A DNA stretch of 64,000 nt from the NCBI GenBank assembly GCA_963921795.1, contig OY997652.1, forward strand, positions 64,216,529 through 64,280,528, given 5' to 3'. This document shows, in pieces, positions 1 through 64,000 of the stretch. How positions within the stretch are numbered: position 1 is the first letter of the stretch; each line of letters starts with the position of its first letter. Position numbers and translations under genes: made by a program. The notes below the pieces were generated by a model. That model worked only from the letters and a program-made list of their open reading frames with translations, made no database searches and had not been told where the DNA came from. This DNA comes from Nannobrachium achirus. Its lineage: Eukaryota; Chordata; Actinopteri; Myctophiformes; Myctophidae.

Positions 1-1492
1 CTAGTAAGTAGACGGGATCTTCGGTTCCTTTCTACTCCTACATACTTAGTGAGAAAATGAAAATAAAAACATCAATGTGTTCAGCTTACAGTGGCGACGT
101 GTGCTATTACTTTATACAGCAATCGGCCAAATGGTGGCGCTGTAGGAAGCCTTCGAAAGTGCGATCTTTGAACAGGTATAGCTCATGCTGTGTTATACAT
201 ACAGCCATGAAACCTGTATACACTTATGCGTCTCCTCATGCCGAACAACTTTTACCCTCTAACTTTTGACCTCTGACCTTTAGGTCTCCCACAATTCGGA
301 ATTATATGAAAAACAGTAAAAATCTATCTCCTCCTGGGATTTTCGCGTCAAGTGCACGAAACTTTTTTCACATGAACTTTGGACCAATACGGTCAGATTG
401 ATCAACCAGATTTTTTTTAAAGTGAAATATAATTTTTTAATAATTTAATCAATATTGCGGTTTTATGCAAATTATTCTTTGGCCTCTAAATCATACATGC
501 AAAGTTACACGTTCATGGCATTTGGCAAAGATGTGGAGGGTTAGTCAAAGTATCACTGAAACCAATTTTATTCCAATCGGCCAAAGGGGGGCGCTATACG
601 AAGCGTTTGAAAATTCAAACTTCAAACGGGCATAAGTCATGACTCGTTTCGTTTGAAGACATGCAACTTGTTCACACGCGTGCTTTGACTCGAGCGGAAG
701 ACATCTGTGTCGTTGTTAAGTAAGCTCCGCCCTTCGATTTTCCGCCATTTTGAGCAGTTTGTAAAACGCGTAAACCCGCTTTTATTCTGGAATTTTCGCT
801 CCACGTGCACAAAACTTTTTTTACGTGAACTTTGGACCGATATCTAAAGATCTGTCAGATTGGATTTCTTTAAAATTGAAACATGCTTTTTTAAATAAAT
901 TCAATGAATATTGCAGTTTTATGCAAATTATTCTTCTGCCTCTAAAACATACATGCAAAGTCACATTTTCATGACAAAATAGTGTAGAGGGTTAGTTCAA
1001 ATATCACTGAAACCAATCTTACCCCAAATGGCCAAAGGGGGGCGCTATATAATTTTGAGCAGTTTGTAAAACGCTTAAACCCGTTTTTATTCTAGGATTT
1101 TTTTTGGCAATTTGCATGAAACATTCTACACGCAATCTAAGGACCTTTATCTAACATGCCTATGAAGTGCACACAAAAAAATTATAAAATAATAATAATA
1201 AATATAGCTGCAAGCAGCGATAAAGTGTCCAAAGCCAAAAACACCTCAAATCATGAACACAGCCTGGGATGTGCGTGAAATCTTGCAAGCACATTCCCAA
1301 TAGGTCAAGGAACAGATACCAACCTTCTCACATTGGCCTGTTATAGCGCCACCAGCGGGTCAACTTTTGCACAACACATTTTTGGAACAAAATGGACCAA
1401 TCTTTGACGTCAGTAACGTCAAAGAGAGCACTGCCTGCGATCTTGACATTTTGTGCTTTTATAGCCATTGTTTTCCGGCTTGAAGCGAGCCC
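1..1492 (+). mobile_element. Array copy E1 (alpha, 5' end cut by window, 3' end truncated)
   Basis: The window opens inside the 5' region, at the CTAGTAAGTAGACGGG variant. The alpha marks are CATGACAAAATAG in the tail and CCTGGGATG in the head. Module B carries the beta-like CTCCACGTG context, a small mosaic. The 3' end stops at GCGAGCCC and is fused directly to a 5'-terminal fragment at 1,493, so the usual hairpin and CTAG are missing. Confidence 0.75.
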
Positions 1493-3152
1493 GCACACTT
1501 TAGATATTGTCATTGTGGGCTCGCCTATAAGGCGAGCACACTTTAGATATTGTCATTATTGTGGGCTCGCCAGTACCTGGCGAGCACACTTTAGATATTG
1601 TCATTATTTATTTATTTATTTATTTGTTTATCTAGTAAGTAGACGGGATCTTCGGTTCCTTTCTACTCCTACATACTTAGTGAGAAAATGAAAATAAAAA
1701 CATCAATGTGTTCAGCTTACTGTGGCGAAGTGTGCTATTACTTTTTACAGCAATCGGCCAAATGGTGGCGCTGTAGGAAGCCTTCGAAAGTGCGAACTTT
1801 GAACAGGTATAGCTCATGCTGTGTTTGAGGTACAGGCATGAAACCTGTATACACGTATGCGTCTCCTCATGCCGAACAACTTTTAGCCTCTGACTTTTGA
1901 CCTCTGACCTTTAGGTCTCCCACAATTCGGAATTATATGAAAAACAGTAAAAATCTATCTCCTCCTGGGTTTTTTTCGATACGCGCACAAAACTTTTTTC
2001 ACATGAACTTTGGACCAATACGGTCAAACTAATCTCGGCGGATTTCTTTTAAAGTGAAATATAATTTTTTAATAATTCAATAAATATTGCAGTTTTATGC
2101 AAATTATTCTTCGGCCTCTAAATCATACATGCAAAGTTACACGTTCATGGCATTTGGCAAAGATGTAGAGGGTTAGTCAAGGTATCACTGAAACCAATTT
2201 TATTCCAATCGGCCAAAGGGGGGCGCTATACGAAGCGTCTGAAAATTCAAACTTCAAACGGGCATAAGTCATGACTCGTTTCGTTTGAAGACATGCAACT
2301 TGTTACACGCGTGCTTTGACTCAAGCGGAAGACATCTGTGTCGTTGTTAAGTAAGCTCCGCCCTTCGATTTTCCGCCACTTTGAGCAGTTTGTAAAACGC
2401 GTAAACCCGCTTTTATTCTGGAATTTTCGCGTCACGTGCACAAAACTTTTTTTACGTGAACTTTGGACCGATATCTAAAGATCTGTCAGATCGGATTTCT
2501 TTAACATTGAAACATGCTTTTTTAAATAATTCAAACAATATTGCATTTTTATGCAAATTATTCTTCTGCCTCTAAAACATACAAGCAAAGTCACATTTTC
2601 ATGACAAAATAGTGTAGAGGGTTAGTTCAAATATCACTGAAACCAATCTTACCCCAAATGGCCAAAGGGGGGCGCTATATAATTTTGAGCAGTTTGTAAA
2701 ACGCTTAAACCCGTTTTTATTCTAGGATTTTTTTTGCAATTTGCATGAAACATTCTACACGCAATCTAAGGACCTTTATCTAACATGCCTATGAAGTGCA
2801 CACAAAAAATTATAAAATAATAATAATAAATATAGCTGCAAGCAGCGATAAAGTGTCCAAAGCCAAAAACACCTCAAATCATGAACACAGCCTGGGATGT
2901 GCGTGAAATCTTGCAAGCACATTCCCAATAGGTCAAGGAACAGATACCAACCTTCTCACATTGGCCTGTTATAGCGCCACCAGCGGGTCAACTTTTGCAC
3001 AACACATTTTTGGAACAAAATGGACCAATCTTTGACGTCAGTAACGTCAAAGAGAGCACTGCCTGCGATCTTGACATTTTGTACTTTTATAGCCATTGTT
3101 TTCCGGCTTGAAGCGAGCCCACAATTGTTTCGAAGGAACAATATTTTTCTAG
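1493..3152 (+). mobile_element. Array copy E2 (alpha) with stacked 5' termini
   Basis: This is the longest uninterrupted copy (1,660 bp), because its 5' end carries three successive versions of the terminal cassette. They are a partial one at 1,493, a full one from 1,513 with a TATAA loop, and a full one from 1,559 with an AGTACCT-type loop. A (TTTA)n tract and CTAGTAAGTAGACGGG follow. The module A frame is broken by TGA (GTTTGAGG near 1,823). The 3' end is intact at 3,149-3,152. Confidence 0.8.
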
Positions 3153-4703
3153 TTATTTCTATACTAGGCATACTAGGCAGTCAGTGCAAGTATCAAAAAA
3201 CTTCGGTTCCTTTCTACTCCTACATACTTAGTGAGAAAATGAAAATAAAAACATCAATGTGTTCAGCTTACTGTGGCGAAGTGTGCTATTACTTTTTACA
3301 GCAATCGGCCAAATGGTGGCGCTGTAGGAAGCCTTCGAAAGTGCGAACTTTGAACAGGTATAGCTCATGCTGTGTTTTAGGTACAGCCATGAAACCTGTA
3401 TACACGTATGCGTCTCCTCATGCCGAACAACTTTTACCCTCTAACTTTTGACCTCTGACCTTTAGGTCTCCCACAATTTGGAATAATATGAAAAACAGTA
3501 AAAATCTATCTCCTCCTGGGTTTTTTTCGTTACGCGCACGAAACCTTTTTCACATGAACTTTGGACCAATACGGTCAGATTTATCTCGGCGGATTTCTTT
3601 TAAAGTGAAATATCATTTTTTAATAATTCAATAGATATTGCGGTTTTATGCAAATTATTCTTCTGCCTCTAAATCATACATGCAAAGTTACACGTTCATG
3701 GCATTTGGCAAAGATGTGGAGGGTTAGTCAAAGTATCACTGAAACCAATTTTATTCCAATCGGCCAAAGGGGGGTGCTATACGAAGCGTTTGAAAATTCA
3801 AACTTCAAACGGGCATAAGTCATGACTCGTTTCGTTTGAAGACATGCAACTTGTTACACGTGTGCTTTGACTCGAGCGGAAGACATCTGTGTCGTTGTTA
3901 AGTAAGCTCCGGCCTTCGGTTTTCCGTCATTTTGAGCAGTTTGTAAAACGCGTAAACCCGCTTTTATTCTGGAATTTTCGCTCCACGTGCACAAAACTTT
4001 TTTTACGTGAACTTTGGACCGATATCTAAAGATCTGTCAGATCGGATTTCTTTAAAATTGAAACATGCCTTTTTAAATATATTCAATGAATGTTGCAGTT
4101 TTATGCAAATTATTCTTCTGCCTCTAAATCATACATGCAAAGTAACATGTTCATGGCATTTGGCAAAGATGTAGAGTGTTAGTCCAAATATCACTGAAAC
4201 CAATCTTACCCCAATTGGCCAAAGGGGGGCGCTATATCATTTTGAGCAGTTTGTGAAACGCTCAAAATAGGATTTTTTCTTTTTTTGCAATTTGCATGAA
4301 ACATTCTACACACAATCTAAGGACCTTTATCTAATATGCCTATGAAGTGCACACACACAAAAAAATAAAAATAAATAATGAATATAGCTGCAAGCAGCGA
4401 TAAAGTGGCCAAAGCCAAAAACACCTCAAATCATGAACACAGCCTGCAATGTGCGTGAAATCTTGCAAGCACATTCCCAATAGGTCAAGGAACAGATACC
4501 ACCCTTCTCACATTGGCCTGTTATAGCGCCACCAGCGGGTCAACTTTTGCACAACACATTTTTGGTCCAAAATGGACCGATCTTTGACGTCAGTAACGTC
4601 AAAGAGAGCACTGCCTGCGATCTTGACATTTTGTACATTTATAGCCATTGTTTTCCGGCTTGAAGCGAGCCCACAATTGTTTCGAAGGAACAATATTTTC
4701 TAG
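3153..4703 (+). mobile_element. Array copy E3 (beta, no 5' hairpin)
   Basis: After CTAG the copy runs TTATTTCTATACTAGGC with a nearby repeat of ATACTAGGC; the GC-rich 5' hairpin is absent. The tail is beta type (second CATGGCATTTGGC, CA/A-rich end). In the head the usual GGAACAAAATGG reads GGTCCAAAATGG, so GGTCC and GGACC flank it as a short chance inverted repeat. The 3' end has one T fewer than most before CTAG. Confidence 0.85.
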
Positions 4704-6241
4704 TGACAATATCTAACCGTCATATCAAGTTCTCCTCAAAACTTCGGTTCCTTTCTACTCCTACATACTTAGTGAGAAAATGAAAATAAAAACATCAATG
4801 TGTTCAGCTTACTGTGGCGACGTGTGCTATTACTTTTTACAGCAATCGGCCAAATGGTGGCGCTGTAGGAAGCCTTCGAAAGTGCGAACTTTGAACAGGT
4901 ATAGCTCATGCTCTGTTATACGTACAGCCATGAAACCTGTATACACGTATGCGTCTCCTCATGCCGAACAATTTTTACGCTCTGACTTTTGACCTCTGAT
5001 CTTTAGATCCCTCAGAATTTGGAATTATATGAAAAACAGTAAAAATCTATCTCCTCCTGGGATCTTTGCGATACGCGCATGAAACTTTTTTCACATGAAC
5101 TTTGGACCAATACGGTCAAACTAGTCTCGGCGGATTTCTTTTAAAGTGAAATATATTTTATTAATAATTCAATCAATGTTGCGGTTTTATGCAAATTATT
5201 CTTCGGCCTCTAAATCATACATGCAAAGTTACACGTTCATGGCATTTGGCAAAGATGTGGAGGGTTAGTCAAAGTATCACTGAAACCAATTTTATTCCAA
5301 TCGGCCAAAGGGGGGCGCTATACGAAGCGTTTGAAAATTCAAACTTCAAACGGGCATAAGTCATGACTCGTTTCGTTTGAAGACATGCAACTTGTTACAC
5401 GCGTGCTTTGACTCGAGCGGAAGACATCTGTGTTGTTGTTAAGTAAGCTCCGCCCCCCGATTTTCCGCCATATTGAGCAGTTTGTAAAACGCGTAAACCC
5501 GCTTTTATTCTGGAATTTTCACTCCACGTGCACAAAACTTTTTTTACGTGAACTTTGGACCGATATCTAAAGATCTGTCAGATCGGATTTCTTTAAAATT
5601 GAAACATGCTTTTTAAAATAAATTCAATGAATATTGCAGTTTTATGCAAATTATTCTTCTGCCTCTAAATCATACATGCAAAGTAACATGTTCATGGCAT
5701 TTGGCAAAGATGTAGAGTGTTAGTCCAAATATCACTAAAACCAATCTTACCCCAATTGGCCAAAGGGGGGCGCTATATCATTTTGAGCAGTTTGTGAAAC
5801 GCTTAAACCCGTTAGGATTTATTTTTGCAATTTGCATGAAACATTCTACACACAATCTAAGGACCTTTATCTAATATGCCTATGAAGTGCACACACACAA
5901 AAAAAAAAAAAATAATGAATATAGCTGCAAGCAGCGATAAAGTGGCCAAAGCCAAAAACACCTCAAATCATGAACACAGCCTGCAATGTGCGTGAAATCT
6001 TGCAAGCACATTCCCAATAGGTCAAGGAGCAGATACCACCCTTCTTACATTGGCCTGTTATAGCGCCACCAGCGGGTCAACTTTTGCACAACACATTTTT
6101 GGAACAAAATGGACCAATCTTTGACGTCAGTAACGTCAAAGAGAGCACTGCCTGCGATCTTGACATTTTGTACTTTTATAGCCATTGTTTTCTGGCTTGA
6201 AGCGAGCCCACAATTGTTTCGAAGGAACAATATTTTTCTAG
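4704..6241 (+). mobile_element. Array copy E4 (beta, inverted-13 junction)
   Basis: It starts with TGACAATATCTAA, the reverse complement of the 13 bases found in hairpin-type 5' ends. Module A has TGATCT instead of TGACCT, which breaks the DR1 motif. Diagnostic variants are ATTTTATTAATAATTC, CCCCCCGATTTTCC, CATATTGAG and TTCACTCCACG. They are shared with E21, and most also with E25 (which has GCTCCACG), making a small subfamily. Length is 1,538 bp, the same as E25. Confidence 0.85.
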
Positions 6242-7832
6242 TTGTGGGCTCGCCTATAAGGCGAGCACACTTTAGATATTGTCATTATTTCTATACTAGG
6301 CAGGCAGTCAGTGCAAGTATCAAAAAACTTCGGTTCCTTTCTACTCCTACATACTTAGTGAGAAAATGAAAATAAAAACATCAATGTGTTCAGCTTACTG
6401 TGGCGACGTGTGCTATTACTTTTTACAGCAATCGGCCAAATGGTGGCGCTGTAGGAAGCCTTCGAAAGTGCGAACTTTGAACAGGTATAGCTCATGCTGT
6501 GTTTGAGGTAAAGCCATGAAACCTGTATACACGTATGCGTCTCCTCATGCCGAACAAATTTTACGCTCTGACTTTTGACCTTTGACCTTTAGATCTCCCA
6601 CAATTTGGAATTATATGAAAAACAGTAAAAATCTATCTTCTCCTGGGTTTTTTTCGTTACGCGCACGAAACTTTTTTCACATGAACTTTGGACCAATACG
6701 GTCAGATTGATCAACCAGATTTCTTTTAAAGTGAAATATAATTTTTTAATAATTCAATCAATATTGCGGTTTTATGCAAATTATTCTTCGGCCTCTAAAT
6801 CATACATGCAAAGTTACACGTTCATGGCATTTGGCAAAGATGTAGAGGGTTAGTCAAAGTATTACTGAAACCAATTTTAGTCCAATCGGCCAAAGGGGGG
6901 CGCTATACGAAGCGTTTGAAAATTCAAACTTCAAACGGGCATAAGTCATGACTCGTTTCGTTTTAAGACATGCAACTTGCTTACACGCGTGCTTTGACTC
7001 GAGCGGAAGACATCTGTGTCTTTGTTAAGTAAGCTCCGCCCTTCGATTTTCCGCCATTTTGAGCAGTTTGTAAAACGCGTAAACCCGCTTTTATTCTGGA
7101 ATTTTCGCTCCACGTGCACAAAACTTTTTTTACGTGAACTTTGGACCAATATCTAAAGATCTGTCAGATCGGATTTTTTTTTTAAATTGAAACATGCTTT
7201 TTTAATAATTCAATGAATATTGCAGTTTTATGCAAATTATTCTTCTGCCTCTAAATCATACATGCAAAGTAACATGTTCATGGCATTTGGCAAAGATGTA
7301 GAGTGTTAGTCCAAATATCACGAAATCCAATCTCACTCCAATTGGCCAAAGGGGGGCGCTATATCATTTTGAGCAGTTTGTGAAACGCTTAAACCTGTTA
7401 GGATTTTTTTAGCAATTTGCATGAAACATTCTACACACAATCTAAGGACCTTTATCTAATATGCCTATGAAGTGCACACACACACAAAAAGAAAAATAAT
7501 AACAAATATAGCTGCAAGCAGCGATAAAGTGGCCAAAGCCAAAAACACCTCAAATCATGAACACAGCCTGCAATGTCCGTGAAATCTTGCAAGCACATTC
7601 CCAATAGGTCAAGGAACAGATACCACCCTTCTTACATTGGCCTGTTATAATAGCGCCACCAGCGGGTCAACTTTTGGCACAACACATTTTTGGAACAAAA
7701 TGGACCAATCTTTGACGTCAGTAACGTCAAAGAGAGCACTGCCTGCGATCTTGACATTTTGTACTTTTATAGCCATTGTTTTCTGGCTTGAAGCGAGCCC
7801 ACAATTGTTTCGAAGGAACAATATTTTTCTAG
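6242..7832 (+). mobile_element. Array copy E5 (beta, 1,591 bp; twin of E17 and E33)
   Basis: The 5' end is a full hairpin with a TATAA loop, followed by CTATACTAGGCAGGCAGTC. Rare marks are ATCACGAAATCCAATC in module C, AAAAAGAAAAATAATAAC before the head, the 3-bp expansion TTATAATAGCG and TTTTGGCAC in the head. The same set and exactly the same length recur at 27,496 and 59,246, while the neighbouring copies differ. Confidence 0.88.
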
Positions 7833-9370
7833 TGACAATATCTAACCGTCATATCAAGTTCTCCTCAAAACTTCGGTTCCTTTCTACTCCTACATACTTA
7901 GTGAGAAAATGAAAATAAAGACATCAATGTGTTCAGCTTACTGTGGCGACGTGTGCTATTACTTTTTACAGCAATCGGCCAAATGGTGGCGCTGTAGGAA
8001 GCCTTCGAAAGTGCGAACTTTGAACAGGTATAGCTCATGCTCTGTTATACGTACAGCCATGAAACCTGTATACACGTATGCGTCTCCTCATGCCGAACAA
8101 CTTTTACGCTCTGACTTTTGACCTCTGACCTTTAGATCCCCCAGAATTTGGAATTATATGAAAAACAGTAAAAATCTATCTCCTCCTGGGATCTTTGCGA
8201 TATGCGCATGAAACTTTTTTCACATGAACTTTGGACCAATACGGTCAAACTAGTCTCGGCGGATTTCTTTTAAAGTGAAATATATTTTTTTAATAATTCA
8301 ATCAATATTGCGGTTTTATGCAAATTATTCTTCGGCCTCTAAATCATACATGCAAAGTTACACGTTCATGGCATTTGGCAAAGATGTGGAGGGTTAGTCA
8401 AAGTATCACTGAAACCAATTTTATTCCAATCGGCCAAAGGGGGGCGCTATACGAAGCGTTTGAAAATTCAAACTTCAAACGGGCATAAGTCATGACTCGT
8501 TTCGTTTGAAGACATGCAACTTGTTACACGCGTGCTTTTACTCGAGCGGAAGACATCTGTGTCGTTGTTAAGTAAGCTCCGCCCTTTGATTTTCCGCCAT
8601 TTTGAGCAGTTTGTAAAATGCGTAAACCCGCTTTTATTCTGGAATTTTCGCTCCACGTGCACAAAACTTTTTTTACGTGAACTTTGGACCGATATCTAAA
8701 GATCTGTCAGATCGTATTTCTTTAAAATTGAAACATGCTTTTTTAAATAAATTCAATGAATATTGCAGTTTTATGCAAATTATTCTTCTGCCTCTAAAGC
8801 ATACATGCAAAGTGACATGTTCATGGCATTTGGCAAAGATGTAGAGTGTTAGTCCAAATATCACTAAAACCAATCTTACCCCAATTGGCCAAAGGGGGGC
8901 GCTATATCATTTTGAGCAGTTTGTGAAACGCTTAAACCCGTTAGGATTTATTTTTGCAATTTGCATGAAACATTCTACACACAATCTAAGGACCTTTATC
9001 TAATATGCCTATGAAGTGCACACACACAAAAAAAATAATAATAATGAATATAGCTGCAAGCAGCGATAAAGTGGCCAAAGCCAAAAACACCTCAAATCAT
9101 GAACACAGCCTGCAATGTGCGTGAAATCTTGCAAGCACATTCCCAATAGGTCAAGGAGCAGATACCACCCTTCTTACATTGGCCTGTTATAGCGCCACCA
9201 GCGGGTCAACTTTTGCACAACACATTTTTGGAACAAAATGGACCAATCTTTGACGTCAGTAACGTCAAAGAGAGCACTGCCTGCGATCTTGACATTTTGT
9301 ACTTTTATAGCCATTGTTTTCTGGCTTGAAGCGAGCCCACAATTGTTTCGAAGGAACAATATTTTTCTAG
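7833..9370 (+). mobile_element. Array copy E6 (beta, inverted-13 junction)
   Basis: A 1,538-bp copy beginning TGACAATATCTAACCG. It resembles the E4 group in module A (GATCTTTGCGATA) but keeps an intact DR1. Its head is beta type with the usual CTGTTATAGCG. No internal rearrangement was noticed. Confidence 0.87.
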
Positions 9371-10912
9371 TGACAATATCTAACCGTCATATCAAGTTCT
9401 CCTCAAAACTTCGGTTCCTTTCTACTCCTACATACTTAGACAGAAAATGAAAATAAAAACATCAATGTGTTCAGCTTACAGTGGCGAAGTGTGCTATTAT
9501 TTTTTACAGCAATCGGCCAAATGGTGGCGCTGTAGGAAGCCTTCGAAAGTGCGAACTTTGAACAGATAGAGCTCATGCTCTGTTATACGTACAGTCATGA
9601 AACCTGTATACACGTATGCCTCTCCTCATGCCGAACAACTTTTACGCTCTGACTTTTGACCTCTGACCTTTAGATCCCCCAGAATTTTGAATTATATAAA
9701 AATCAGTAAAAATCTATCTCCTCCTGGGATTTTTGCGTTACGCGCACAAAACTTTTTTTCACATGAACTTTGGACCAATACGGTCAAACTAGTCTCGGCG
9801 GATTTCTTTTAAAGTGAAATATAATTTTTTAATAATTCAATCAATATTGCGGTTTTATGCAAATTATTCTTCGGCCTCTAAATTATACATGCAAAGTTAC
9901 ACGTTCATGGCATTTGGCAAAGATGTGGAGGGTTAGTCAAAGTATCAATGAAACCAATTTTATTCCAATCGGCCAAAGGGGGGCGCTATACGAAGCGTTT
10001 GAAAATTCAAACTTCAAACGGGCATAAGTCATGACTCGTTTCGTTTGAAGACATGCAACTTGTTACACGCGTGCTTTGACTCAAGCGGAAGACATCTGTG
10101 TCGTTGTTAAGTAAGCTCCGCCCTTTGATTTTCCGCCATTTTGAGCAGTTTGTAAAACGCGTAAACCCGCTTTTATTCTGGAATTTTCGCTCCACGTGCA
10201 CAAAACTTTTTTTACGTGAACTTTGGACCGATATCTAAAGATCTGTCAGATCGGATTTCTTTAAAATTGAAACATGTTTTTTTAAATAAATTCAATGTAT
10301 ATTGCAGTTTTATGCAAATTATTCTTCTGCCTCTAAATCATACATGCAAAGTAACATGTTCATGGCATTTGGCAAAGATGTAGAGTGTTAGTCCAAATAT
10401 CACTAAAACCAATCTTATCCCAATTGGCCAAAGGGGGGCGCTATATCATTTTGAGCAGTTTGTGAAACGCTTAAACCCGTTAGGATTTTTTTTAGCAATT
10501 TGCATGAAACATTCTACACACAATCTAAGGACCTTTATCTAATATGCCTATGAAGTGCACACACACACAAAAAATAATAATAATAATGAATATAGCTGCA
10601 AGCAGCGATAAAGTGGCCAAAGCCAAAAACACCTCAAATCATGAACACAGCCTGCAATGTGCGTGAAATCTTGCAAGCACATTCCCAATAGGTCAAGGAA
10701 CAGATACCACCCTTCTTACATTGGCCTGTTATAGCGCCACCAGCGGGTCAACTTTTGCAAAACACATTTTTGGAACAAAATGGACCAATCTTTGACGTCA
10801 GTAACGTCAAAGAGAGCACTGCCTGCGATCTTGACATTTTGTACTTTTATAGCCATTGTTTTCTGGCTTGAAGCGAGCCCACAATTGTTTCGAAGGAACA
10901 ATATTTTTCTAG
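9371..10912 (+). mobile_element. Array copy E7 (beta, inverted-13 junction)
   Basis: A 1,542-bp copy with TTAGACAGAAAATG instead of TTAGTGAGAAAATG at the start of module A, and TGAACAGATAGAGC, which puts a TAG stop in the 70-residue frame of that module. E8, E10, E27 and E30 share this pair of changes. Confidence 0.87.
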
Positions 10913-12452
10913 TGACAATATCTAACCGTCATATCAAGTTCTCTTCAAAACTTTGGTTCCTTTCTACTCCTACATACTTAGACAGAAAATGAAAATGAAA
11001 ACATCAATGTGTTCAGCTTACAGTGGCGAAGTGTGCTATTATTTTTTACAGCAATCGGCCAAATGGTGGCGCTGTAGGAAGCCTTCGAAAGTGCGAACTT
11101 TGAACAGATAGAGCTCATGCTCTGTTATACGTACAGTCATGAAACCTGTATAACCGTATGCGTCTCCTCATGCCGAACAACTTTTACGCTCTGACTTTTG
11201 ACCTCTGACCTTTATATCCCCCAGAATTTTGAATTATATAAAAAACAGTAAAAATCTATCTCCTCCTGGGATTTTTGCGTTACGCGCACAAAACCTTTTT
11301 CACATGAACTTTGGACCAATACGGTCAAACTAGTCTCGGCGGATTTCTTTTAAAGTGAAATATAATTTTTTAATAATTCAATCAATATTGCGGTTTTATG
11401 CAAATTATTCTTCGGCCTCTAAATCATACATGCAAAGTTACACGTTCATGGCATTTGGCAAAGATGTGGAGGGTTAGTCAAAGTATCACTGAAACCAATT
11501 TTATTCCAATCGGCCAAAGGGGGGCGCTATACGAAGCGTTTGAAAATTCAAACTTCAAACGGGCATAAGTCATGACTCGTTTCGTTTGAAGACATGCAAC
11601 TTGTTACACGCGTGCTTTGACTCAAGCGGAAGACATCTGTGTCGTTGTTAAGTAAGCTCCGCCCTTCTATTTTCCGACATTTTGAGCAGTTTGTAAAACG
11701 CGTAAACTCGCTTTTATTCTGGAATTTTCGCTCCACGTGCACAAAACTTTTTTTACGTGAACTTTGGACCGATATCTAAAGATCTGTCAGATCGGATTTC
11801 TTTAAAATTGAAACATGCTTTTTTAAATAAATTCAATGAATATTGCAGTTTTATGCAAATTATTCTTCTGCCTCTAAATCATACATGCAAAGTAACATGT
11901 TCATGGCATTTGGCAAAGATGTAGAGTGTTAGTCCAAATATCACTAAAACCAATCTTACCCCAATTGGCCAAAGGGGGGCGCTATATCATTTTGAGCAGT
12001 TTGTGAAACGCTTAAACCCGTTAGGATTTTTTTTTGCAATTTGCATGAAACATTCTACACACAATCTAAGGACCTTTATCTAATATGCCTATGAAGTGCA
12101 CACACACAAAAAAAAAATAATAATAATGAATATAGCTGCAAGCAGCGATAAAGTGGCCAAAGCCAAAAACACCTCAAATCATGAACACAGCCTGCAATGT
12201 GCGTGAAATCTTACAAGCACATTCCCAATAGGTCAAGGAACAGATACCACCCTTCTTACATTGGCCTGTTATAGCGCCACCAGCGGGTCAACTTTTGCAC
12301 AACACATTTTTGGAACAAAATGGACCAATCTTTGACGTCAGTAACGTCAAAGAGAGCACTGCCTGCGATCTTGACATTTTGTACTTTTATAGCCATTGTT
12401 TTCTGGCTTGAAGCGAGCCCACAATTGTTTCGAAGGAACAATATTTTTCTAG
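10913..12452 (+). mobile_element. Array copy E8 (beta, inverted-13 junction)
   Basis: A 1,540-bp copy close to E7 (ACAGAAAATG, AACAGATAGAGC). Private changes include GTATAACCGTATG where others have GTATACACGTATG, and TTTATATCCCC after the DR1. Its 3' end is followed by a hairpin-less (TTTA)n junction. Confidence 0.87.
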
Positions 12453-14001
12453 TTTATTTATTTATTTATTTATATACTATATCAAGTTCTCCTCAAAACT
12501 TCGGTTCCTTTCTACTCCTACATACTTAGTGAGAAAATGAAAATAAAAACATCAATGTGTTCAGTTTACAGTGGCGAAGTGTGCTATTATTTTTTATAGC
12601 AATCGGCCAAATGGTGGCGCTGTAGGAAGCCTTCGAAAGTGCGAACTTTGAACAGGTATAGCTCATGCTGTGTTTTAGGTACAGCCATGAAACCTGTATA
12701 CACGTATGCGTCTCCTCATGCCGAACAACTTTTACCCTCTAACTTTTGACCTTTGACCTTTAGGTCTCCCACAATTCGGAATTGTATGAAAAACAGTAAA
12801 AATCTATCTCCTCCTGGGATTTTCACGTCAAGTGCACAAAACTTTTTTCACATGAACTTTGGACCAATACGGTCAGATTGATCAACCAGATTTTTTTTAA
12901 AGTGAAATATAATTTTTTAATAATTCCCCCAATATTGCGGTTTTATGCAAATTATTCTTCGGCCTCTAAATCATACATGCAAAGTTACACGTTCATGGCA
13001 TTTGGCAAAGATGTGGAGGGTTAGTCAAAGTATCACTGAAACCAATTTTATTCCAATCGGCCAAAGGGGGGCGCTATACGAAGCGTCTGAAAATTCAAAC
13101 TTCAAACGGGCATAAGTCATGACTCGTTTCGTTTGAAGACATGCAACTTGTTACACGCGTGCTTTGACTCAAGCGGAAGACATCTGTGTCGTTGTTAAGT
13201 AAGCTCCGCCCTTCAATTTTCCGCCATTTTGAGCAGTTTGTAAAACGCGTAAACCCGCTTTTATTCTGGAATTTTCGCGTCACGTGCACAAAACTTTTTT
13301 TACGTGAACTTTGGACCGATATCTAAAGATCTGTCAGATCGGATTTCTTTAACATTGAAACATGCTTTTTTAAATAATTCAAACAATATTGCATTTTTAT
13401 GCAAATTATTCTTCTGCCTCTAAAACATACATGCAAAGTCACATTTTCATGACAAAATAGTGTAGAGGGTTAGTTCAAATATCACTGAAACCAATCTTAC
13501 CCCAAATGGCCAAAGGGGGGCGCTATATAATTTTGAGCAGTTTGTAAAACGCTTAAACCCGTTTTTATTCTAGGATTTTTTTTGCAATTTGCATGAAACA
13601 TTCTACACGCAATCTAAGGACCTTTATCTAACATGCCTATGAAGTGCACACAAAAAAATTATAAAATAATAATAATAAATATAGCTGCAAGCAGCGATAA
13701 AGTGGCCAAAGCCAAAAACACCTCAAATCATGAACACAGCCTGGGATGTGCGTGAAATCTTGCAAGCACATTCCCAATAGGTCAAGGAACAGATACCAAC
13801 CTTCTCACATTGGCCTGTTATAGCGCCACCAGCGGGTCAACTTTTGCACAACACATTTTTGGAACAAAATGGACCAATCTTTAACGTCAGTAACGTCAAA
13901 GAGAGCACTGCCTGCGATCTTGACATTTTGTGCTTTTATAGCCATTGTTTTCTGGCTTGAAGCGAGCCCACAATTGTTTCGAAGGAACAATATTTTTCTA
14001 G
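12453..14001 (+). mobile_element. Array copy E9 (alpha, (TTTA)n junction without hairpin)
   Basis: After CTAG the copy starts straight in a (TTTA)n tract, then TATACTATATCAAG; the GC hairpin is missing. Tail and head are alpha (CATGACAAAATAG, CCTGGGATG). The CRE palindrome is damaged: CTTTAACGTCAG near 13,880, so TGACGTCA is lost in this copy. Confidence 0.86.
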
Positions 14002-14683
14002 TGACAATATCTAACCGTCATATCAAGTTCTCCTCAAAACTTCGGTTCCTTTCTACTCCTACATACTTATACAGAAAATGAAAATAAAAACATCAATGTG
14101 TTCAGCTTACAGTGGCGAAGTGTGCTATTATTTTTTACAGCAATCGGCCAAATGGTGGCGCTGTAGGAAGCCTTCGAAAGTGCGAACTTTGAACAGATAG
14201 AGCTCATGCTCTGTTATACGTACAGTCATGAAACCTGTATACACGTATGCGTCTCCTCATGCCGAACAACTTTTACGCTCTGACTTTTGACCTCTGACCT
14301 TTGGATCCCCCAGAATTTTGAATTATATAAAAAACAGTAAAAATCTATCTCCTCCTGGGATTTTTGCGTTACGCGCACAAAACTTTTTTTCACATGAACT
14401 TTGGACCAATACGGTCAAACTAGTCTGGTCGGATTTCTTTTAAAGTGAAATATAATTTTTTAATAATTCAATCAATATTGCGGTTTTATTCAAATGATTC
14501 TTCGGCCTCTAAATCATACATGCAAAGTTACACGTTCATGGCATTTGGCAAAGATGTAGAGGGTTAGTCAAAGTATCACTGAAACCAATTTTATTCCAAT
14601 CGGCCAAAGGGGGGCGCTATACGAAGCGTTTGAAAATTCAAACTTTAAACGGGCATAAGTCATGCCTCGTTTCGTTTGAAGAC

Positions 14684-14686
14684 ATG
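14684..14686. other. Target-site duplication ATG, left copy
   Basis: ATG stands on each side of the insertion (14,684-14,686 and 17,951-17,953). The empty site in neighbouring copies reads GACATGCAACTTG with a single ATG. A 3-bp duplication is seen, but 3-bp matches occur by chance. Confidence 0.6.
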
Positions 14687-14715
14687 TAGCCGGTGAGCTA
14701 TATGGGGTCATATGG

Positions 14716-15790
14716 GGTCATCGGTACCAACTGGGGGGATTAATTTTCATAGTGATTTTTGGGAAGGTATACACCCCCAGTACTAGGGAAAATGTGATAG
14801 CCTTGCAGTGGAGGTAGCTTTTTGTGTGTTATCACTCCTTTTATAACCACATGCCAAAACACAGTTTTCAAAATCCGAATGGAACATTCTACTTCAAACT
14901 GATGGTTCTCTCTTAATATTGACCCTATCTCTTTGAAAAATGGTTGGGATAAAGCTCAGACTATATATTCTTCACTAATGTTGTTAACATTTGCATATCT
15001 ATAATAGTTTTTTTTATTACAGGCAGTGACAACATAGTGACTATAATTATGACATAATCCTCTGTGAACCATGGCTCCACATTATTTGGTCATCGGTACC
15101 ATCTGGGGGGAACGATTCTCATAGTGATTTTTGGGAAGGTATACATCCCTAGAATTAAGAAAAATTTGATAGCCTTGCATCTGTGGTAGCTTTCTGTGTG
15201 TTATCACTCCATTTATAATAACATGCAAACATTTCAAAATCCGAATGGAACATTCTACTTCAAACTGATGGTTGGTTCTCTCTTATTGTTCATCCTATCT
15301 CTTTGAAAAATGGTTGGGATAAAGTTCAGACTATACATATTGTCCAGTAAGGTGGTTAAAATTAGCATATCTAGAATTGTTCTTTACAGGCAGTGACATA
15401 TAGACTAATTATGACATAATACGCCAGGGCCCCAAATTTTGGGTCATCGGTACCATCTGGGAGGGAATGATTCTCATATGGACTTTTGGGAAGGTATACA
15501 TCCCTAGGACTAGGAGATATGTGAGAGCCTTGCATCTGGGGTAGCTTTCTGTGTGTTATCACTTCATCTATAATCACATGCCAAAACACAGTTTTCAAAA
15601 TCCAAATTAAGCATTCTACTTCAAACCGATGATTCTCCCTTAGTATTGATGCTCTGTCTTTGAGAAATGGCAAGGATAAAGCTCAGACTATATGTTTTTC
15701 ATAAAAGTTGTTAAAAGTAGCATCTCTAGAAATGGTATCTATTACAGGCAGTGACAACATACTGTACTGTAGTGTAGTGACTACATTACA
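14716..15790 (+). repeat. Three direct repeats of ~355-370 bp inside the insertion
   Basis: Each repeat starts GGTCATCGGTACC (14,716; 15,088; 15,442), passes through a CATTCTACTTCAAAC block and ends near ACAGGCAGTGAC. The first repeat coincides with the left TIR, so the TIR block is present three times at the left and once, inverted, at the right. The copies differ by small indels and substitutions and look old. Confidence 0.85.
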
Positions 15791-17792
15791 TAAGATGTAC
15801 TTTTGTTTTCATGAAAGATGTAACACAAAGAGTTCCTTAAACCATGTTTACATACATATATTCTAAGGAAATGTATTGTGAAATTCATTAAACAAAATAT
15901 AGTGCAAGTGTGTAAGAAAATATCCAAAATGCCCACTATTTGATCCACTTGTCCTAGTATAGAAACCCTGGGTACTCTAATTTCTTGGTTTTCATATGTG
16001 TAGAATCCATACCTCACACGTTTAGGTCAGGTCAAGGTAACATTTGACCTCTGGGAGAACAACAAATATAAACAACTTGATGAATATTCATCTTTCACTT
16101 AATAAAGTGTTTGTGAAAACGGTCATTGGCATGACACAGAACTGGCATTAATAAGGGTAATAATAATAATAATAATAGTAACATTATATAATAACATGGC
16201 AATATGTATCTTTTGCAACTACATCTGTATTCTCCAACTCATAATCAGGATCAGAAAGTAAACCCACCGCATCCTCCTGGCCTTCAACCTCCTGACTGGC
16301 ACACAGTAAGGATGTAAGGATGAGGTTCCAGAGGTGGCTGCATCAGGGTCATAGGAATTTAGGAAGTCTTGGTGATGTCTGCCTCATCATGACTAAATGC
16401 AGTAGCCTATCTATCACCAGCACTGAAGGTGTCCACCATGCTCAACAGCTTCTGCTCTGTTCTTGCTCTTCAGGATGACATCTTATGTGGTTAAAGGATA
16501 TTACCATGCACATTGTTGGGGACATTTACCAATAATGGGATTGAAGAGATGAGGGCAGTGATCTTTCTGTGTGTGGATACACCCCGATATTTTACAACCA
16601 AGACACACCAGTGCTTAGACTCCCTACTACTGTTACTGCACATTTTGGGTAGGCGTCAGTCAACTCTACCCACATGCGTCATGACAGCATCATTCCTGCT
16701 CTCTCAGCCTGCTCCCCAGACTGGTGAGCAGAGACAGTGATCCAGAATCCATTATGGTGCTGACAGACAAGTTCTAGCTTAGCCTCATATGGCATGGAGA
16801 CCATGCATCTCAGCAGGCACTGGGTGAGATATCAAGCATATTGCACATGGCCAGCACGGAAGAAGCACTTCATCATGTGTCATGAGAGAAAAGGTGACAA
16901 CCTATTAACAAGGTGTCTCCCTGCATGTTCAAACTGGTGAATGGGAAGTATACAGTAGGAAGAATTAAGTTGTCTACCCAAAGTCAGCCAGTCGGATGCA
17001 CAGTGTCCAAGTAGACTGCTGCTGTATCTGTTCAAATTTCTTTGGTCTAGTTGATACAAACTACTTCAGAGTGCAGCTGATACACTCAAGACTATTACCA
17101 CTGAACTTGCCTGTCAGCCCTCCATATGCAAACACATGCATTTCCAGCGCTGAACTTTGCAACAGTATTGCAATGCAGCTGAGGAATGACTGTATAACAT
17201 GTCAATTGTGAGGTGAACACTCTACATGTCAACCAGTGACCATAGCTGCTGCCTGCTTGGACACCTGGATAAGGAGTGATAAGATGTGAGAGACCTTAAC
17301 CTGACCTTTAGCACATAGGCCTAAGACTGAATGGCAATTGAATATATAACAGTAATCTACACCTATGCCCCCCAGGTACCCATATGAATCACCATACGTT
17401 CACAGATTCCCTCACACAACTGAAATACAATTTGTTATTTTTAACAAAATGATGTACAATCATTGGATCATTGCAATACAATGGATTTGGCAATAAATAA
17501 TTAACTGATGGTAATTTCACTGATTCAGCCACATTCATTGAACCCTAAAACCTTGGGTTAGATAACCAATACCACCTTTCTATAGGTTGAACAGTATCAT
17601 AACGCTATTTAAGCTCCAGGCAGCCATCTTGGACGCCATCTTGAAAATGATGGATTTATAAGACATATAAATTCCTAAATCTTTAGTGTGTTCTTAAGCA
17701 TGCCTAGAGGTAACATAACTAGTTGAAAAACCTTTTATATAGGGGGGTTAAGTAGTATGCTTTCATAAATTGACCCAAGTAATTTTCGCCTA
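15791..17792. other. Unique interior of the insertion, no gene recognised
   Basis: About 2 kb of sequence that does not repeat elsewhere in the window. It holds an (AAT)n microsatellite near 16,158-16,178 and two close GCCATCTTG motifs near 17,622-17,645. The reading frames at 16,513-16,740 and 16,996-17,211 are short and show no family features. It may be captured host DNA or a decayed transposon interior. Confidence 0.5.
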
Positions 17793-18817
17793 GTGTTATA
17801 AAATAAAATGCATGATAGCACCCATAAAGCTACCTCTGGTGCAAGGCTATCACATATTTTCTGACTCTAGACATGCATACCTTGACAAAAATCACTATGA
17901 GCATTATTCCCCTCAGATGGTACCGACCAACCCCAGTGGCTCATGAACTAATGCAACTTGCTTACACGCGTGCTTTGACTCGAGCGGAAGACATCTATGT
18001 CGTTGTTAAGTAAGTTGTTAAGTAAGATTTTCCGCCATTTTGAGCAGTTTGTAAAACGCGTAAACCCGCTTTTATTCTGGAATTTTCGCTCCACGTGCAC
18101 AAAACTTTTTTTACGTGAACTTTGGACCGATATCTAAAGATCTGTCAGATCGGATTTCTTTAAAAGTGAAACATGCTTTTTTAAATAAATTCAATGAATA
18201 TTGCAGTTTTATGCAAATTATTCTTCTGCCTCTAAATCAAACATGCAAAGTAACATGTTCATGGCATTTGGCAAAGATGTAGAGTGTTAGTCCAAATATC
18301 ACTAAAACCAATCTTACCCCAATTGGCCAAAGGGGGGCGCTATATCATTTTGAGCAGTTCGTGAAACGCTTAAACCCGTTAGGATTTTTTTTTTTGCAAT
18401 TTGCATGAAACATTCTACACACAATCTAAGGACCTTTATCTAATATGCCTATGAAGTGCACACACACACACACACAAAAAAAATAATAATGAATATAGCT
18501 GCAAGCAGCGATAAAGTGGCCAAAGCCACTTGGCCACCTCAAATCATGAACACAGCCTGCAATGTGCGTGAAATCTTGCAAGCACATTCCCAATAGGTCA
18601 AGGAACAGATACCACCCTTCTTACATTGGCCTGTTATAGCGCCACCAGCGGGCCAACTTTTGCACAACACATTTTTGGAACAAAATGGACCAATCTTTGA
18701 CGTCAGTAACGTCAAAGAGAGCACTGCCTGCGATCTTGACATTTTGTACTTTTATAGCCATTGTTTTCCGGCTTGAAGCGAGCCCACAATTGTTTCGAAG
18801 GAACAATATTTTTCTAG

Positions 18818-20405
18818 TTGTGGGCTCGCCAGTACCTGGCGAGCACACTTTAGATATTGTCATTATTTATTTATTTATTTATCTAGTAAGTAGACGGGAA
18901 CTTCGGTTCCTTTCTACTCCTACATACTTAGTGAGAAAATGAAAATAAAAACATCAATGTGTTCAGCTTACAGTGGCGACGTGTGCTATTACTTTATACA
19001 GCAATCGGCCAAATGGTGGCGCTGTAGGAAGCCTTCGAAAGTGCGATCTTTGAACAGGTATAGCTCATGCTCTGTTATACGTACAGCCATGAAACCTGTA
19101 TACACTTATGCGTCTCCTCATGCCAAACAACTTTTACCCTCTAACTTTTGACCTCTGACCTTTAGGTCTCCCACAATTCGGAATTATATGAAAAACAGTA
19201 AAAATCTATCTCCTCCTGGGATTTTCGCGTCAAGTGCACGAAACTTTTTTCACATGAACTTTGGACCAATACGGTCAGATTGATCAACCAGATTTTTTTT
19301 AAAGTGAAATATAATTTTTTAATAATTCAACCAATATTGCGGTTTTATGCAAATTATTCTTCGGCCTCTAAATCATACATGCAAAGTTACACGTTCATGG
19401 CATTTGGCAAAGATGTGGAGGGTTAGTCAAAGTATCACTGAAACCAATTTTATTCCAATCGGCCAAAGGGGGGCGCTATACGAAGCGTCTGAAAATTCAA
19501 ACTTCAAACGGGCATAAGTCATGACTCGTTTCGTTTGAAGACATGCAACTTGTTACACGCGTGCTTTGACTCAAGCGGAAGACATCTGTGTCGTTGTTAA
19601 GTAAGCTCCGCCCTTCGATTTTCCGCCACTTTGAGCAGTTTGTAAAACGCGTAAACCCGCTTTTATTCTGGAATTTTCGCGTCACGTGCACAAAACTTTT
19701 TTTACGTGAACTTTGGACCGATATCTAAAGATCTGTCAGATCGGATTTCTTTAACATTGAAACATGCTTTTTTAAATAATTCAAACAATATTGCATTTTT
19801 ATGCAAATTATTCTTCTGCCTCTAAAACATACAAGCAAAGTCACATTTTCATGACAAAATAGTGTAGAGGGTTAGTTCAAATATCACTGAAACCAATCTT
19901 ACCCCAAATGGCCAAAGGGGGGCGCTATATAATTTTGAGCAGTTTGTAAAACGCTTAAACCCGTTTTTATTCTAGGATTTTTTTTTTGCAATTTGCATGA
20001 AACATTCTACACGCAATCTAAGGACCTTTATCTAACATGCCTATGAAGTGCACACAAAAAAATTATAAAATAATAATAATAAATATAGCTGCAAGCAGCG
20101 ATAAAGTGTCCAAAGCCAAAAACACCTCAAATCATGAACACAGCCTGGGATGTGCGTGAAATCTTGCAAGCACATTCCCAATAGGTCAAGGAACAGATAC
20201 CAACCTTCTCACATTGGCCTGTTATAGCGCCACCAGCGGGTCAACTTTTGCACAACACATTTTTGGAACAAAATGGACCAATCTTTGACGTCAGTAACGT
20301 CAAAGAGAGCACTGCCTGCGATCTTGACATTTTGTGCTTTTATAGCCATTGTTTTCCGGCTTGAAGCGAGCCCACAATTGTTTCGAAGGAACAATATTTT
20401 TCTAG
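18818..20405 (+). mobile_element. Array copy E11 (alpha, hairpin with AGTACCT loop)
   Basis: A 1,588-bp copy whose 5' hairpin has a longer stem closing on AGTACCT-type sequence (GCTCGCCAG/CTGGCGAGC). A (TTTA)n tract and CTAGTAAGTAGACGGG follow. The alpha tail carries ACAAGCAAAG instead of ACATGCAAAG. E2 (second full cassette) and E22 share this hairpin variant. Confidence 0.87.
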
Positions 20406-21868
20406 TTGTGGGCTCGCCTATAAGGCGAGCACACTTTAGATATTGTCATGTGCTATTACTTTATACAGCAATCGGCCAAATGGTGGCGCTGTAGGAAGCC
20501 TTCGAAAGTGCGATCTTTGAACAGGTATAGCTCATGCTGTGTTATACATACAGCCATGAAACCTGTATACACTTATGCGTCTCCTCATGCCGAACAACTT
20601 TTACCCTCTAACTTTTGACCTCTGACCTTTAGGTCTCCCACAATTCGGAATTATATGAAAAACAGTAAAAATCTATCTCCTCCTGGGTTTTTTTCGTTAC
20701 GCGCACGAAACATTTTTCACATGAACTTTGGACCAATACGGTCAGATTTATCTCGGCGGATTTCTTTTAAAGTGAAATATAATTTTTTAATAATTCAATA
20801 GATATTGCGGTTTTATGCAAATTATTCTTCTGCCTCTAAATCATACATGCAAAGTTACACGTTCATGGCATTTGGCAAAGATGTAGAGGGTTAGTCAAAG
20901 TATCACTGAAACCAATTTTATTCCAATCGGCCAAAGGGGGGCGCTATACGAAGCGTTTGGAAATTCAAACTTCAAACGGGCATAAGTCATGACTCGTTTC
21001 GTTTGAAGACATGCAACTTGTTACACGCGTGCTTTGACTCGAGCGGAAGACATCTGTGTCGTTGTTAAGTAAGCTCCGCCCTTCGGTTTTCCGCCATTTT
21101 GAGCAGTTTGTAAAACGCGTAAACCCGCTTTTATTCTGGAATTTTCGCTCCACGTGCACAAAACTTTTTTACGTGAACTTTGGACCGATATCTAAAGATC
21201 TGTCGGATCGGATTTCTTTAAAATTGAAACATGCTTTTTAAAATAAATTCAATGAATATTGCAGTTTTATGCAAATTATTCTTCTGCCTCTAAATCATAC
21301 ATGCAAAGTAACATGTTCATGGCATTTGGCAAAGATGTAGAGTGTTAGTCCAAATATCACTAAAACCAATCTTACCCCAATTGGCCAAAGGGGGGCGCTA
21401 TATCATTTTGAGCAGTTTGTGAAACGCTTAAACCCGTTAGGATTTTTTTTTTGCAATTTGCATGAAACATTCTACACACAATCTAAGGACCTTTATCTAA
21501 TATGCCTATGAAGTGCACACACACAAAAAAAATATAATAATAATGAATATAGCTGCAAGCAGCGATAAAGTGTCCAAAGCCAAAAACACCTCAAATCATG
21601 AACACAGCCTGCAATGTGCGTGAAATCTTGCAAACACATTCCCAATAGGTCAAGGAGCAGATACCACCCTTCTCACATTGGCCTGTTATAGCGCCACCAG
21701 CGGGTCAACTTTTGCACAACACATTTTTGGAACAAAATGGACCAATCTTTGACGTCAGTAACGTCAAAGAGAGCACTGCCTGCGATCTTGACATTTTGTA
21801 CATTTATAGCTATTGTTTTCCGGCTTGAAGCGAGCCCACAATTGTTTCGAAGGAACAATATTTTCTAG
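20406..21868 (+). mobile_element. Array copy E12 (beta, 5' deletion)
   Basis: The shortest copy without a large internal deletion (1,463 bp). The hairpin cassette runs to TTGTCAT at 20,449 and then joins GTGCTATTAC of module A. About 120 bp holding the junction tail and the start of module A are lost. The head mixes an alpha-like GTGTCCAAAG with beta CCTGCAATG. Confidence 0.85.
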
Positions 21869-23434
21869 TTGTGGGCTCGCCTTCACTTTAGATATTGTCA
21901 TTATTTATTTATCTAGTAAGTAGACGGGATTTTCGGTTCCTTTCTACTCCTACATACTTAGTGAGAAAATGAAAATAAAAACATCAATGTGTTCAGCTTA
22001 CAGTGGCGATGTGTGCTATTACTTTATACAGCAATCGGCCAAATGGTGGCGCTGTAGGAAGCCTTCGAAAGTGCGATCTTTGAACAGGTATAGCTCATGC
22101 TGTGTTATACATACAGCCATGAAACCTGTATACACTTATGCGTCTCCTCATGCCGAACAACTTTTACCCTCTAACTTTTGACCTCTGACCTTTAGGTCTC
22201 CCACAATTCGGAATTATATGAAAAACAGTAAAAATCTATCTCCTCCTGGGTTTTTTTCGATACGCGCACGAAACTTTTTTCACATGAACTTTGGACCAAT
22301 ACGGTCAGATTTATCTCGGCGGATTTCTTTTAAAGTGAAATATCATTTTTTAATAATTCAATAAATATTGCGGTTTTATGCAAATTATTCTTCTGCCTCT
22401 AAATCATGCATGCAAAGTTACACGTTCATGGCATTTGGCAAAGATGTGGAGGGTTAGTCAAAGTATCACTGAAACCAATTTTATTCCAATCGGCCAAAGG
22501 GGGGCGCTATACGAAGCGTTTGAAAATTCAAACTTCAAACGGGCATAAGTCATGACTCGTTTCGTTTGAAGACATGCAACTTGTTACACGCGTGCTTTGA
22601 CTCAAGCGGAAGACATCTGTGTCGTTGTTAAGTAAGCTCCGCCCTTCGATTTTCCGCCACTTTGAGCAGTTTGTAAAACGCGTAAACCCGCTTTTATTCT
22701 GGAATTTTCGCGTCACGTGCACAAAACTTTTTTTACGTGAACTTTGGACCGATATCTAAAGATCTGTCAGATCGGATTTCTTTAACATTGAAACATGCTT
22801 TTTTAAATAATTCAAACAATATTGCATTTTTATGCAAATTATTCTTCTGCCTCTAAAACATACAAGCAAAGTCACATTTTCATGACAAAATAGTGTAGAG
22901 GGTTAGTTCAAATATCACTGAAACCAATCTTACCCCAAATGGCCAAAGGGGGGCGCTATATCATTTTGAGCAGTTTGTAAAACGCTTAAACCCGTTTTTA
23001 TTCTAGGATTTTTTTTGCAATTTGCATGAAACATTCTACACGCAATCTAAGGACCTTTATCTAACATGCCTATGAAGTGCACACAAAAAAAATATAAAAT
23101 AATAATAATAAATATAGCTGCAAGCAGCGATAAAGTGTCCAAAGCCAAAAACACCTCAAATCATGAACACAGCCTGGGATGTGCGTGAAATCTTGCAAGC
23201 ACATTCCCAATAGGTCAAGGAACAGATACCAACCTTCTCACATTGGCCTGTTATAGCGCCACCAGCGGGTCAACTTTTGCACAACACATTTTTGGAACAA
23301 AATGGACCAATCTTTGACGTCAGTAACGTCAAAGAGAGCATTGCCTGCGATCTTGACATTTTGTGCTTTTATAGCCATTGTTTTCCGGCTTGAAGCGAGC
23401 CCACAATTGTTTCGAAGGAACAATATTTTTCTAG
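21869..23434 (+). mobile_element. Array copy E13 (alpha, 5' hairpin arm lost)
   Basis: The 5' end begins TTGTGGGCTCGCC but passes straight to TTCACTTTAG, so the second arm of the hairpin is deleted. A short TTTA run and CTAGTAAGTAGACGGG follow. The head has GAGCATTGCC in place of GAGCACTGCC. Length is 1,566 bp. Confidence 0.86.
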
Positions 23435-24363
23435 TTGTGGGCTCGCCTAAAGGCGAGCACACTTTAGATATTGTCATTATTTATTTATTTATTTATTTAT
23501 ATACTATATCAAGTTTTCCTCAATACTTTGGCACCTTTCTACTCCTACATACTTAGTGAGAAAATGAAAATAAAAACATCAATGTGTTCAGCTTACAGTG
23601 GCGACGTGTGCTATTACTTTATACAGCAATCGGCCAAATGGTGGCGCTGTAGGAAGCCTTCGAAAGTGCGATCTTTGAACAGGTATAGCTCATGCTCTGT
23701 TATACGTACAGCCATGAAACCTGTATACACTTATGCGTCTCCTCATGCCGAACAACTTTTACCCTCTAACTTTTGACCTCTGACCTTTAGGTCTCCCACA
23801 ATTCGGAATTATATGAAAAACAGTAAAAATCTATCTCCTCCTGGGTTTTTTTCGATACGCGCACGAATTTTTTTTCACATGAACTTTGGACCAATACGGT
23901 CAGATTTATCTCGGCGGATTTCTTTTAAAGTGAAATATCATTTTTTAATAATTCAATAAATATTGCGGTTTTATGCAAATTATTCTTCTGCCTCTAAATC
24001 ATGCATGCAAAGTTACACGTTCATGGCATTTGGCAAAGATGTGGAGGGTTAGTCAAAGTATCACTGAAACCAATTTTATTCCAATCGGCCAAAGGGGGGC
24101 GCTATACGAAGCGTTTGAAAATTCAAACTTCAAACGGGCACAGAACAGGAACAGATACCATGCTTCTCACATTGGCCTGTTAAAGCGCCACCAGCGGGTC
24201 AACTTTTGCATAACACATTTTTGGAACAAAATGGACCAATCTTTGACGTCAGTAACGTCAAAGAGAGCACTGCCTGCGATCTTGACATTTTGTGCTTTTA
24301 TAGCCATTGTTTTCTGGCTTGAAGCGAGCCCACAATTGTTTCGAAGGAACAATATTTTTCTAG
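23435..24363 (+). mobile_element. Array copy E14, large internal deletion
   Basis: The 5' hairpin (loop reduced to TAAA), module A and the start of module B are present up to AAACGGGCA at 24,139. The sequence then resumes with CAGAACAGGAACAGATACC in the head. About 680 bp is missing: the rest of B, all of C, the (AAT)n tract and the start of the head. The 3' end is intact, leaving a 929-bp derivative. Confidence 0.85.
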
Positions 24364-25956
24364 TTGTGGGCTCGCCTATAAGGCGAGCACACTTTAGATA
24401 TTGTCATTATTTATTTATTTATTTATCTATCAGGCAGGCATATCAAGTATCAAAAAACTTCGGTTCCTTTCTACTCCTACATACTTAGTGAGAAAATGAA
24501 AATAAAAACATCAATGTGTTCAGTTTACAGTGGCGAAGTGTGCTATTACTTTTTACAGCAATCGGCCAAATGGTGGCGCTGTAGGAAGCCTTCGAAAGTG
24601 CGAACTTTGAACAGGTATAGCTCATGCTGTGTTTGAGGTACAGGCATGAAACCTGTATACACGTATGCGTCTCCTCATGCCGAACAACTTTTAGCCTCTG
24701 ACTTTTGACCTCTGACCTTTAGATCTCCCACAATTCGGAATTATATGAAAAACAGTAAAAATCTATCTCCTCCTGGGTTTTTTTTGTTACGCGCACAAAA
24801 CTTTTTTCACATGAACTTTGGACCAATACGGTCAGATTTATCTCGGTGGATTTCTGTGAAATATCATTTTTTAATAATTCAATCAATATTGCGGTTTTAT
24901 GCAAATTATTCTTCGGCCTCTAAATCATACATGCAAAGTTACACGTTCATGGCATTTGGCAAAGATGTGGAGGGTTAGTCAAAGTATCACTGAAACCAAT
25001 TTTATTCCAATCGGCCAAAGGGGGGCGCTATACGAAGCGTCTGAAAATTCAAACTTCAAACGGGCATAAGTCATGACTCGTTTCGTTTGAAGACATGCAA
25101 CTTGTTACACGCGTGCTTTGACTCAAGCGGAAGACATCTGTGTCGTTGTTAAGTAAGCTCCGCCCTTCGATTTTCCGCCACTTTGAGCAGTTTGTAAAAC
25201 GCGTAAACCCGCTTTTATTCTGGAATTTTCGCGTCACGTGCACAAAACTTTTTTTACGTGAACTTTGGACCGATATCTAAAGATCTGTCAGATCGGATTT
25301 CTTTAACATTGAAACATGCTTTTTTAAATAATTCAAACAATATTGCATTTTTATGCAAATTATTCTTCTGCCTCTAAAACATACAAGCAAAGTCACATTT
25401 TCATGACAAAATAGTGTAGAGGGTTAGTTCAAATATCACTGAAACCAATCTTACCCCAAATGGCCAAAGGGGGGCGCTATATAATTTTGAGCAGTTTGTA
25501 AAACGCTTAAACCCGTTTTTATTCTAGGATTTTTTTTTGCAATTTGCATGAAACATTCTACACGCAATCTAAGGACCTTTATCTAACATGCCTATGAAGT
25601 GCACACAAAAAAATTATAAAATAATAATAATAAATATAGCTGCAAGCAGCGATAAAGTGTCCAAAGCCAAAAACACCTCAAATCATGAACACAGCCTGGG
25701 ATGTGCGTGAAATCTTGCAAGCACATTCCCAATAGGTCAAGGAACAGATACCAACCTTCTCACATTGGCCTGTTATAGCGCCACCAGCGGGTCAACTTTT
25801 GCACAACACATTTTTGGAACAAAATGGACCAATCTTTGACGTCAGTAACGTCAAAGAGAGCACTGCCTGCGATCTTGACATTTTGTGCTTTTATAGCCAT
25901 TGTTTTCTGGCTTGAAGCGAGCCCACAATTGTTTCGAAGGAACAATATTTTTCTAG
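24364..25956 (+). mobile_element. Array copy E15 (alpha)
   Basis: A 1,593-bp copy with a complete TATAA-loop hairpin, a (TTTA)n tract and CTATCAGGCAGGC. Module A carries GTTTGAGG (a TGA stop in the frame) and a small deletion at TTTCTGTGAAATATC near 24,853. E24 shares its junction type. Confidence 0.87.
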
Positions 25957-27495
25957 TGACAATATCTAACCGTCATATCAAGTTCTCCTCAAAACTTCGG
26001 TTCCTTTCTACTCCTACATACTTAGACAGAAAATGAAAATAAAAACATCAATGTGTTCAGTTTACAGTGGCGAAGTGTGCTATTATTTTTTATAGCAATC
26101 GGCCAAATGGTGGCGCTGTAGGAAGCCTTCGAAAGTGCGAACTTTGAACAGGTATAGCTCATGCTGTGTTATACATACAGCCATGAAACCTGTATACACT
26201 TATGCGTCTCCTCATGCCGAACAACTTTTACCCTCTAACTTTTGACCTCTGACCTTTAGGTCTCCCACAATTCGGAATAATATGAAAAACAGTAAAAATC
26301 TATCTCCTCCTGGGTTTTTTTCGTTACGCGCACAAAACTTTTTTCACATGAACTTTGGACCAATACGGTCAAACTAGTCTCGGCGGATTTCTTTTAAAGT
26401 GAAATATAATTTTTTAATAATTTAATCAATATTGCGGTTTTATGCAAATTATTCTTCGGCCTCTAAATCATACATGCAAAGTTACACGTTCATGGCATTT
26501 GGCAAAGATGTGGAGGGTTAGTCAAAGTATCACTGAAACCAATTTTATTCCAATCGGCCAAAGGGGGGCGCTATACGAAGCATTTGAAAATTCAAACTTC
26601 AAACGGGCATAAGTCATGACTCGTTTCGTTTGAAGACATGCAACTTGTTACACGCGTGCTTTGACTCGAGCGGAAGACATCTGTGTCGTTGTTAAGTAAG
26701 CTCCGCCCTTTGATTTTCCGCCATTTTGAGCAGTTTGTAAAACGCGTAAACCCGCTTTTATTCTGGAATTTTCGCTCCACGTGCACAAAACTTTTTTTAC
26801 GTGAACTTTGGACCGATATCTAAAGATCTGTCAAATCGGATTTCTTTCAAATTGAAACATGCTTTTTTAAATAAATTCAATGAATATTGCAGTTTTATGC
26901 AAATTATTCTTCTGCCTCTAAATCATACATGCAAAGTAACATGTTCATGGCATTTGGCAAAGATGTAGAGTGTTAGTCCAAATATCACTAAAACCAATCT
27001 TACCCCAATTGGCCAAAGGGGGGCGCTATATCATTTTGAGCAGTTTGTGAAACGCTTAAACCCGTTAGGATTTATTTTTGCAATTTGCATGAAACATTCT
27101 ACACACAATCTAAGGACCTTTATCTAATATGCTTATGAAGTGCACACACACAAAAAAAAATAATAATAATGAATATAGCTGCAAGCAGCGATAAAGTTGC
27201 CAAAGCCAAAAACACCTCAAATCATGAACACAGCCTGCAATGTGCGTGAAATCTTGCAAGCACATTCCCAATAGGTCAAGGAACAGATACCACCCTTCTT
27301 ACATTGGCCTGTTATAGCGCCACCAGCGGGTCAACTTTTGCACAACACATTTTTGGAACAAAATGGACCAATCGTTGACGTCAGTAACGTCAAAGAGAGC
27401 ACTGCCTGCGATCTTGACATTTTGTACTTTTATAGCCATTGTTTTCTGGCTTGAAGCGAGCCCACAATTGTTTCGAAGGAACAATATTTTTCTAG
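25957..27495 (+). mobile_element. Array copy E16 (beta, inverted-13 junction)
   Basis: A 1,539-bp copy. A TAG stop (TTTTTATAGC) interrupts the module A frame. The CRE is intact, but the left hairpin arm is mismatched (ATCGTTGACGTCAG). Confidence 0.87.
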
Positions 27496-29086
27496 TTGTG
27501 GGCTCGCCTATAAGGCGAGCACACTTTAGATATTGTCATTATTTCTATACTAGGCAGGCAGTCAGTGCAAGTATCAAAAAACTTCGGTTCCTTTCTACTC
27601 CTACATACTTAGTGAGAAAATGAAAATAAAAACATCAATGTGTTCAGCTTACTGTGGCGACGTGTGCTATTACTTTTTACAGCAATCGGCCAAATGGTGG
27701 CGCTGTAGGAAGCCTTCGAAAGTGCGAACTTTGAACAGGTATAGCTCATGCTGTGTTTGAGGTAAAGCCATGAAACCTGTATACACGTATGCGTCTCCTC
27801 ATGCCGAACAACTTTTACGCTCTGACTTTTGACCTTTGACCTTTAGATCTCCCACAATTTGGAATTATATGAAAAACAGTAAAAATCTATCTCCTCCTGG
27901 GTTTTTTTCGTTACGTGCACGAAACTTTTTTCACATGAACTTTGGACCAATACGGTCAGATTGATCAACCAGATTTCTTTTAAAGTGAAATATAATTTTT
28001 TAATAATTCAATCAATATTGCGGTTTTATGCAAATTATTCTTCGGCCTCTAAATCATACATGCAAAGTTACACGTTCATGGCATTTGGCAAAGATGTAGA
28101 GGGTTAGTCAAAGTATTACTGAAACCAATTTTAGTCCAATCGGCCAAAGGGGGGCGCTATACGAAGCGTTTGAAAATTCAAACTTCAAACGGGCATAAGT
28201 CATGACTCGTTTCGTTTTAAGACATGCAACTTGCTTACACGCGTGCTTTGACTCGAGCGGAAGACATCTGTGTCTTTGTTAAGTAAGCTCCGCCCTTCGA
28301 TTTTCCGCCATTTTGAGCAGTTTGTAAAACGCGTAAACCCGCTTTTATTCTGGAATTTTCGCTCCACGTGCACAAAACTTTTTTTACGTGAACTTTGGAC
28401 CAATATCTAAAGATCTGTCAGATCGGATTTTTTTTTTAAATTGAAACATGCTTTTTTAATAATTCAATGAATATTGCAGTTTTATGCAAATTATTCTTCT
28501 GCCTCTAAATCATACATGCAAAGTAACATGTTCATGGCATTTGGCAAAGATGTAGAGTGTTAGTCCAAATATCACGAAATCCAATCTCACTCCAATTGGC
28601 CAAAGGGGGGCGCTATATCATTTTGAGCAGTTTGTGAAACGCTTAAACCCGTTAGGATTTTTTTAGCAATTTGCATGAAACATTCTACACACAATCTAAG
28701 GACCTTTATCTAATATGCCTATGAAGTGCACACACACACAAAAAGAAAAATAATAACAAATATAGCTGCAAGCAGCGATAAAGTGGCCAAAGCCAAAAAC
28801 ACCTCAAATCATGAACACAGCCTGCAATGTCCGTGAAATCTTGCAAGCACATTCCCAATAGGTCAAGGAACAGATACCACCCTTCTTACATTGGCCTGTT
28901 ATAATAGCGCCACCAGCGGGTCAACTTTTGGCACAACACATTTTTGGAACAAAATGGACCAATCTTTGACGTCAGTAACGTCAAAGAGAGCACTGCCTGC
29001 GATCTTGACATTTTGTACTTTTATAGCCATTGTTTTCTGGCTTGAAGCGAGCCCACAATTGTTTCGAAGGAACAATATTTTTCTAG
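27496..29086 (+). mobile_element. Array copy E17 (beta, 1,591 bp; twin of E5 and E33)
   Basis: It carries the complete rare-variant set described for E5 and has the same length to the base. Differences noticed from E5 include CTCCTCCTGGG where E5 has TTCTCCTGGG, and CGAACAACTTT where E5 has CGAACAAATTT. Upstream and downstream neighbours are unlike those of E5. Confidence 0.88.
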
Positions 29087-30662
29087 TTGTGGGCTCGCCT
29101 ATAAGGCGAGCACACTCTAGATATTGTCATTATTTATTTATCTATCAGGCAGTCATACAGTAGACGGGAACTTCGGTTCCTTTCTACTCCTACATACTTA
29201 GTGAGAAAATGAAAATAAAAACATCAATGTGTTCAGTTTACAGTGGCGAAGTGTGCTATTATTTTCTATAGCAATCGGCCAAATGGTGGCGCTGTAGGAA
29301 GCCTTCGAAAGTGCGAACTTTGAACAGGTATAGCTCATGCTGTGTTTGAGGTCCAGCCATGAAACCTGTATACACTTATGTGTCTCCTCATGCCGAACAA
29401 CTTTTACCCTCTAACTTTTGACCTCTGACCTTTAGGTCTCCCACAATTCGGAATAATATGAAAAACAGTAAAAATCTATCTCCTCCTGGGTTTTTTTCGT
29501 TACGCGCACAAAACTTTTTTCACATGAACTTTGGACCAATACGGTCAAACTAGTCTCGGCGGATTTCTTTTAAAGTGAAATATAATTTTTTAATAATTCA
29601 ATCAATATTGCGGTTTTATGCAAATTATTCTTCGGCCTCTAAATCATACATGCAAAGTTACACGTTCATGGCATTTGGCAAAGATGTGGAGGGTTAGTCA
29701 AAGTATCACTGAAACCAATTTTATTCCAATCGGCCAAAGGGGGGCGCTATACGAAGCGTCTGAAAATTCAAACTTCAAACAGGCATAAGTCATGACTCGT
29801 TTCGTTTGAAGACATGCAACTTGTTACACGCATGCTTTGACTCAAGCGGAAGACATCTGTGTCGTTGTTAAGTAAGCTCCGCCCTTCAATTTTCCGCCAT
29901 TTTGAGCAGTTTGTAAAACGCGTAAACCCGCTTTTATTCTGGAATTTTCGCGTCACGTGCACAAAACCTTTTTTACGTGAACTTTGGACCGATATCTAAA
30001 GATCTGTCAGATCGGATTTCTTTAACATTGAAACATGCTTTTTGAAATAATTCAAACAATATTGCATTTTTATGCAAATTATTCTTCTGCCTCTAAAACA
30101 TACATGCAAAGTCACATTTTCATGACAAAATAGTGTAGAGGGTTAGTTCAAATATCACTGAAACCAATCTTACCCCAAATGGGGGCGCTATATAATTTTG
30201 AGCAGTTTGTAAAACGCTTAAACCCGTTTTTATTCTAGGATTTTTTTTGCAATTTGCATGAAACATTCTACACACAATCTAAGGACCTTTATCTAACATG
30301 CCTATGAAGTGCACACAAAAAAATATAAAATAATAATAATAAATATAGCTGCAAGCAGCGATAAAGTGTCCAAAGCCAAAAACACCTCAAATCATGAACA
30401 CAGCCTGGGATGTGCGTGAAATCTTGCAAGCACATTCCCAATAGGTCAAGGAACAGATACCAACCTTCTCACATTGGCCTGTTATAGCGCCACCAGCGGG
30501 TCAACTTTTGCACACATTTTTGGAACAAAATGGACCAATCTTTGACGTCAGTAACGTCAAAGAGAGCACTGCCTGCGATCTTGACATTTTGTGCTTTTAT
30601 AGCCATTGTTTTCTGGCTTGAAGCGAGCCCACAATTGTTTCGAAGGAACAATATTTTTCTAG
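29087..30662 (+). mobile_element. Array copy E18 (alpha)
   Basis: The 5' hairpin is complete but followed by CACACTCTAG. The junction is a unique blend: CTATCAGGCAGTC, then CATACAGTAGACGGG. Module C has lost nine bases (AAATGGGGGCGC near 30,178). The head lacks three bases (GCACACATTTTT), which shortens the minus-strand frame by one codon. Confidence 0.86.
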
Positions 30663-32194
30663 TGACAATATCTAACTGTCATATCAAGTTCTCCTCAAAA
30701 CTTCGGTTCCTTTCTACTCCTACATACTTAGTGAGAAAATGAAAATAAAAACATCAATGTGTTCAGCTTACAGTGGCGAAGTGTGCTATTATTTTTTACA
30801 GCAATCGGCCAAATGGTGGCGCTGTAGGAAGCCTTCGAAAGTGCGATCTTTGAACAGGTATAGCTCATGCTGTGTTATACGTACAGCCATGAAACCTGTA
30901 TACACTTATGCGTCTCCTCATGCCGAACAACTTTTACCCTCTAACTTTTGACCTCTGACCTTTAGGTCTCCCACAATTTGGAATTATATGAAAAACAGTA
31001 AAAATCTATCTCCCCCTGGGATTTTTGCATAACGCGCACGAAACTTTTTTCACATGAACTTTGGACCAATACGGTCAAACTAGTCTCGGCGGATTTCTTT
31101 TAAAGTGAAATATAATTTTTTTAATAATTCAATCAATATTGCGGTTTTATGCAAATTATTCTTCGGCCTCTAAATCATACATGCAAAGTTACACGTTCAT
31201 GGCATTTGGCAAAGATGTGGAGGGTTAGTCAAAGTATCACTGAAACCAATTTTATTCCAATCGGCCAAAGGGGGGCGCTATACGAAGCGTTTGAAAATCC
31301 AAACTTCAAACGGGCATAAGTCATGACTCGTTTCGTTTGAAGACATGCAACTTGTTACACGCGTGCTTTGACTCAAGCGGAAGACATCTGTGTCATTGTT
31401 AAGTAAGCTCCGCCCTTTGATTTTCCGCCATTTTGAGCAGTTTGTAAAACGCGTAAACCCGCTATTATTCTGGAATTTTCGCGTCACGTGCACAAAACCT
31501 TTTTTACGTGAACTTTGGACCGATATCTAAAGATCTGTCAGATCGGATTTCTTTAACATTGAAACATGCTTTTTTAAATAATTCAAACAATATTGCATTT
31601 TTATGCAAATTATTCTTCTGCCTCTAAATCATACATGCAAAGTCACATTTTCATGACAAAATAATGTAGAGGGTTAGTTCAAATATCACTTACCCCAAAT
31701 GGCCAAAGGGGGGCGCTATATAATTTTGAGCAGTTTGTAAAACGCTTAAACCCGTTTTTATTCTAGGATTTTTTTTGCAATTTGCATGAAACATTCTACA
31801 CGCAATCTAAGGACCTTTATCTAACATGCCTATGAAGTGCACACAAAAAAAATATAAAATAATAATAATAAATATAGCTGCAAGCAGCGATAAAGTGTCC
31901 AAAGCCAAAAACACCTCAAATCATGAACACAGCCTGGGATGTGCATGAAATCTTGCAAGCACATTCCCAATAGGTCAAGGAACAGATACCAACCTTCTCA
32001 CATTGGCCTGTTAAAGCGCCACCAGCGGGTCAACTTTTGCACAACACATTTTTGGAACAAAATGGACCAATCTTTGACGTCAGTAACGTCAAAGAGAGCA
32101 CTGCCTGCGATCTTGACATTTTGTGCTTTTATAGCCATTGTTTTCTGGCTTGAAGCGAGCCCACAATTGTTTCGAAGGAACAATATTTTTCTAG
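30663..32194 (+). mobile_element. Array copy E19 (alpha, 14-bp deletion shared with E26)
   Basis: A 1,532-bp copy with the inverted-13 junction (TAACTGTC variant). Module C reads ATATCACTTACCCC, missing GAAACCAATCTTAC-like sequence (14 bp). The identical deletion recurs in E26, 10.9 kb away. TCTATCTCCCCCTGGG is private. Confidence 0.87.
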
Positions 32195-33732
32195 TGACAA
32201 TATCTAACCGTCATATCAAGTTCTCCTCAAAACTTCGGTTCCTTTCTACTCCTACATACTTAGACAGAAAATGAAAATAAAAACATCAATGTGTTCAGCT
32301 TACAGTAGCGAAGTGTGCTATTATTTTTTACAGCAATCGGCCAAATGGTGGCGCTGTAGGAAGCCTTCGAAAGTGCGAACTTTGAACAGATGGAGCTCAT
32401 GCTCTGTTATACGTACAGTCATGAAACCTGTATACACGTATGCGTCTCCTCATGCGGAACAACTTTTACGCTCTGACTTTTGACCTCTGACCTTTATATC
32501 CCCCAGAATTTTGAATTATATAAAAAACAGTAAAAATCTATCTCCTCCTGGGATTTTTGCATTACGCGCACAAAACTTTTTTCACATGAACTTTGGACCA
32601 ATACGGTCAAACTAGTCTCGGCGGATTTCTTTTAAAGTGAAATATATTTTTTTAATAATTCAATCAATATTGCGGTTTTATGCAAATTATTCTTCGGCCT
32701 CTAAATCATACATGCAAAGTTACACGTTCATGGCATTTGGCAAAGATGTGGAGGGTTAGTCAAAGTATCACTGAAACCAATTTTATTCCAATCGGCCAAA
32801 GGGGGGCGCTATACGAAGCGTTTGAAAATTCAAACTTCAAACGGGCATAAGTCATGACTCGTTTCGTTTGAAGACATGCAACTTGTTACACGCGTGCTTT
32901 GACTCAAGCGGAAGACATCTGTGTCGTTAATAAGTAAGCTCCGCCCTTCAATTTCCCGCCATTTTGAGCAGTTTGTAAAACGCGTAAACCTGCTTTTATT
33001 CTGGAATTTTCGCTCCACGTGCACAAAACTTTTTTTACGTGAACTTTGGACCGATATCTAAAGATCTGTCAGATCGGATTTCTTTAAAATTGAAACATGC
33101 TTTTTTAAATAAATTCAATGAATATTGCAGTTTTATGCAAATTATTCTTCTGCCTCTAAATCATACATGCAAAGTAACATGTTCATGGCATTTGGCAAAG
33201 ATGTAGAGTGTTAGTCCAAATATCACTAAAACCAATCTTACCCCAATTGGCCAAAGGGGGGCGCTATATAATTTTGAGCAGTTTGTGAAACGCTTAAACC
33301 CGTTAGGATTTCTTTTTGCAATTTGCATGAAACATTCTACACACAATCTAAGGACCTTTATCTAATATGCCTATGAAGTGCACACACACAAAAAAAATAA
33401 TAATAATGAATATAGCTGCAAGCAGCGATAAAGTGGCCAAAGCCAAAAACACCTCAAATCATGAACACAGCCTGGGATGTGCGTGAAATCTTACAAGCAC
33501 ATTCCCAATAGGTCAAGGAACAGATACCAACCTTCTCACATTGGCCTGTTATAGCGCCACCAGCGGGTCAACTTTTGCACAACACATTTTTGGAACAAAA
33601 TGGACCAATCTTTGACGTCAGTAACGTCAAAGAGAGCACTGCCTGCGATCTTGACATTTTGTACTTTTATAGCCATTGTTTTCTGGCTTGAAGCGAGCCC
33701 ACAATTGTTTCGAAGGAACAATATTTTTCTAG
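32195..33732 (+). mobile_element. Array copy E20 (beta tail, alpha-like head)
   Basis: The tail is beta, but the head starts GTGGCC, switches to alpha CCTGGGATG and CAACCTTCTC, then returns to beta GTACTTTT. This fits a short conversion tract at about 33,470-33,540. Module A shares CAGATGGAGC and TTTATATCCCC with E29. Confidence 0.84.
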
Positions 33733-35260
33733 TGACAATATCTAACCGTCATATCAAGTTCTCCTCAAAACTTCGGTTCCTTTCTACTCCTACATACTTA
33801 GTGAGAAAATGAAAATAAAAACATCAATGTGTTCAGCTTACTGTGGCGACGTGTGCTATTACTTTTTACAGCAATCGGCCAAATGGTGGCGCTGTAGGAA
33901 GCCTTCGAAAGTGCGAACTTTGAACAGGTATAGCTCATGCTCTTTTTTACGTACAGCCATGAAACCTGTATACACGTATGCGTCTCCTCATGCCGAACAA
34001 TTTTTACGCTCTGACTTTTGACCTCTGATCTTTAGATCCCTCAGGATTTGGAATTATATGAAAAACAGTAAAAATCTATCTCCTCCTGGGATCTTTGCGA
34101 TACGCGCATGAAACTTTTTTCACATGAACTTTGGACCAATACGGTCAAACTAGTCTCGGCGGATTTCTTTTAAAGTGAAATATATTTTATTAATAATTCA
34201 ATCAATGTTGCGGTTTTATGCAAATTATTCTTCGGCCTCTAAATCATACATGCAAAGTTACACGTTCATGGCATTTGGCAAAGATGTGGAGGGTTAGTCA
34301 AAGTATCACTGAAACCAATTTTATTCCAATCGGCCAAAGGGGGGCGCTATACGAAGCGTTTGAAAATTCAAACTTCAAACGGGCATAAGTCATGACTCGT
34401 TTCGTTTGAAGACATGCAACTTGTTACACGCGTGCTTTGACTCGAGCGGAAGACATCTGTGTCGTTGTTAAGTAAGCTCCGCCCCCCGATTTTCCGCCAT
34501 ATTGAGCAGTTTGTAAAACGCGTAAACCCGCTTTTATTCTGGAATTTTCACTCCACGTGCACAAAACTTTTTTTACGTGAACTTTGGACCGATATCTAAA
34601 GATCTGTCAGATCGGATTTCTTTAAAATTGAAACATGCTTTTTAAAATAAATTCGATGAATATTGCAGTTTTATGCAAATTATTCTTCTGCCTCTAAATC
34701 ATACATGCAAAGTAACATGTTCATGGCATTTGGCAAAGATGTAGAGTGTTAGTCCAAATATCACTAAAACCAATCTTACCCCAATTGGCCAAAGGGGGGC
34801 GCTATATCATTTTGAGCAGTTTGTGAAACGCTTAAACCCGTTAGGATTTATTTTTGCAATTTGCATGAAACATTCTACACACAATCTAAGGACCTTTATC
34901 TAAAGTGCACACACAAAAAAAATAATAATAATAATGAATATAGCTGCAAGCAGCGATAAAGTGTCCAAAGCCAAAAACACCTCAAATCATGAACACAGCC
35001 TGGGATGTGCGTGAAATCTTGCAAGCACATTCCCAATAGGTCAAGGAACAGATACCAACCTTCTCACATTGGCCTGTTATAGCGCCACCAGCGGGTCAAC
35101 TTTTGCACAACACATTTTTGGAACAAAATGGACCAATCTTTGACGTCAGCAACGTCAAAAAGAGCACTGCCTGCGATCTTGACATTTTGTGCTTTTATAG
35201 CCATTGTTTTCTGGCTTGAAGCGAGCCCACAATTGTTTCGAAGGAACAATATTTTTCTAG
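33733..35260 (+). mobile_element. Array copy E21 (E4-like tail, alpha head)
   Basis: Modules A to C carry the E4-subfamily variants, including the broken DR1 (TGATCT). Ten bases are deleted at TATCTAAAGTGCAC near 34,902, which accounts for its 1,528 bp. From the (AAT)n tract onwards the sequence is alpha. The CRE keeps TGACGTCA, but the palindrome spacer reads CAGCA and the right arm continues AAAAG. Confidence 0.84.
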
Positions 35261-36847
35261 TTGTGGGCTCGCCAGTACCTGGCGAGCACACTTTAGATAT
35301 TGTCATTATTTATTTATTTATTTATCTAGTAAGTAGACGGGATTTTCGGTTCCTTTCTACTCCTACATACTTAGTGAGAAAATGAAAATAAAAACATCAA
35401 TGTGTTCAGCTTACAGTGGCGACGTGTGCTATTACTTTATACAGCAATCGGCCAAATGGTGGCGCTGTAGGAAGCCTTCGAAAGTGCGATCTATGAACAG
35501 GTATAGCTCATGCTGTGTTATACATACAGCCATGAAACCTGTATACACTTATGCGTCTCCTCATGCCGAACAACTTTTACCCTCTAACTTTTGACCTCTG
35601 ACCTTTAGGTCTCCCACAATTCGGAATTATATGAAAAACAGTAAAAATCTATCTCCTCCTGGGATTTTCGCGTCAAGTGCACAAAACTTTTTTCACATGA
35701 ACTTTGAACCTATATCTACACAGGCTATGTGGTGAGAAGTTTGTACGTTAAATAATGATTTTTTAATAATTCAATATATATTGCGGTTTTATGCAAATTA
35801 TTCTTCGGCCTCTAAATCATACATGCAAAGTTACACGTTCATGGCATTTGGCAAAGATGTGGAGGGTTAGTCAAAGTATCACTGAAACCAATTTTATTCC
35901 AATCGGCCAAAGGGGGGCGCTATACGAAGCGTCTGAAAATTCAAACTTCAAACGGGCATAAGTCATGACTCGTTTCGTTTGAAGACATGCAACTTGTTAC
36001 ACGCGTGCTTTGACTCAAGCGGAAGACATCTGTGTCGTTGTTAAGTAAGCTCCGCCCTTCGATTTTCCGCCTTTTTGAGCAGTTTGTAAAACGCGTAAAC
36101 CCGCTTTTATTCTGGAATTTTCGCGTCACGTGCACAAAACTTTTTTTACGTGAACTTTGGACCGATATCTAAAGATCTGTCAGATTGGATTTCTTTAACA
36201 TTGAAACATGCTTTTTTAAATAATTCAAACAATATTGCATTTTTATGCAAATTATTCTTCTGCCTCTAAAACATACATGCAAAGTCAGATTTTCATGACA
36301 AAATAGTGTAGAGGGTTAGTTCAAATATCACTGAAACCAATCTTACCCCAAATGGCCAAAGGGGGGCGCTATATAATTTTGAGCAGTTTGTAAAACGCTT
36401 AAACCCGTTTTTATTCTAGGATTTTTTTTGCAATTTGCATGAAACATTCTACACGCAATCTAAGGACCTTTATCTAACATGCCTATGAAGTGCACACAAA
36501 AAAATTATAAAATAATAATAATAAATATAGCTGCAAGCAGCGATAAAGTGGCCAAAGCCAAAAACACCTCAAATCATGAACACAGCCTGCAATGTGCGTG
36601 AAATCTTGCAAGCACATTCCCAATAGGTCAAGGAACAGATACCACCCTTCTTACATTGGCCTGTTATAGCGCCACCAGTGGGTCAACTTTTGCACAACAC
36701 ATTTTTGGAACAAAATGGACCAATCTTTGACGTCAGTAACGTCAAAGAGAGCACTGCCTGCGATCTTGACATTTTGTACTTTTATAGCCATTGTTTTCCG
36801 GCTTAAAGCGAGCCCACAATTGTTTCGAAGGAACAATATTTTTCTAG
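35261..36847 (+). mobile_element. Array copy E22 (alpha tail, beta head, replaced patch)
   Basis: The 5' hairpin has the AGTACCT loop and a CTAGTAAG junction. At about 35,706-35,775 the usual GGACCAATACGGTC region is replaced by GAACCTATATCTACACAGGC and following bases. The same replacement occurs in E35 and nowhere else in the window. The tail is alpha and the head beta (CCTGCAATG). Confidence 0.85.
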
Positions 36848-36890
36848 TTGTGGGCTCGCCTATAAGGCGAGCACACTTTAGATATTGTCA
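36848..36890 (+). other. 5' terminus of E23: terminal repeat and hairpin
   Basis: TTGTGGGCTCGC (36,848-36,859) directly follows CTAG of E22. GCTCGCC (36,854-36,860) pairs with GGCGAGC (36,866-36,872) around TATAA; GTG and CAC extend the stem past a mismatch. TTAGATATTGTCA follows at 36,878-36,890, the 13 bases found inverted in other junctions. Confidence 0.8.
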
Positions 36891-37181
36891 TTATTTCTAT
36901 ACTAGGCAGGCAGTCAGTGCAAGTATCAAAAAACTTCGGTTCCTTTCTACTCCTACATACTTAGTGAGAAAATGAAAATAAAAACATCAATGTGTTCAGC
37001 TTACTGTGGCGACGTGTGCTATTACTTTTTACAGCAATCGGCCAAATGGTGGCGCTGTAGGAAGCCTTCGAATGTGCGAACTTTGAACAGGTATAGCTCA
37101 TGCTGTGTTTGAGTTACAGCCATGAAACCTGTATACACGTATGCGTCTCCTCATGCCGAACAACTTTTACCCTCTAACTTT

Positions 37182-37194
37182 TGACCTCTGACCT
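37182..37194 (-). promoter_or_regulatory. Perfect DR1 nuclear-receptor motif in module A
   Basis: TGACCT, one base, TGACCT; on the minus strand this is AGGTCA-G-AGGTCA. It matches the DR1 consensus bound by RXR heterodimers and HNF4-like receptors. It recurs in most copies and is broken in E4 and E21. There is no evidence that it functions here. Confidence 0.45.
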
Positions 37195-37380
37195 TTAGGT
37201 CTCCCACAATTCGGAATTATATGAAAAACAGTAAAAATCTATCTCCTCCTGGTTTTTTTTCGATATGCGCACACAACTTTTTTCACATGAACTTTGGACC
37301 AATACGGTCAAACTAATCTCGGCGGATTTCTTTTAAAGTGAAATATAATTTTTTAATAATTCTATCAATATTGCGGTTTT

Positions 37381-37388
37381 ATGCAAAT
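37381..37388 (+). promoter_or_regulatory. Octamer motif ATGCAAAT (first)
   Basis: An exact POU-factor octamer in an AT-rich stretch at the end of module A. A second lies at 37,835-37,842 and an inverted one (ATTTGCAT) at 38,022-38,029. All three recur in most copies; E10, E25 and E26 have lost the first. Confidence 0.4.
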
Positions 37389-37494
37389 TATTCTTCTGCC
37401 TCTAAATCATACATGCAAAGTTACACGTTCATGGCATTTGGCAAAGATGTGGAGGGTTAGTCAAAGTATCACTGAAACCAATTTTATTCCAATC

Positions 37495-37943
37495 GGCCAA
37501 AGGGGGGCGCTATACGAAGCGTCTGAAAATTCAAACTTCAAACGGGCATAAGTCATGACTCGTTTCGTTTGAAGACATGCAACTTGTTACACGCGTGCTT
37601 TGACTCAAGCGGAAGACATCTGTGTCGTTGTTAAGTAAGCTCCGCCCTTCAATTTTCCGCCATTTTGAGCAGTTTGTAAAACGCGTAAACCCGCTTTTAT
37701 TCTGGAATTTTCGCGTCACGTGCACAAAACTTTTTTTACGTGAACTTTGGACCGATATCTAAAGATCTGTCAGATCGGATTTCTTTAACATTGAAACATG
37801 CTTTTTTAAATAATTCAAACAATATTGCATTTTTATGCAAATTATTCTTCTGCCTCTAAAACATACATGCAAAGTCACATTTTCATGACAAAATAGTGTA
37901 GAGGGTTAGTTCAAATATCACTGAAACCAATCTTACCCCAAAT
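37495..37943 (+). repeat. Module B of the reference copy
   Basis: This 449-bp module starts GGCCAAAGGGGGGCGCTATACG. It contains TCCGCCC, GATTTTCCGCCAT and an E-box context that separates the classes: GTCACGTGCAC in alpha, CTCCACGTGCAC in beta. It ends with the second octamer and the run-in to module C. Confidence 0.75.
37717..37722. promoter_or_regulatory. E-box CACGTG in module B
   Basis: A palindromic CACGTG present in both element classes despite different flanks. It is a consensus match only. Confidence 0.35.
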
Positions 37944-38082
37944 GGCCAAAGGGGGCGCTATATAATTTTGAGCAGTTTGTAAAACGCTTAAACCCGTTTT
38001 TATTCTAGGATTTTTTTTGCAATTTGCATGAAACATTCTACACGCAATCTAAGGACCTTTATCTAACATGCCTATGAAGTGC
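37944..38082 (+). repeat. Truncated module C of the reference copy
   Basis: It starts GGCCAAAGGGGGCGC and repeats the opening of B (TTTTGAGCAGTTTGTAAAACG, then TTAAACCCGTTTTTATTC). It breaks off after about 140 bp into CTATGAAGTGCACAC. It carries the inverted octamer ATTTGCAT. Confidence 0.7.
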
Positions 38083-38114
38083 ACACAAAAAAATTATAAA
38101 ATAATAATAATAAA
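38083..38114 (+). repeat. A-rich and (AAT)n tract between module C and the head
   Basis: A variable simple-sequence tract present in every complete copy. In alpha copies it is AAAATTATAAAATAATAATA-like; in beta copies it is (CA)n, A-run, (AAT)n, GAA. It is the most length-variable internal segment, and class-specific. Confidence 0.85.
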
Positions 38115-38313
38115 TATAGCTGCAAGCAGCGATAAAGTGGCCAAAGCCAAAAACACCTCAAATCATGAACACAGCCTGGGATGTGCGTGAAATCTTGCAA
38201 GCACATTCCCAATAGGTCAAGGAACAGATACCAACCTTCTCACATTGGCCTGTTATAGCGCCACCAGCGGGTCAACTTTTGCACAACACATTTTTGGAAC
38301 AAAATGGACCAAT

Positions 38314-38336
38314 CTTTGACGTCAGTAACGTCAAAG
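38314..38336. promoter_or_regulatory. CRE (TGACGTCA) inside a 9-bp-arm palindrome
   Basis: Arms CTTTGACGT (38,314-38,322) and ACGTCAAAG (38,328-38,336) flank the spacer CAGTA. The left arm plus spacer gives the full ATF/CREB consensus TGACGTCA at 38,317-38,324. Most copies have it; E9 and E34 carry point changes in it. Confidence 0.5.
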
Positions 38337-38396
38337 AGAGCACTGCCTGCGATCTTGACATTTTGTGCTTTTATAGCCATTGTTTTCTGGCTTGAA

Positions 38397-38436
38397 GCGA
38401 GCCCACAATTGTTTCGAAGGAACAATATTTTTCTAG
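38397..38436 (+). other. 3' terminus of E23
   Basis: GCGAGCCCACAA (38,397-38,408) is the exact reverse complement of the 5' terminal TTGTGGGCTCGC but lies 28 bases inside the end. ATTGTT and AACAAT (38,408-38,426) form a 6-bp hairpin with a 7-base loop. Then come six intervening bases and CTAG (38,433-38,436), followed by T. This matches the asymmetric terminal repeat plus 3' hairpin described for Helentron-type elements. Confidence 0.7.
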
Positions 38437-40013
38437 TTGTGGGCTCGCCTATAAGGCGAGCACACTTTAGATATTGTCATTATTTATTTATTTATTTATC
38501 TATCAGGCAGGCATATCAAGTATCAAAAAACTTCGGTTCCTTTCTACTCCTACATACTTAGTGAGAAAATGAAAATAAAAACATCAATGTGTTCAGCTTA
38601 CTGTGGCGACGTGTGCTATTACTTTTTACAGCAATCGGCCAAATGGTGGCGCTGTAGGAAGCCTTCGAAAGTGCGAACTTTGAACAGGTATAGCTCATGC
38701 TGTGTTATACATACAGCCATGAAACCTGTATACACTTATGCGTCTCCTCATGCCGAACAACTTTTACCCTCTAACTTTTGACGTCTGACCTTTAGGTCTC
38801 CCACAATTCGGAATTATATGAAAAACAGTAAAAATCTATCTCCTCCTGGGTTTTTTTTGTTACGCGCACAAAACTTTTTTCACATGAACTTTGGACCAAT
38901 ACGGTCAGATTTATCTCGGTGGATTTCTTTTAAAGTGAAATATCATTTTTTAATAATTCAATCAATATTGCGGTTTTATGCAAATTATTCTTCGGCCTCT
39001 AAATCATACATGCAAAGTTACACATTCATGGCATTTGGCAAAGATGTGGAGGGTTAGTCAAAGTATCACTGAAACCAATTTTATTCCAAACGGCCAAAGG
39101 GGGGCGCTATACGAAGCGTTTGAAAATCCAAACTTCAAACGGGCATAAGTCATGACTCGTTTCGTTTGAAGACATGCAACTTGTTACACGCGTGCTTTGA
39201 CTCAAGCGGAAGACATCTGTGTCGTTGTTAAGTAAGCTCCGCCCTTCGATTTTCCGCCATTTTGAGCAGTTTGTAAAACGCGTAAACCCGCTTTTATTCT
39301 GGAATTTTCGCTCCACGTGCACAAAACTTTTTTTACGTGAACTTTGGACCGATATCTAAAGATCTGTCAGATCGGATTTCTTTAAAATCGAAACATGCTT
39401 TTTTAAATAAATTCAATGAATATTGCAATTTTATGCAAATTATTCTTCTGCCTCTAAATCATACATGCAAAGTAACATGTTCATGGCATTTGGCAAAGAT
39501 GTAGAGTGTTAGTCCAAATATCACTAAAACCAATCTTACCCCAATTGGCCAAAGGGGGGCGCTATATCATTTTGAGCAGTTTGTGAAACGCTTAAACCCG
39601 TTAGGATTTTTTTTTGCAATTTGCATGAAACATTCTACACACAATCTAAGGACCTTTATCTAATATGCCTATGAAGTGCACACACACAAAAATAATAATA
39701 ATAATGAATATAGCTGCGATAAAGTGGCCAAAGCCAAAAACACCTCAAAAAAATGAACATAGCCTGCAATGTGCGTGAAATCTTGCAAGCACATTCCCAA
39801 TAGGTCAAGGAACAGATACCACCCTTCTTACATTGGCCTGTTATAGCGTCAACTTTTGCACAACACATTTTTGGAACAAAATGGACCAATCTTTGACGTC
39901 AGTAACGTCAAAGAGAGCACTGCCTGCGATCTTGACATTTTGTACTTTTATAGCCATTGTTTTCTGGCTTGAAGCGAGCCCACTATTGTTTCGAAGGAAC
40001 AATATTTTTCTAG
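38437..40013 (+). mobile_element. Array copy E24 (beta)
   Basis: The hairpin is complete with (TTTA)n and CTATCAGGCAGGC. Two small deletions mark the head: seven bases in the mini-hairpin (TAGCTGCGATAAAG near 39,711) and twelve in the inverted module (TATAGCGTCAACTT near 39,843). The 3' terminal repeat has a substitution (CCCACTATTG). Confidence 0.86.
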
Positions 40014-41551
40014 TGACAATATCTAACCGTCATATCAAGTTCTCCTCAAAACTTCGGTTCCTTTCTACTCCTACATACTTAGTGAGAAAATGAAAATAAA
40101 AACATCAATGTGTTCAGCTTACTGTGGCGACGTGTGCTATTACTTTTTACAGCAATCGGCCAAATGGTGGCGCTGTAGGAAGCCTTCGAAAGTGCGAACT
40201 TTGAACAGGTATAGCTCATGCTCTGTTATACGTACAGCCATGAAACCTGTATACACGTATGCGTCTCCTCATGCCGAACAACTTTTACGCTCTGACTTTT
40301 GACCTCTGACCTTTAGATCCCTCAGAATTTGGAATTATATGAAAAACAGTAAAAATCTATCTCCTCCTGGGATCTTTGCGATACGCGCATGAAACTTTTT
40401 TCACATGAACTTTGGACCAATACGGTCAAACTAGTCTCGGCGGATTTCTTTTAAAGTGAAATATATTTTATTAATAATTCAATCAATGTTGCGGTTTTAT
40501 GCAAGTTATTCTTCGGCCTCTAAATCATACATGCAAAGTTACACGTTCATGGCATTTGGCAAAGATGTGGAGGGTTAGTCAAAGTATCACTGAAACCAAT
40601 TTTATTCCAATCGGCCAAAGGGGGGCGCTATACGAAGCGTTTGAAAATTCAAACTTCAAACGGGCATAAGTCATGACTCGTTTCGTTTGAAGACATGCAA
40701 CTTGTTACACGCGTGCTTTGACTCGAGCGGAAGACATCTGTGTCGTTGTTAAGTAAGCTCCGCCCCCCGATTTTCCGCCATATTGAGCAGTTTGTAAAAC
40801 GCGTAAACCCGCTTTTATTCTGGAATTTTCGCTCCACGTGCACAAAACTTTTTTTACGTGAACTTTGGACCGATATCTAAAGATCTGTCAGATCGGATTT
40901 CTTTAAAATTGAAACATGCTTTTTAAAATAAATTCAATGAATATTGCAGTTTTATGCAAATTATTCTTCTGCCTCTAAATCATACATGCAAAGTAACATG
41001 TTCATGGCATTTGGCAAAGATGTAGAGTGTTAGTCCAAATATCACTAAAACCAATCTTACCCCAATTGGCCAAAGGGGGGCGCTATATCATCTTGAGCAG
41101 TTTGTGAAACGCTTAAACCCGTTAGGATTTATTTTTGCAATTTGCATGAAACATTCTACACACAATCTAAGGACCTTTATCTAATATGCCTATGAAGTGC
41201 ACACACACAAAAAAAATAATAATAATGAATATAGCTGCAAGCAGCGATAAAGTGGCCAAAGCCAAAAACACCTCAAATCATGAACACAGCCTGCAATGTG
41301 CGTGAAATCTTGCAAGCACATTCCCAATAGGTCAAGGAGCAGATACCACCCTTCTTACATTGGCCTGTTATAGCGCCACCAGCGGGTCAACTTTTGCACA
41401 ACACATTTTTGGAACAAAATGGACCGATCTTTGACGTCAGTAACGTCAAAGAGAGCACTGCCTGCGATCTTGACATTTTGTACTTTTATAGCCATTGTTT
41501 TCTGGCTTGAAGCGAGCCCACAATTGTTTCGAAGGAACAATATTTTTCTAG
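40014..41551 (+). mobile_element. Array copy E25 (beta, E4 subfamily)
   Basis: A 1,538-bp copy with the E4/E21 marks in modules A and B (ATTTTATTAATAATTC, CCCCCCGATTTTCC) but an intact DR1 and the normal GCTCCACG. The first octamer is lost (ATGCAAGT near 40,500). The inverted-13 junction is present. Confidence 0.87.
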
Positions 41552-43081
41552 TGACAATATCTAACCGTCATATCAAGTTCTCCTCAAAACTTCGGTTCCT
41601 TTCTACTCCTACATACTTAGTGAGAAAATGAAAATAAAAACATCAATGTGTTCACCTTACAGTGGCGAAGTGTGCTATTATTTTTTACAGCAATCGGCCA
41701 AATGGTGGCGCTGTAGGAAGCCTTCGAAAGTGCGATCTTTGAACAGGTATAGCTCATGCTGTGTTATACGTACAGCCATGAAACCTGTATACACTTATGC
41801 GTCTCCTCATGCCGAACAACTTTTACCCTCTAACTTTTGACCTCTGACCTTTAGGTCTCCCACAATTTGGAATTATATGAAAAACAGTAAAAATCTATCT
41901 CCTCCTGGGATTTTTGCATAACGCGCACAAAACTTTTTTCACATGAACTTTGGACCAATACGGTCAAACTAGTCTCGGCGGATTTCTTTTAAAGTGAAAT
42001 ATAATTTTTTAATAATTCAATCAATATTGCGTTTTTTTGCAAATTATTCTTCGGCCTCTAAATCATACATGCAAAGTTACACGTTCATGGCATTTGGCAA
42101 AGATGTGAAGGGTTAGTCAAAGTATCACTGAAACCAATTTTATTCCAATCGGCCAAAGGGGGGCGCTATACGAAGCGTTTGAAAATCCAAACTTCAAACG
42201 GGCATAAGTCATGACTCGTTTCGTTTGAAGACATGCAACTTGTTACACGCGTGCTTTGACTCAAGCGGAAGACATCTGTGTCGTTGTTAAGTAAGCTCCT
42301 CCCTTCGATTTTCCGACATTTTGAGCAGTTTGTAAAACGCGTAAACCCGCTATTATTCTGGAATTTTCGCGTCACGTGCACAAAACCTTTTTTAAGTGAA
42401 CTTTGGACCGATATCTAAAGATCTGTCAGATCGGATTTCTTTAACATTGAAACATGCTTTTTTAAATAATTCAAACAATATTGCATTTTTATGCAAATTA
42501 TTCTTCTGCCTCTAAATCATACATGCAAAGTCACATTTTCATGACAAAATAGTGTAGAGGGTTAGTTCAAATATCACTTACCCCAAATGGCCAAAGGGGG
42601 GCGCTATATAATTTTGAGCAGTTTGTAAAACGCTTAAACCCGTTTTTATTCTAGGATTTTTTTTGCAATTTGCATGAAACATTCTACACGCAATCTAAGG
42701 ACCTTTATCTAACATGCCTATGAAGTGCACACAAAAAAATATAAAATAATAATAATAAATATAGCTGCAAGCAGCGATAAAGTGGCCAAAGCCAAAAACA
42801 CCTCAAATCATGAACACAGCCTGGGATGTGCGTGAAATCTTGCAAGCACATTCCCAATAGGTCAAGGAACAGATACCAACCTTCTCACATTGGCCTGTTA
42901 TAGCGCCACCAGCGGGTCAACTTTTGCACAACACATTTTTGGAACAAAATGGACCAATCTTTGACGTCAGTAACGTCAAAGAGAGCACTGCCTGCGATCT
43001 TGACATTTTGTGCTTTTATAGCCATTGTTTTCTGGCTTGAAGCGAGCCCACAATTGTTTCGAAGGAACAATATTTTTCTAG
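41552..43081 (+). mobile_element. Array copy E26 (alpha, twin of E19)
   Basis: It shares the 14-bp module C deletion (ATATCACTTACCCC near 42,571) and GCTATTATTCTGG with E19. Private changes are TTCACCTTACAG and loss of the first octamer (GTTTTTTTGCAAAT). Length is 1,530 bp. Confidence 0.87.
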
Positions 43082-44619
43082 TGACAATATCTAACCGTCA
43101 TATCAAGTTCTCCTCAAAACTTCGGTTCCTTTCTACTCCTACATACTTAGACAGAAAATGAAAATAAAAACATAAATGTGTTCAGCTTACATTGGCGAAG
43201 TGTGCTATTATTTTTTACAGCAATCGGCCAAATGGTGGCGCTGTAGGAAGCCTTCGAAAGTGCGAACTTTGAACAGATAGAGCTCATGCTCTGTTATACG
43301 TACAGTCATGAAACCTGTATACACGTATGCATCTCCTCATGCCGAACAACTTTTACGCTCTGACTTTTGACCTCTGACCTTTAGGTCTCCCACAATTTGG
43401 AATTATATGAAAAACAGTAAAAATCTATCTCCTCTTGGGATTTTCGCGTCAAGTGCACAAAACTTTTTTCACATGAACTTTGGACCAATACGGTCAAACT
43501 AGTCTCGGCGGATTTTTTTTAAAGTGAAATATATTTTTTTAATAATTCAATCAATATTGCGGTTTTATGCAAATTATTCTTCGGCCTCTAAATCATACAT
43601 GCAAAGTTACACGTTCATGGCATTTGGCAAAGATGTGGAGGGTTAGTCAAAGTATCACTGAAACCAATTTTATTCCAATCGGCCAAAGGGGGGCGCTATA
43701 CGAAGCGTTTGAAAATCCAAACTTCAAACGGGCATAAGTCATGACTCGTTTCGTTTGAAGACATGCAACTTGTTACACGCGTGCTTTGACTCAAGCGGAA
43801 GACATCTGTGTCGTTGTTAAGTAAGCTCCGCCCTAAGATTTTCCGCCATTTTGAGCAGTTTGTAAAACGCGTAAACCCACTTTTATTCTGGAATTTTCGC
43901 TCCACGTGCACAAAACTTTTTTTACGTGAACTTTGGACCGATATCTAAAGATCTGTCAGATCGGATTTCTTTAAAATTGAAACATGCTTTTTTAAATGAA
44001 TTCAATGAATATTGCAGTTTTATGCAAATTATTCTTCTGCCTCTAAATCATACATGCAAAGTAACATGTTCATGGCATTTGGCAAAGATGTAGAGTGTTA
44101 GTCCAAATATCACTAAAACCAATCTTACCCCAATTGGCCAAAGGGGGGGCGATATATCATTTTGAGCAGTTTGTGAAACGCTTAAACCCGTTAGGATTTT
44201 TTTTTGCAATTTGCATGAAACATTCTACACACAATCTAAGGACCTTTATCTAATATGCCTATGAAGTGCACACACACAAAAAAATAATAATAATGAATAT
44301 AGCTGCAAGCAGCGATAAAGTGGCCAAAGCCAAAAACACCTCAAATCATGAACACAGCCTGCAATGTGCGTGAAATCTTGCAAGCACATTCCCAATAGGT
44401 CAAGGAACAGATACCACCCTTCTTACATTGGCCCGTTATAGCGCCACCAGCGGGTCAACTTTTGCACAACACATTTTTGGAACAAAATGGACCAATCTTT
44501 GACGTCAGTAACGTCAAAGAGAGCACTGCCTGCGATCTTGACATTTTGTACTTTTATAGCCATTGTTTTCTGGCTTGAAGCGAGCCCACAATTGTTTCGA
44601 AGGAACAATATTTTTCTAG
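43082..44619 (+). mobile_element. Array copy E27 (beta, inverted-13 junction)
   Basis: A 1,538-bp copy. Module C has seven G and GCGATATATC. The inverted module reads TTGGCCCGTTATAG. A short alpha-like GGTCTCCC tract follows the DR1. Confidence 0.86.
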
Positions 44620-44653
44620 TTGTGGGCTCGCCTATAAGGCGAGCACACTTTTA

Positions 44654-46753
44654 GTAGGGCAGGAGAGAGGGGTCTACCAGCACCCCAATGACATGTTTTC
44701 GAAACCTGTTTTTTTTGGACCGTTATGATGTCTAGTTATGATTTCTGCTTGTTGCCGTCGCCAACTAATGTCCCATGGGGTTCATTTTTAACCTTTTCTC
44801 ACAACTATTCCCGATCTGAACCATACAATGGTCATAACAGAAAATGCCATAACTCTTGATGTAAACAACCTACAGGGACAAATGAACACACTTTTCTATA
44901 TGACTTTGACCCAGGGAATTCATTAAAGTGGTTATTTTTAACATTTATGCACATCTTGACCCTATTTCAGGACAGAAACGGTGAAAAATAACCCAAAAAT
45001 GTTCAAAACACGTCTATACTTCTCTTTGTACAGATAAATTAAGGTGTATTCTTTTGATACCACAGGTTTTTTAGGACCCTTATGATGTCTAGTTATGATT
45101 TCTGCTTGTTGCCGTGGTCAACTAATGTCCCATGGGGTTCATTTTTAACCTTTTCTCACATATCCCCAATTAGTGTGGGGATTTAGGGGAGCAAATGCTA
45201 ATTTCGTGCAATTTTGACTTAAAGCGCGAAATTTTGCACAGATGTAGCCCAGGGCTTGCTCTAATGATTTAGCTAGGGCGCCCGAGTCTGCGACCTTTGG
45301 GGTCTCCACAGCGGTCAAATCAAGTTGGGCTTCCATTGACTTTCTATACAGGAGGAAAATACCCAGAAAAAGATTTTTTTTCTGGGTATTTAAGGAGGAT
45401 CTGAGGGGTCTAACTAGGGGTTTGTCATGATGCTGAATCCATTGCAGGCATTTGTTTTGCACAAAAAACATTCTGTGGGCTAGAAATGGCCTCAGAAAAC
45501 AATACACGTATGGGTGAGTATTCATGTTAGTCGGAGGCCTTAGGTTTTTTTTTTCTTGTGCTAATCAGTCTAAAAGTTCAAAATTTTGCACAGATGTAGC
45601 TCAGGGCATGTTCTAAAGATTTAGCTAGGGCGCCCGAGTCTGCGACCTTCGGGGTCGCCACAGCACCCACACAACTCTGAAAAGTGATGACTCATCACTT
45701 TTCATCACTAAAGTCGATGGGAGCCCAACTTGATTTGGCCGCTGTGGCAACCCCGAATGTCGCAGACTCGGGCGCCCTAGTTAAATCATTAGAGCATGCC
45801 CTGAGCTACATCTGTGCAAAATCTTGAACTTTTAGACTGATTAGCACGAGAAAAAAAAACCCTAAGGCCTCCGACTAACATGAATACTCACCCATACGTG
45901 TATTGTTTTCTAAGGCCATTTCTAGCCCACTGAATGTTTTTTGTGCAAAACAAATGCCTGAAATGGATTCAGCATCATGACAAACCCCTAGTTAGACCCC
46001 TCAGATCCTCCTTAAATACCCAGAAAAAAAATCTTTTTCTGGGTATTTTCCTCCTGTATAGAAAGTCAATGGAAGCCCAACTTGATTTGACCGCTGTGGA
46101 GACCCCGAAGGTCGCAGACTCGGACGCCCTAGCTAAATCATTAGAGCAAGCCCTGGGCTACATATGTGCAAAATTTCGCGCTTTAAGTCAAAATTGCACG
46201 AATTTAGCATTTGCTCCCCTAAATCCCCACACTAATTGGGGATATGTGAGAAAAGGTTAAAAATTAACCCCATGGGACATTAGTTGACCACGGCAACAAG
46301 CAGAAATCATAACTAGACATCATAAGGGTCCTAAAAAAACTGTGGTATCAAAAGAATACACCTTAATTCATCTGTACAAAGAGAAGTATAGACGTGTTTT
46401 GAACATTTTTGGGTTATTCTTCGCCGTTTCTGTCCTGAAATAGGGTCAAGATGTGCTTAAATGTAAAAAATAACCACTTTAATGAATTCCCTGGGTCAAA
46501 ATCATATAGAAAAGTGTGTTCATTTGTCCCTGTAGGTTGTTTACATCAAGAGTTATGGCATTTTCTGTTATGACCATTGTATGGTTCAGATCGGGAATAG
46601 TTGTGAGAAAAGGTTAAAAATGAACCCCATGGGACATTAGTTGGCGACGGCAACAAGCAGAAATCATAACTAGACATCATAACGGTCCAAAAAAAACAGG
46701 TTTCGAAAACATGTCATTGGGGTGCTGGTAGACCCCTCTCTCCTGCCCTACTA
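44654..46753. mobile_element. 2.1-kb foldback (near-palindromic) transposon
   Basis: The element starts TAGTAGGGCAGGAGAG and ends with its exact reverse complement. The left arm runs to about 45,665, the right arm from about 45,743, and a 77-bp centre holds a small hairpin (AAAAGTGATGA...). TTT flanks both sides; the empty site in other copies is CACTTTAGATATT. The arms differ by scattered substitutions. The arms contain mirrored reading frames of 126 and 108 codons (45,145-45,525 minus, 45,934-46,260 plus), which are by-products of the palindrome and match no family I know. Confidence 0.85.
44716..45163 (+). repeat. Direct repeat inside the left foldback arm
   Basis: About 90 bp beginning near TTATGATGTCTAGTTATG and including CCCATGGGGTTCATTTTTAA occurs twice, near 44,716-44,811 and 45,073-45,163. 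A second pair, around GCGCCCGAGTCTGCGACCTT, lies near 45,279 and 45,630. Both pairs are mirrored in the right arm. Confidence 0.75.
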
Positions 46754-46770
46754 TTTAGATATTGTCATTA

Positions 46771-47780
46771 TTAAGTGTGCCTATGCATAGCATGGGACAC
46801 TTATTGTTCTCGCTCATATTTATTTAGGTCTTTCTTTCTGTCCATACTTTTCCCCAAAGTTTGGCACGCTACTCCTCCCACAGTTTTTGCACCACACACT
46901 CGCGCCATATGTCAAATCGACCGGCTTACTCAGGAATGGTGTGCTAGTAACTTGCTAAGAGAAAGGTTCTATAGTTTAATTGATATTAATTTATCAGTGA
47001 ATTAATTTTCCCCATTGACTTATAATGGGAATCGCATTCAATTATTTTTCTCTCGCAAACCATAGGGGCTACAGTTTCAAGACTTGGAGAGGAGGTTCAA
47101 AATGATTTCAAGGATTAAATAAAAAATAATAGTGTCATTTGGCCTCATGGTGGCGCTATAACAGCCCAGTTTACCTTTTGGCCTGTAACTGTTGAACCGT
47201 AGGTTGGAAAATGAAAATTCTTTTTTCCCTGGATTCCTTGGGTCATGACGCATCTCCCCATATAGGCCACGCCCATTTGCGTATGGGTAGATTTTCCGCC
47301 ATCTTGAATTTTCTCCAAAACACACTTTTTGCTCCTTTTCCTACATATTTTCTTCAAATGTCTTAAAAACCGGTACACATGATCTATGAAGCCACGCAAT
47401 AAACATAGTCAAAGGATATGTCGATAGTCCGTACCGTTTGTTCGTAACGCGCTTCCAAAGTTAGCGGGAGGGCCACGTTTCGCAAACGATAGCCATAAAT
47501 CACAAACAATAGGTCGAGTCACCACTGAATTTCAACCACAGGTCGGGGGTGGCATACTCAAGGAATCCCCAAAAGCATTTCCACTTCGACCCCTAGGGGG
47601 CGTCACAAACGCGTGAAACGTAACCGTTACGTGCCAGAACGCGTTTTTCACGGGGACCGACCCTCTCACAACGAAACGCGGACGACTCGGCGGACGGTCT
47701 CACGGTCCAGACCGCCGCACGAGGTCGCGCATCTAGCGCGCTGCAGGCACACTTGTCAAAATTGACTCTGTCAATTCTAG
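46771..47780 (+). mobile_element. Second family, copy 1 (1,010 bp)
   Basis: It starts TTAAGTGTGCC immediately after host A. Its 3' end is GGCACACTT (47,746-47,754), hairpin AATTGAC/GTCAATT (47,760-47,776) and CTAG (47,777-47,780). AAGTGTGCC and GGCACACTT are exact reverse complements, again with the 3' partner set inwards. The interior has ATGGTGGCGCTATAAC and GATTTTCCGCCATCTTGA, and a CpG-rich last 200 bp. Confidence 0.8.
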
Positions 47781-49230
47781 TTAAGTGTGCCTATGCATAG
47801 CATTGGCAGACTTATTGCAATCGCTCATATTTATTTATTTATGTCCATGCTTTTCCCCAAAGTTTGACACGCTACTCCTCCCACAGTTTTCGCACCACAC
47901 ACTCGCGCCATATGTGAAATCGACCGGCTTACTCGGGAATCGTGTGCTAGTAACTTGCTAAGAGAAAGGTTCTATAGTTTAATTGATATTAATTTATTAG
48001 TGAATTAATTTTCCCCATTGACTTATAATGGGAATCGCAAAAAATCACATTCAATTATTTCTTTCTCGCAAACCATAGGGGCTACAGTTTCAGGACTTGG
48101 AGAGGAGGTTCATAATGATTGCAAGGATTAAATAAAAAATAATAGTGTCATTTGGCCTCATGGTGGCGCTATAACAGCCCACTTTACGTTTTGGCCTGTA
48201 ACTGTTGAACCGTAGGTCGGAAAATTAAAATTATTTTTTCCCTGGATTCCTTGGGTCAAGACGCATCTCCCGATATAGGCCACGCCCATTTGCGCCAGGA
48301 TAGATTTTCCGCCATCTTGAATTTTCTCCAAAACACACTTTTTGTTCCTTTTCCGACATATTTTCTTCAAATTGCACAAAAAACGGTACACATGATCTAT
48401 GAACCCATGCAATGAACATACTCAAGGGATATTGCGATAGTCCATTACGTTCGTTCGTAACGCGCTTCCAAAGTTAGCGGGAGGGGCCCGTTTTGCAAAC
48501 AATAGCCATAAATCACAAACAAAAGGTCCAGTCAACACTGAATTTCAACCACAGGTCGGGGGTGGCATACTCAACGATCCCCAAAAGCATTTCCAATTGG
48601 CCACATGGTGGCGCTATAACGGACCACTTGCCTCGTAACTCTTGAACCATAGGTCGGAGAATTAAAATTATTTTTTCCCTGGATTCCTTGGGTCACGACG
48701 CATCTCTCCATATAGGACACGCCAATTTGCACATGGGAAGATTTTTCACCATTTCAAATTTTCTCCAAAAGACACTTTTTGCTCCTTTTCCTACATATTT
48801 TCTTCAAATGTCTTAAAAACCGGTACACGTGATCTATGAAGCCATGCGATAAACATAGTCAAAGGATATTTCGATAGTCCATACCGTACCTTCGTAACGC
48901 GCTGCCAAAGTTAGCGGGAGGGGCCCGTTTCGCAAACGATAGCCATAAATCACAAACAATAGGTCGAGTCAACACCGAATTTCAACCACAGGTCGGGGGT
49001 GGCATACTCAACGAATCCCCAAAAGCATTTCCACTTCGACCCCTAGGGGGCGTCACGAACGCGCGAAACGTAACCGTTTCGTGCCGGAACGCGTTTTTCA
49101 CGGGGACCGACCCTCTCACGACGAAACGCGGACGACTCGGCGGACGGTCTCGCGGTCCGAACCGCCGCACGAGGTCGCGCATTTAGCGCGCTGCAGGCAC
49201 ACTTGTCAAAATTGACTCTGTCAATTCTAG
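47781..49230 (+). mobile_element. Second family, copy 2 (fused/expanded, 1,450 bp)
   Basis: It joins copy 1 exactly: CTAG then TTAAGTGTGCC. At about 48,592, after CCAAAAGCATTTCCA, the sequence jumps back to TTGGCCACATGGTGGCGC and repeats the interior. The copy therefore has two cores (48,161 and 48,606) but one 5' and one 3' end. The 3' end is intact (CTAG at 49,227-49,230). Confidence 0.78.
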
Positions 49231-50198
49231 TGTTGAACTTACAAGCACACTTTCTAAAACTTCGGCACGCTACTAGTGCCACACCATTTACGCCACCCCC
49301 ACAATATATACATCAAAACGTGCGGCTCGGCCGGGAATGGTGTGCTTGTAACTTTCTTTCCAATCCGCGTTACCATGGCGAAGTAATAGGCAAAAAACTA
49401 CGCTTAATTTTCCCCATTGACTTATAATGGGACAATGCAAGAAATCACATTCAAGTATTTTTCTCTCGCAAAGCATAGGAGCTACAGTTTCAAACCTCGG
49501 AGAGGAGATTCATAATGATTGTAAGAATGAATCGAAAAATAATTACATCACTCGACCTCATGGTGGCGCTATAACGACCCACTTCACGTTTTGAACCGTA
49601 ACTCTTGAACCGTAGATCGGAAAATTAAAATTATTTTTTCCCTGGATTCCTTGGGTCGAGACGCATCTCCCCATATAGGCCACGCCCATTTGCGCCAGGA
49701 TAGATTTTCCGCCATCTTGAATTATCTCCAAAACACACTTTTTGCTCCTTTTCCTACATATTTTCTTCAAATCTCACAAAAAGCGGTACACGTGATCTAT
49801 GAAGCCATGCAATGAACACAGTAAAGGGAAATTTCGATAGTCCATACCGTTCGTTTGTAACAGGCTTCCAAAGTTAGCGGGAGGGGCCCGTTTCGCAAAC
49901 GATAGCCATAAATCACAAACAAAACCTCGGGTCAACACCGAATTTTAACCACAGGTCGCGGGTGGCATACTCTACGTATCCCCAAAAGCATTTCCACTTC
50001 GACCCATAGGGGGCGTCACAAGCGCGCGAAACGTAACCCTTTCGTGCCAAAACGCGTTTTTCACAGGGAGCGACCCTCTCACAACGAAACGCAGACAACT
50101 CGGCGGATGGTCTCACGGTCCAAACCGCTGCATGAGGTCGCGCATTCAGCGAGCTGCACTGCAGGCACACTTGTCAAAATTGACTCTGTCAATTCTAG
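49231..50198 (+). mobile_element. Second family, copy 3 (968 bp, variant 5' end)
   Basis: After CTAG the first ~35 bp (TGTTGAACTTACAAGC...) differ from copies 1 and 2; homology resumes at GGCACGCTACT. The core lies at 49,561. The 3' terminal repeat, hairpin and CTAG (50,195-50,198) are intact, and the next base returns to array copy E28. Confidence 0.75.
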
Positions 50199-51742
50199 TT
50201 TCTATACTAGGCAGGCAGTCAGTGCAAGTATCAAAAAACTTCGGTTCCTTTCTACTCCTACATACTTAGTGAGAAAATGAAAATAAAAACATCAATGTGT
50301 TCAGCTTACAGTGGTGAAGTGTGCTATTACTTTTTACAGCAATCGGCCAAATGGTGGCGCTGTAGGAAGCCTTCGAAAGTGCGATCTTTGAACAGGTATA
50401 GCTCATGCTGTGTTTGAGGTACAGCCATGAAACCTGTATACACTTATGCGTCTCCTCATGCCGAACAACTTTTACCCTCTAACTTTTGACCTCTGACCTT
50501 TAGGTCTCCCACAATTCGGAATAATATGAAAAACAGTAAAAATCTATCTCCTCCTGGGTTTTTTTTGTTACGCGCACGAAACTTTTTTCACATGAACTTT
50601 GGACCAATACGGTCAGATTTATCTCGGCGGATTTCTTTTAAAGTGAAATATCATTTTTTAATAATTCAATAAATATTGCGGTTTTATGCAAATTATTCTT
50701 CTGCCTCTAAATCATGCATGCAAAGTTACACGTTCATGGCATTTGGCAAAGATGTGGAGGGTTAGTCAAAGTATCACTGAAACCAATTTTATTCCAATCG
50801 GCCAAAGGGGGGCGCTATACGAAGCGTTTGAAAATTCAAACTTCAAACGGGCATAAGTCATGACTCGTTTCGTTTGAAGACATGCAACTTGTTACACGCG
50901 TGCTTTGACTCAAGCGGAAGACATCTGTGTCGTTGTTAAGTAAGCTCCGCCCTTCGATTTTCCGCCACTTTGAGCAGTTTGTAAAACGCGTAAACCCGCT
51001 TTTATTCTGGAATTTTCGCGTCACGTGCACAAAACATTTTTTTACATGAACTTTGGACCGATATCTAAAGATCTGTCAGATCGGATTTCTTTAACATTGA
51101 AACATGCTTTTTTAAATAATTCAAACAATATTGCATTTTTATGCAAATTATTCTTCTGCCTCTAAAACATACAAGCAAAGTCACATTTTCATGACAAAAT
51201 AGTGTAGAGGGTTAGTTCAAATATCACTGAAACCAATCTTACCCCAAATGGCCAAAGGGGGGCGCTATATAATTTTGAGCAGTTTGTAAAACGCTTAAAC
51301 CCGTTTTTATTCTAGGATTTTTTTTGCAATTTGCATGAAACATTCTACACGCAATCTAAGGACCTTTATCTAACATGCCTATGAAGTGCACACAAAAAAT
51401 TATAAAATAATAATAATAAATATAGCTGCAAGCAGCGATAAAGTGTCCAAAGCCAAAAACACCTCAAATCATGAACACAGCCTGGGATGTGCGTGAAATC
51501 TTGCAAGCACATTCCCAATAGGTCAAGGAACAGATACCAACCTTCTCACATTGGCCTGTTATAGCGCCACCAGCGGGTCAACTTTTGCACAACACATTTT
51601 TGGAACAAAATGGACCAATCTTTGACGTCAGTAACGTCAAAGAGAGCACTGCCTGCGATCTTGACATTTTGTGCTTTTATAGCCATTGTTTTCCGGCTTG
51701 AAGCGAGCCCACAATTGTTTCGAAGGAACAATATTTTTCTAG

Positions 51743-53277
51743 TGACAATATCTAACCGTCATATCAAGTTCTCCTCAAAACTTCGGTTCCTTTCTACTCC
51801 TACATACTTAGACAGAAAATGAAAATAAAAACATCAATGTGTTCAGCTTACAGTGGCGAAGTGTGCTATTATTTTTTACAGCAATCGGCCAAATGGTGGC
51901 GCTGTAGGAAGCCTTCGAAAGTGCGAACTTTGAACAGATGGAGCTCATGCTCTGTTATACGTACAGTCATGAAACCTGTATACACGTATGCGTCTCCTCA
52001 TGCCGAACAACTTTTACGCTCTGACTTTTGACCTCTGACCTTTATATCCCCCAGAATTTTGAATTATATAAAAAACAGTAAAAATCTATCTCCTCCTGGG
52101 ATTTTTGCATTACGCGCACAAAACTTTTTTCACATGAACTTTGGACCAATACGGTCAAACTAGTCTCGGCGGATTTCTTTTAAAGTGAAATAATTTTTTT
52201 TAATAATTCAATCAATATTGCGGTTTTATGCAAATTATTCTTCGGCCTCTAAATCATACATGCAAAGTTACACGTTCATGGCATTTGGCAAAGATGTGGA
52301 GGGTTAGTCAAAGTATCACTGAAACCAATTTTATTCCAATCGGCCAAAGGGGGGCGCTATACGAAGCGTTTGAAAATTCAAACTTCAAACGGGCATAAGT
52401 CATGACTCGTTTCGTTTGAAGACATGCAACTTGTTACACGCGTGCTTTGACTCAAGCGGAAGACATCTGTGTCGTTGTTAAGTAAGCTCCGCCCTTCAAT
52501 TTTCCGCCATTTTGAGCAGTTTGTAAAACGCGTAAACCCGCTTTTATTCTGGAATTTTCGCTCCACGTGCACAAAACTTTTTTTACGTGAACTTTGGACC
52601 GATATCTAAAGATCTGTCAGATCAGATTTCTTTAAAATTGAAACATGCTTTTTTAAATAAATTCAATGAATATTGCAGTTTTATGCAAATTATTCTTCTG
52701 CCTCTAAATCATACATGCAAAGTAACATGTTCATGGCATTTGACAAAGATGTAGAGTGTTAGTCCAAATATCACTAAAACCAATCTTACCCCAATTGGCC
52801 AAAGGGGGGCGCTATATAATTTTGAGCAGTTTGTGAAACGCTTAAACCCGTTAGGATTTTTTTTGCAATTTGCATGAAACATTCTACACACAATCTAAGG
52901 ACCTTTATCTAATATGCCTATGAAGTGCACACACAAAAAAAATAATAATAATGAATATAGCTGCAAGCAGCGATAAAGTGGCCAAAGCCAAAAACACCTC
53001 AAATCATGAACACAGCCTGCAATGTGCGTGAAATCTTACAAGCACATTCCCAATAGGTCAAGGAACAGATACCACCCTTCTTACATTGGCCTGTTATAGC
53101 GCCACCAGCGGGTCAACTTTTGCACAACACATTTTTTGAACAAAATGGACCAATCTTTGACGTCAGTAACGTCAAAGAGAGCACTGCCTGCGATCTTGAC
53201 ATTTTGTACTTTTATAGCCATTGTTTTCTGGCTTGAAGCGAGCCCACAATTGTTTCGAAGGAACAATATTTTTCTAG
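51743..53277 (+). mobile_element. Array copy E29 (beta, inverted-13 junction)
   Basis: A 1,535-bp copy matching E20 in module A (CAGATGGAGC, TTTATATCCCC). Private changes are CATTTGACAAAG near 52,738 and TTTTTTGAACAAAATGG in the head. Confidence 0.87.
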
Positions 53278-54456
53278 TGACAATATCTAACCGTCATATC
53301 AAGTTCTCCTCAAAACTTCGGTTCCTTTCTACTCCTACATACTTAGACAGAAAATGAAAATAAAAACATCAATGTGTTCAGCTTACAGTGGCGAAGTGTG
53401 CTATTATTTTTTACAGCAATCGGCCAAATGGTGGCGCTGTAGGAAGCCTTCGAAAGTGCGAACTTTGAACAGATAGAGCTCATGCTCTGTTATACGTACA
53501 GTCATGAAACTTGTATACACGTATGCGTCTCCTCATGCCGAACAACTTTTGCGCTCTGACTTTTGACCTCTGACCTTTAGATCCCCCAGAATTTTGAATT
53601 ATATAAAAAACAGTAAAAATCTATCTCCTCCTGGGATTTTTGCGTTACGCGCACAAAACTTTTTTCACATGAACTTTGGACCAATACGGTCAAACTAGTC
53701 TCGGCGGATTTCTTTTAAAGTGAAATATAATTTTTTAATACTTCAATCAATATTGCGGTTTTATGCAAATTATTCTTCAGCCTCTAAATCATACATGCAA
53801 AGTTACACGTTCATGGCATTTGGCAAAGATGTGGAGGGTTAGTCAAAGTATCACTGAAACCAATTTTATTCCAATCGGCCAAAGGGGGGCGCTATACGAA
53901 GCGTTTGAAAATTCAAACTTCAAACGGGCATAAGTCATGACTCGTTTCGTTTGAAGACATGCAACTTGTTACACGCGTGCTTTGACTCAAGCGGAAGACA
54001 TCTGTGTTGTTGTTAAGTAAGCTCCGCCCTTCGATTTTCCGCCATTTTGAGCAGTTTGTAAAACGCGTAAACCCGCTTTTATTCTGGAATTTTTGCTCCA
54101 CGTGCACAAAACTTTTTTTACGTGAACTTTGGACCGATATCTAAAGATCTGTCAGATCGGATTTCTTTAAAATTGAAACATGCTTTTTTAAATAAATTCA
54201 ATGAATATTGCAGTTTTATGCAAATTATTCTTCTGCCTCTAAATCATACATGCAAAGTAACATGTTCATGGCATTTGGCAAAGATGTAGAGTGTTAGTCC
54301 AAATATCACTAAAACCAATCTTACCCCAATTGGCCAAAGGGGGGCGCTATATCATTTTGAGCAGTTTGTGAAACGCTTAAACCCGTTAGGATTTTTTTTT
54401 GCAATTTGCATGAAACATTCTACACACAATCTAAGGACCTTTATATAATACTAGAA

Positions 54457-54483
54457 GCTGGGCCGCCCTTCGGGCGGCCCAGC
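54457..54483. other. 3' hairpin of the Helitron
   Basis: GCTGGGCCGCCC and GGGCGGCCCAGC form a perfect 12-bp GC-rich stem with a TTC loop. After one mismatch the pairing extends to the end itself (CTAGA with TCTAG, 54,451-54,489), so the terminal CTAG is inside the fold. Confidence 0.9.
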
Positions 54484-54540
54484 GTCTAGTCGGCGACCTG
54501 GCCAACTCGGGAACGATGTAAATAGGGAATGAATCCCCCG

Positions 54541-55180
54541 CCCTTTAATGCAAACCCCATTATACCTGTTGTCATAGAACCCGTTTTGACCATCTGTTTG
54601 CCTGTGTCCATTTATGCCCATATATGGAGATATCTGTATCTGTCTGTCTGTCGGCGTCCATTTTATGTCCATATATGGAGATCACTGCAGATATAGTTCT
54701 GGGTCCATTTTATGCCCATATGCCCATATATGGAGATATCTGTCTATTTGTGTCCATTTTATGCCCATATATGGAGATCTCTGTATCTGTCCGTCTGTGT
54801 CCCTTTATGCCCGTATATGGAGATATCTGTTTATCTGCGTCCATTTTATGCCCATATATGAGATCTCTGTCGCTTTTTGTAAGCAGAATACACAGCCTGC
54901 TTAAATCTGCATCATTCAAGTCATCCTCCCAGTCCCACGCTTTGTCGCTTGTCTTATGTTTGTTTTTGTCTCTTTTATTTTCTTTTTTGGAGCGGACCCC
55001 ATGAATGCCCCATCCTTTAATGCAAACCCCAATATACCTGTTGTCATAGGACCCGTTTTGACCATCTGTTAGCCTTTGTCCCCACCCTTTAATGCAAACC
55101 CCAATATACCTGTTGTCATAGGACCCGTTTTGACCATCTGTTTGCCTTTGTCCCCTTATGCCCATATATGGAGATCTCTG
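54541..55180 (+). repeat. Short tandem repeats inside the Helitron
   Basis: A CCATATATGGAGAT-centred unit with TATGCCC before it and ATCTGT after it recurs about seven times between 54,610 and 55,175 at irregular 40-60 bp steps. A second unit of about 70 bp (CCCTTTAATGCAAACCCC to GACCATCTGTT) occurs at about 54,541, 55,013 and 55,085. Frames across these repeats are long only because of the repetition. Confidence 0.85.
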
Positions 55181-55189
55181 CACACACAG

Positions 55190-55680
55190 TACCGGTTGCG
55201 GAAAACTCTGATGTCAGACATCAGCTCCGCATTCGTGGATTCATTTTATGCCTATATCTGGAGAAAGCGTGTGCCGGTGGGAAGAACGGTTCTCGAGATT
55301 CACATACATACATACACATTCACAGAGATTTTTTGTTGACTCATGTGGCGTACGTGTCACGTGCCTGTGTCCATCACGTACTGACATCACGTACTACGTG
55401 ATGTCACAGCCTTTTATGAAGTGATGTCACAATGAGTCAGCGCTTGCGCCGATTTCCTCCGGAACAGCCTGATGTCAACAATCAGCTCCGCATAAGGAGA
55501 TTCCGAACGTTTCGCGCCGGTTTCGGAAAACCGCGAGTCGGGTCGGGTCGAGGCCCGGCACTGCACTCCGCGCGGCGGCGGGGAACGCGCGTGCCGAATC
55601 TGAAGCCGGTGGGACGAACGGTTCTCGAGATACGCGGATTACAAACAAACAAACAAACAGACAGAGATTTGTCGCATTTA
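55190..55680 (+). repeat. Duplicated 5'-subterminal block of the Helitron
   Basis: Two diverged copies of one block: GATGTCA..CATCAGCTCCGCAT near 55,211, with GAACGGTTCTCGAGAT near 55,286, and the same pair near 55,471 and 55,615. The second is followed by (CAAA)n and CAGACAGAGATTT. Between them lies an 11-bp-arm hairpin, TGACATCACGT/ACGTGATGTCA (55,382-55,406). Confidence 0.75.
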
Positions 55681-56054
55681 TAGATAGATGCCTATGAAGT
55701 GCACACACACGAAAAAAAATAATAATAATGAATATAGCTGCAAGCAGCGATAAAGTGGCCAAAGCCAAAAACACCTCAAATCATGAACACAGCCTGCAAT
55801 GTGCGTGAAATCTTACAAGCACATTCCCAATAGGTCAAGGAACAGATACCACCCTTCTTACATTTGCCTGTTATAGCGCCACCAGCGGGTCAACTTTTGC
55901 ACAACACATTTTTGGAACAAAATGGACCAATCTTTGACGTCAGTAACGTCAAAGAGAGCACTGCCTGCGATCTTGACATTTTGTACTTTTATAGCCATTG
56001 TTTTCTGGCTTGAAGCGAGCCCACAATTGTTTCGAAGGAACAATATTTTTCTAG

Positions 56055-57650
56055 TTGTGGGCTCGCCTATAAGGCGAGCACACTTTAGATATTGTCATTA
56101 TTTATTTATTTATTTATTTATATACTATATCAAGTTCTCCTCAAAACTTCGGTTCCTTTCTACTCCTACATACTTAGTGAGAAAATGAAAATAAAAACAT
56201 CAATGTGTTCAGTTTACAGTGGCGAAGTGTGCTATTATTTTTTATAGCAATCGGCCAAATGGTGGCGCTGTAGGAAGCCTTCGAAAGTGCGATCTTTGAA
56301 CAGGTATAGCTCATGCTGTGTTATACATACAGCCATGAAACCTGTATACACTTATGCGTCTCCTCATGCCGAACAACTTTTACCCTCTAACTTTTGACCT
56401 CTGACCTTTAGGTCTCCCACAATTCGGAATTATATGAAAAACAGTAAAAATCTATCTCCTCCTGGGATTTTCGCGATACGCGCATGAAACTTTTTTCACA
56501 TGAACTTTGGACCAATACGGTCAAACTAATCTCGGCGGATTTCTTTTAAAGTGAAATATAATTTTTTAATAATTCAATCAATATTGCGGTTTCATGCAAA
56601 TTATTCTTCGGCCTCTAAATCATACATGCAAAGTTACACGTTCATGGCATTTGGCAAAGATGTGGAGGGTTAGTCAAAGTATCACTGAAACCAATTTTAT
56701 TCCAATCGGCCAAAGGGGGGCGCTATACGAAGCGTCTGAAAATTCAAACTTCAAACGGGCATAAGTCATGACTCGTTTTGTTTGAAGACATACAACTTGT
56801 TACACGTGTGCTTTGACTCAAGCGGAAGACATCTGTGTCGTTGTTAAGTAAGCTCCGCCCTTCAATTTTCCGCCATTTTGAGCAGTTTGTAAAACGCGTA
56901 AACCCGCTTTTATTCTGGAATTTTCGCGTCACGTGCACAAAACTTTTTTTACGTGAACTTTGGACCGATATCTAAAGATCTGTCAGATCGGATTTCTTTA
57001 ACATTGAAACATGCTTTTTTAAATAATTCAAACAATATTGCATTTTTATGCAAATTATTCTTCTGCCTCTAAAACATACATGCAAAGTCACATTTTCATG
57101 ACAAAATAGTGCACAGGGTTAGTTCAAATATCACTGAAACCAATCTTACCCCAAATGGCCAAAGGGGGGCGCTATATAATTTTGAGCAGTTTGTAAAACG
57201 CTTAAACCCGTTTTTATTCTAGGATTTTTTTTGCAATTTGCATGAAACATTCTACACGCAATCTAAGGACCTTTATCTAACATGCCTATGAAGTGCACAC
57301 AAAAAAAATATAAAATAATAATAATAAATATAGCTGCAAGCAGCGATAAAGTGTCCAAAGCCAAAAACACCTCAAATCATGAACACAGCCTGGGATGTGC
57401 GTGAAATCTTGCAAGCACATTCCCAATAGGTCAAGGAACAGATACCAACCTTCTCACATTGGCCTGTTATAGCGCCACCAGCGGGTCAACTTTTGCACAA
57501 CACATTTTTGGAACAAAATGGACCAATCTTTGACGTCAGTAACGTCAAAGAGAGCACTGCCTGCGATCTTGACATTTTGTGCTTTTATAGCCATTGTTTT
57601 CCGGCTTGAAGCGAGCCCACAATTGTTTCGAAGGAACAATATTTTTCTAG
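56055..57650 (+). mobile_element. Array copy E31 (alpha)
   Basis: A 1,596-bp copy with a complete TATAA-loop hairpin, a long (TTTA)n run and TATACTATATCAAG. A TAG stop (TTTTTATAGC) breaks the module A frame. AGTGCACAGGGTTAG near 57,109 replaces AGTGTAGAGGGTTAG. Confidence 0.87.
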
Positions 57651-59245
57651 TTGTGGGCTCGCCTAAAGGCGAGCACACTTTAGATATTGTCATTATTTAT
57701 TTATTTATTTATTTATATACTATATCAAGTTCTCCTCAATACTTTGGCACCTTTCTACTCCTACATACTTAATGAGAAAATGAAAATAAAAACATAAATG
57801 TGTTCAGTTTACAGTGGCGACGTGTGCTATTACTTTATACAGCAATCGGCCAAATGGTGGCGCTGTAGGAAGCCTTCGAAAGTGCGATCTTTGAACAGGT
57901 ATAGCTCATGCTGTGTTATACATACAGCCATGAAACCTGTATACACTTATGCGTCTCCTCATGCCGAACAACTTTTACCCTCTAACTTTTGACCTCTGAC
58001 CTTTAGGTCTCCCACAATTCGGAATTATATGAAAAACAGTAAAAATCTATCTCCTCCTGGGATTTTCGCGTCAAGTGCACAAAACTTTTTTCACATGAAC
58101 TTTGGACCAATACGGTCAAACTAATCTCGGCGGATTTCTTTTAAAGTGAAATATAATTTTTTAATAATTCAATATATATTGCGGTTTTATGCAAATTATT
58201 CTTCGGCCTCTAAATCATACATGCAAAGTTACACGTTCATGGCATTTGGCAAAGATGTGGAGGGTTAGTCAAAGTATCACTGAAACCAATTTTATTCCAA
58301 TCGGCCAAAGGGGGGCGCTATACGAAGCGTCTGAAAATTCAAACTTCAAACGGGCATAAGTCATGACTCGTTTCGTTTGAAGACATGCAACTTGTTACAC
58401 GCGTGCTTTGACTCAAGCGGAAGACATCTGTGTCGTTGTTAAGTAAGCTCCGCCCTTCGATTTTCCGCCACTTTGAGCAGTTTGTAAAACGCGTAAACCC
58501 GCTTTTATTCTGGAATTTTCGCGTCACGTGCACAAAACTTTTTTTACGTGAACTTTGGACCGATATCTAAAGATCTGTCAGATCGGATTTCTTTAACATT
58601 GAAACATGCTTTTTTAAATAATTCAAACAATATTGCATTTTTATGCAAATTATTCTTCTGCCTCTAAAACATACAAACAAAGTCACATTTTCATGACAAA
58701 ATAGTGTAGAGGGTTAGTTCAAATATCACTGAAACCAATCTTACCCCAAATGGCCAAAGGGGGGCGCTATATAATTTTGAGCAGTTTGTAAAACGCTTAA
58801 ACCCGTTTTTATTCTAGGATTTTTTTTGCAATTTGCATGAAACATTCTACACGCAATCTAAGGACCTTTATCTAACATGCCTATGAAGTGCACACAAAAA
58901 AATTATAAAATAATAATAATAAATATAGCTGCAAGCAGCGATAAAGTGTCCAAAGCCAAAAACACCTCAAATCATGAACACAGCCTGGGATGTGCGTGAA
59001 ATCTTGCAAGCACATTCCCAATAGGTCAAGGAACAGATACCAACCTTCTCACATTGGCCTGTTATAGCGCCACCAGCGGGTCAACTTTTGCACAACACAT
59101 TTTTGGAACAAAATGGACCAATCTTTGACGTCAGTAACGTCAAAGAGAGCACTGCCTGCGATCTTGACATTTTGTGCTTTTATAGCCATTGTTTTCTGGC
59201 TTGAAGCGAGCCCACAATTGTTTCGAAGGAACAATATTTTTCTAG
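57651..59245 (+). mobile_element. Array copy E32 (alpha)
   Basis: The hairpin loop is reduced to TAAA and the run into module A is TCAATACTTTGGCACC, both shared with E14. The first ATG context is TTAATGAGAAAATG. The tail has ACAAACAAAG. Length is 1,595 bp. Confidence 0.87.
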
Positions 59246-60836
59246 TTGTGGGCTCGCCTATAAGGCGAGCACACTTTAGATATTGTCATTATTTCTATAC
59301 TAGGCAGGCAGTCAGTGCAAGTATCAAAAAACTTCGGTTCCTTTCTACTCCTACATACTTAGTGAGAAAATGAAAATAAAAACATCAATGTGTTCAGCTT
59401 ACTGTGGCGACGTGTGCTATTACTTTTTACAGCAATCGGCCAAATGGTGGCGCTGTAGGAAGCCTTCGAAAGTGCGAACTTTGAACAGGTATAGCTCATG
59501 CTGTGTTTGAGGTAAAGCCATGAAACCTGTATACACGTATGCGTCTCCTCATGCCGAACAAATTTTACGCTCTGACTTTTGACCTTTGACCTTTAGATCT
59601 CCCACAATTTGGAATTATATGAAAAACAGTAAAAATCTATCTTCTCCTGGGTTTTTTTCGTTACGCGCACGAAACTTTTTTCACATGAACTTTGGACCAA
59701 TACGGTCAGATTGATCAACCAGATTTCTTTTAAAGTGAAATATAATTTTTTAATAATTCAATCAATATTGCGGTTTTATGCAAATTATTCTTCGGCCTCT
59801 AAATCATACATGCAAAGTTACACGTTCATGGCATTTGGCAAAGATGTAGAGGGTTAGTCAAAGTATTACTGAAACCAATTTTAGTCCAATCGGCCAAAGG
59901 GGGGCGCTATACGAAGCGTTTGAAAATTCAAACTTCAAACGGGCATAAGTCATGACTCGTTTCGTTTTAAGACATGCAACTTGCTTACACGCGTGCTTTG
60001 ACTCGAGCGGAAGACATCTGTGTCTTTGTTAAGTAAGCTCCGCCCTTCGATTTTCCGCCATTTTGAGCAGTTTGTAAAACGCGTAAACCCGCTTTTATTC
60101 TGGAATTTTCGCTCCACGTGCACAAAACTTTTTTTACGTGAACTTTGGACCAATATCTAAAGATCTGTCAGATCGGATTTTTTTTTTAAATTGAAACATG
60201 CTTTTTTAATAATTCAATGAATATTGCAGTTTTATGCAAATTATTCTTCTGCCTCTAAATCATACATGCAAAGTAACATGTTCATGGCATTTGGCAAAGA
60301 TGTAGAGTGTTAGTCCAAATATCACGAAATCCAATCTCACTCCAATTGGCCAAAGGGGGGCGCTATATCATTTTGAGCAGTTTGTGAAACGCTTAAACCT
60401 GTTAGGATTTTTTTAGCAATTTGCATGAAACATTCTACACACAATCTAAGGACCTTTATCTAATATGCCTATGAAGTGCACACACACACAAAAAGAAAAA
60501 TAATAACAAATATAGCTGCAAGCAGCGATAAAGTGGCCAAAGCCAAAAACACCTCAAATCATGAACACAGCCTGCAATGTCCGTGAAATCTTGCAAGCAC
60601 ATTCCCAATAGGTCAAGGAACAGATACCACCCTTCTTACATTGGCCTGTTATAATAGCGCCACCAGCGGGTCAACTTTTGGCACAACACATTTTTGGAAC
60701 AAAATGGACCAATCTTTGACGTCAGTAACGTCAAAGAGAGCACTGCCTGCGATCTTGACATTTTGTACTTTTATAGCCATTGTTTTCTGGCTTGAAGCGA
60801 GCCCACAATTGTTTCGAAGGAACAATATTTTTCTAG
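59246..60836 (+). mobile_element. Array copy E33 (beta, 1,591 bp; twin of E5 and E17)
   Basis: It carries the full rare-variant set and exact length of E5 and agrees with E5 rather than E17 at TTCTCCTGGG and CGAACAAATTT. It follows an alpha copy and precedes a hairpin-less one, unlike either twin. Confidence 0.88.
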
Positions 60837-62374
60837 TTTATCTATCAGGCAAGCATATCAAGTTCTCCTCAAAACTTCGGTTCCTTTCAACTCCTACATA
60901 CTTAGTGAGAAAATGAAAATAAAAACATCAATGTGTTCAGCTTACAGTGGCGACGCGTGCTATTACTTTTTACAGCAATCGGCCAAATGGTGGCGCTGTA
61001 GGAAGCCTTCGAAAGTGCGATCTTTGAACAGGTATAGCTCATGCTGTGTTATACATACAGCCATGAGACCTGTATACACTTATGCGTCTCCTCATGCCGA
61101 ACAACTTTTACCCTCTAACTTTTGACCTCTGACCTTTAGGTCTCCCACAATTCTGAATAATATGAAAAACAGTAAAAATCTATCTCCTCCTGGGTTTTTT
61201 TCGTTACGCGCACGAAACCTTTTTCACATGAACTTTGGACCAATACGGTCAAACTGTCTGGTCGGATTTCTTTTAAAGTGAAATATAAATTTTTAATAAT
61301 TCAATCAATATTGCGGTTTTATGCAAATTATTCTTCGGCCTCTAAATCATACATGCAAAGTTACACGTTCATGGCATTTGGCAAAGATGTGGAGGGTTAG
61401 TCAAAGTATCACTGAAACCAATTTTATTCCAATCGGCCAAAGGGGGGCGCTATACGAAGCGTTTGAAAATTCAAACTTCAAACGGGCATAAGTCATGACT
61501 CGTTTCGTTTGAAGACATGCAACTTGTTACACGCGTGCTTTGACTCGAGCGGAAGACATCTGTGTCGTTGTTAAGTAAGCTCCGCCCTTCGATTTTCCGC
61601 CATTTTGAGCAGTTTGTAAAACGCGTAAACCCGCTTTTATTCTGGAATTTTCGCTCCACGTGCACAAAACTTTTTTTACGTGAACTTTGGACCGATATCT
61701 AAAGATCTGTCGGATCGGATTTCTTTAAAATTGAAACATGCTTTTTTAAATAAATTCAATGAATATTGCAGTTTTATGCAAATTATTCTTCTGCCTCTAA
61801 ATCATACATGCAAAGTAACATGTTCATGGCATTTGGCAAAGATGTAGAGTGTTAGTCCAAATATCACTAAAACCAATCTTACCCCAATTGGCCAAAGGGG
61901 GGCGCTATATCATTTTGAGCAGTTTGTGAAACGCTTAAACCCGTTAGGATTTTTTTTGCAATTTGCATGAAACATTCTACACACAATCTAAGGACCTTTA
62001 TCTAATATGCCTATGAAGTGCATACACACAAAAAAAATAAAAATAATAATGAATATAGCTGCAAGCAGCGATAAAGTGGCCAAAGCCAAAAACACCTCAA
62101 ATCATGAACACAGCCTGCAATGTGCGTGAAATCTTGCAAGCACATTCCCAATAGGTCAAGGAACAGATACCACCCTTCTTACATTGGCCTGTTATAGCGC
62201 CACCAGCGGGTCAACTTTTCCACAACACATTTTTGGAACAATATGGACCGATCTTTGACGTCGGTAACGTCAAAGAGAGCACTGCCTGCGATCTTGACAT
62301 TTTGTACTTTTATAGCGATTGTTTTCTGGCTTGAAGCGAGCCCACAATTGTTTCGAAGGAACAATATTTTCTAG
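60837..62374 (+). mobile_element. Array copy E34 (beta, no 5' hairpin)
   Basis: After CTAG it starts TTTATCTATCAGGCAAGC with no GC hairpin. The head has GACGTCGGTAACG, so the CRE is changed to TGACGTCG, and AACAATATGGACC in place of AACAAAATGGACC. Length is 1,538 bp. Confidence 0.86.
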
Positions 62375-63978
62375 TTGTGGGCTCGCCTATAGGCGAGCAC
62401 ACTTTAGATATTGTCATTATTTCTATACTATACTATACTAGTCATATAAAGTTCTCCTCAAAACTTCGGTTCCTTTCTACTCCTACATACTTAGTGAGAA
62501 AATGAAAATAAAAACATCAATGTGTTCAGTTTACAGTGGCGAAGTGTGCTATTATTTTCTATAGCAATCGGCCAAATGGTGGCGCTGTAGGAAGCCTTCG
62601 AAAGTGCGATCTTTGAACAGGTATAGCTCATGCTGTGTTATACATACAGCCATGAAACCTGTATACACTTATGCGTCTCCTCATGCCGAACAACTTTTAC
62701 CCTCTAACTTTTGACCTCTGACCTTTAGGTCTCCCACAATTCGGAATTATATGAAAAACAGTAAAAATCTATCTCCTCCTGGGATTTTCGCGTCAAGTGC
62801 ACAAAACTTTTTTCACATGAACTTTGAACCTATATCTACACAGGCTATGTGGTGAGAAGTTTGTACGTTAAATAATGATTTTTTAATAATTCAATATATA
62901 TTGCGGTTTTATGCAAATTATTCTTCGGCCTCTAAATCATACATGCAAAGTTACACGTTCATGGCATTTGGCAAAGATGTGGAGGGTTAGTCAAAGTATC
63001 ACTGAAACCAATTTTATTCCAATCGGCCAAAGGGGGGCGCTATACGAAGCGTCTGAAAATTCAAACTTCAAACGGGCATAAGTCATGACTTGTTTTGTTT
63101 GAAGACATGCAACTTGTTACACGCGTGCTTTGACTCAAGCGGAAGACATCTGTGTCGTTGTTAAGTAAGCTCCGCCCTTCGATTTTCCGCCATTTTGAGC
63201 AGTTTGTAAAACGCGTAAACCCGCTTTTTTTCTGGAATTTTCGCGTCACGTGCACAAAACTTTTTTTACGTGAACTTTGGACCGATATCTAAAGATCTGT
63301 CTGATCGGATTTCTTTAACATTGAAACATGCTTTTTTAAATAATTCAAACAATATTGCATTTTTATGCAAATTATTCTTCTGCCTCTAAAACATACATGC
63401 AAAGTCACATTTTCATGACAAAATAGTGTAGAGGGTTAGTTCAAATATCACTGAAACCAATCTTACCCCAAATGGCCAAAGGGGGGCGCTATATAATTTT
63501 GAGCAGTTTGTAAAACGCTTAAACCCGTTTTTATTCTAGGATTTTTTTTGCAATTTGCATGAAACATTCTACACACAATCTAAGGACCTTTATCTAACAT
63601 GCCTATGAAGTGCACACAAAAAAATTATAAAATAATAATAATAAATATAGCTGCAAGCAGCGATAAAGTGTCCAAAGCCAAAAACACCTCAAATCATGAA
63701 CATCATGAAATCATGAACTGGGATGTGCGTGAAATCTTGCAAGCACATTCCCAATAGGTCAAGGAACAGATACCAACCTTCTCACATTGGCCTGTTATAG
63801 CGCCACCAGCGGGTCAACTTTTGCATAACACATTTTTGGAACAAAATGGACCAATCTTTGACGTCAGTAACGTCAAAGAGAGCACTGCCTGCGATCTTGA
63901 CATTTTGTGCTTTTATAGCCATTGTTTTCTGGCTTGAAGCGAGCCCACAATTGTTTCGAAGGAACAATATTTTTCTAG
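62375..63978 (+). mobile_element. Array copy E35 (alpha, replaced patch)
   Basis: The hairpin loop is shortened (GCCTATAGGCG). The junction contains a TATAC triplication (CTATACTATACTATACTAG). It carries the same replaced patch as E22, starting GAACCTATATCTACACAGGC near 62,826. The head has a local rearrangement, ATCATGAAATCATGAACTGG near 63,702. Confidence 0.86.
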
Positions 63979-64000
63979 TGACAATATCTAACCGTCATAT
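63979..64000 (+). mobile_element. Array copy E36, first 22 bp only
   Basis: It opens with the inverted-13 junction (TGACAATATCTAACCG), so the array continues past the window edge. Confidence 0.8.

Follow-up and report, generated by a model that had tools for sequence, protein, structure and literature searches.

Serial insertion of a Helentron-like element into the ends of its own family as the probable origin of a 78-kb tandem array in Nannobrachium achirus

The window, by which we mean the whole 64,000-nucleotide stretch of Nannobrachium achirus DNA analysed here, lies within a satellite-like array (C15:64208477-64286925, 78 kb, running past both window limits) that was probably built by the serial insertion of a non-autonomous Helentron-like element into the ends of its own family. 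The units are ~1.53-1.6 kb long and share one orientation (+ strand), so that the layout is of satellite type, with head-to-tail tandem units all pointing the same way.

1..64000, + strand: the part of the head-to-tail array inside the window, made of a non-autonomous Helentron-like element, with 35 unit bodies and 34 intact 3' ends

On the + strand of the window there are 18 5' tips and 34 3' tails, and a search of the minus strand of the window gave 0 tips and 0 tails. Where the preliminary description had at least 36 same-orientation copies, the orientation stands but the number does not, the count being the bodies and 3' ends just given plus a 22-base start of the next unit at the window's right end. 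The C15 array as a whole has 43 3' ends versus 27 tips and is broken by three inserts (14687-17950, 44652-50198 and 54451-55688); a run of N starts 2.6 kb to its right. Its last piece (c15 88710-90397, from C15:64285238) was considered as a family unit and rejected, having no blastn match of >200 bp to the family: from C15:64285238 onward the sequence is the right half of a divergent relative, outside the family.

The anatomy of a unit can be followed in three near-identical A1 copies.

6242..7832, + strand: complete type A1 unit with 5' tip, 1591 bp, identical to 59246-60836 and with 4 differences from 27496-29086
6242..6253, + strand: 5' asymmetric terminal repeat TTGTGGGCTCGC, at the 5' tip
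6244..6270, + strand: 5' hairpin GTGgGCTCGCCT ATA AGGCGAGCaCAC, nested with the 5' terminal repeat
6281..6296, + strand: GTCATTATTTCTATAC, start of the 5' microsatellite, with favoured insertion points after GTCA (6284) and GTCATTA (6287)
7793..7804, + strand: 3' asymmetric repeat GCGAGCCCACAA, then hairpin TTGTTTCGAAGGAACAA and a CTAG ending at 7832
27496..29086, + strand: second A1 copy, its neighbours differing from those of the other A1 copies
59246..60836, + strand: third A1 copy, its neighbours likewise differing from those of the others

The asymmetric inverted repeat previously reported at the ends was borne out, with TTGTGGGCTCGC at the tip and, 28 bases inward from the CTAG terminus, GCGAGCCCACAA, which is found in exact form 33 times in the window, as was the Helentron/DINE-1-like layout, since subterminal repeats, a 5' hairpin and a hairpin-CTAG tail are all present. 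Three variants of the 5' hairpin fold with z of -6.3 to -7.3 (shuffles as stable, 0/200), and its loop variants preserve pairing, eight counted variants retaining 2-4 inner pairs. For the 3' hairpin (TTGTTTC-GAA-GGAACAA, between GCGAGCCCACAA and CTAG) z is -2.5, with 3/200 shuffles as stable. The longest ORF in the window is 171 aa, a Pfam scan of five of the six listed window ORFs gave nothing above cut-off, and the unit is without coding capacity of its own, as in HINEs. Judged by its sequence, it is a non-autonomous Helentron-like (HINE) rolling-circle transposon, 5'-TTGTGGG...CTAG-3'. Of the canonical Helitron ends the 5' TC is absent (the 5' end being TT), while the 3' CTAG and a mostly A^T insertion do fit. 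Asymmetric terminal repeats and hairpins at both ends would equally describe Helitron2, which is told from Helentron by protein. Helitron_like_N matches are abundant in the genome: among 245 candidates 150 were scored, and many of them belong to open frames 1400-3176 aa long.

The earlier claim that each 3' end abuts the next 5' end applies to 16 of the 34 joints in the window, where a true tip follows the tail, and fails for the other 18: in 15 the tail meets a tipless unit, here called type B, that starts with TGACAATATCTAACC, and in three (after 3152, 12452 and 60836) it adjoins the 5' microsatellite of a resident copy. The tail-to-tip joint reads CTAG followed directly by TTGTGGG. An exact 20-base tail-to-tip joint occurs 1,732 times in the 1.66-Gb genome versus 0 for the reversed control, which argues that the joint did not arise by chance and that the arrangement is common in this genome and not a single-locus curiosity.

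Insertion inside a resident copy can be followed at the left of the window.

1493..1512, + strand: 5' remnant GCACACTTTAGATATTGTCA, left by deletion of the previous unit's tail and its own tip
1513..1558, + strand: 46-bp 5'-end remnant of a resident, cut off by the next unit's insertion
1559..3152, + strand: unit inside a resident's 5' microsatellite, its tail followed at 3153 by a right half (TTATTTCTATAC)
3153..4703, + strand: right half of a split copy, belonging to the youngest cluster

The tips at 1513 and 1559 are preceded by 5'-end remnants (ending GTCA and GTCATTA, respectively), not by CTAG. Over the whole C15 array seven 5' stubs, one of them without a tip, are balanced by seven right halves, and their order, set out by hand, nests validly; a random order of 7 + 7 would nest properly one time in eight. 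Stacking pairs the stub at 21513 with the right half at 23152, a fit that needs a 3-base slip or duplication. At the array's right end a divergent stub is followed by a divergent right half. Stacked stubs appear to be inheritable, because one solitary copy (L037) carries two tips and one tail; at another locus (L022) the right half is present and the stub absent.

The loci in which the target site was examined are 29 of the 40 listed hits of a single young-type query, taken from its best matches. Solitary copies with the ends TTGTGGG...CTAG had been set beforehand as a check, and four (L012, L017, L035 and L036) have exactly these ends, with a T following CTAG. At L027, where two stacked copies occupy the site, the surrounding host tandem repeat shows the empty site GATAGTAA^TTACTACTATAG once in exact form and 15 times with GATAGTAATTA, revealing insertion without target duplication. 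Seventeen tips lie in host or other DNA, and their left flanks have T at -3 in 17/17 and A or G at -1 in 15/17; together with the L027 empty site these give the T-rich/TT target without duplication of HINEs, and the element favours T-N-R^T(T). When all 82 tips were sorted by context, 41 lay at a joint (after a family CTAG), 20 in a resident 5' microsatellite, 17 in host or other DNA, 2 in the microsatellite just after CTAG and 2 were filed as body (one misfiled), leaving one true insertion into a unit body (L025). Of the microsatellite insertions, 18 of 20 follow GTCA or GTCATTA in the loci read, these events not being independent. Small nested cases also occur in host DNA (L022, L026 and L027), and at L033 a copy terminates within the body of an inverted unit.

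Several points can be read directly from the sequence: the ends, the target motif and its non-duplication on insertion, where the insertions lie, and that single monomers have spread from contig to contig. We propose that serial monomer insertion builds arrays because every insertion would remake target sites at its own ends, namely TAG^T at the tail, R^TTGTGGG at the tip and, 46 bases into the element from its 5' end, GTCATTA^TT within the microsatellite. New copies would arrive at these sites oriented like the resident. Arrival at a joint would produce a tail-to-tip or tail-to-B junction, and arrival in the 5' microsatellite would split the resident, leaving a 46-bp stub on the left and the right half on the other side; a satellite-like array could thereby pile up from single monomers whose source copies lie at other places in the genome. 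We infer that a Helentron-type Rep/helicase acts in trans via an intermediate that is either circular or single-stranded, and that binding of the transposase to the family's own ends explains why these are favoured beyond what the motif gives. Of the two mechanisms put forward in the preliminary description, repeated TT-targeted insertion is supported. Rolling-circle concatemers do not hold up as the main route, because adjacent units are not close kin and what has been duplicated is as a rule a single monomer.

In the window adjacent units show no extra likeness over random pairs (4.45% versus 4.49% difference, p=0.44), so that in this neighbour comparison the local homogenisation expected of satellite DNA was not found, and after taking out the A units there was no significant sign of an older B array with local order (p=0.18). 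There are 24 window unit pairs <1.6% apart, and the pairs flanking them are more different in 46/48 cases (median 4.84%). The A1 copies at 6242 and 59246 share a 1661-bp exact match that stops at CTAG+T, beyond which their flanks differ by 67 (left) and 49 (right) per 1000. Among all units read, 14 of 99 form the youngest cluster (single linkage, 99%), and six of these lie between a family CTAG and a B start or tip, on C144, C17 (two), C4, C18 and C10. All 15 pairs of these six show 2-5 differences in 1595 bp, with flanks differing by 9-49 per 700 on the left and, in 14/15, by 23-47 per 700 on the right. Another member (L017) has the same pair of ends and stands by itself in host DNA.

Classical satellite evolution, in which one tail-to-tip dimer was expanded and homogenised by unequal crossing-over and gene conversion, would account for several observations: the units combine, as mosaics, a small number of left haplotypes and of right ones (hence recombination is also at work), type B clusters on the unit tree (3 changes versus 11.1 when shuffled) and could have spread by exchange given that B follows CTAG in 36/36 cases, and one two-unit block occurs twice (9371/10913 and 51743/53278). 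We nonetheless think it unlikely, as neighbours are without excess similarity and near-identical units are mostly single, dispersed and on different contigs, L017 even standing alone in host DNA. Unequal crossing-over as the main engine was rejected on the same two grounds. It is quite unlikely that the array grew from rolling-circle concatemers, whereby the transposase skips the terminator and multimers insert whole, as proposed for plant centromeric Helitrons. Concatemers predict near-identical adjacent units, whereas window neighbours differ by at least 1.28%, and many plant arrays, according to the portions of PMC12628747 used here, have several 5' ends and one 3' end, as opposed to the excess of 3' ends over tips in the C15 array. 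Two cases do point in their direction, a second family's trimer in a single target site, its third copy tipless (see below), and a 3133-bp dimer of a young unit plus a B1 unit found on C18 and C10 with 9 differences and divergent flanks; since this 3.1-kb dimer is on two contigs, it suggests that occasional bypass of the inner CTAG (terminator) moves dimers. Ectopic gene conversion between arrays on different chromosomes could transfer whole monomers, and its tracts could be limited by the heterologous joints and by the conserved stretch that closes each unit, yet conversion between arrays cannot account for a young monomer that has the same pair of ends and lies by itself in host DNA (L017), and we regard it as very unlikely. 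Finally, near-identical repeat arrays are hard to assemble and a run of N lies close by, but both array edges are defined, the same grammar recurs at other loci and nested cases are seen in host DNA, making a collapsed or scrambled assembly highly improbable. Serial self-targeted insertion remains the reading we favour.

The tipless units call for an addition to it.

4704..6241, + strand: type B unit with 5' end TGACAATATCTAACC, tipless, following CTAG
7833, 9371, 10913, 14002, 25957, 30663 and 32195, + strand: further type B starts in the window
33733, 40014, 41552, 43082, 51743 and 53278, + strand: further type B starts in the window, with the start only of another at 63979

In all loci read, every B start is preceded by CTAG, as given above. 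Because near-identical B1 copies (3-10 differences in 1538) occur within arrays on five contigs while lacking a tip, tip-dependent insertion alone is inadequate for them. One tentative possibility is that the array behaves as a mobile system, in which any unit's hairpin-CTAG^T tail might signal where excision of the unit behind it begins, act as that unit's stop and provide a landing site elsewhere; a tipless B unit could thus hop singly from joint to joint between chromosomes, in a rolling-circle transposition with the neighbour's 3' end replacing its own 5' end. As to origin, type B as the right half of a resident split at the perfect palindrome TTAGATATTGTCATGACAATATCTAA was set aside, the 16 B units of the C15 array being without matching stubs. 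A snap-back repair origin is possible, because TGACAATATCTAA repeats, in inverted form, the TTAGATATTGTCA of the normal 5' end, and a further fold-back joint exists at L025.

In the portions of the literature used here, the closest counterparts are the HINE/DINE-1 group (Thomas, Vadnagara and Pritham 2014, PMC4067079), in which the distance between subterminal repeat and terminus is ~2-4 nt on the 5' side and 38-60 nt on the 3' side in the mite. Our element shares with HINEs the asymmetric subterminal inverted repeats, the 5' palindrome nested in the repeat, the 3' stem-loop, the microsatellite, the T-rich target without duplication and the lack of coding capacity; HINEs as described there are interspersed, with tandem repeats inside the elements, whereas here whole elements array at their own ends. 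The same source attributes Helitron clusters in bat and silkworm to terminator bypass and notes that bat and maize Helitrons are sometimes directly adjacent. The Phytophthora Proto-Helentron also has a 5' TT and a 3' CTAG and inserts between A and T without duplication, but is autonomous and ~14 kb, arrays not being mentioned in those portions of PMC4067079. Fusarium FoHeli/Helitron2 elements (PMC5148889, in part) resemble ours in their asymmetric terminal repeats, hairpins at both termini (FoHeli1 and FoHeli2), self-insertion and several 5' termini with one 3' terminus (compare L037); they target the position after TNAT, joined-end amplicons were obtained, and for a Metarhizium three-copy tandem insertion into 5' ends is one of two readings. 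Unlike our case, the FoHeli cases described there are few, without arrays of tens of units, and the 3' end is not CTAG. Long rolling-circle-transposon tandems are likewise known as Helitron arrays at plant centromeres (Xiong, Dooner and Du 2016, as described in part of PMC12628747); their units are truncated and terminator loss is the explanation given, whereas here nearly every unit keeps its tail. Drosophila tandem dimers (McGurk and Barbash 2018, as described in parts of PMC12628747 and PMC9659126) also arise by site-preference insertion during active transposition, but here there are tens of units and the target is carried by the element itself. Among the papers listed in the literature searches there was none on self-targeting Helentron arrays in a vertebrate, and GCTGCAAGCAGCGAT appeared in the text of 0 papers. 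Exact family patterns gave no match in viral contigs (two patterns) or genome contigs (one), nor did blastn of one unit against plasmids and phages.

Satellite birth from transposons is usually argued from old, homogenised arrays, whereas here the steps are still legible: residents are split into stubs and right halves, and one young monomer is met both by itself in host DNA and within arrays of different contigs. Serial self-targeted insertion can thus be told apart more easily from unequal exchange and from multimers made by rolling-circle replication. The case also suggests a rule open to testing, that arrays will accumulate wherever the termini of a transposon remake the target it prefers.

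The inserts that break the array are elements of other families.

46771..50198, + strand: three copies, head to tail, of a second Helentron-like family, inserted into unit 44620 at GTCATTA^TTTCTATAC
46771-47780, 47781-49230 and 49231-50198, + strand: the three family-2 copies, the third without a tip
54451..55688, - strand: canonical-type Helitron, A^TC...GC-rich hairpin..TTCTAG^T, without target duplication when compared with intact units
14687..17950, no strand assigned: TIR-type element TAGCC...AACTA, with a 3-bp duplication ATG and internal ~372-bp repeats
44652..46753, no strand assigned: fold-back element, a ~2.1-kb palindrome with a 3-bp duplication TTT

Family 2 has the 5' end TTAAGTGTGCCT and the 3' end AGGCACACTT, followed by a weak hairpin (z -1.4; shuffles as stable, 19/200) and CTAG, and its target sequence is uninterrupted in five other units.

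A blastn comparison of one unit with the window revealed a same-strand series of units, mostly 1.53-1.60 kb long, with 35 unit bodies, 34 intact tails ending in GCGAGCCCAC(A/T)ATTGTTTCGAAGGAACAATATTT(T/TT)CTAG, and 18 5' tips (TTGTGGGCTCGCC), every one on the + strand. The terminal repeats reported in the preliminary description, with their 28-base offset, are exact in the window. Its proposal that each tail abuts the next 5' end holds for 16 of the 34 tails, which are followed by a true tip, and fails for 15 followed by a tipless start, TGACAATATCTAACC (type B), and 3 followed by another copy's 5' microsatellite. The left neighbour of the 18 tips is CTAG in 16, and GTCA or GTCATTA in 2. At a deletion joint (1477-1512) a unit's 3' repeat (GCGAGCCC) is fused to a 5' hairpin arm (GCACACTT), with one tail and one tip gone.

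Judged from its structure, this unit (family 1) is a Helentron-like non-autonomous element. Three folded variants gave a strong 5' hairpin whose left arm is the 5' repeat (z -6.3 to -7.3; 0 of 200 shuffles as stable); its loop differs among copies, with 2-4 inner pairs kept in the eight variants counted. The 3' end carries CTAG and a hairpin weaker than the 5' one (z -2.5), and a microsatellite starts ~46 bases inward from the tip. The 5' hairpin, 3' hairpin and microsatellite match those of Helentron-related non-autonomous elements, for which PMC4067079 lists a terminal repeat within a 5' hairpin, a 3' hairpin and a microsatellite. The longest ORF in the window has 171 codons, and none of the ORFs scanned (5 of the 6 listed) passed the Pfam cut-off.

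The units do not behave like those of a classical satellite. Unit bodies in the window differ by 4.49% on average versus 4.45% for adjacent units, and a shuffle test found no likeness of adjacent window units beyond random (p=0.44). For the 24 unit pairs closer than 1.6%, 46 of 48 flanking pairs were more than 1.6% apart, the remaining 2 being a single two-unit block; the median flank difference was 4.84%, and it reached at least 3% in 40 of 48. Units 6242, 27496 and 59246 (the tipped type A1) show 0 to 4 base differences in 1591, and 6242 and 59246 match exactly over 1661 bp, ending at CTAG plus T; the flanks of these three pairs differ by 17-67 (left) and 49-148 (right) per 1000, gaps being counted base by base. 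Joint type tracks body lineage on the unit tree (3 changes versus 11.1 in shuffles), and recombinant units are present too.

Beyond the window, we read 20 and then 12 further stretches of the 1.66 Gb genome; with the window these represent 29 of 40 full-length matches to one 351-bp body query and are a biased sample of loci. Single linkage at 99% placed 14 of the 99 units read in one young cluster, and these copies indicate that single monomers move between arrays. Compared with the solitary copy at L017, 12 of the other 13 members carry 4-6 substitutions and one carries 13. Six, from arrays on C144, C17 (twice), C4, C18 and C10, are flanked by family CTAG and by a type B start or a tip; all 15 pairs of these differ by 2-5 in 1595 bp, and their flanks by 9-49 per 700 on the left and, in 14 of 15 pairs, 23-47 on the right. 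The exception, L020 versus L021, is a 3133-bp dimer of a young unit and a B1 unit (a near-identical type B copy) with 9 internal differences. Its flanks diverge (38 and 40 per 700), and bypass of the inner terminator is the best reading of this case. Among the other eight, three lie in or beside a resident microsatellite (L019, L023/24, L026), L017 is solitary, and L022 has host DNA on its left and a right half on its right. The remaining three (C15, L016, L025) no longer carry a tip of their own.

Solitary copies bounded by TTGTGGG and CTAG, the check named in the preliminary description, exist in host DNA at L012, L017, L035 and L036. A host tandem repeat at L027 contains two stacked copies, and its empty form is GATAGTAA^TTACTACTATAG, with zero bases lost and zero duplicated; the locus holds one exact empty repeat and 15 more having GATAGTAATTA. 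For the 17 tips that lie in host or other DNA, the left flank always has T at -3 and carries a purine (A or G) at -1 in 15; two of these flanks (L023) are CTAG ends, apparently of other Helentron families. FoHeli1 and FoHeli2 prefer TNAT, according to PMC5148889. A further solitary copy in host DNA (L037, 858-2479) has one tail and two stacked 5' tips; it seems to be a chimera moved as one piece, and resembles the FoHeli cases.

Over all loci read, the left contexts of 82 tips were family CTAG (41), a resident 5' microsatellite (20), host or other DNA (17), a microsatellite stub right after CTAG (2) and sequence filed as body (2). One of these last two is the stub of a variant 5' end, leaving L025 as the sole true body case; at L033, a further exception, a copy's end lies inside the body of an inverted unit. 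Insertions in resident microsatellites fall at GTCA^ or GTCATTA^ in 18 of 20, not all independent. Since the A1 + strand offers 46 TNR^T and 9 TNA^TT sites, the motif alone is insufficient to explain the bias to ends. The best explanation of the arrays is that the element inserts serially at sites recreated by its own ends, with rolling-circle dimers and recombination adding a smaller share. The exact joint TTTCTAGTTGTGGGCTCGCC occurs 847 + 885 times genome-wide (reversed control 0). Tail-to-tip joints at C1:70117221 and C1:70117819 (G000) lie on different strands less than 600 bp apart, so oppositely oriented arrays adjoin there.

The window occupies C15:64216529-64280528; the whole array extends from C15:64208477 to C15:64286925 and holds 27 tips, 43 tails and 44 bodies, of which 21 keep their own tip, 16 are type B and 7 are right halves. 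Its seven 5' stubs and seven right halves, the parts of resident copies split by insertion, nest properly in an order compiled by hand that skips a 13-base piece of microsatellite after c15 87067; one stub matches its partner only if a slip or duplication of 3 bases is assumed. The nesting is supporting evidence and no more, because a random order would nest one time in eight and a two-tip copy such as that at L037 can move as such. The nesting is helped by a single divergent stub (loop TGGAAGG) that precedes the single divergent right half. This right half is the last of the seven and comes from a divergent relative, with no blastn match above 200 bp to the unit and a similar tail; at L010 (4710-6397) this relative forms the array's right end, with tail GCGAGCCCACACTGTTTCGAAGGAACAGTTTTTCTAG, and the TGGAAGG loop of its stub recurs at L036:2625.

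Type B units were preceded by CTAG in 36/36 cases across the loci read. B1 copies, two on C15 and one each on C18, C10, C3 and C13, differ pairwise by 3-10 and follow a young monomer in three of six cases and another unit in three. Their spread could be explained by dimers with different partners, by recombination, or by use of a neighbour's tail as start signal. On the reverse strand of L025, after 6676, a joint CTAG|TGAGAACTTGATATTGTCATATCAAGTTCTC bears an inverted repeat that recalls the type B inverted piece and may reflect snap-back repair where 5' ends were lost.

Other elements interrupt units or lie among them in the window:
14687-17950, TIR-type element, TAGCC...AACTA, with ATG duplication and internal ~372-bp repeats
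44652-46753, palindromic fold-back element of ~2.1 kb in the 5' end of unit 44620, with 3-bp TTT duplication
54451-55688, - strand, canonical-type Helitron, A^TC...hairpin..CTAG^T, interrupting a unit without target duplication

Three copies of a second Helentron-like family (family 2; 46771-50198) are inserted at GTCATTA^TTTCTATAC of unit 44620, a target unbroken in five other units; the family-2 3' hairpin alone is not significant (z -1.4). Family-2-like elements are interleaved with family-1 units at L039 and L023, so arrays can mix Helentron families. Candidate transposases are plentiful in the genome, given that all 150 scored Helitron_like_N matches (of 245 candidates) exceed the cut-off and many lie in open frames of 1400-3176 codons. 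At the right edge of the L014 array the host sequence is an element related to the canonical-type Helitron at 54451-55688.
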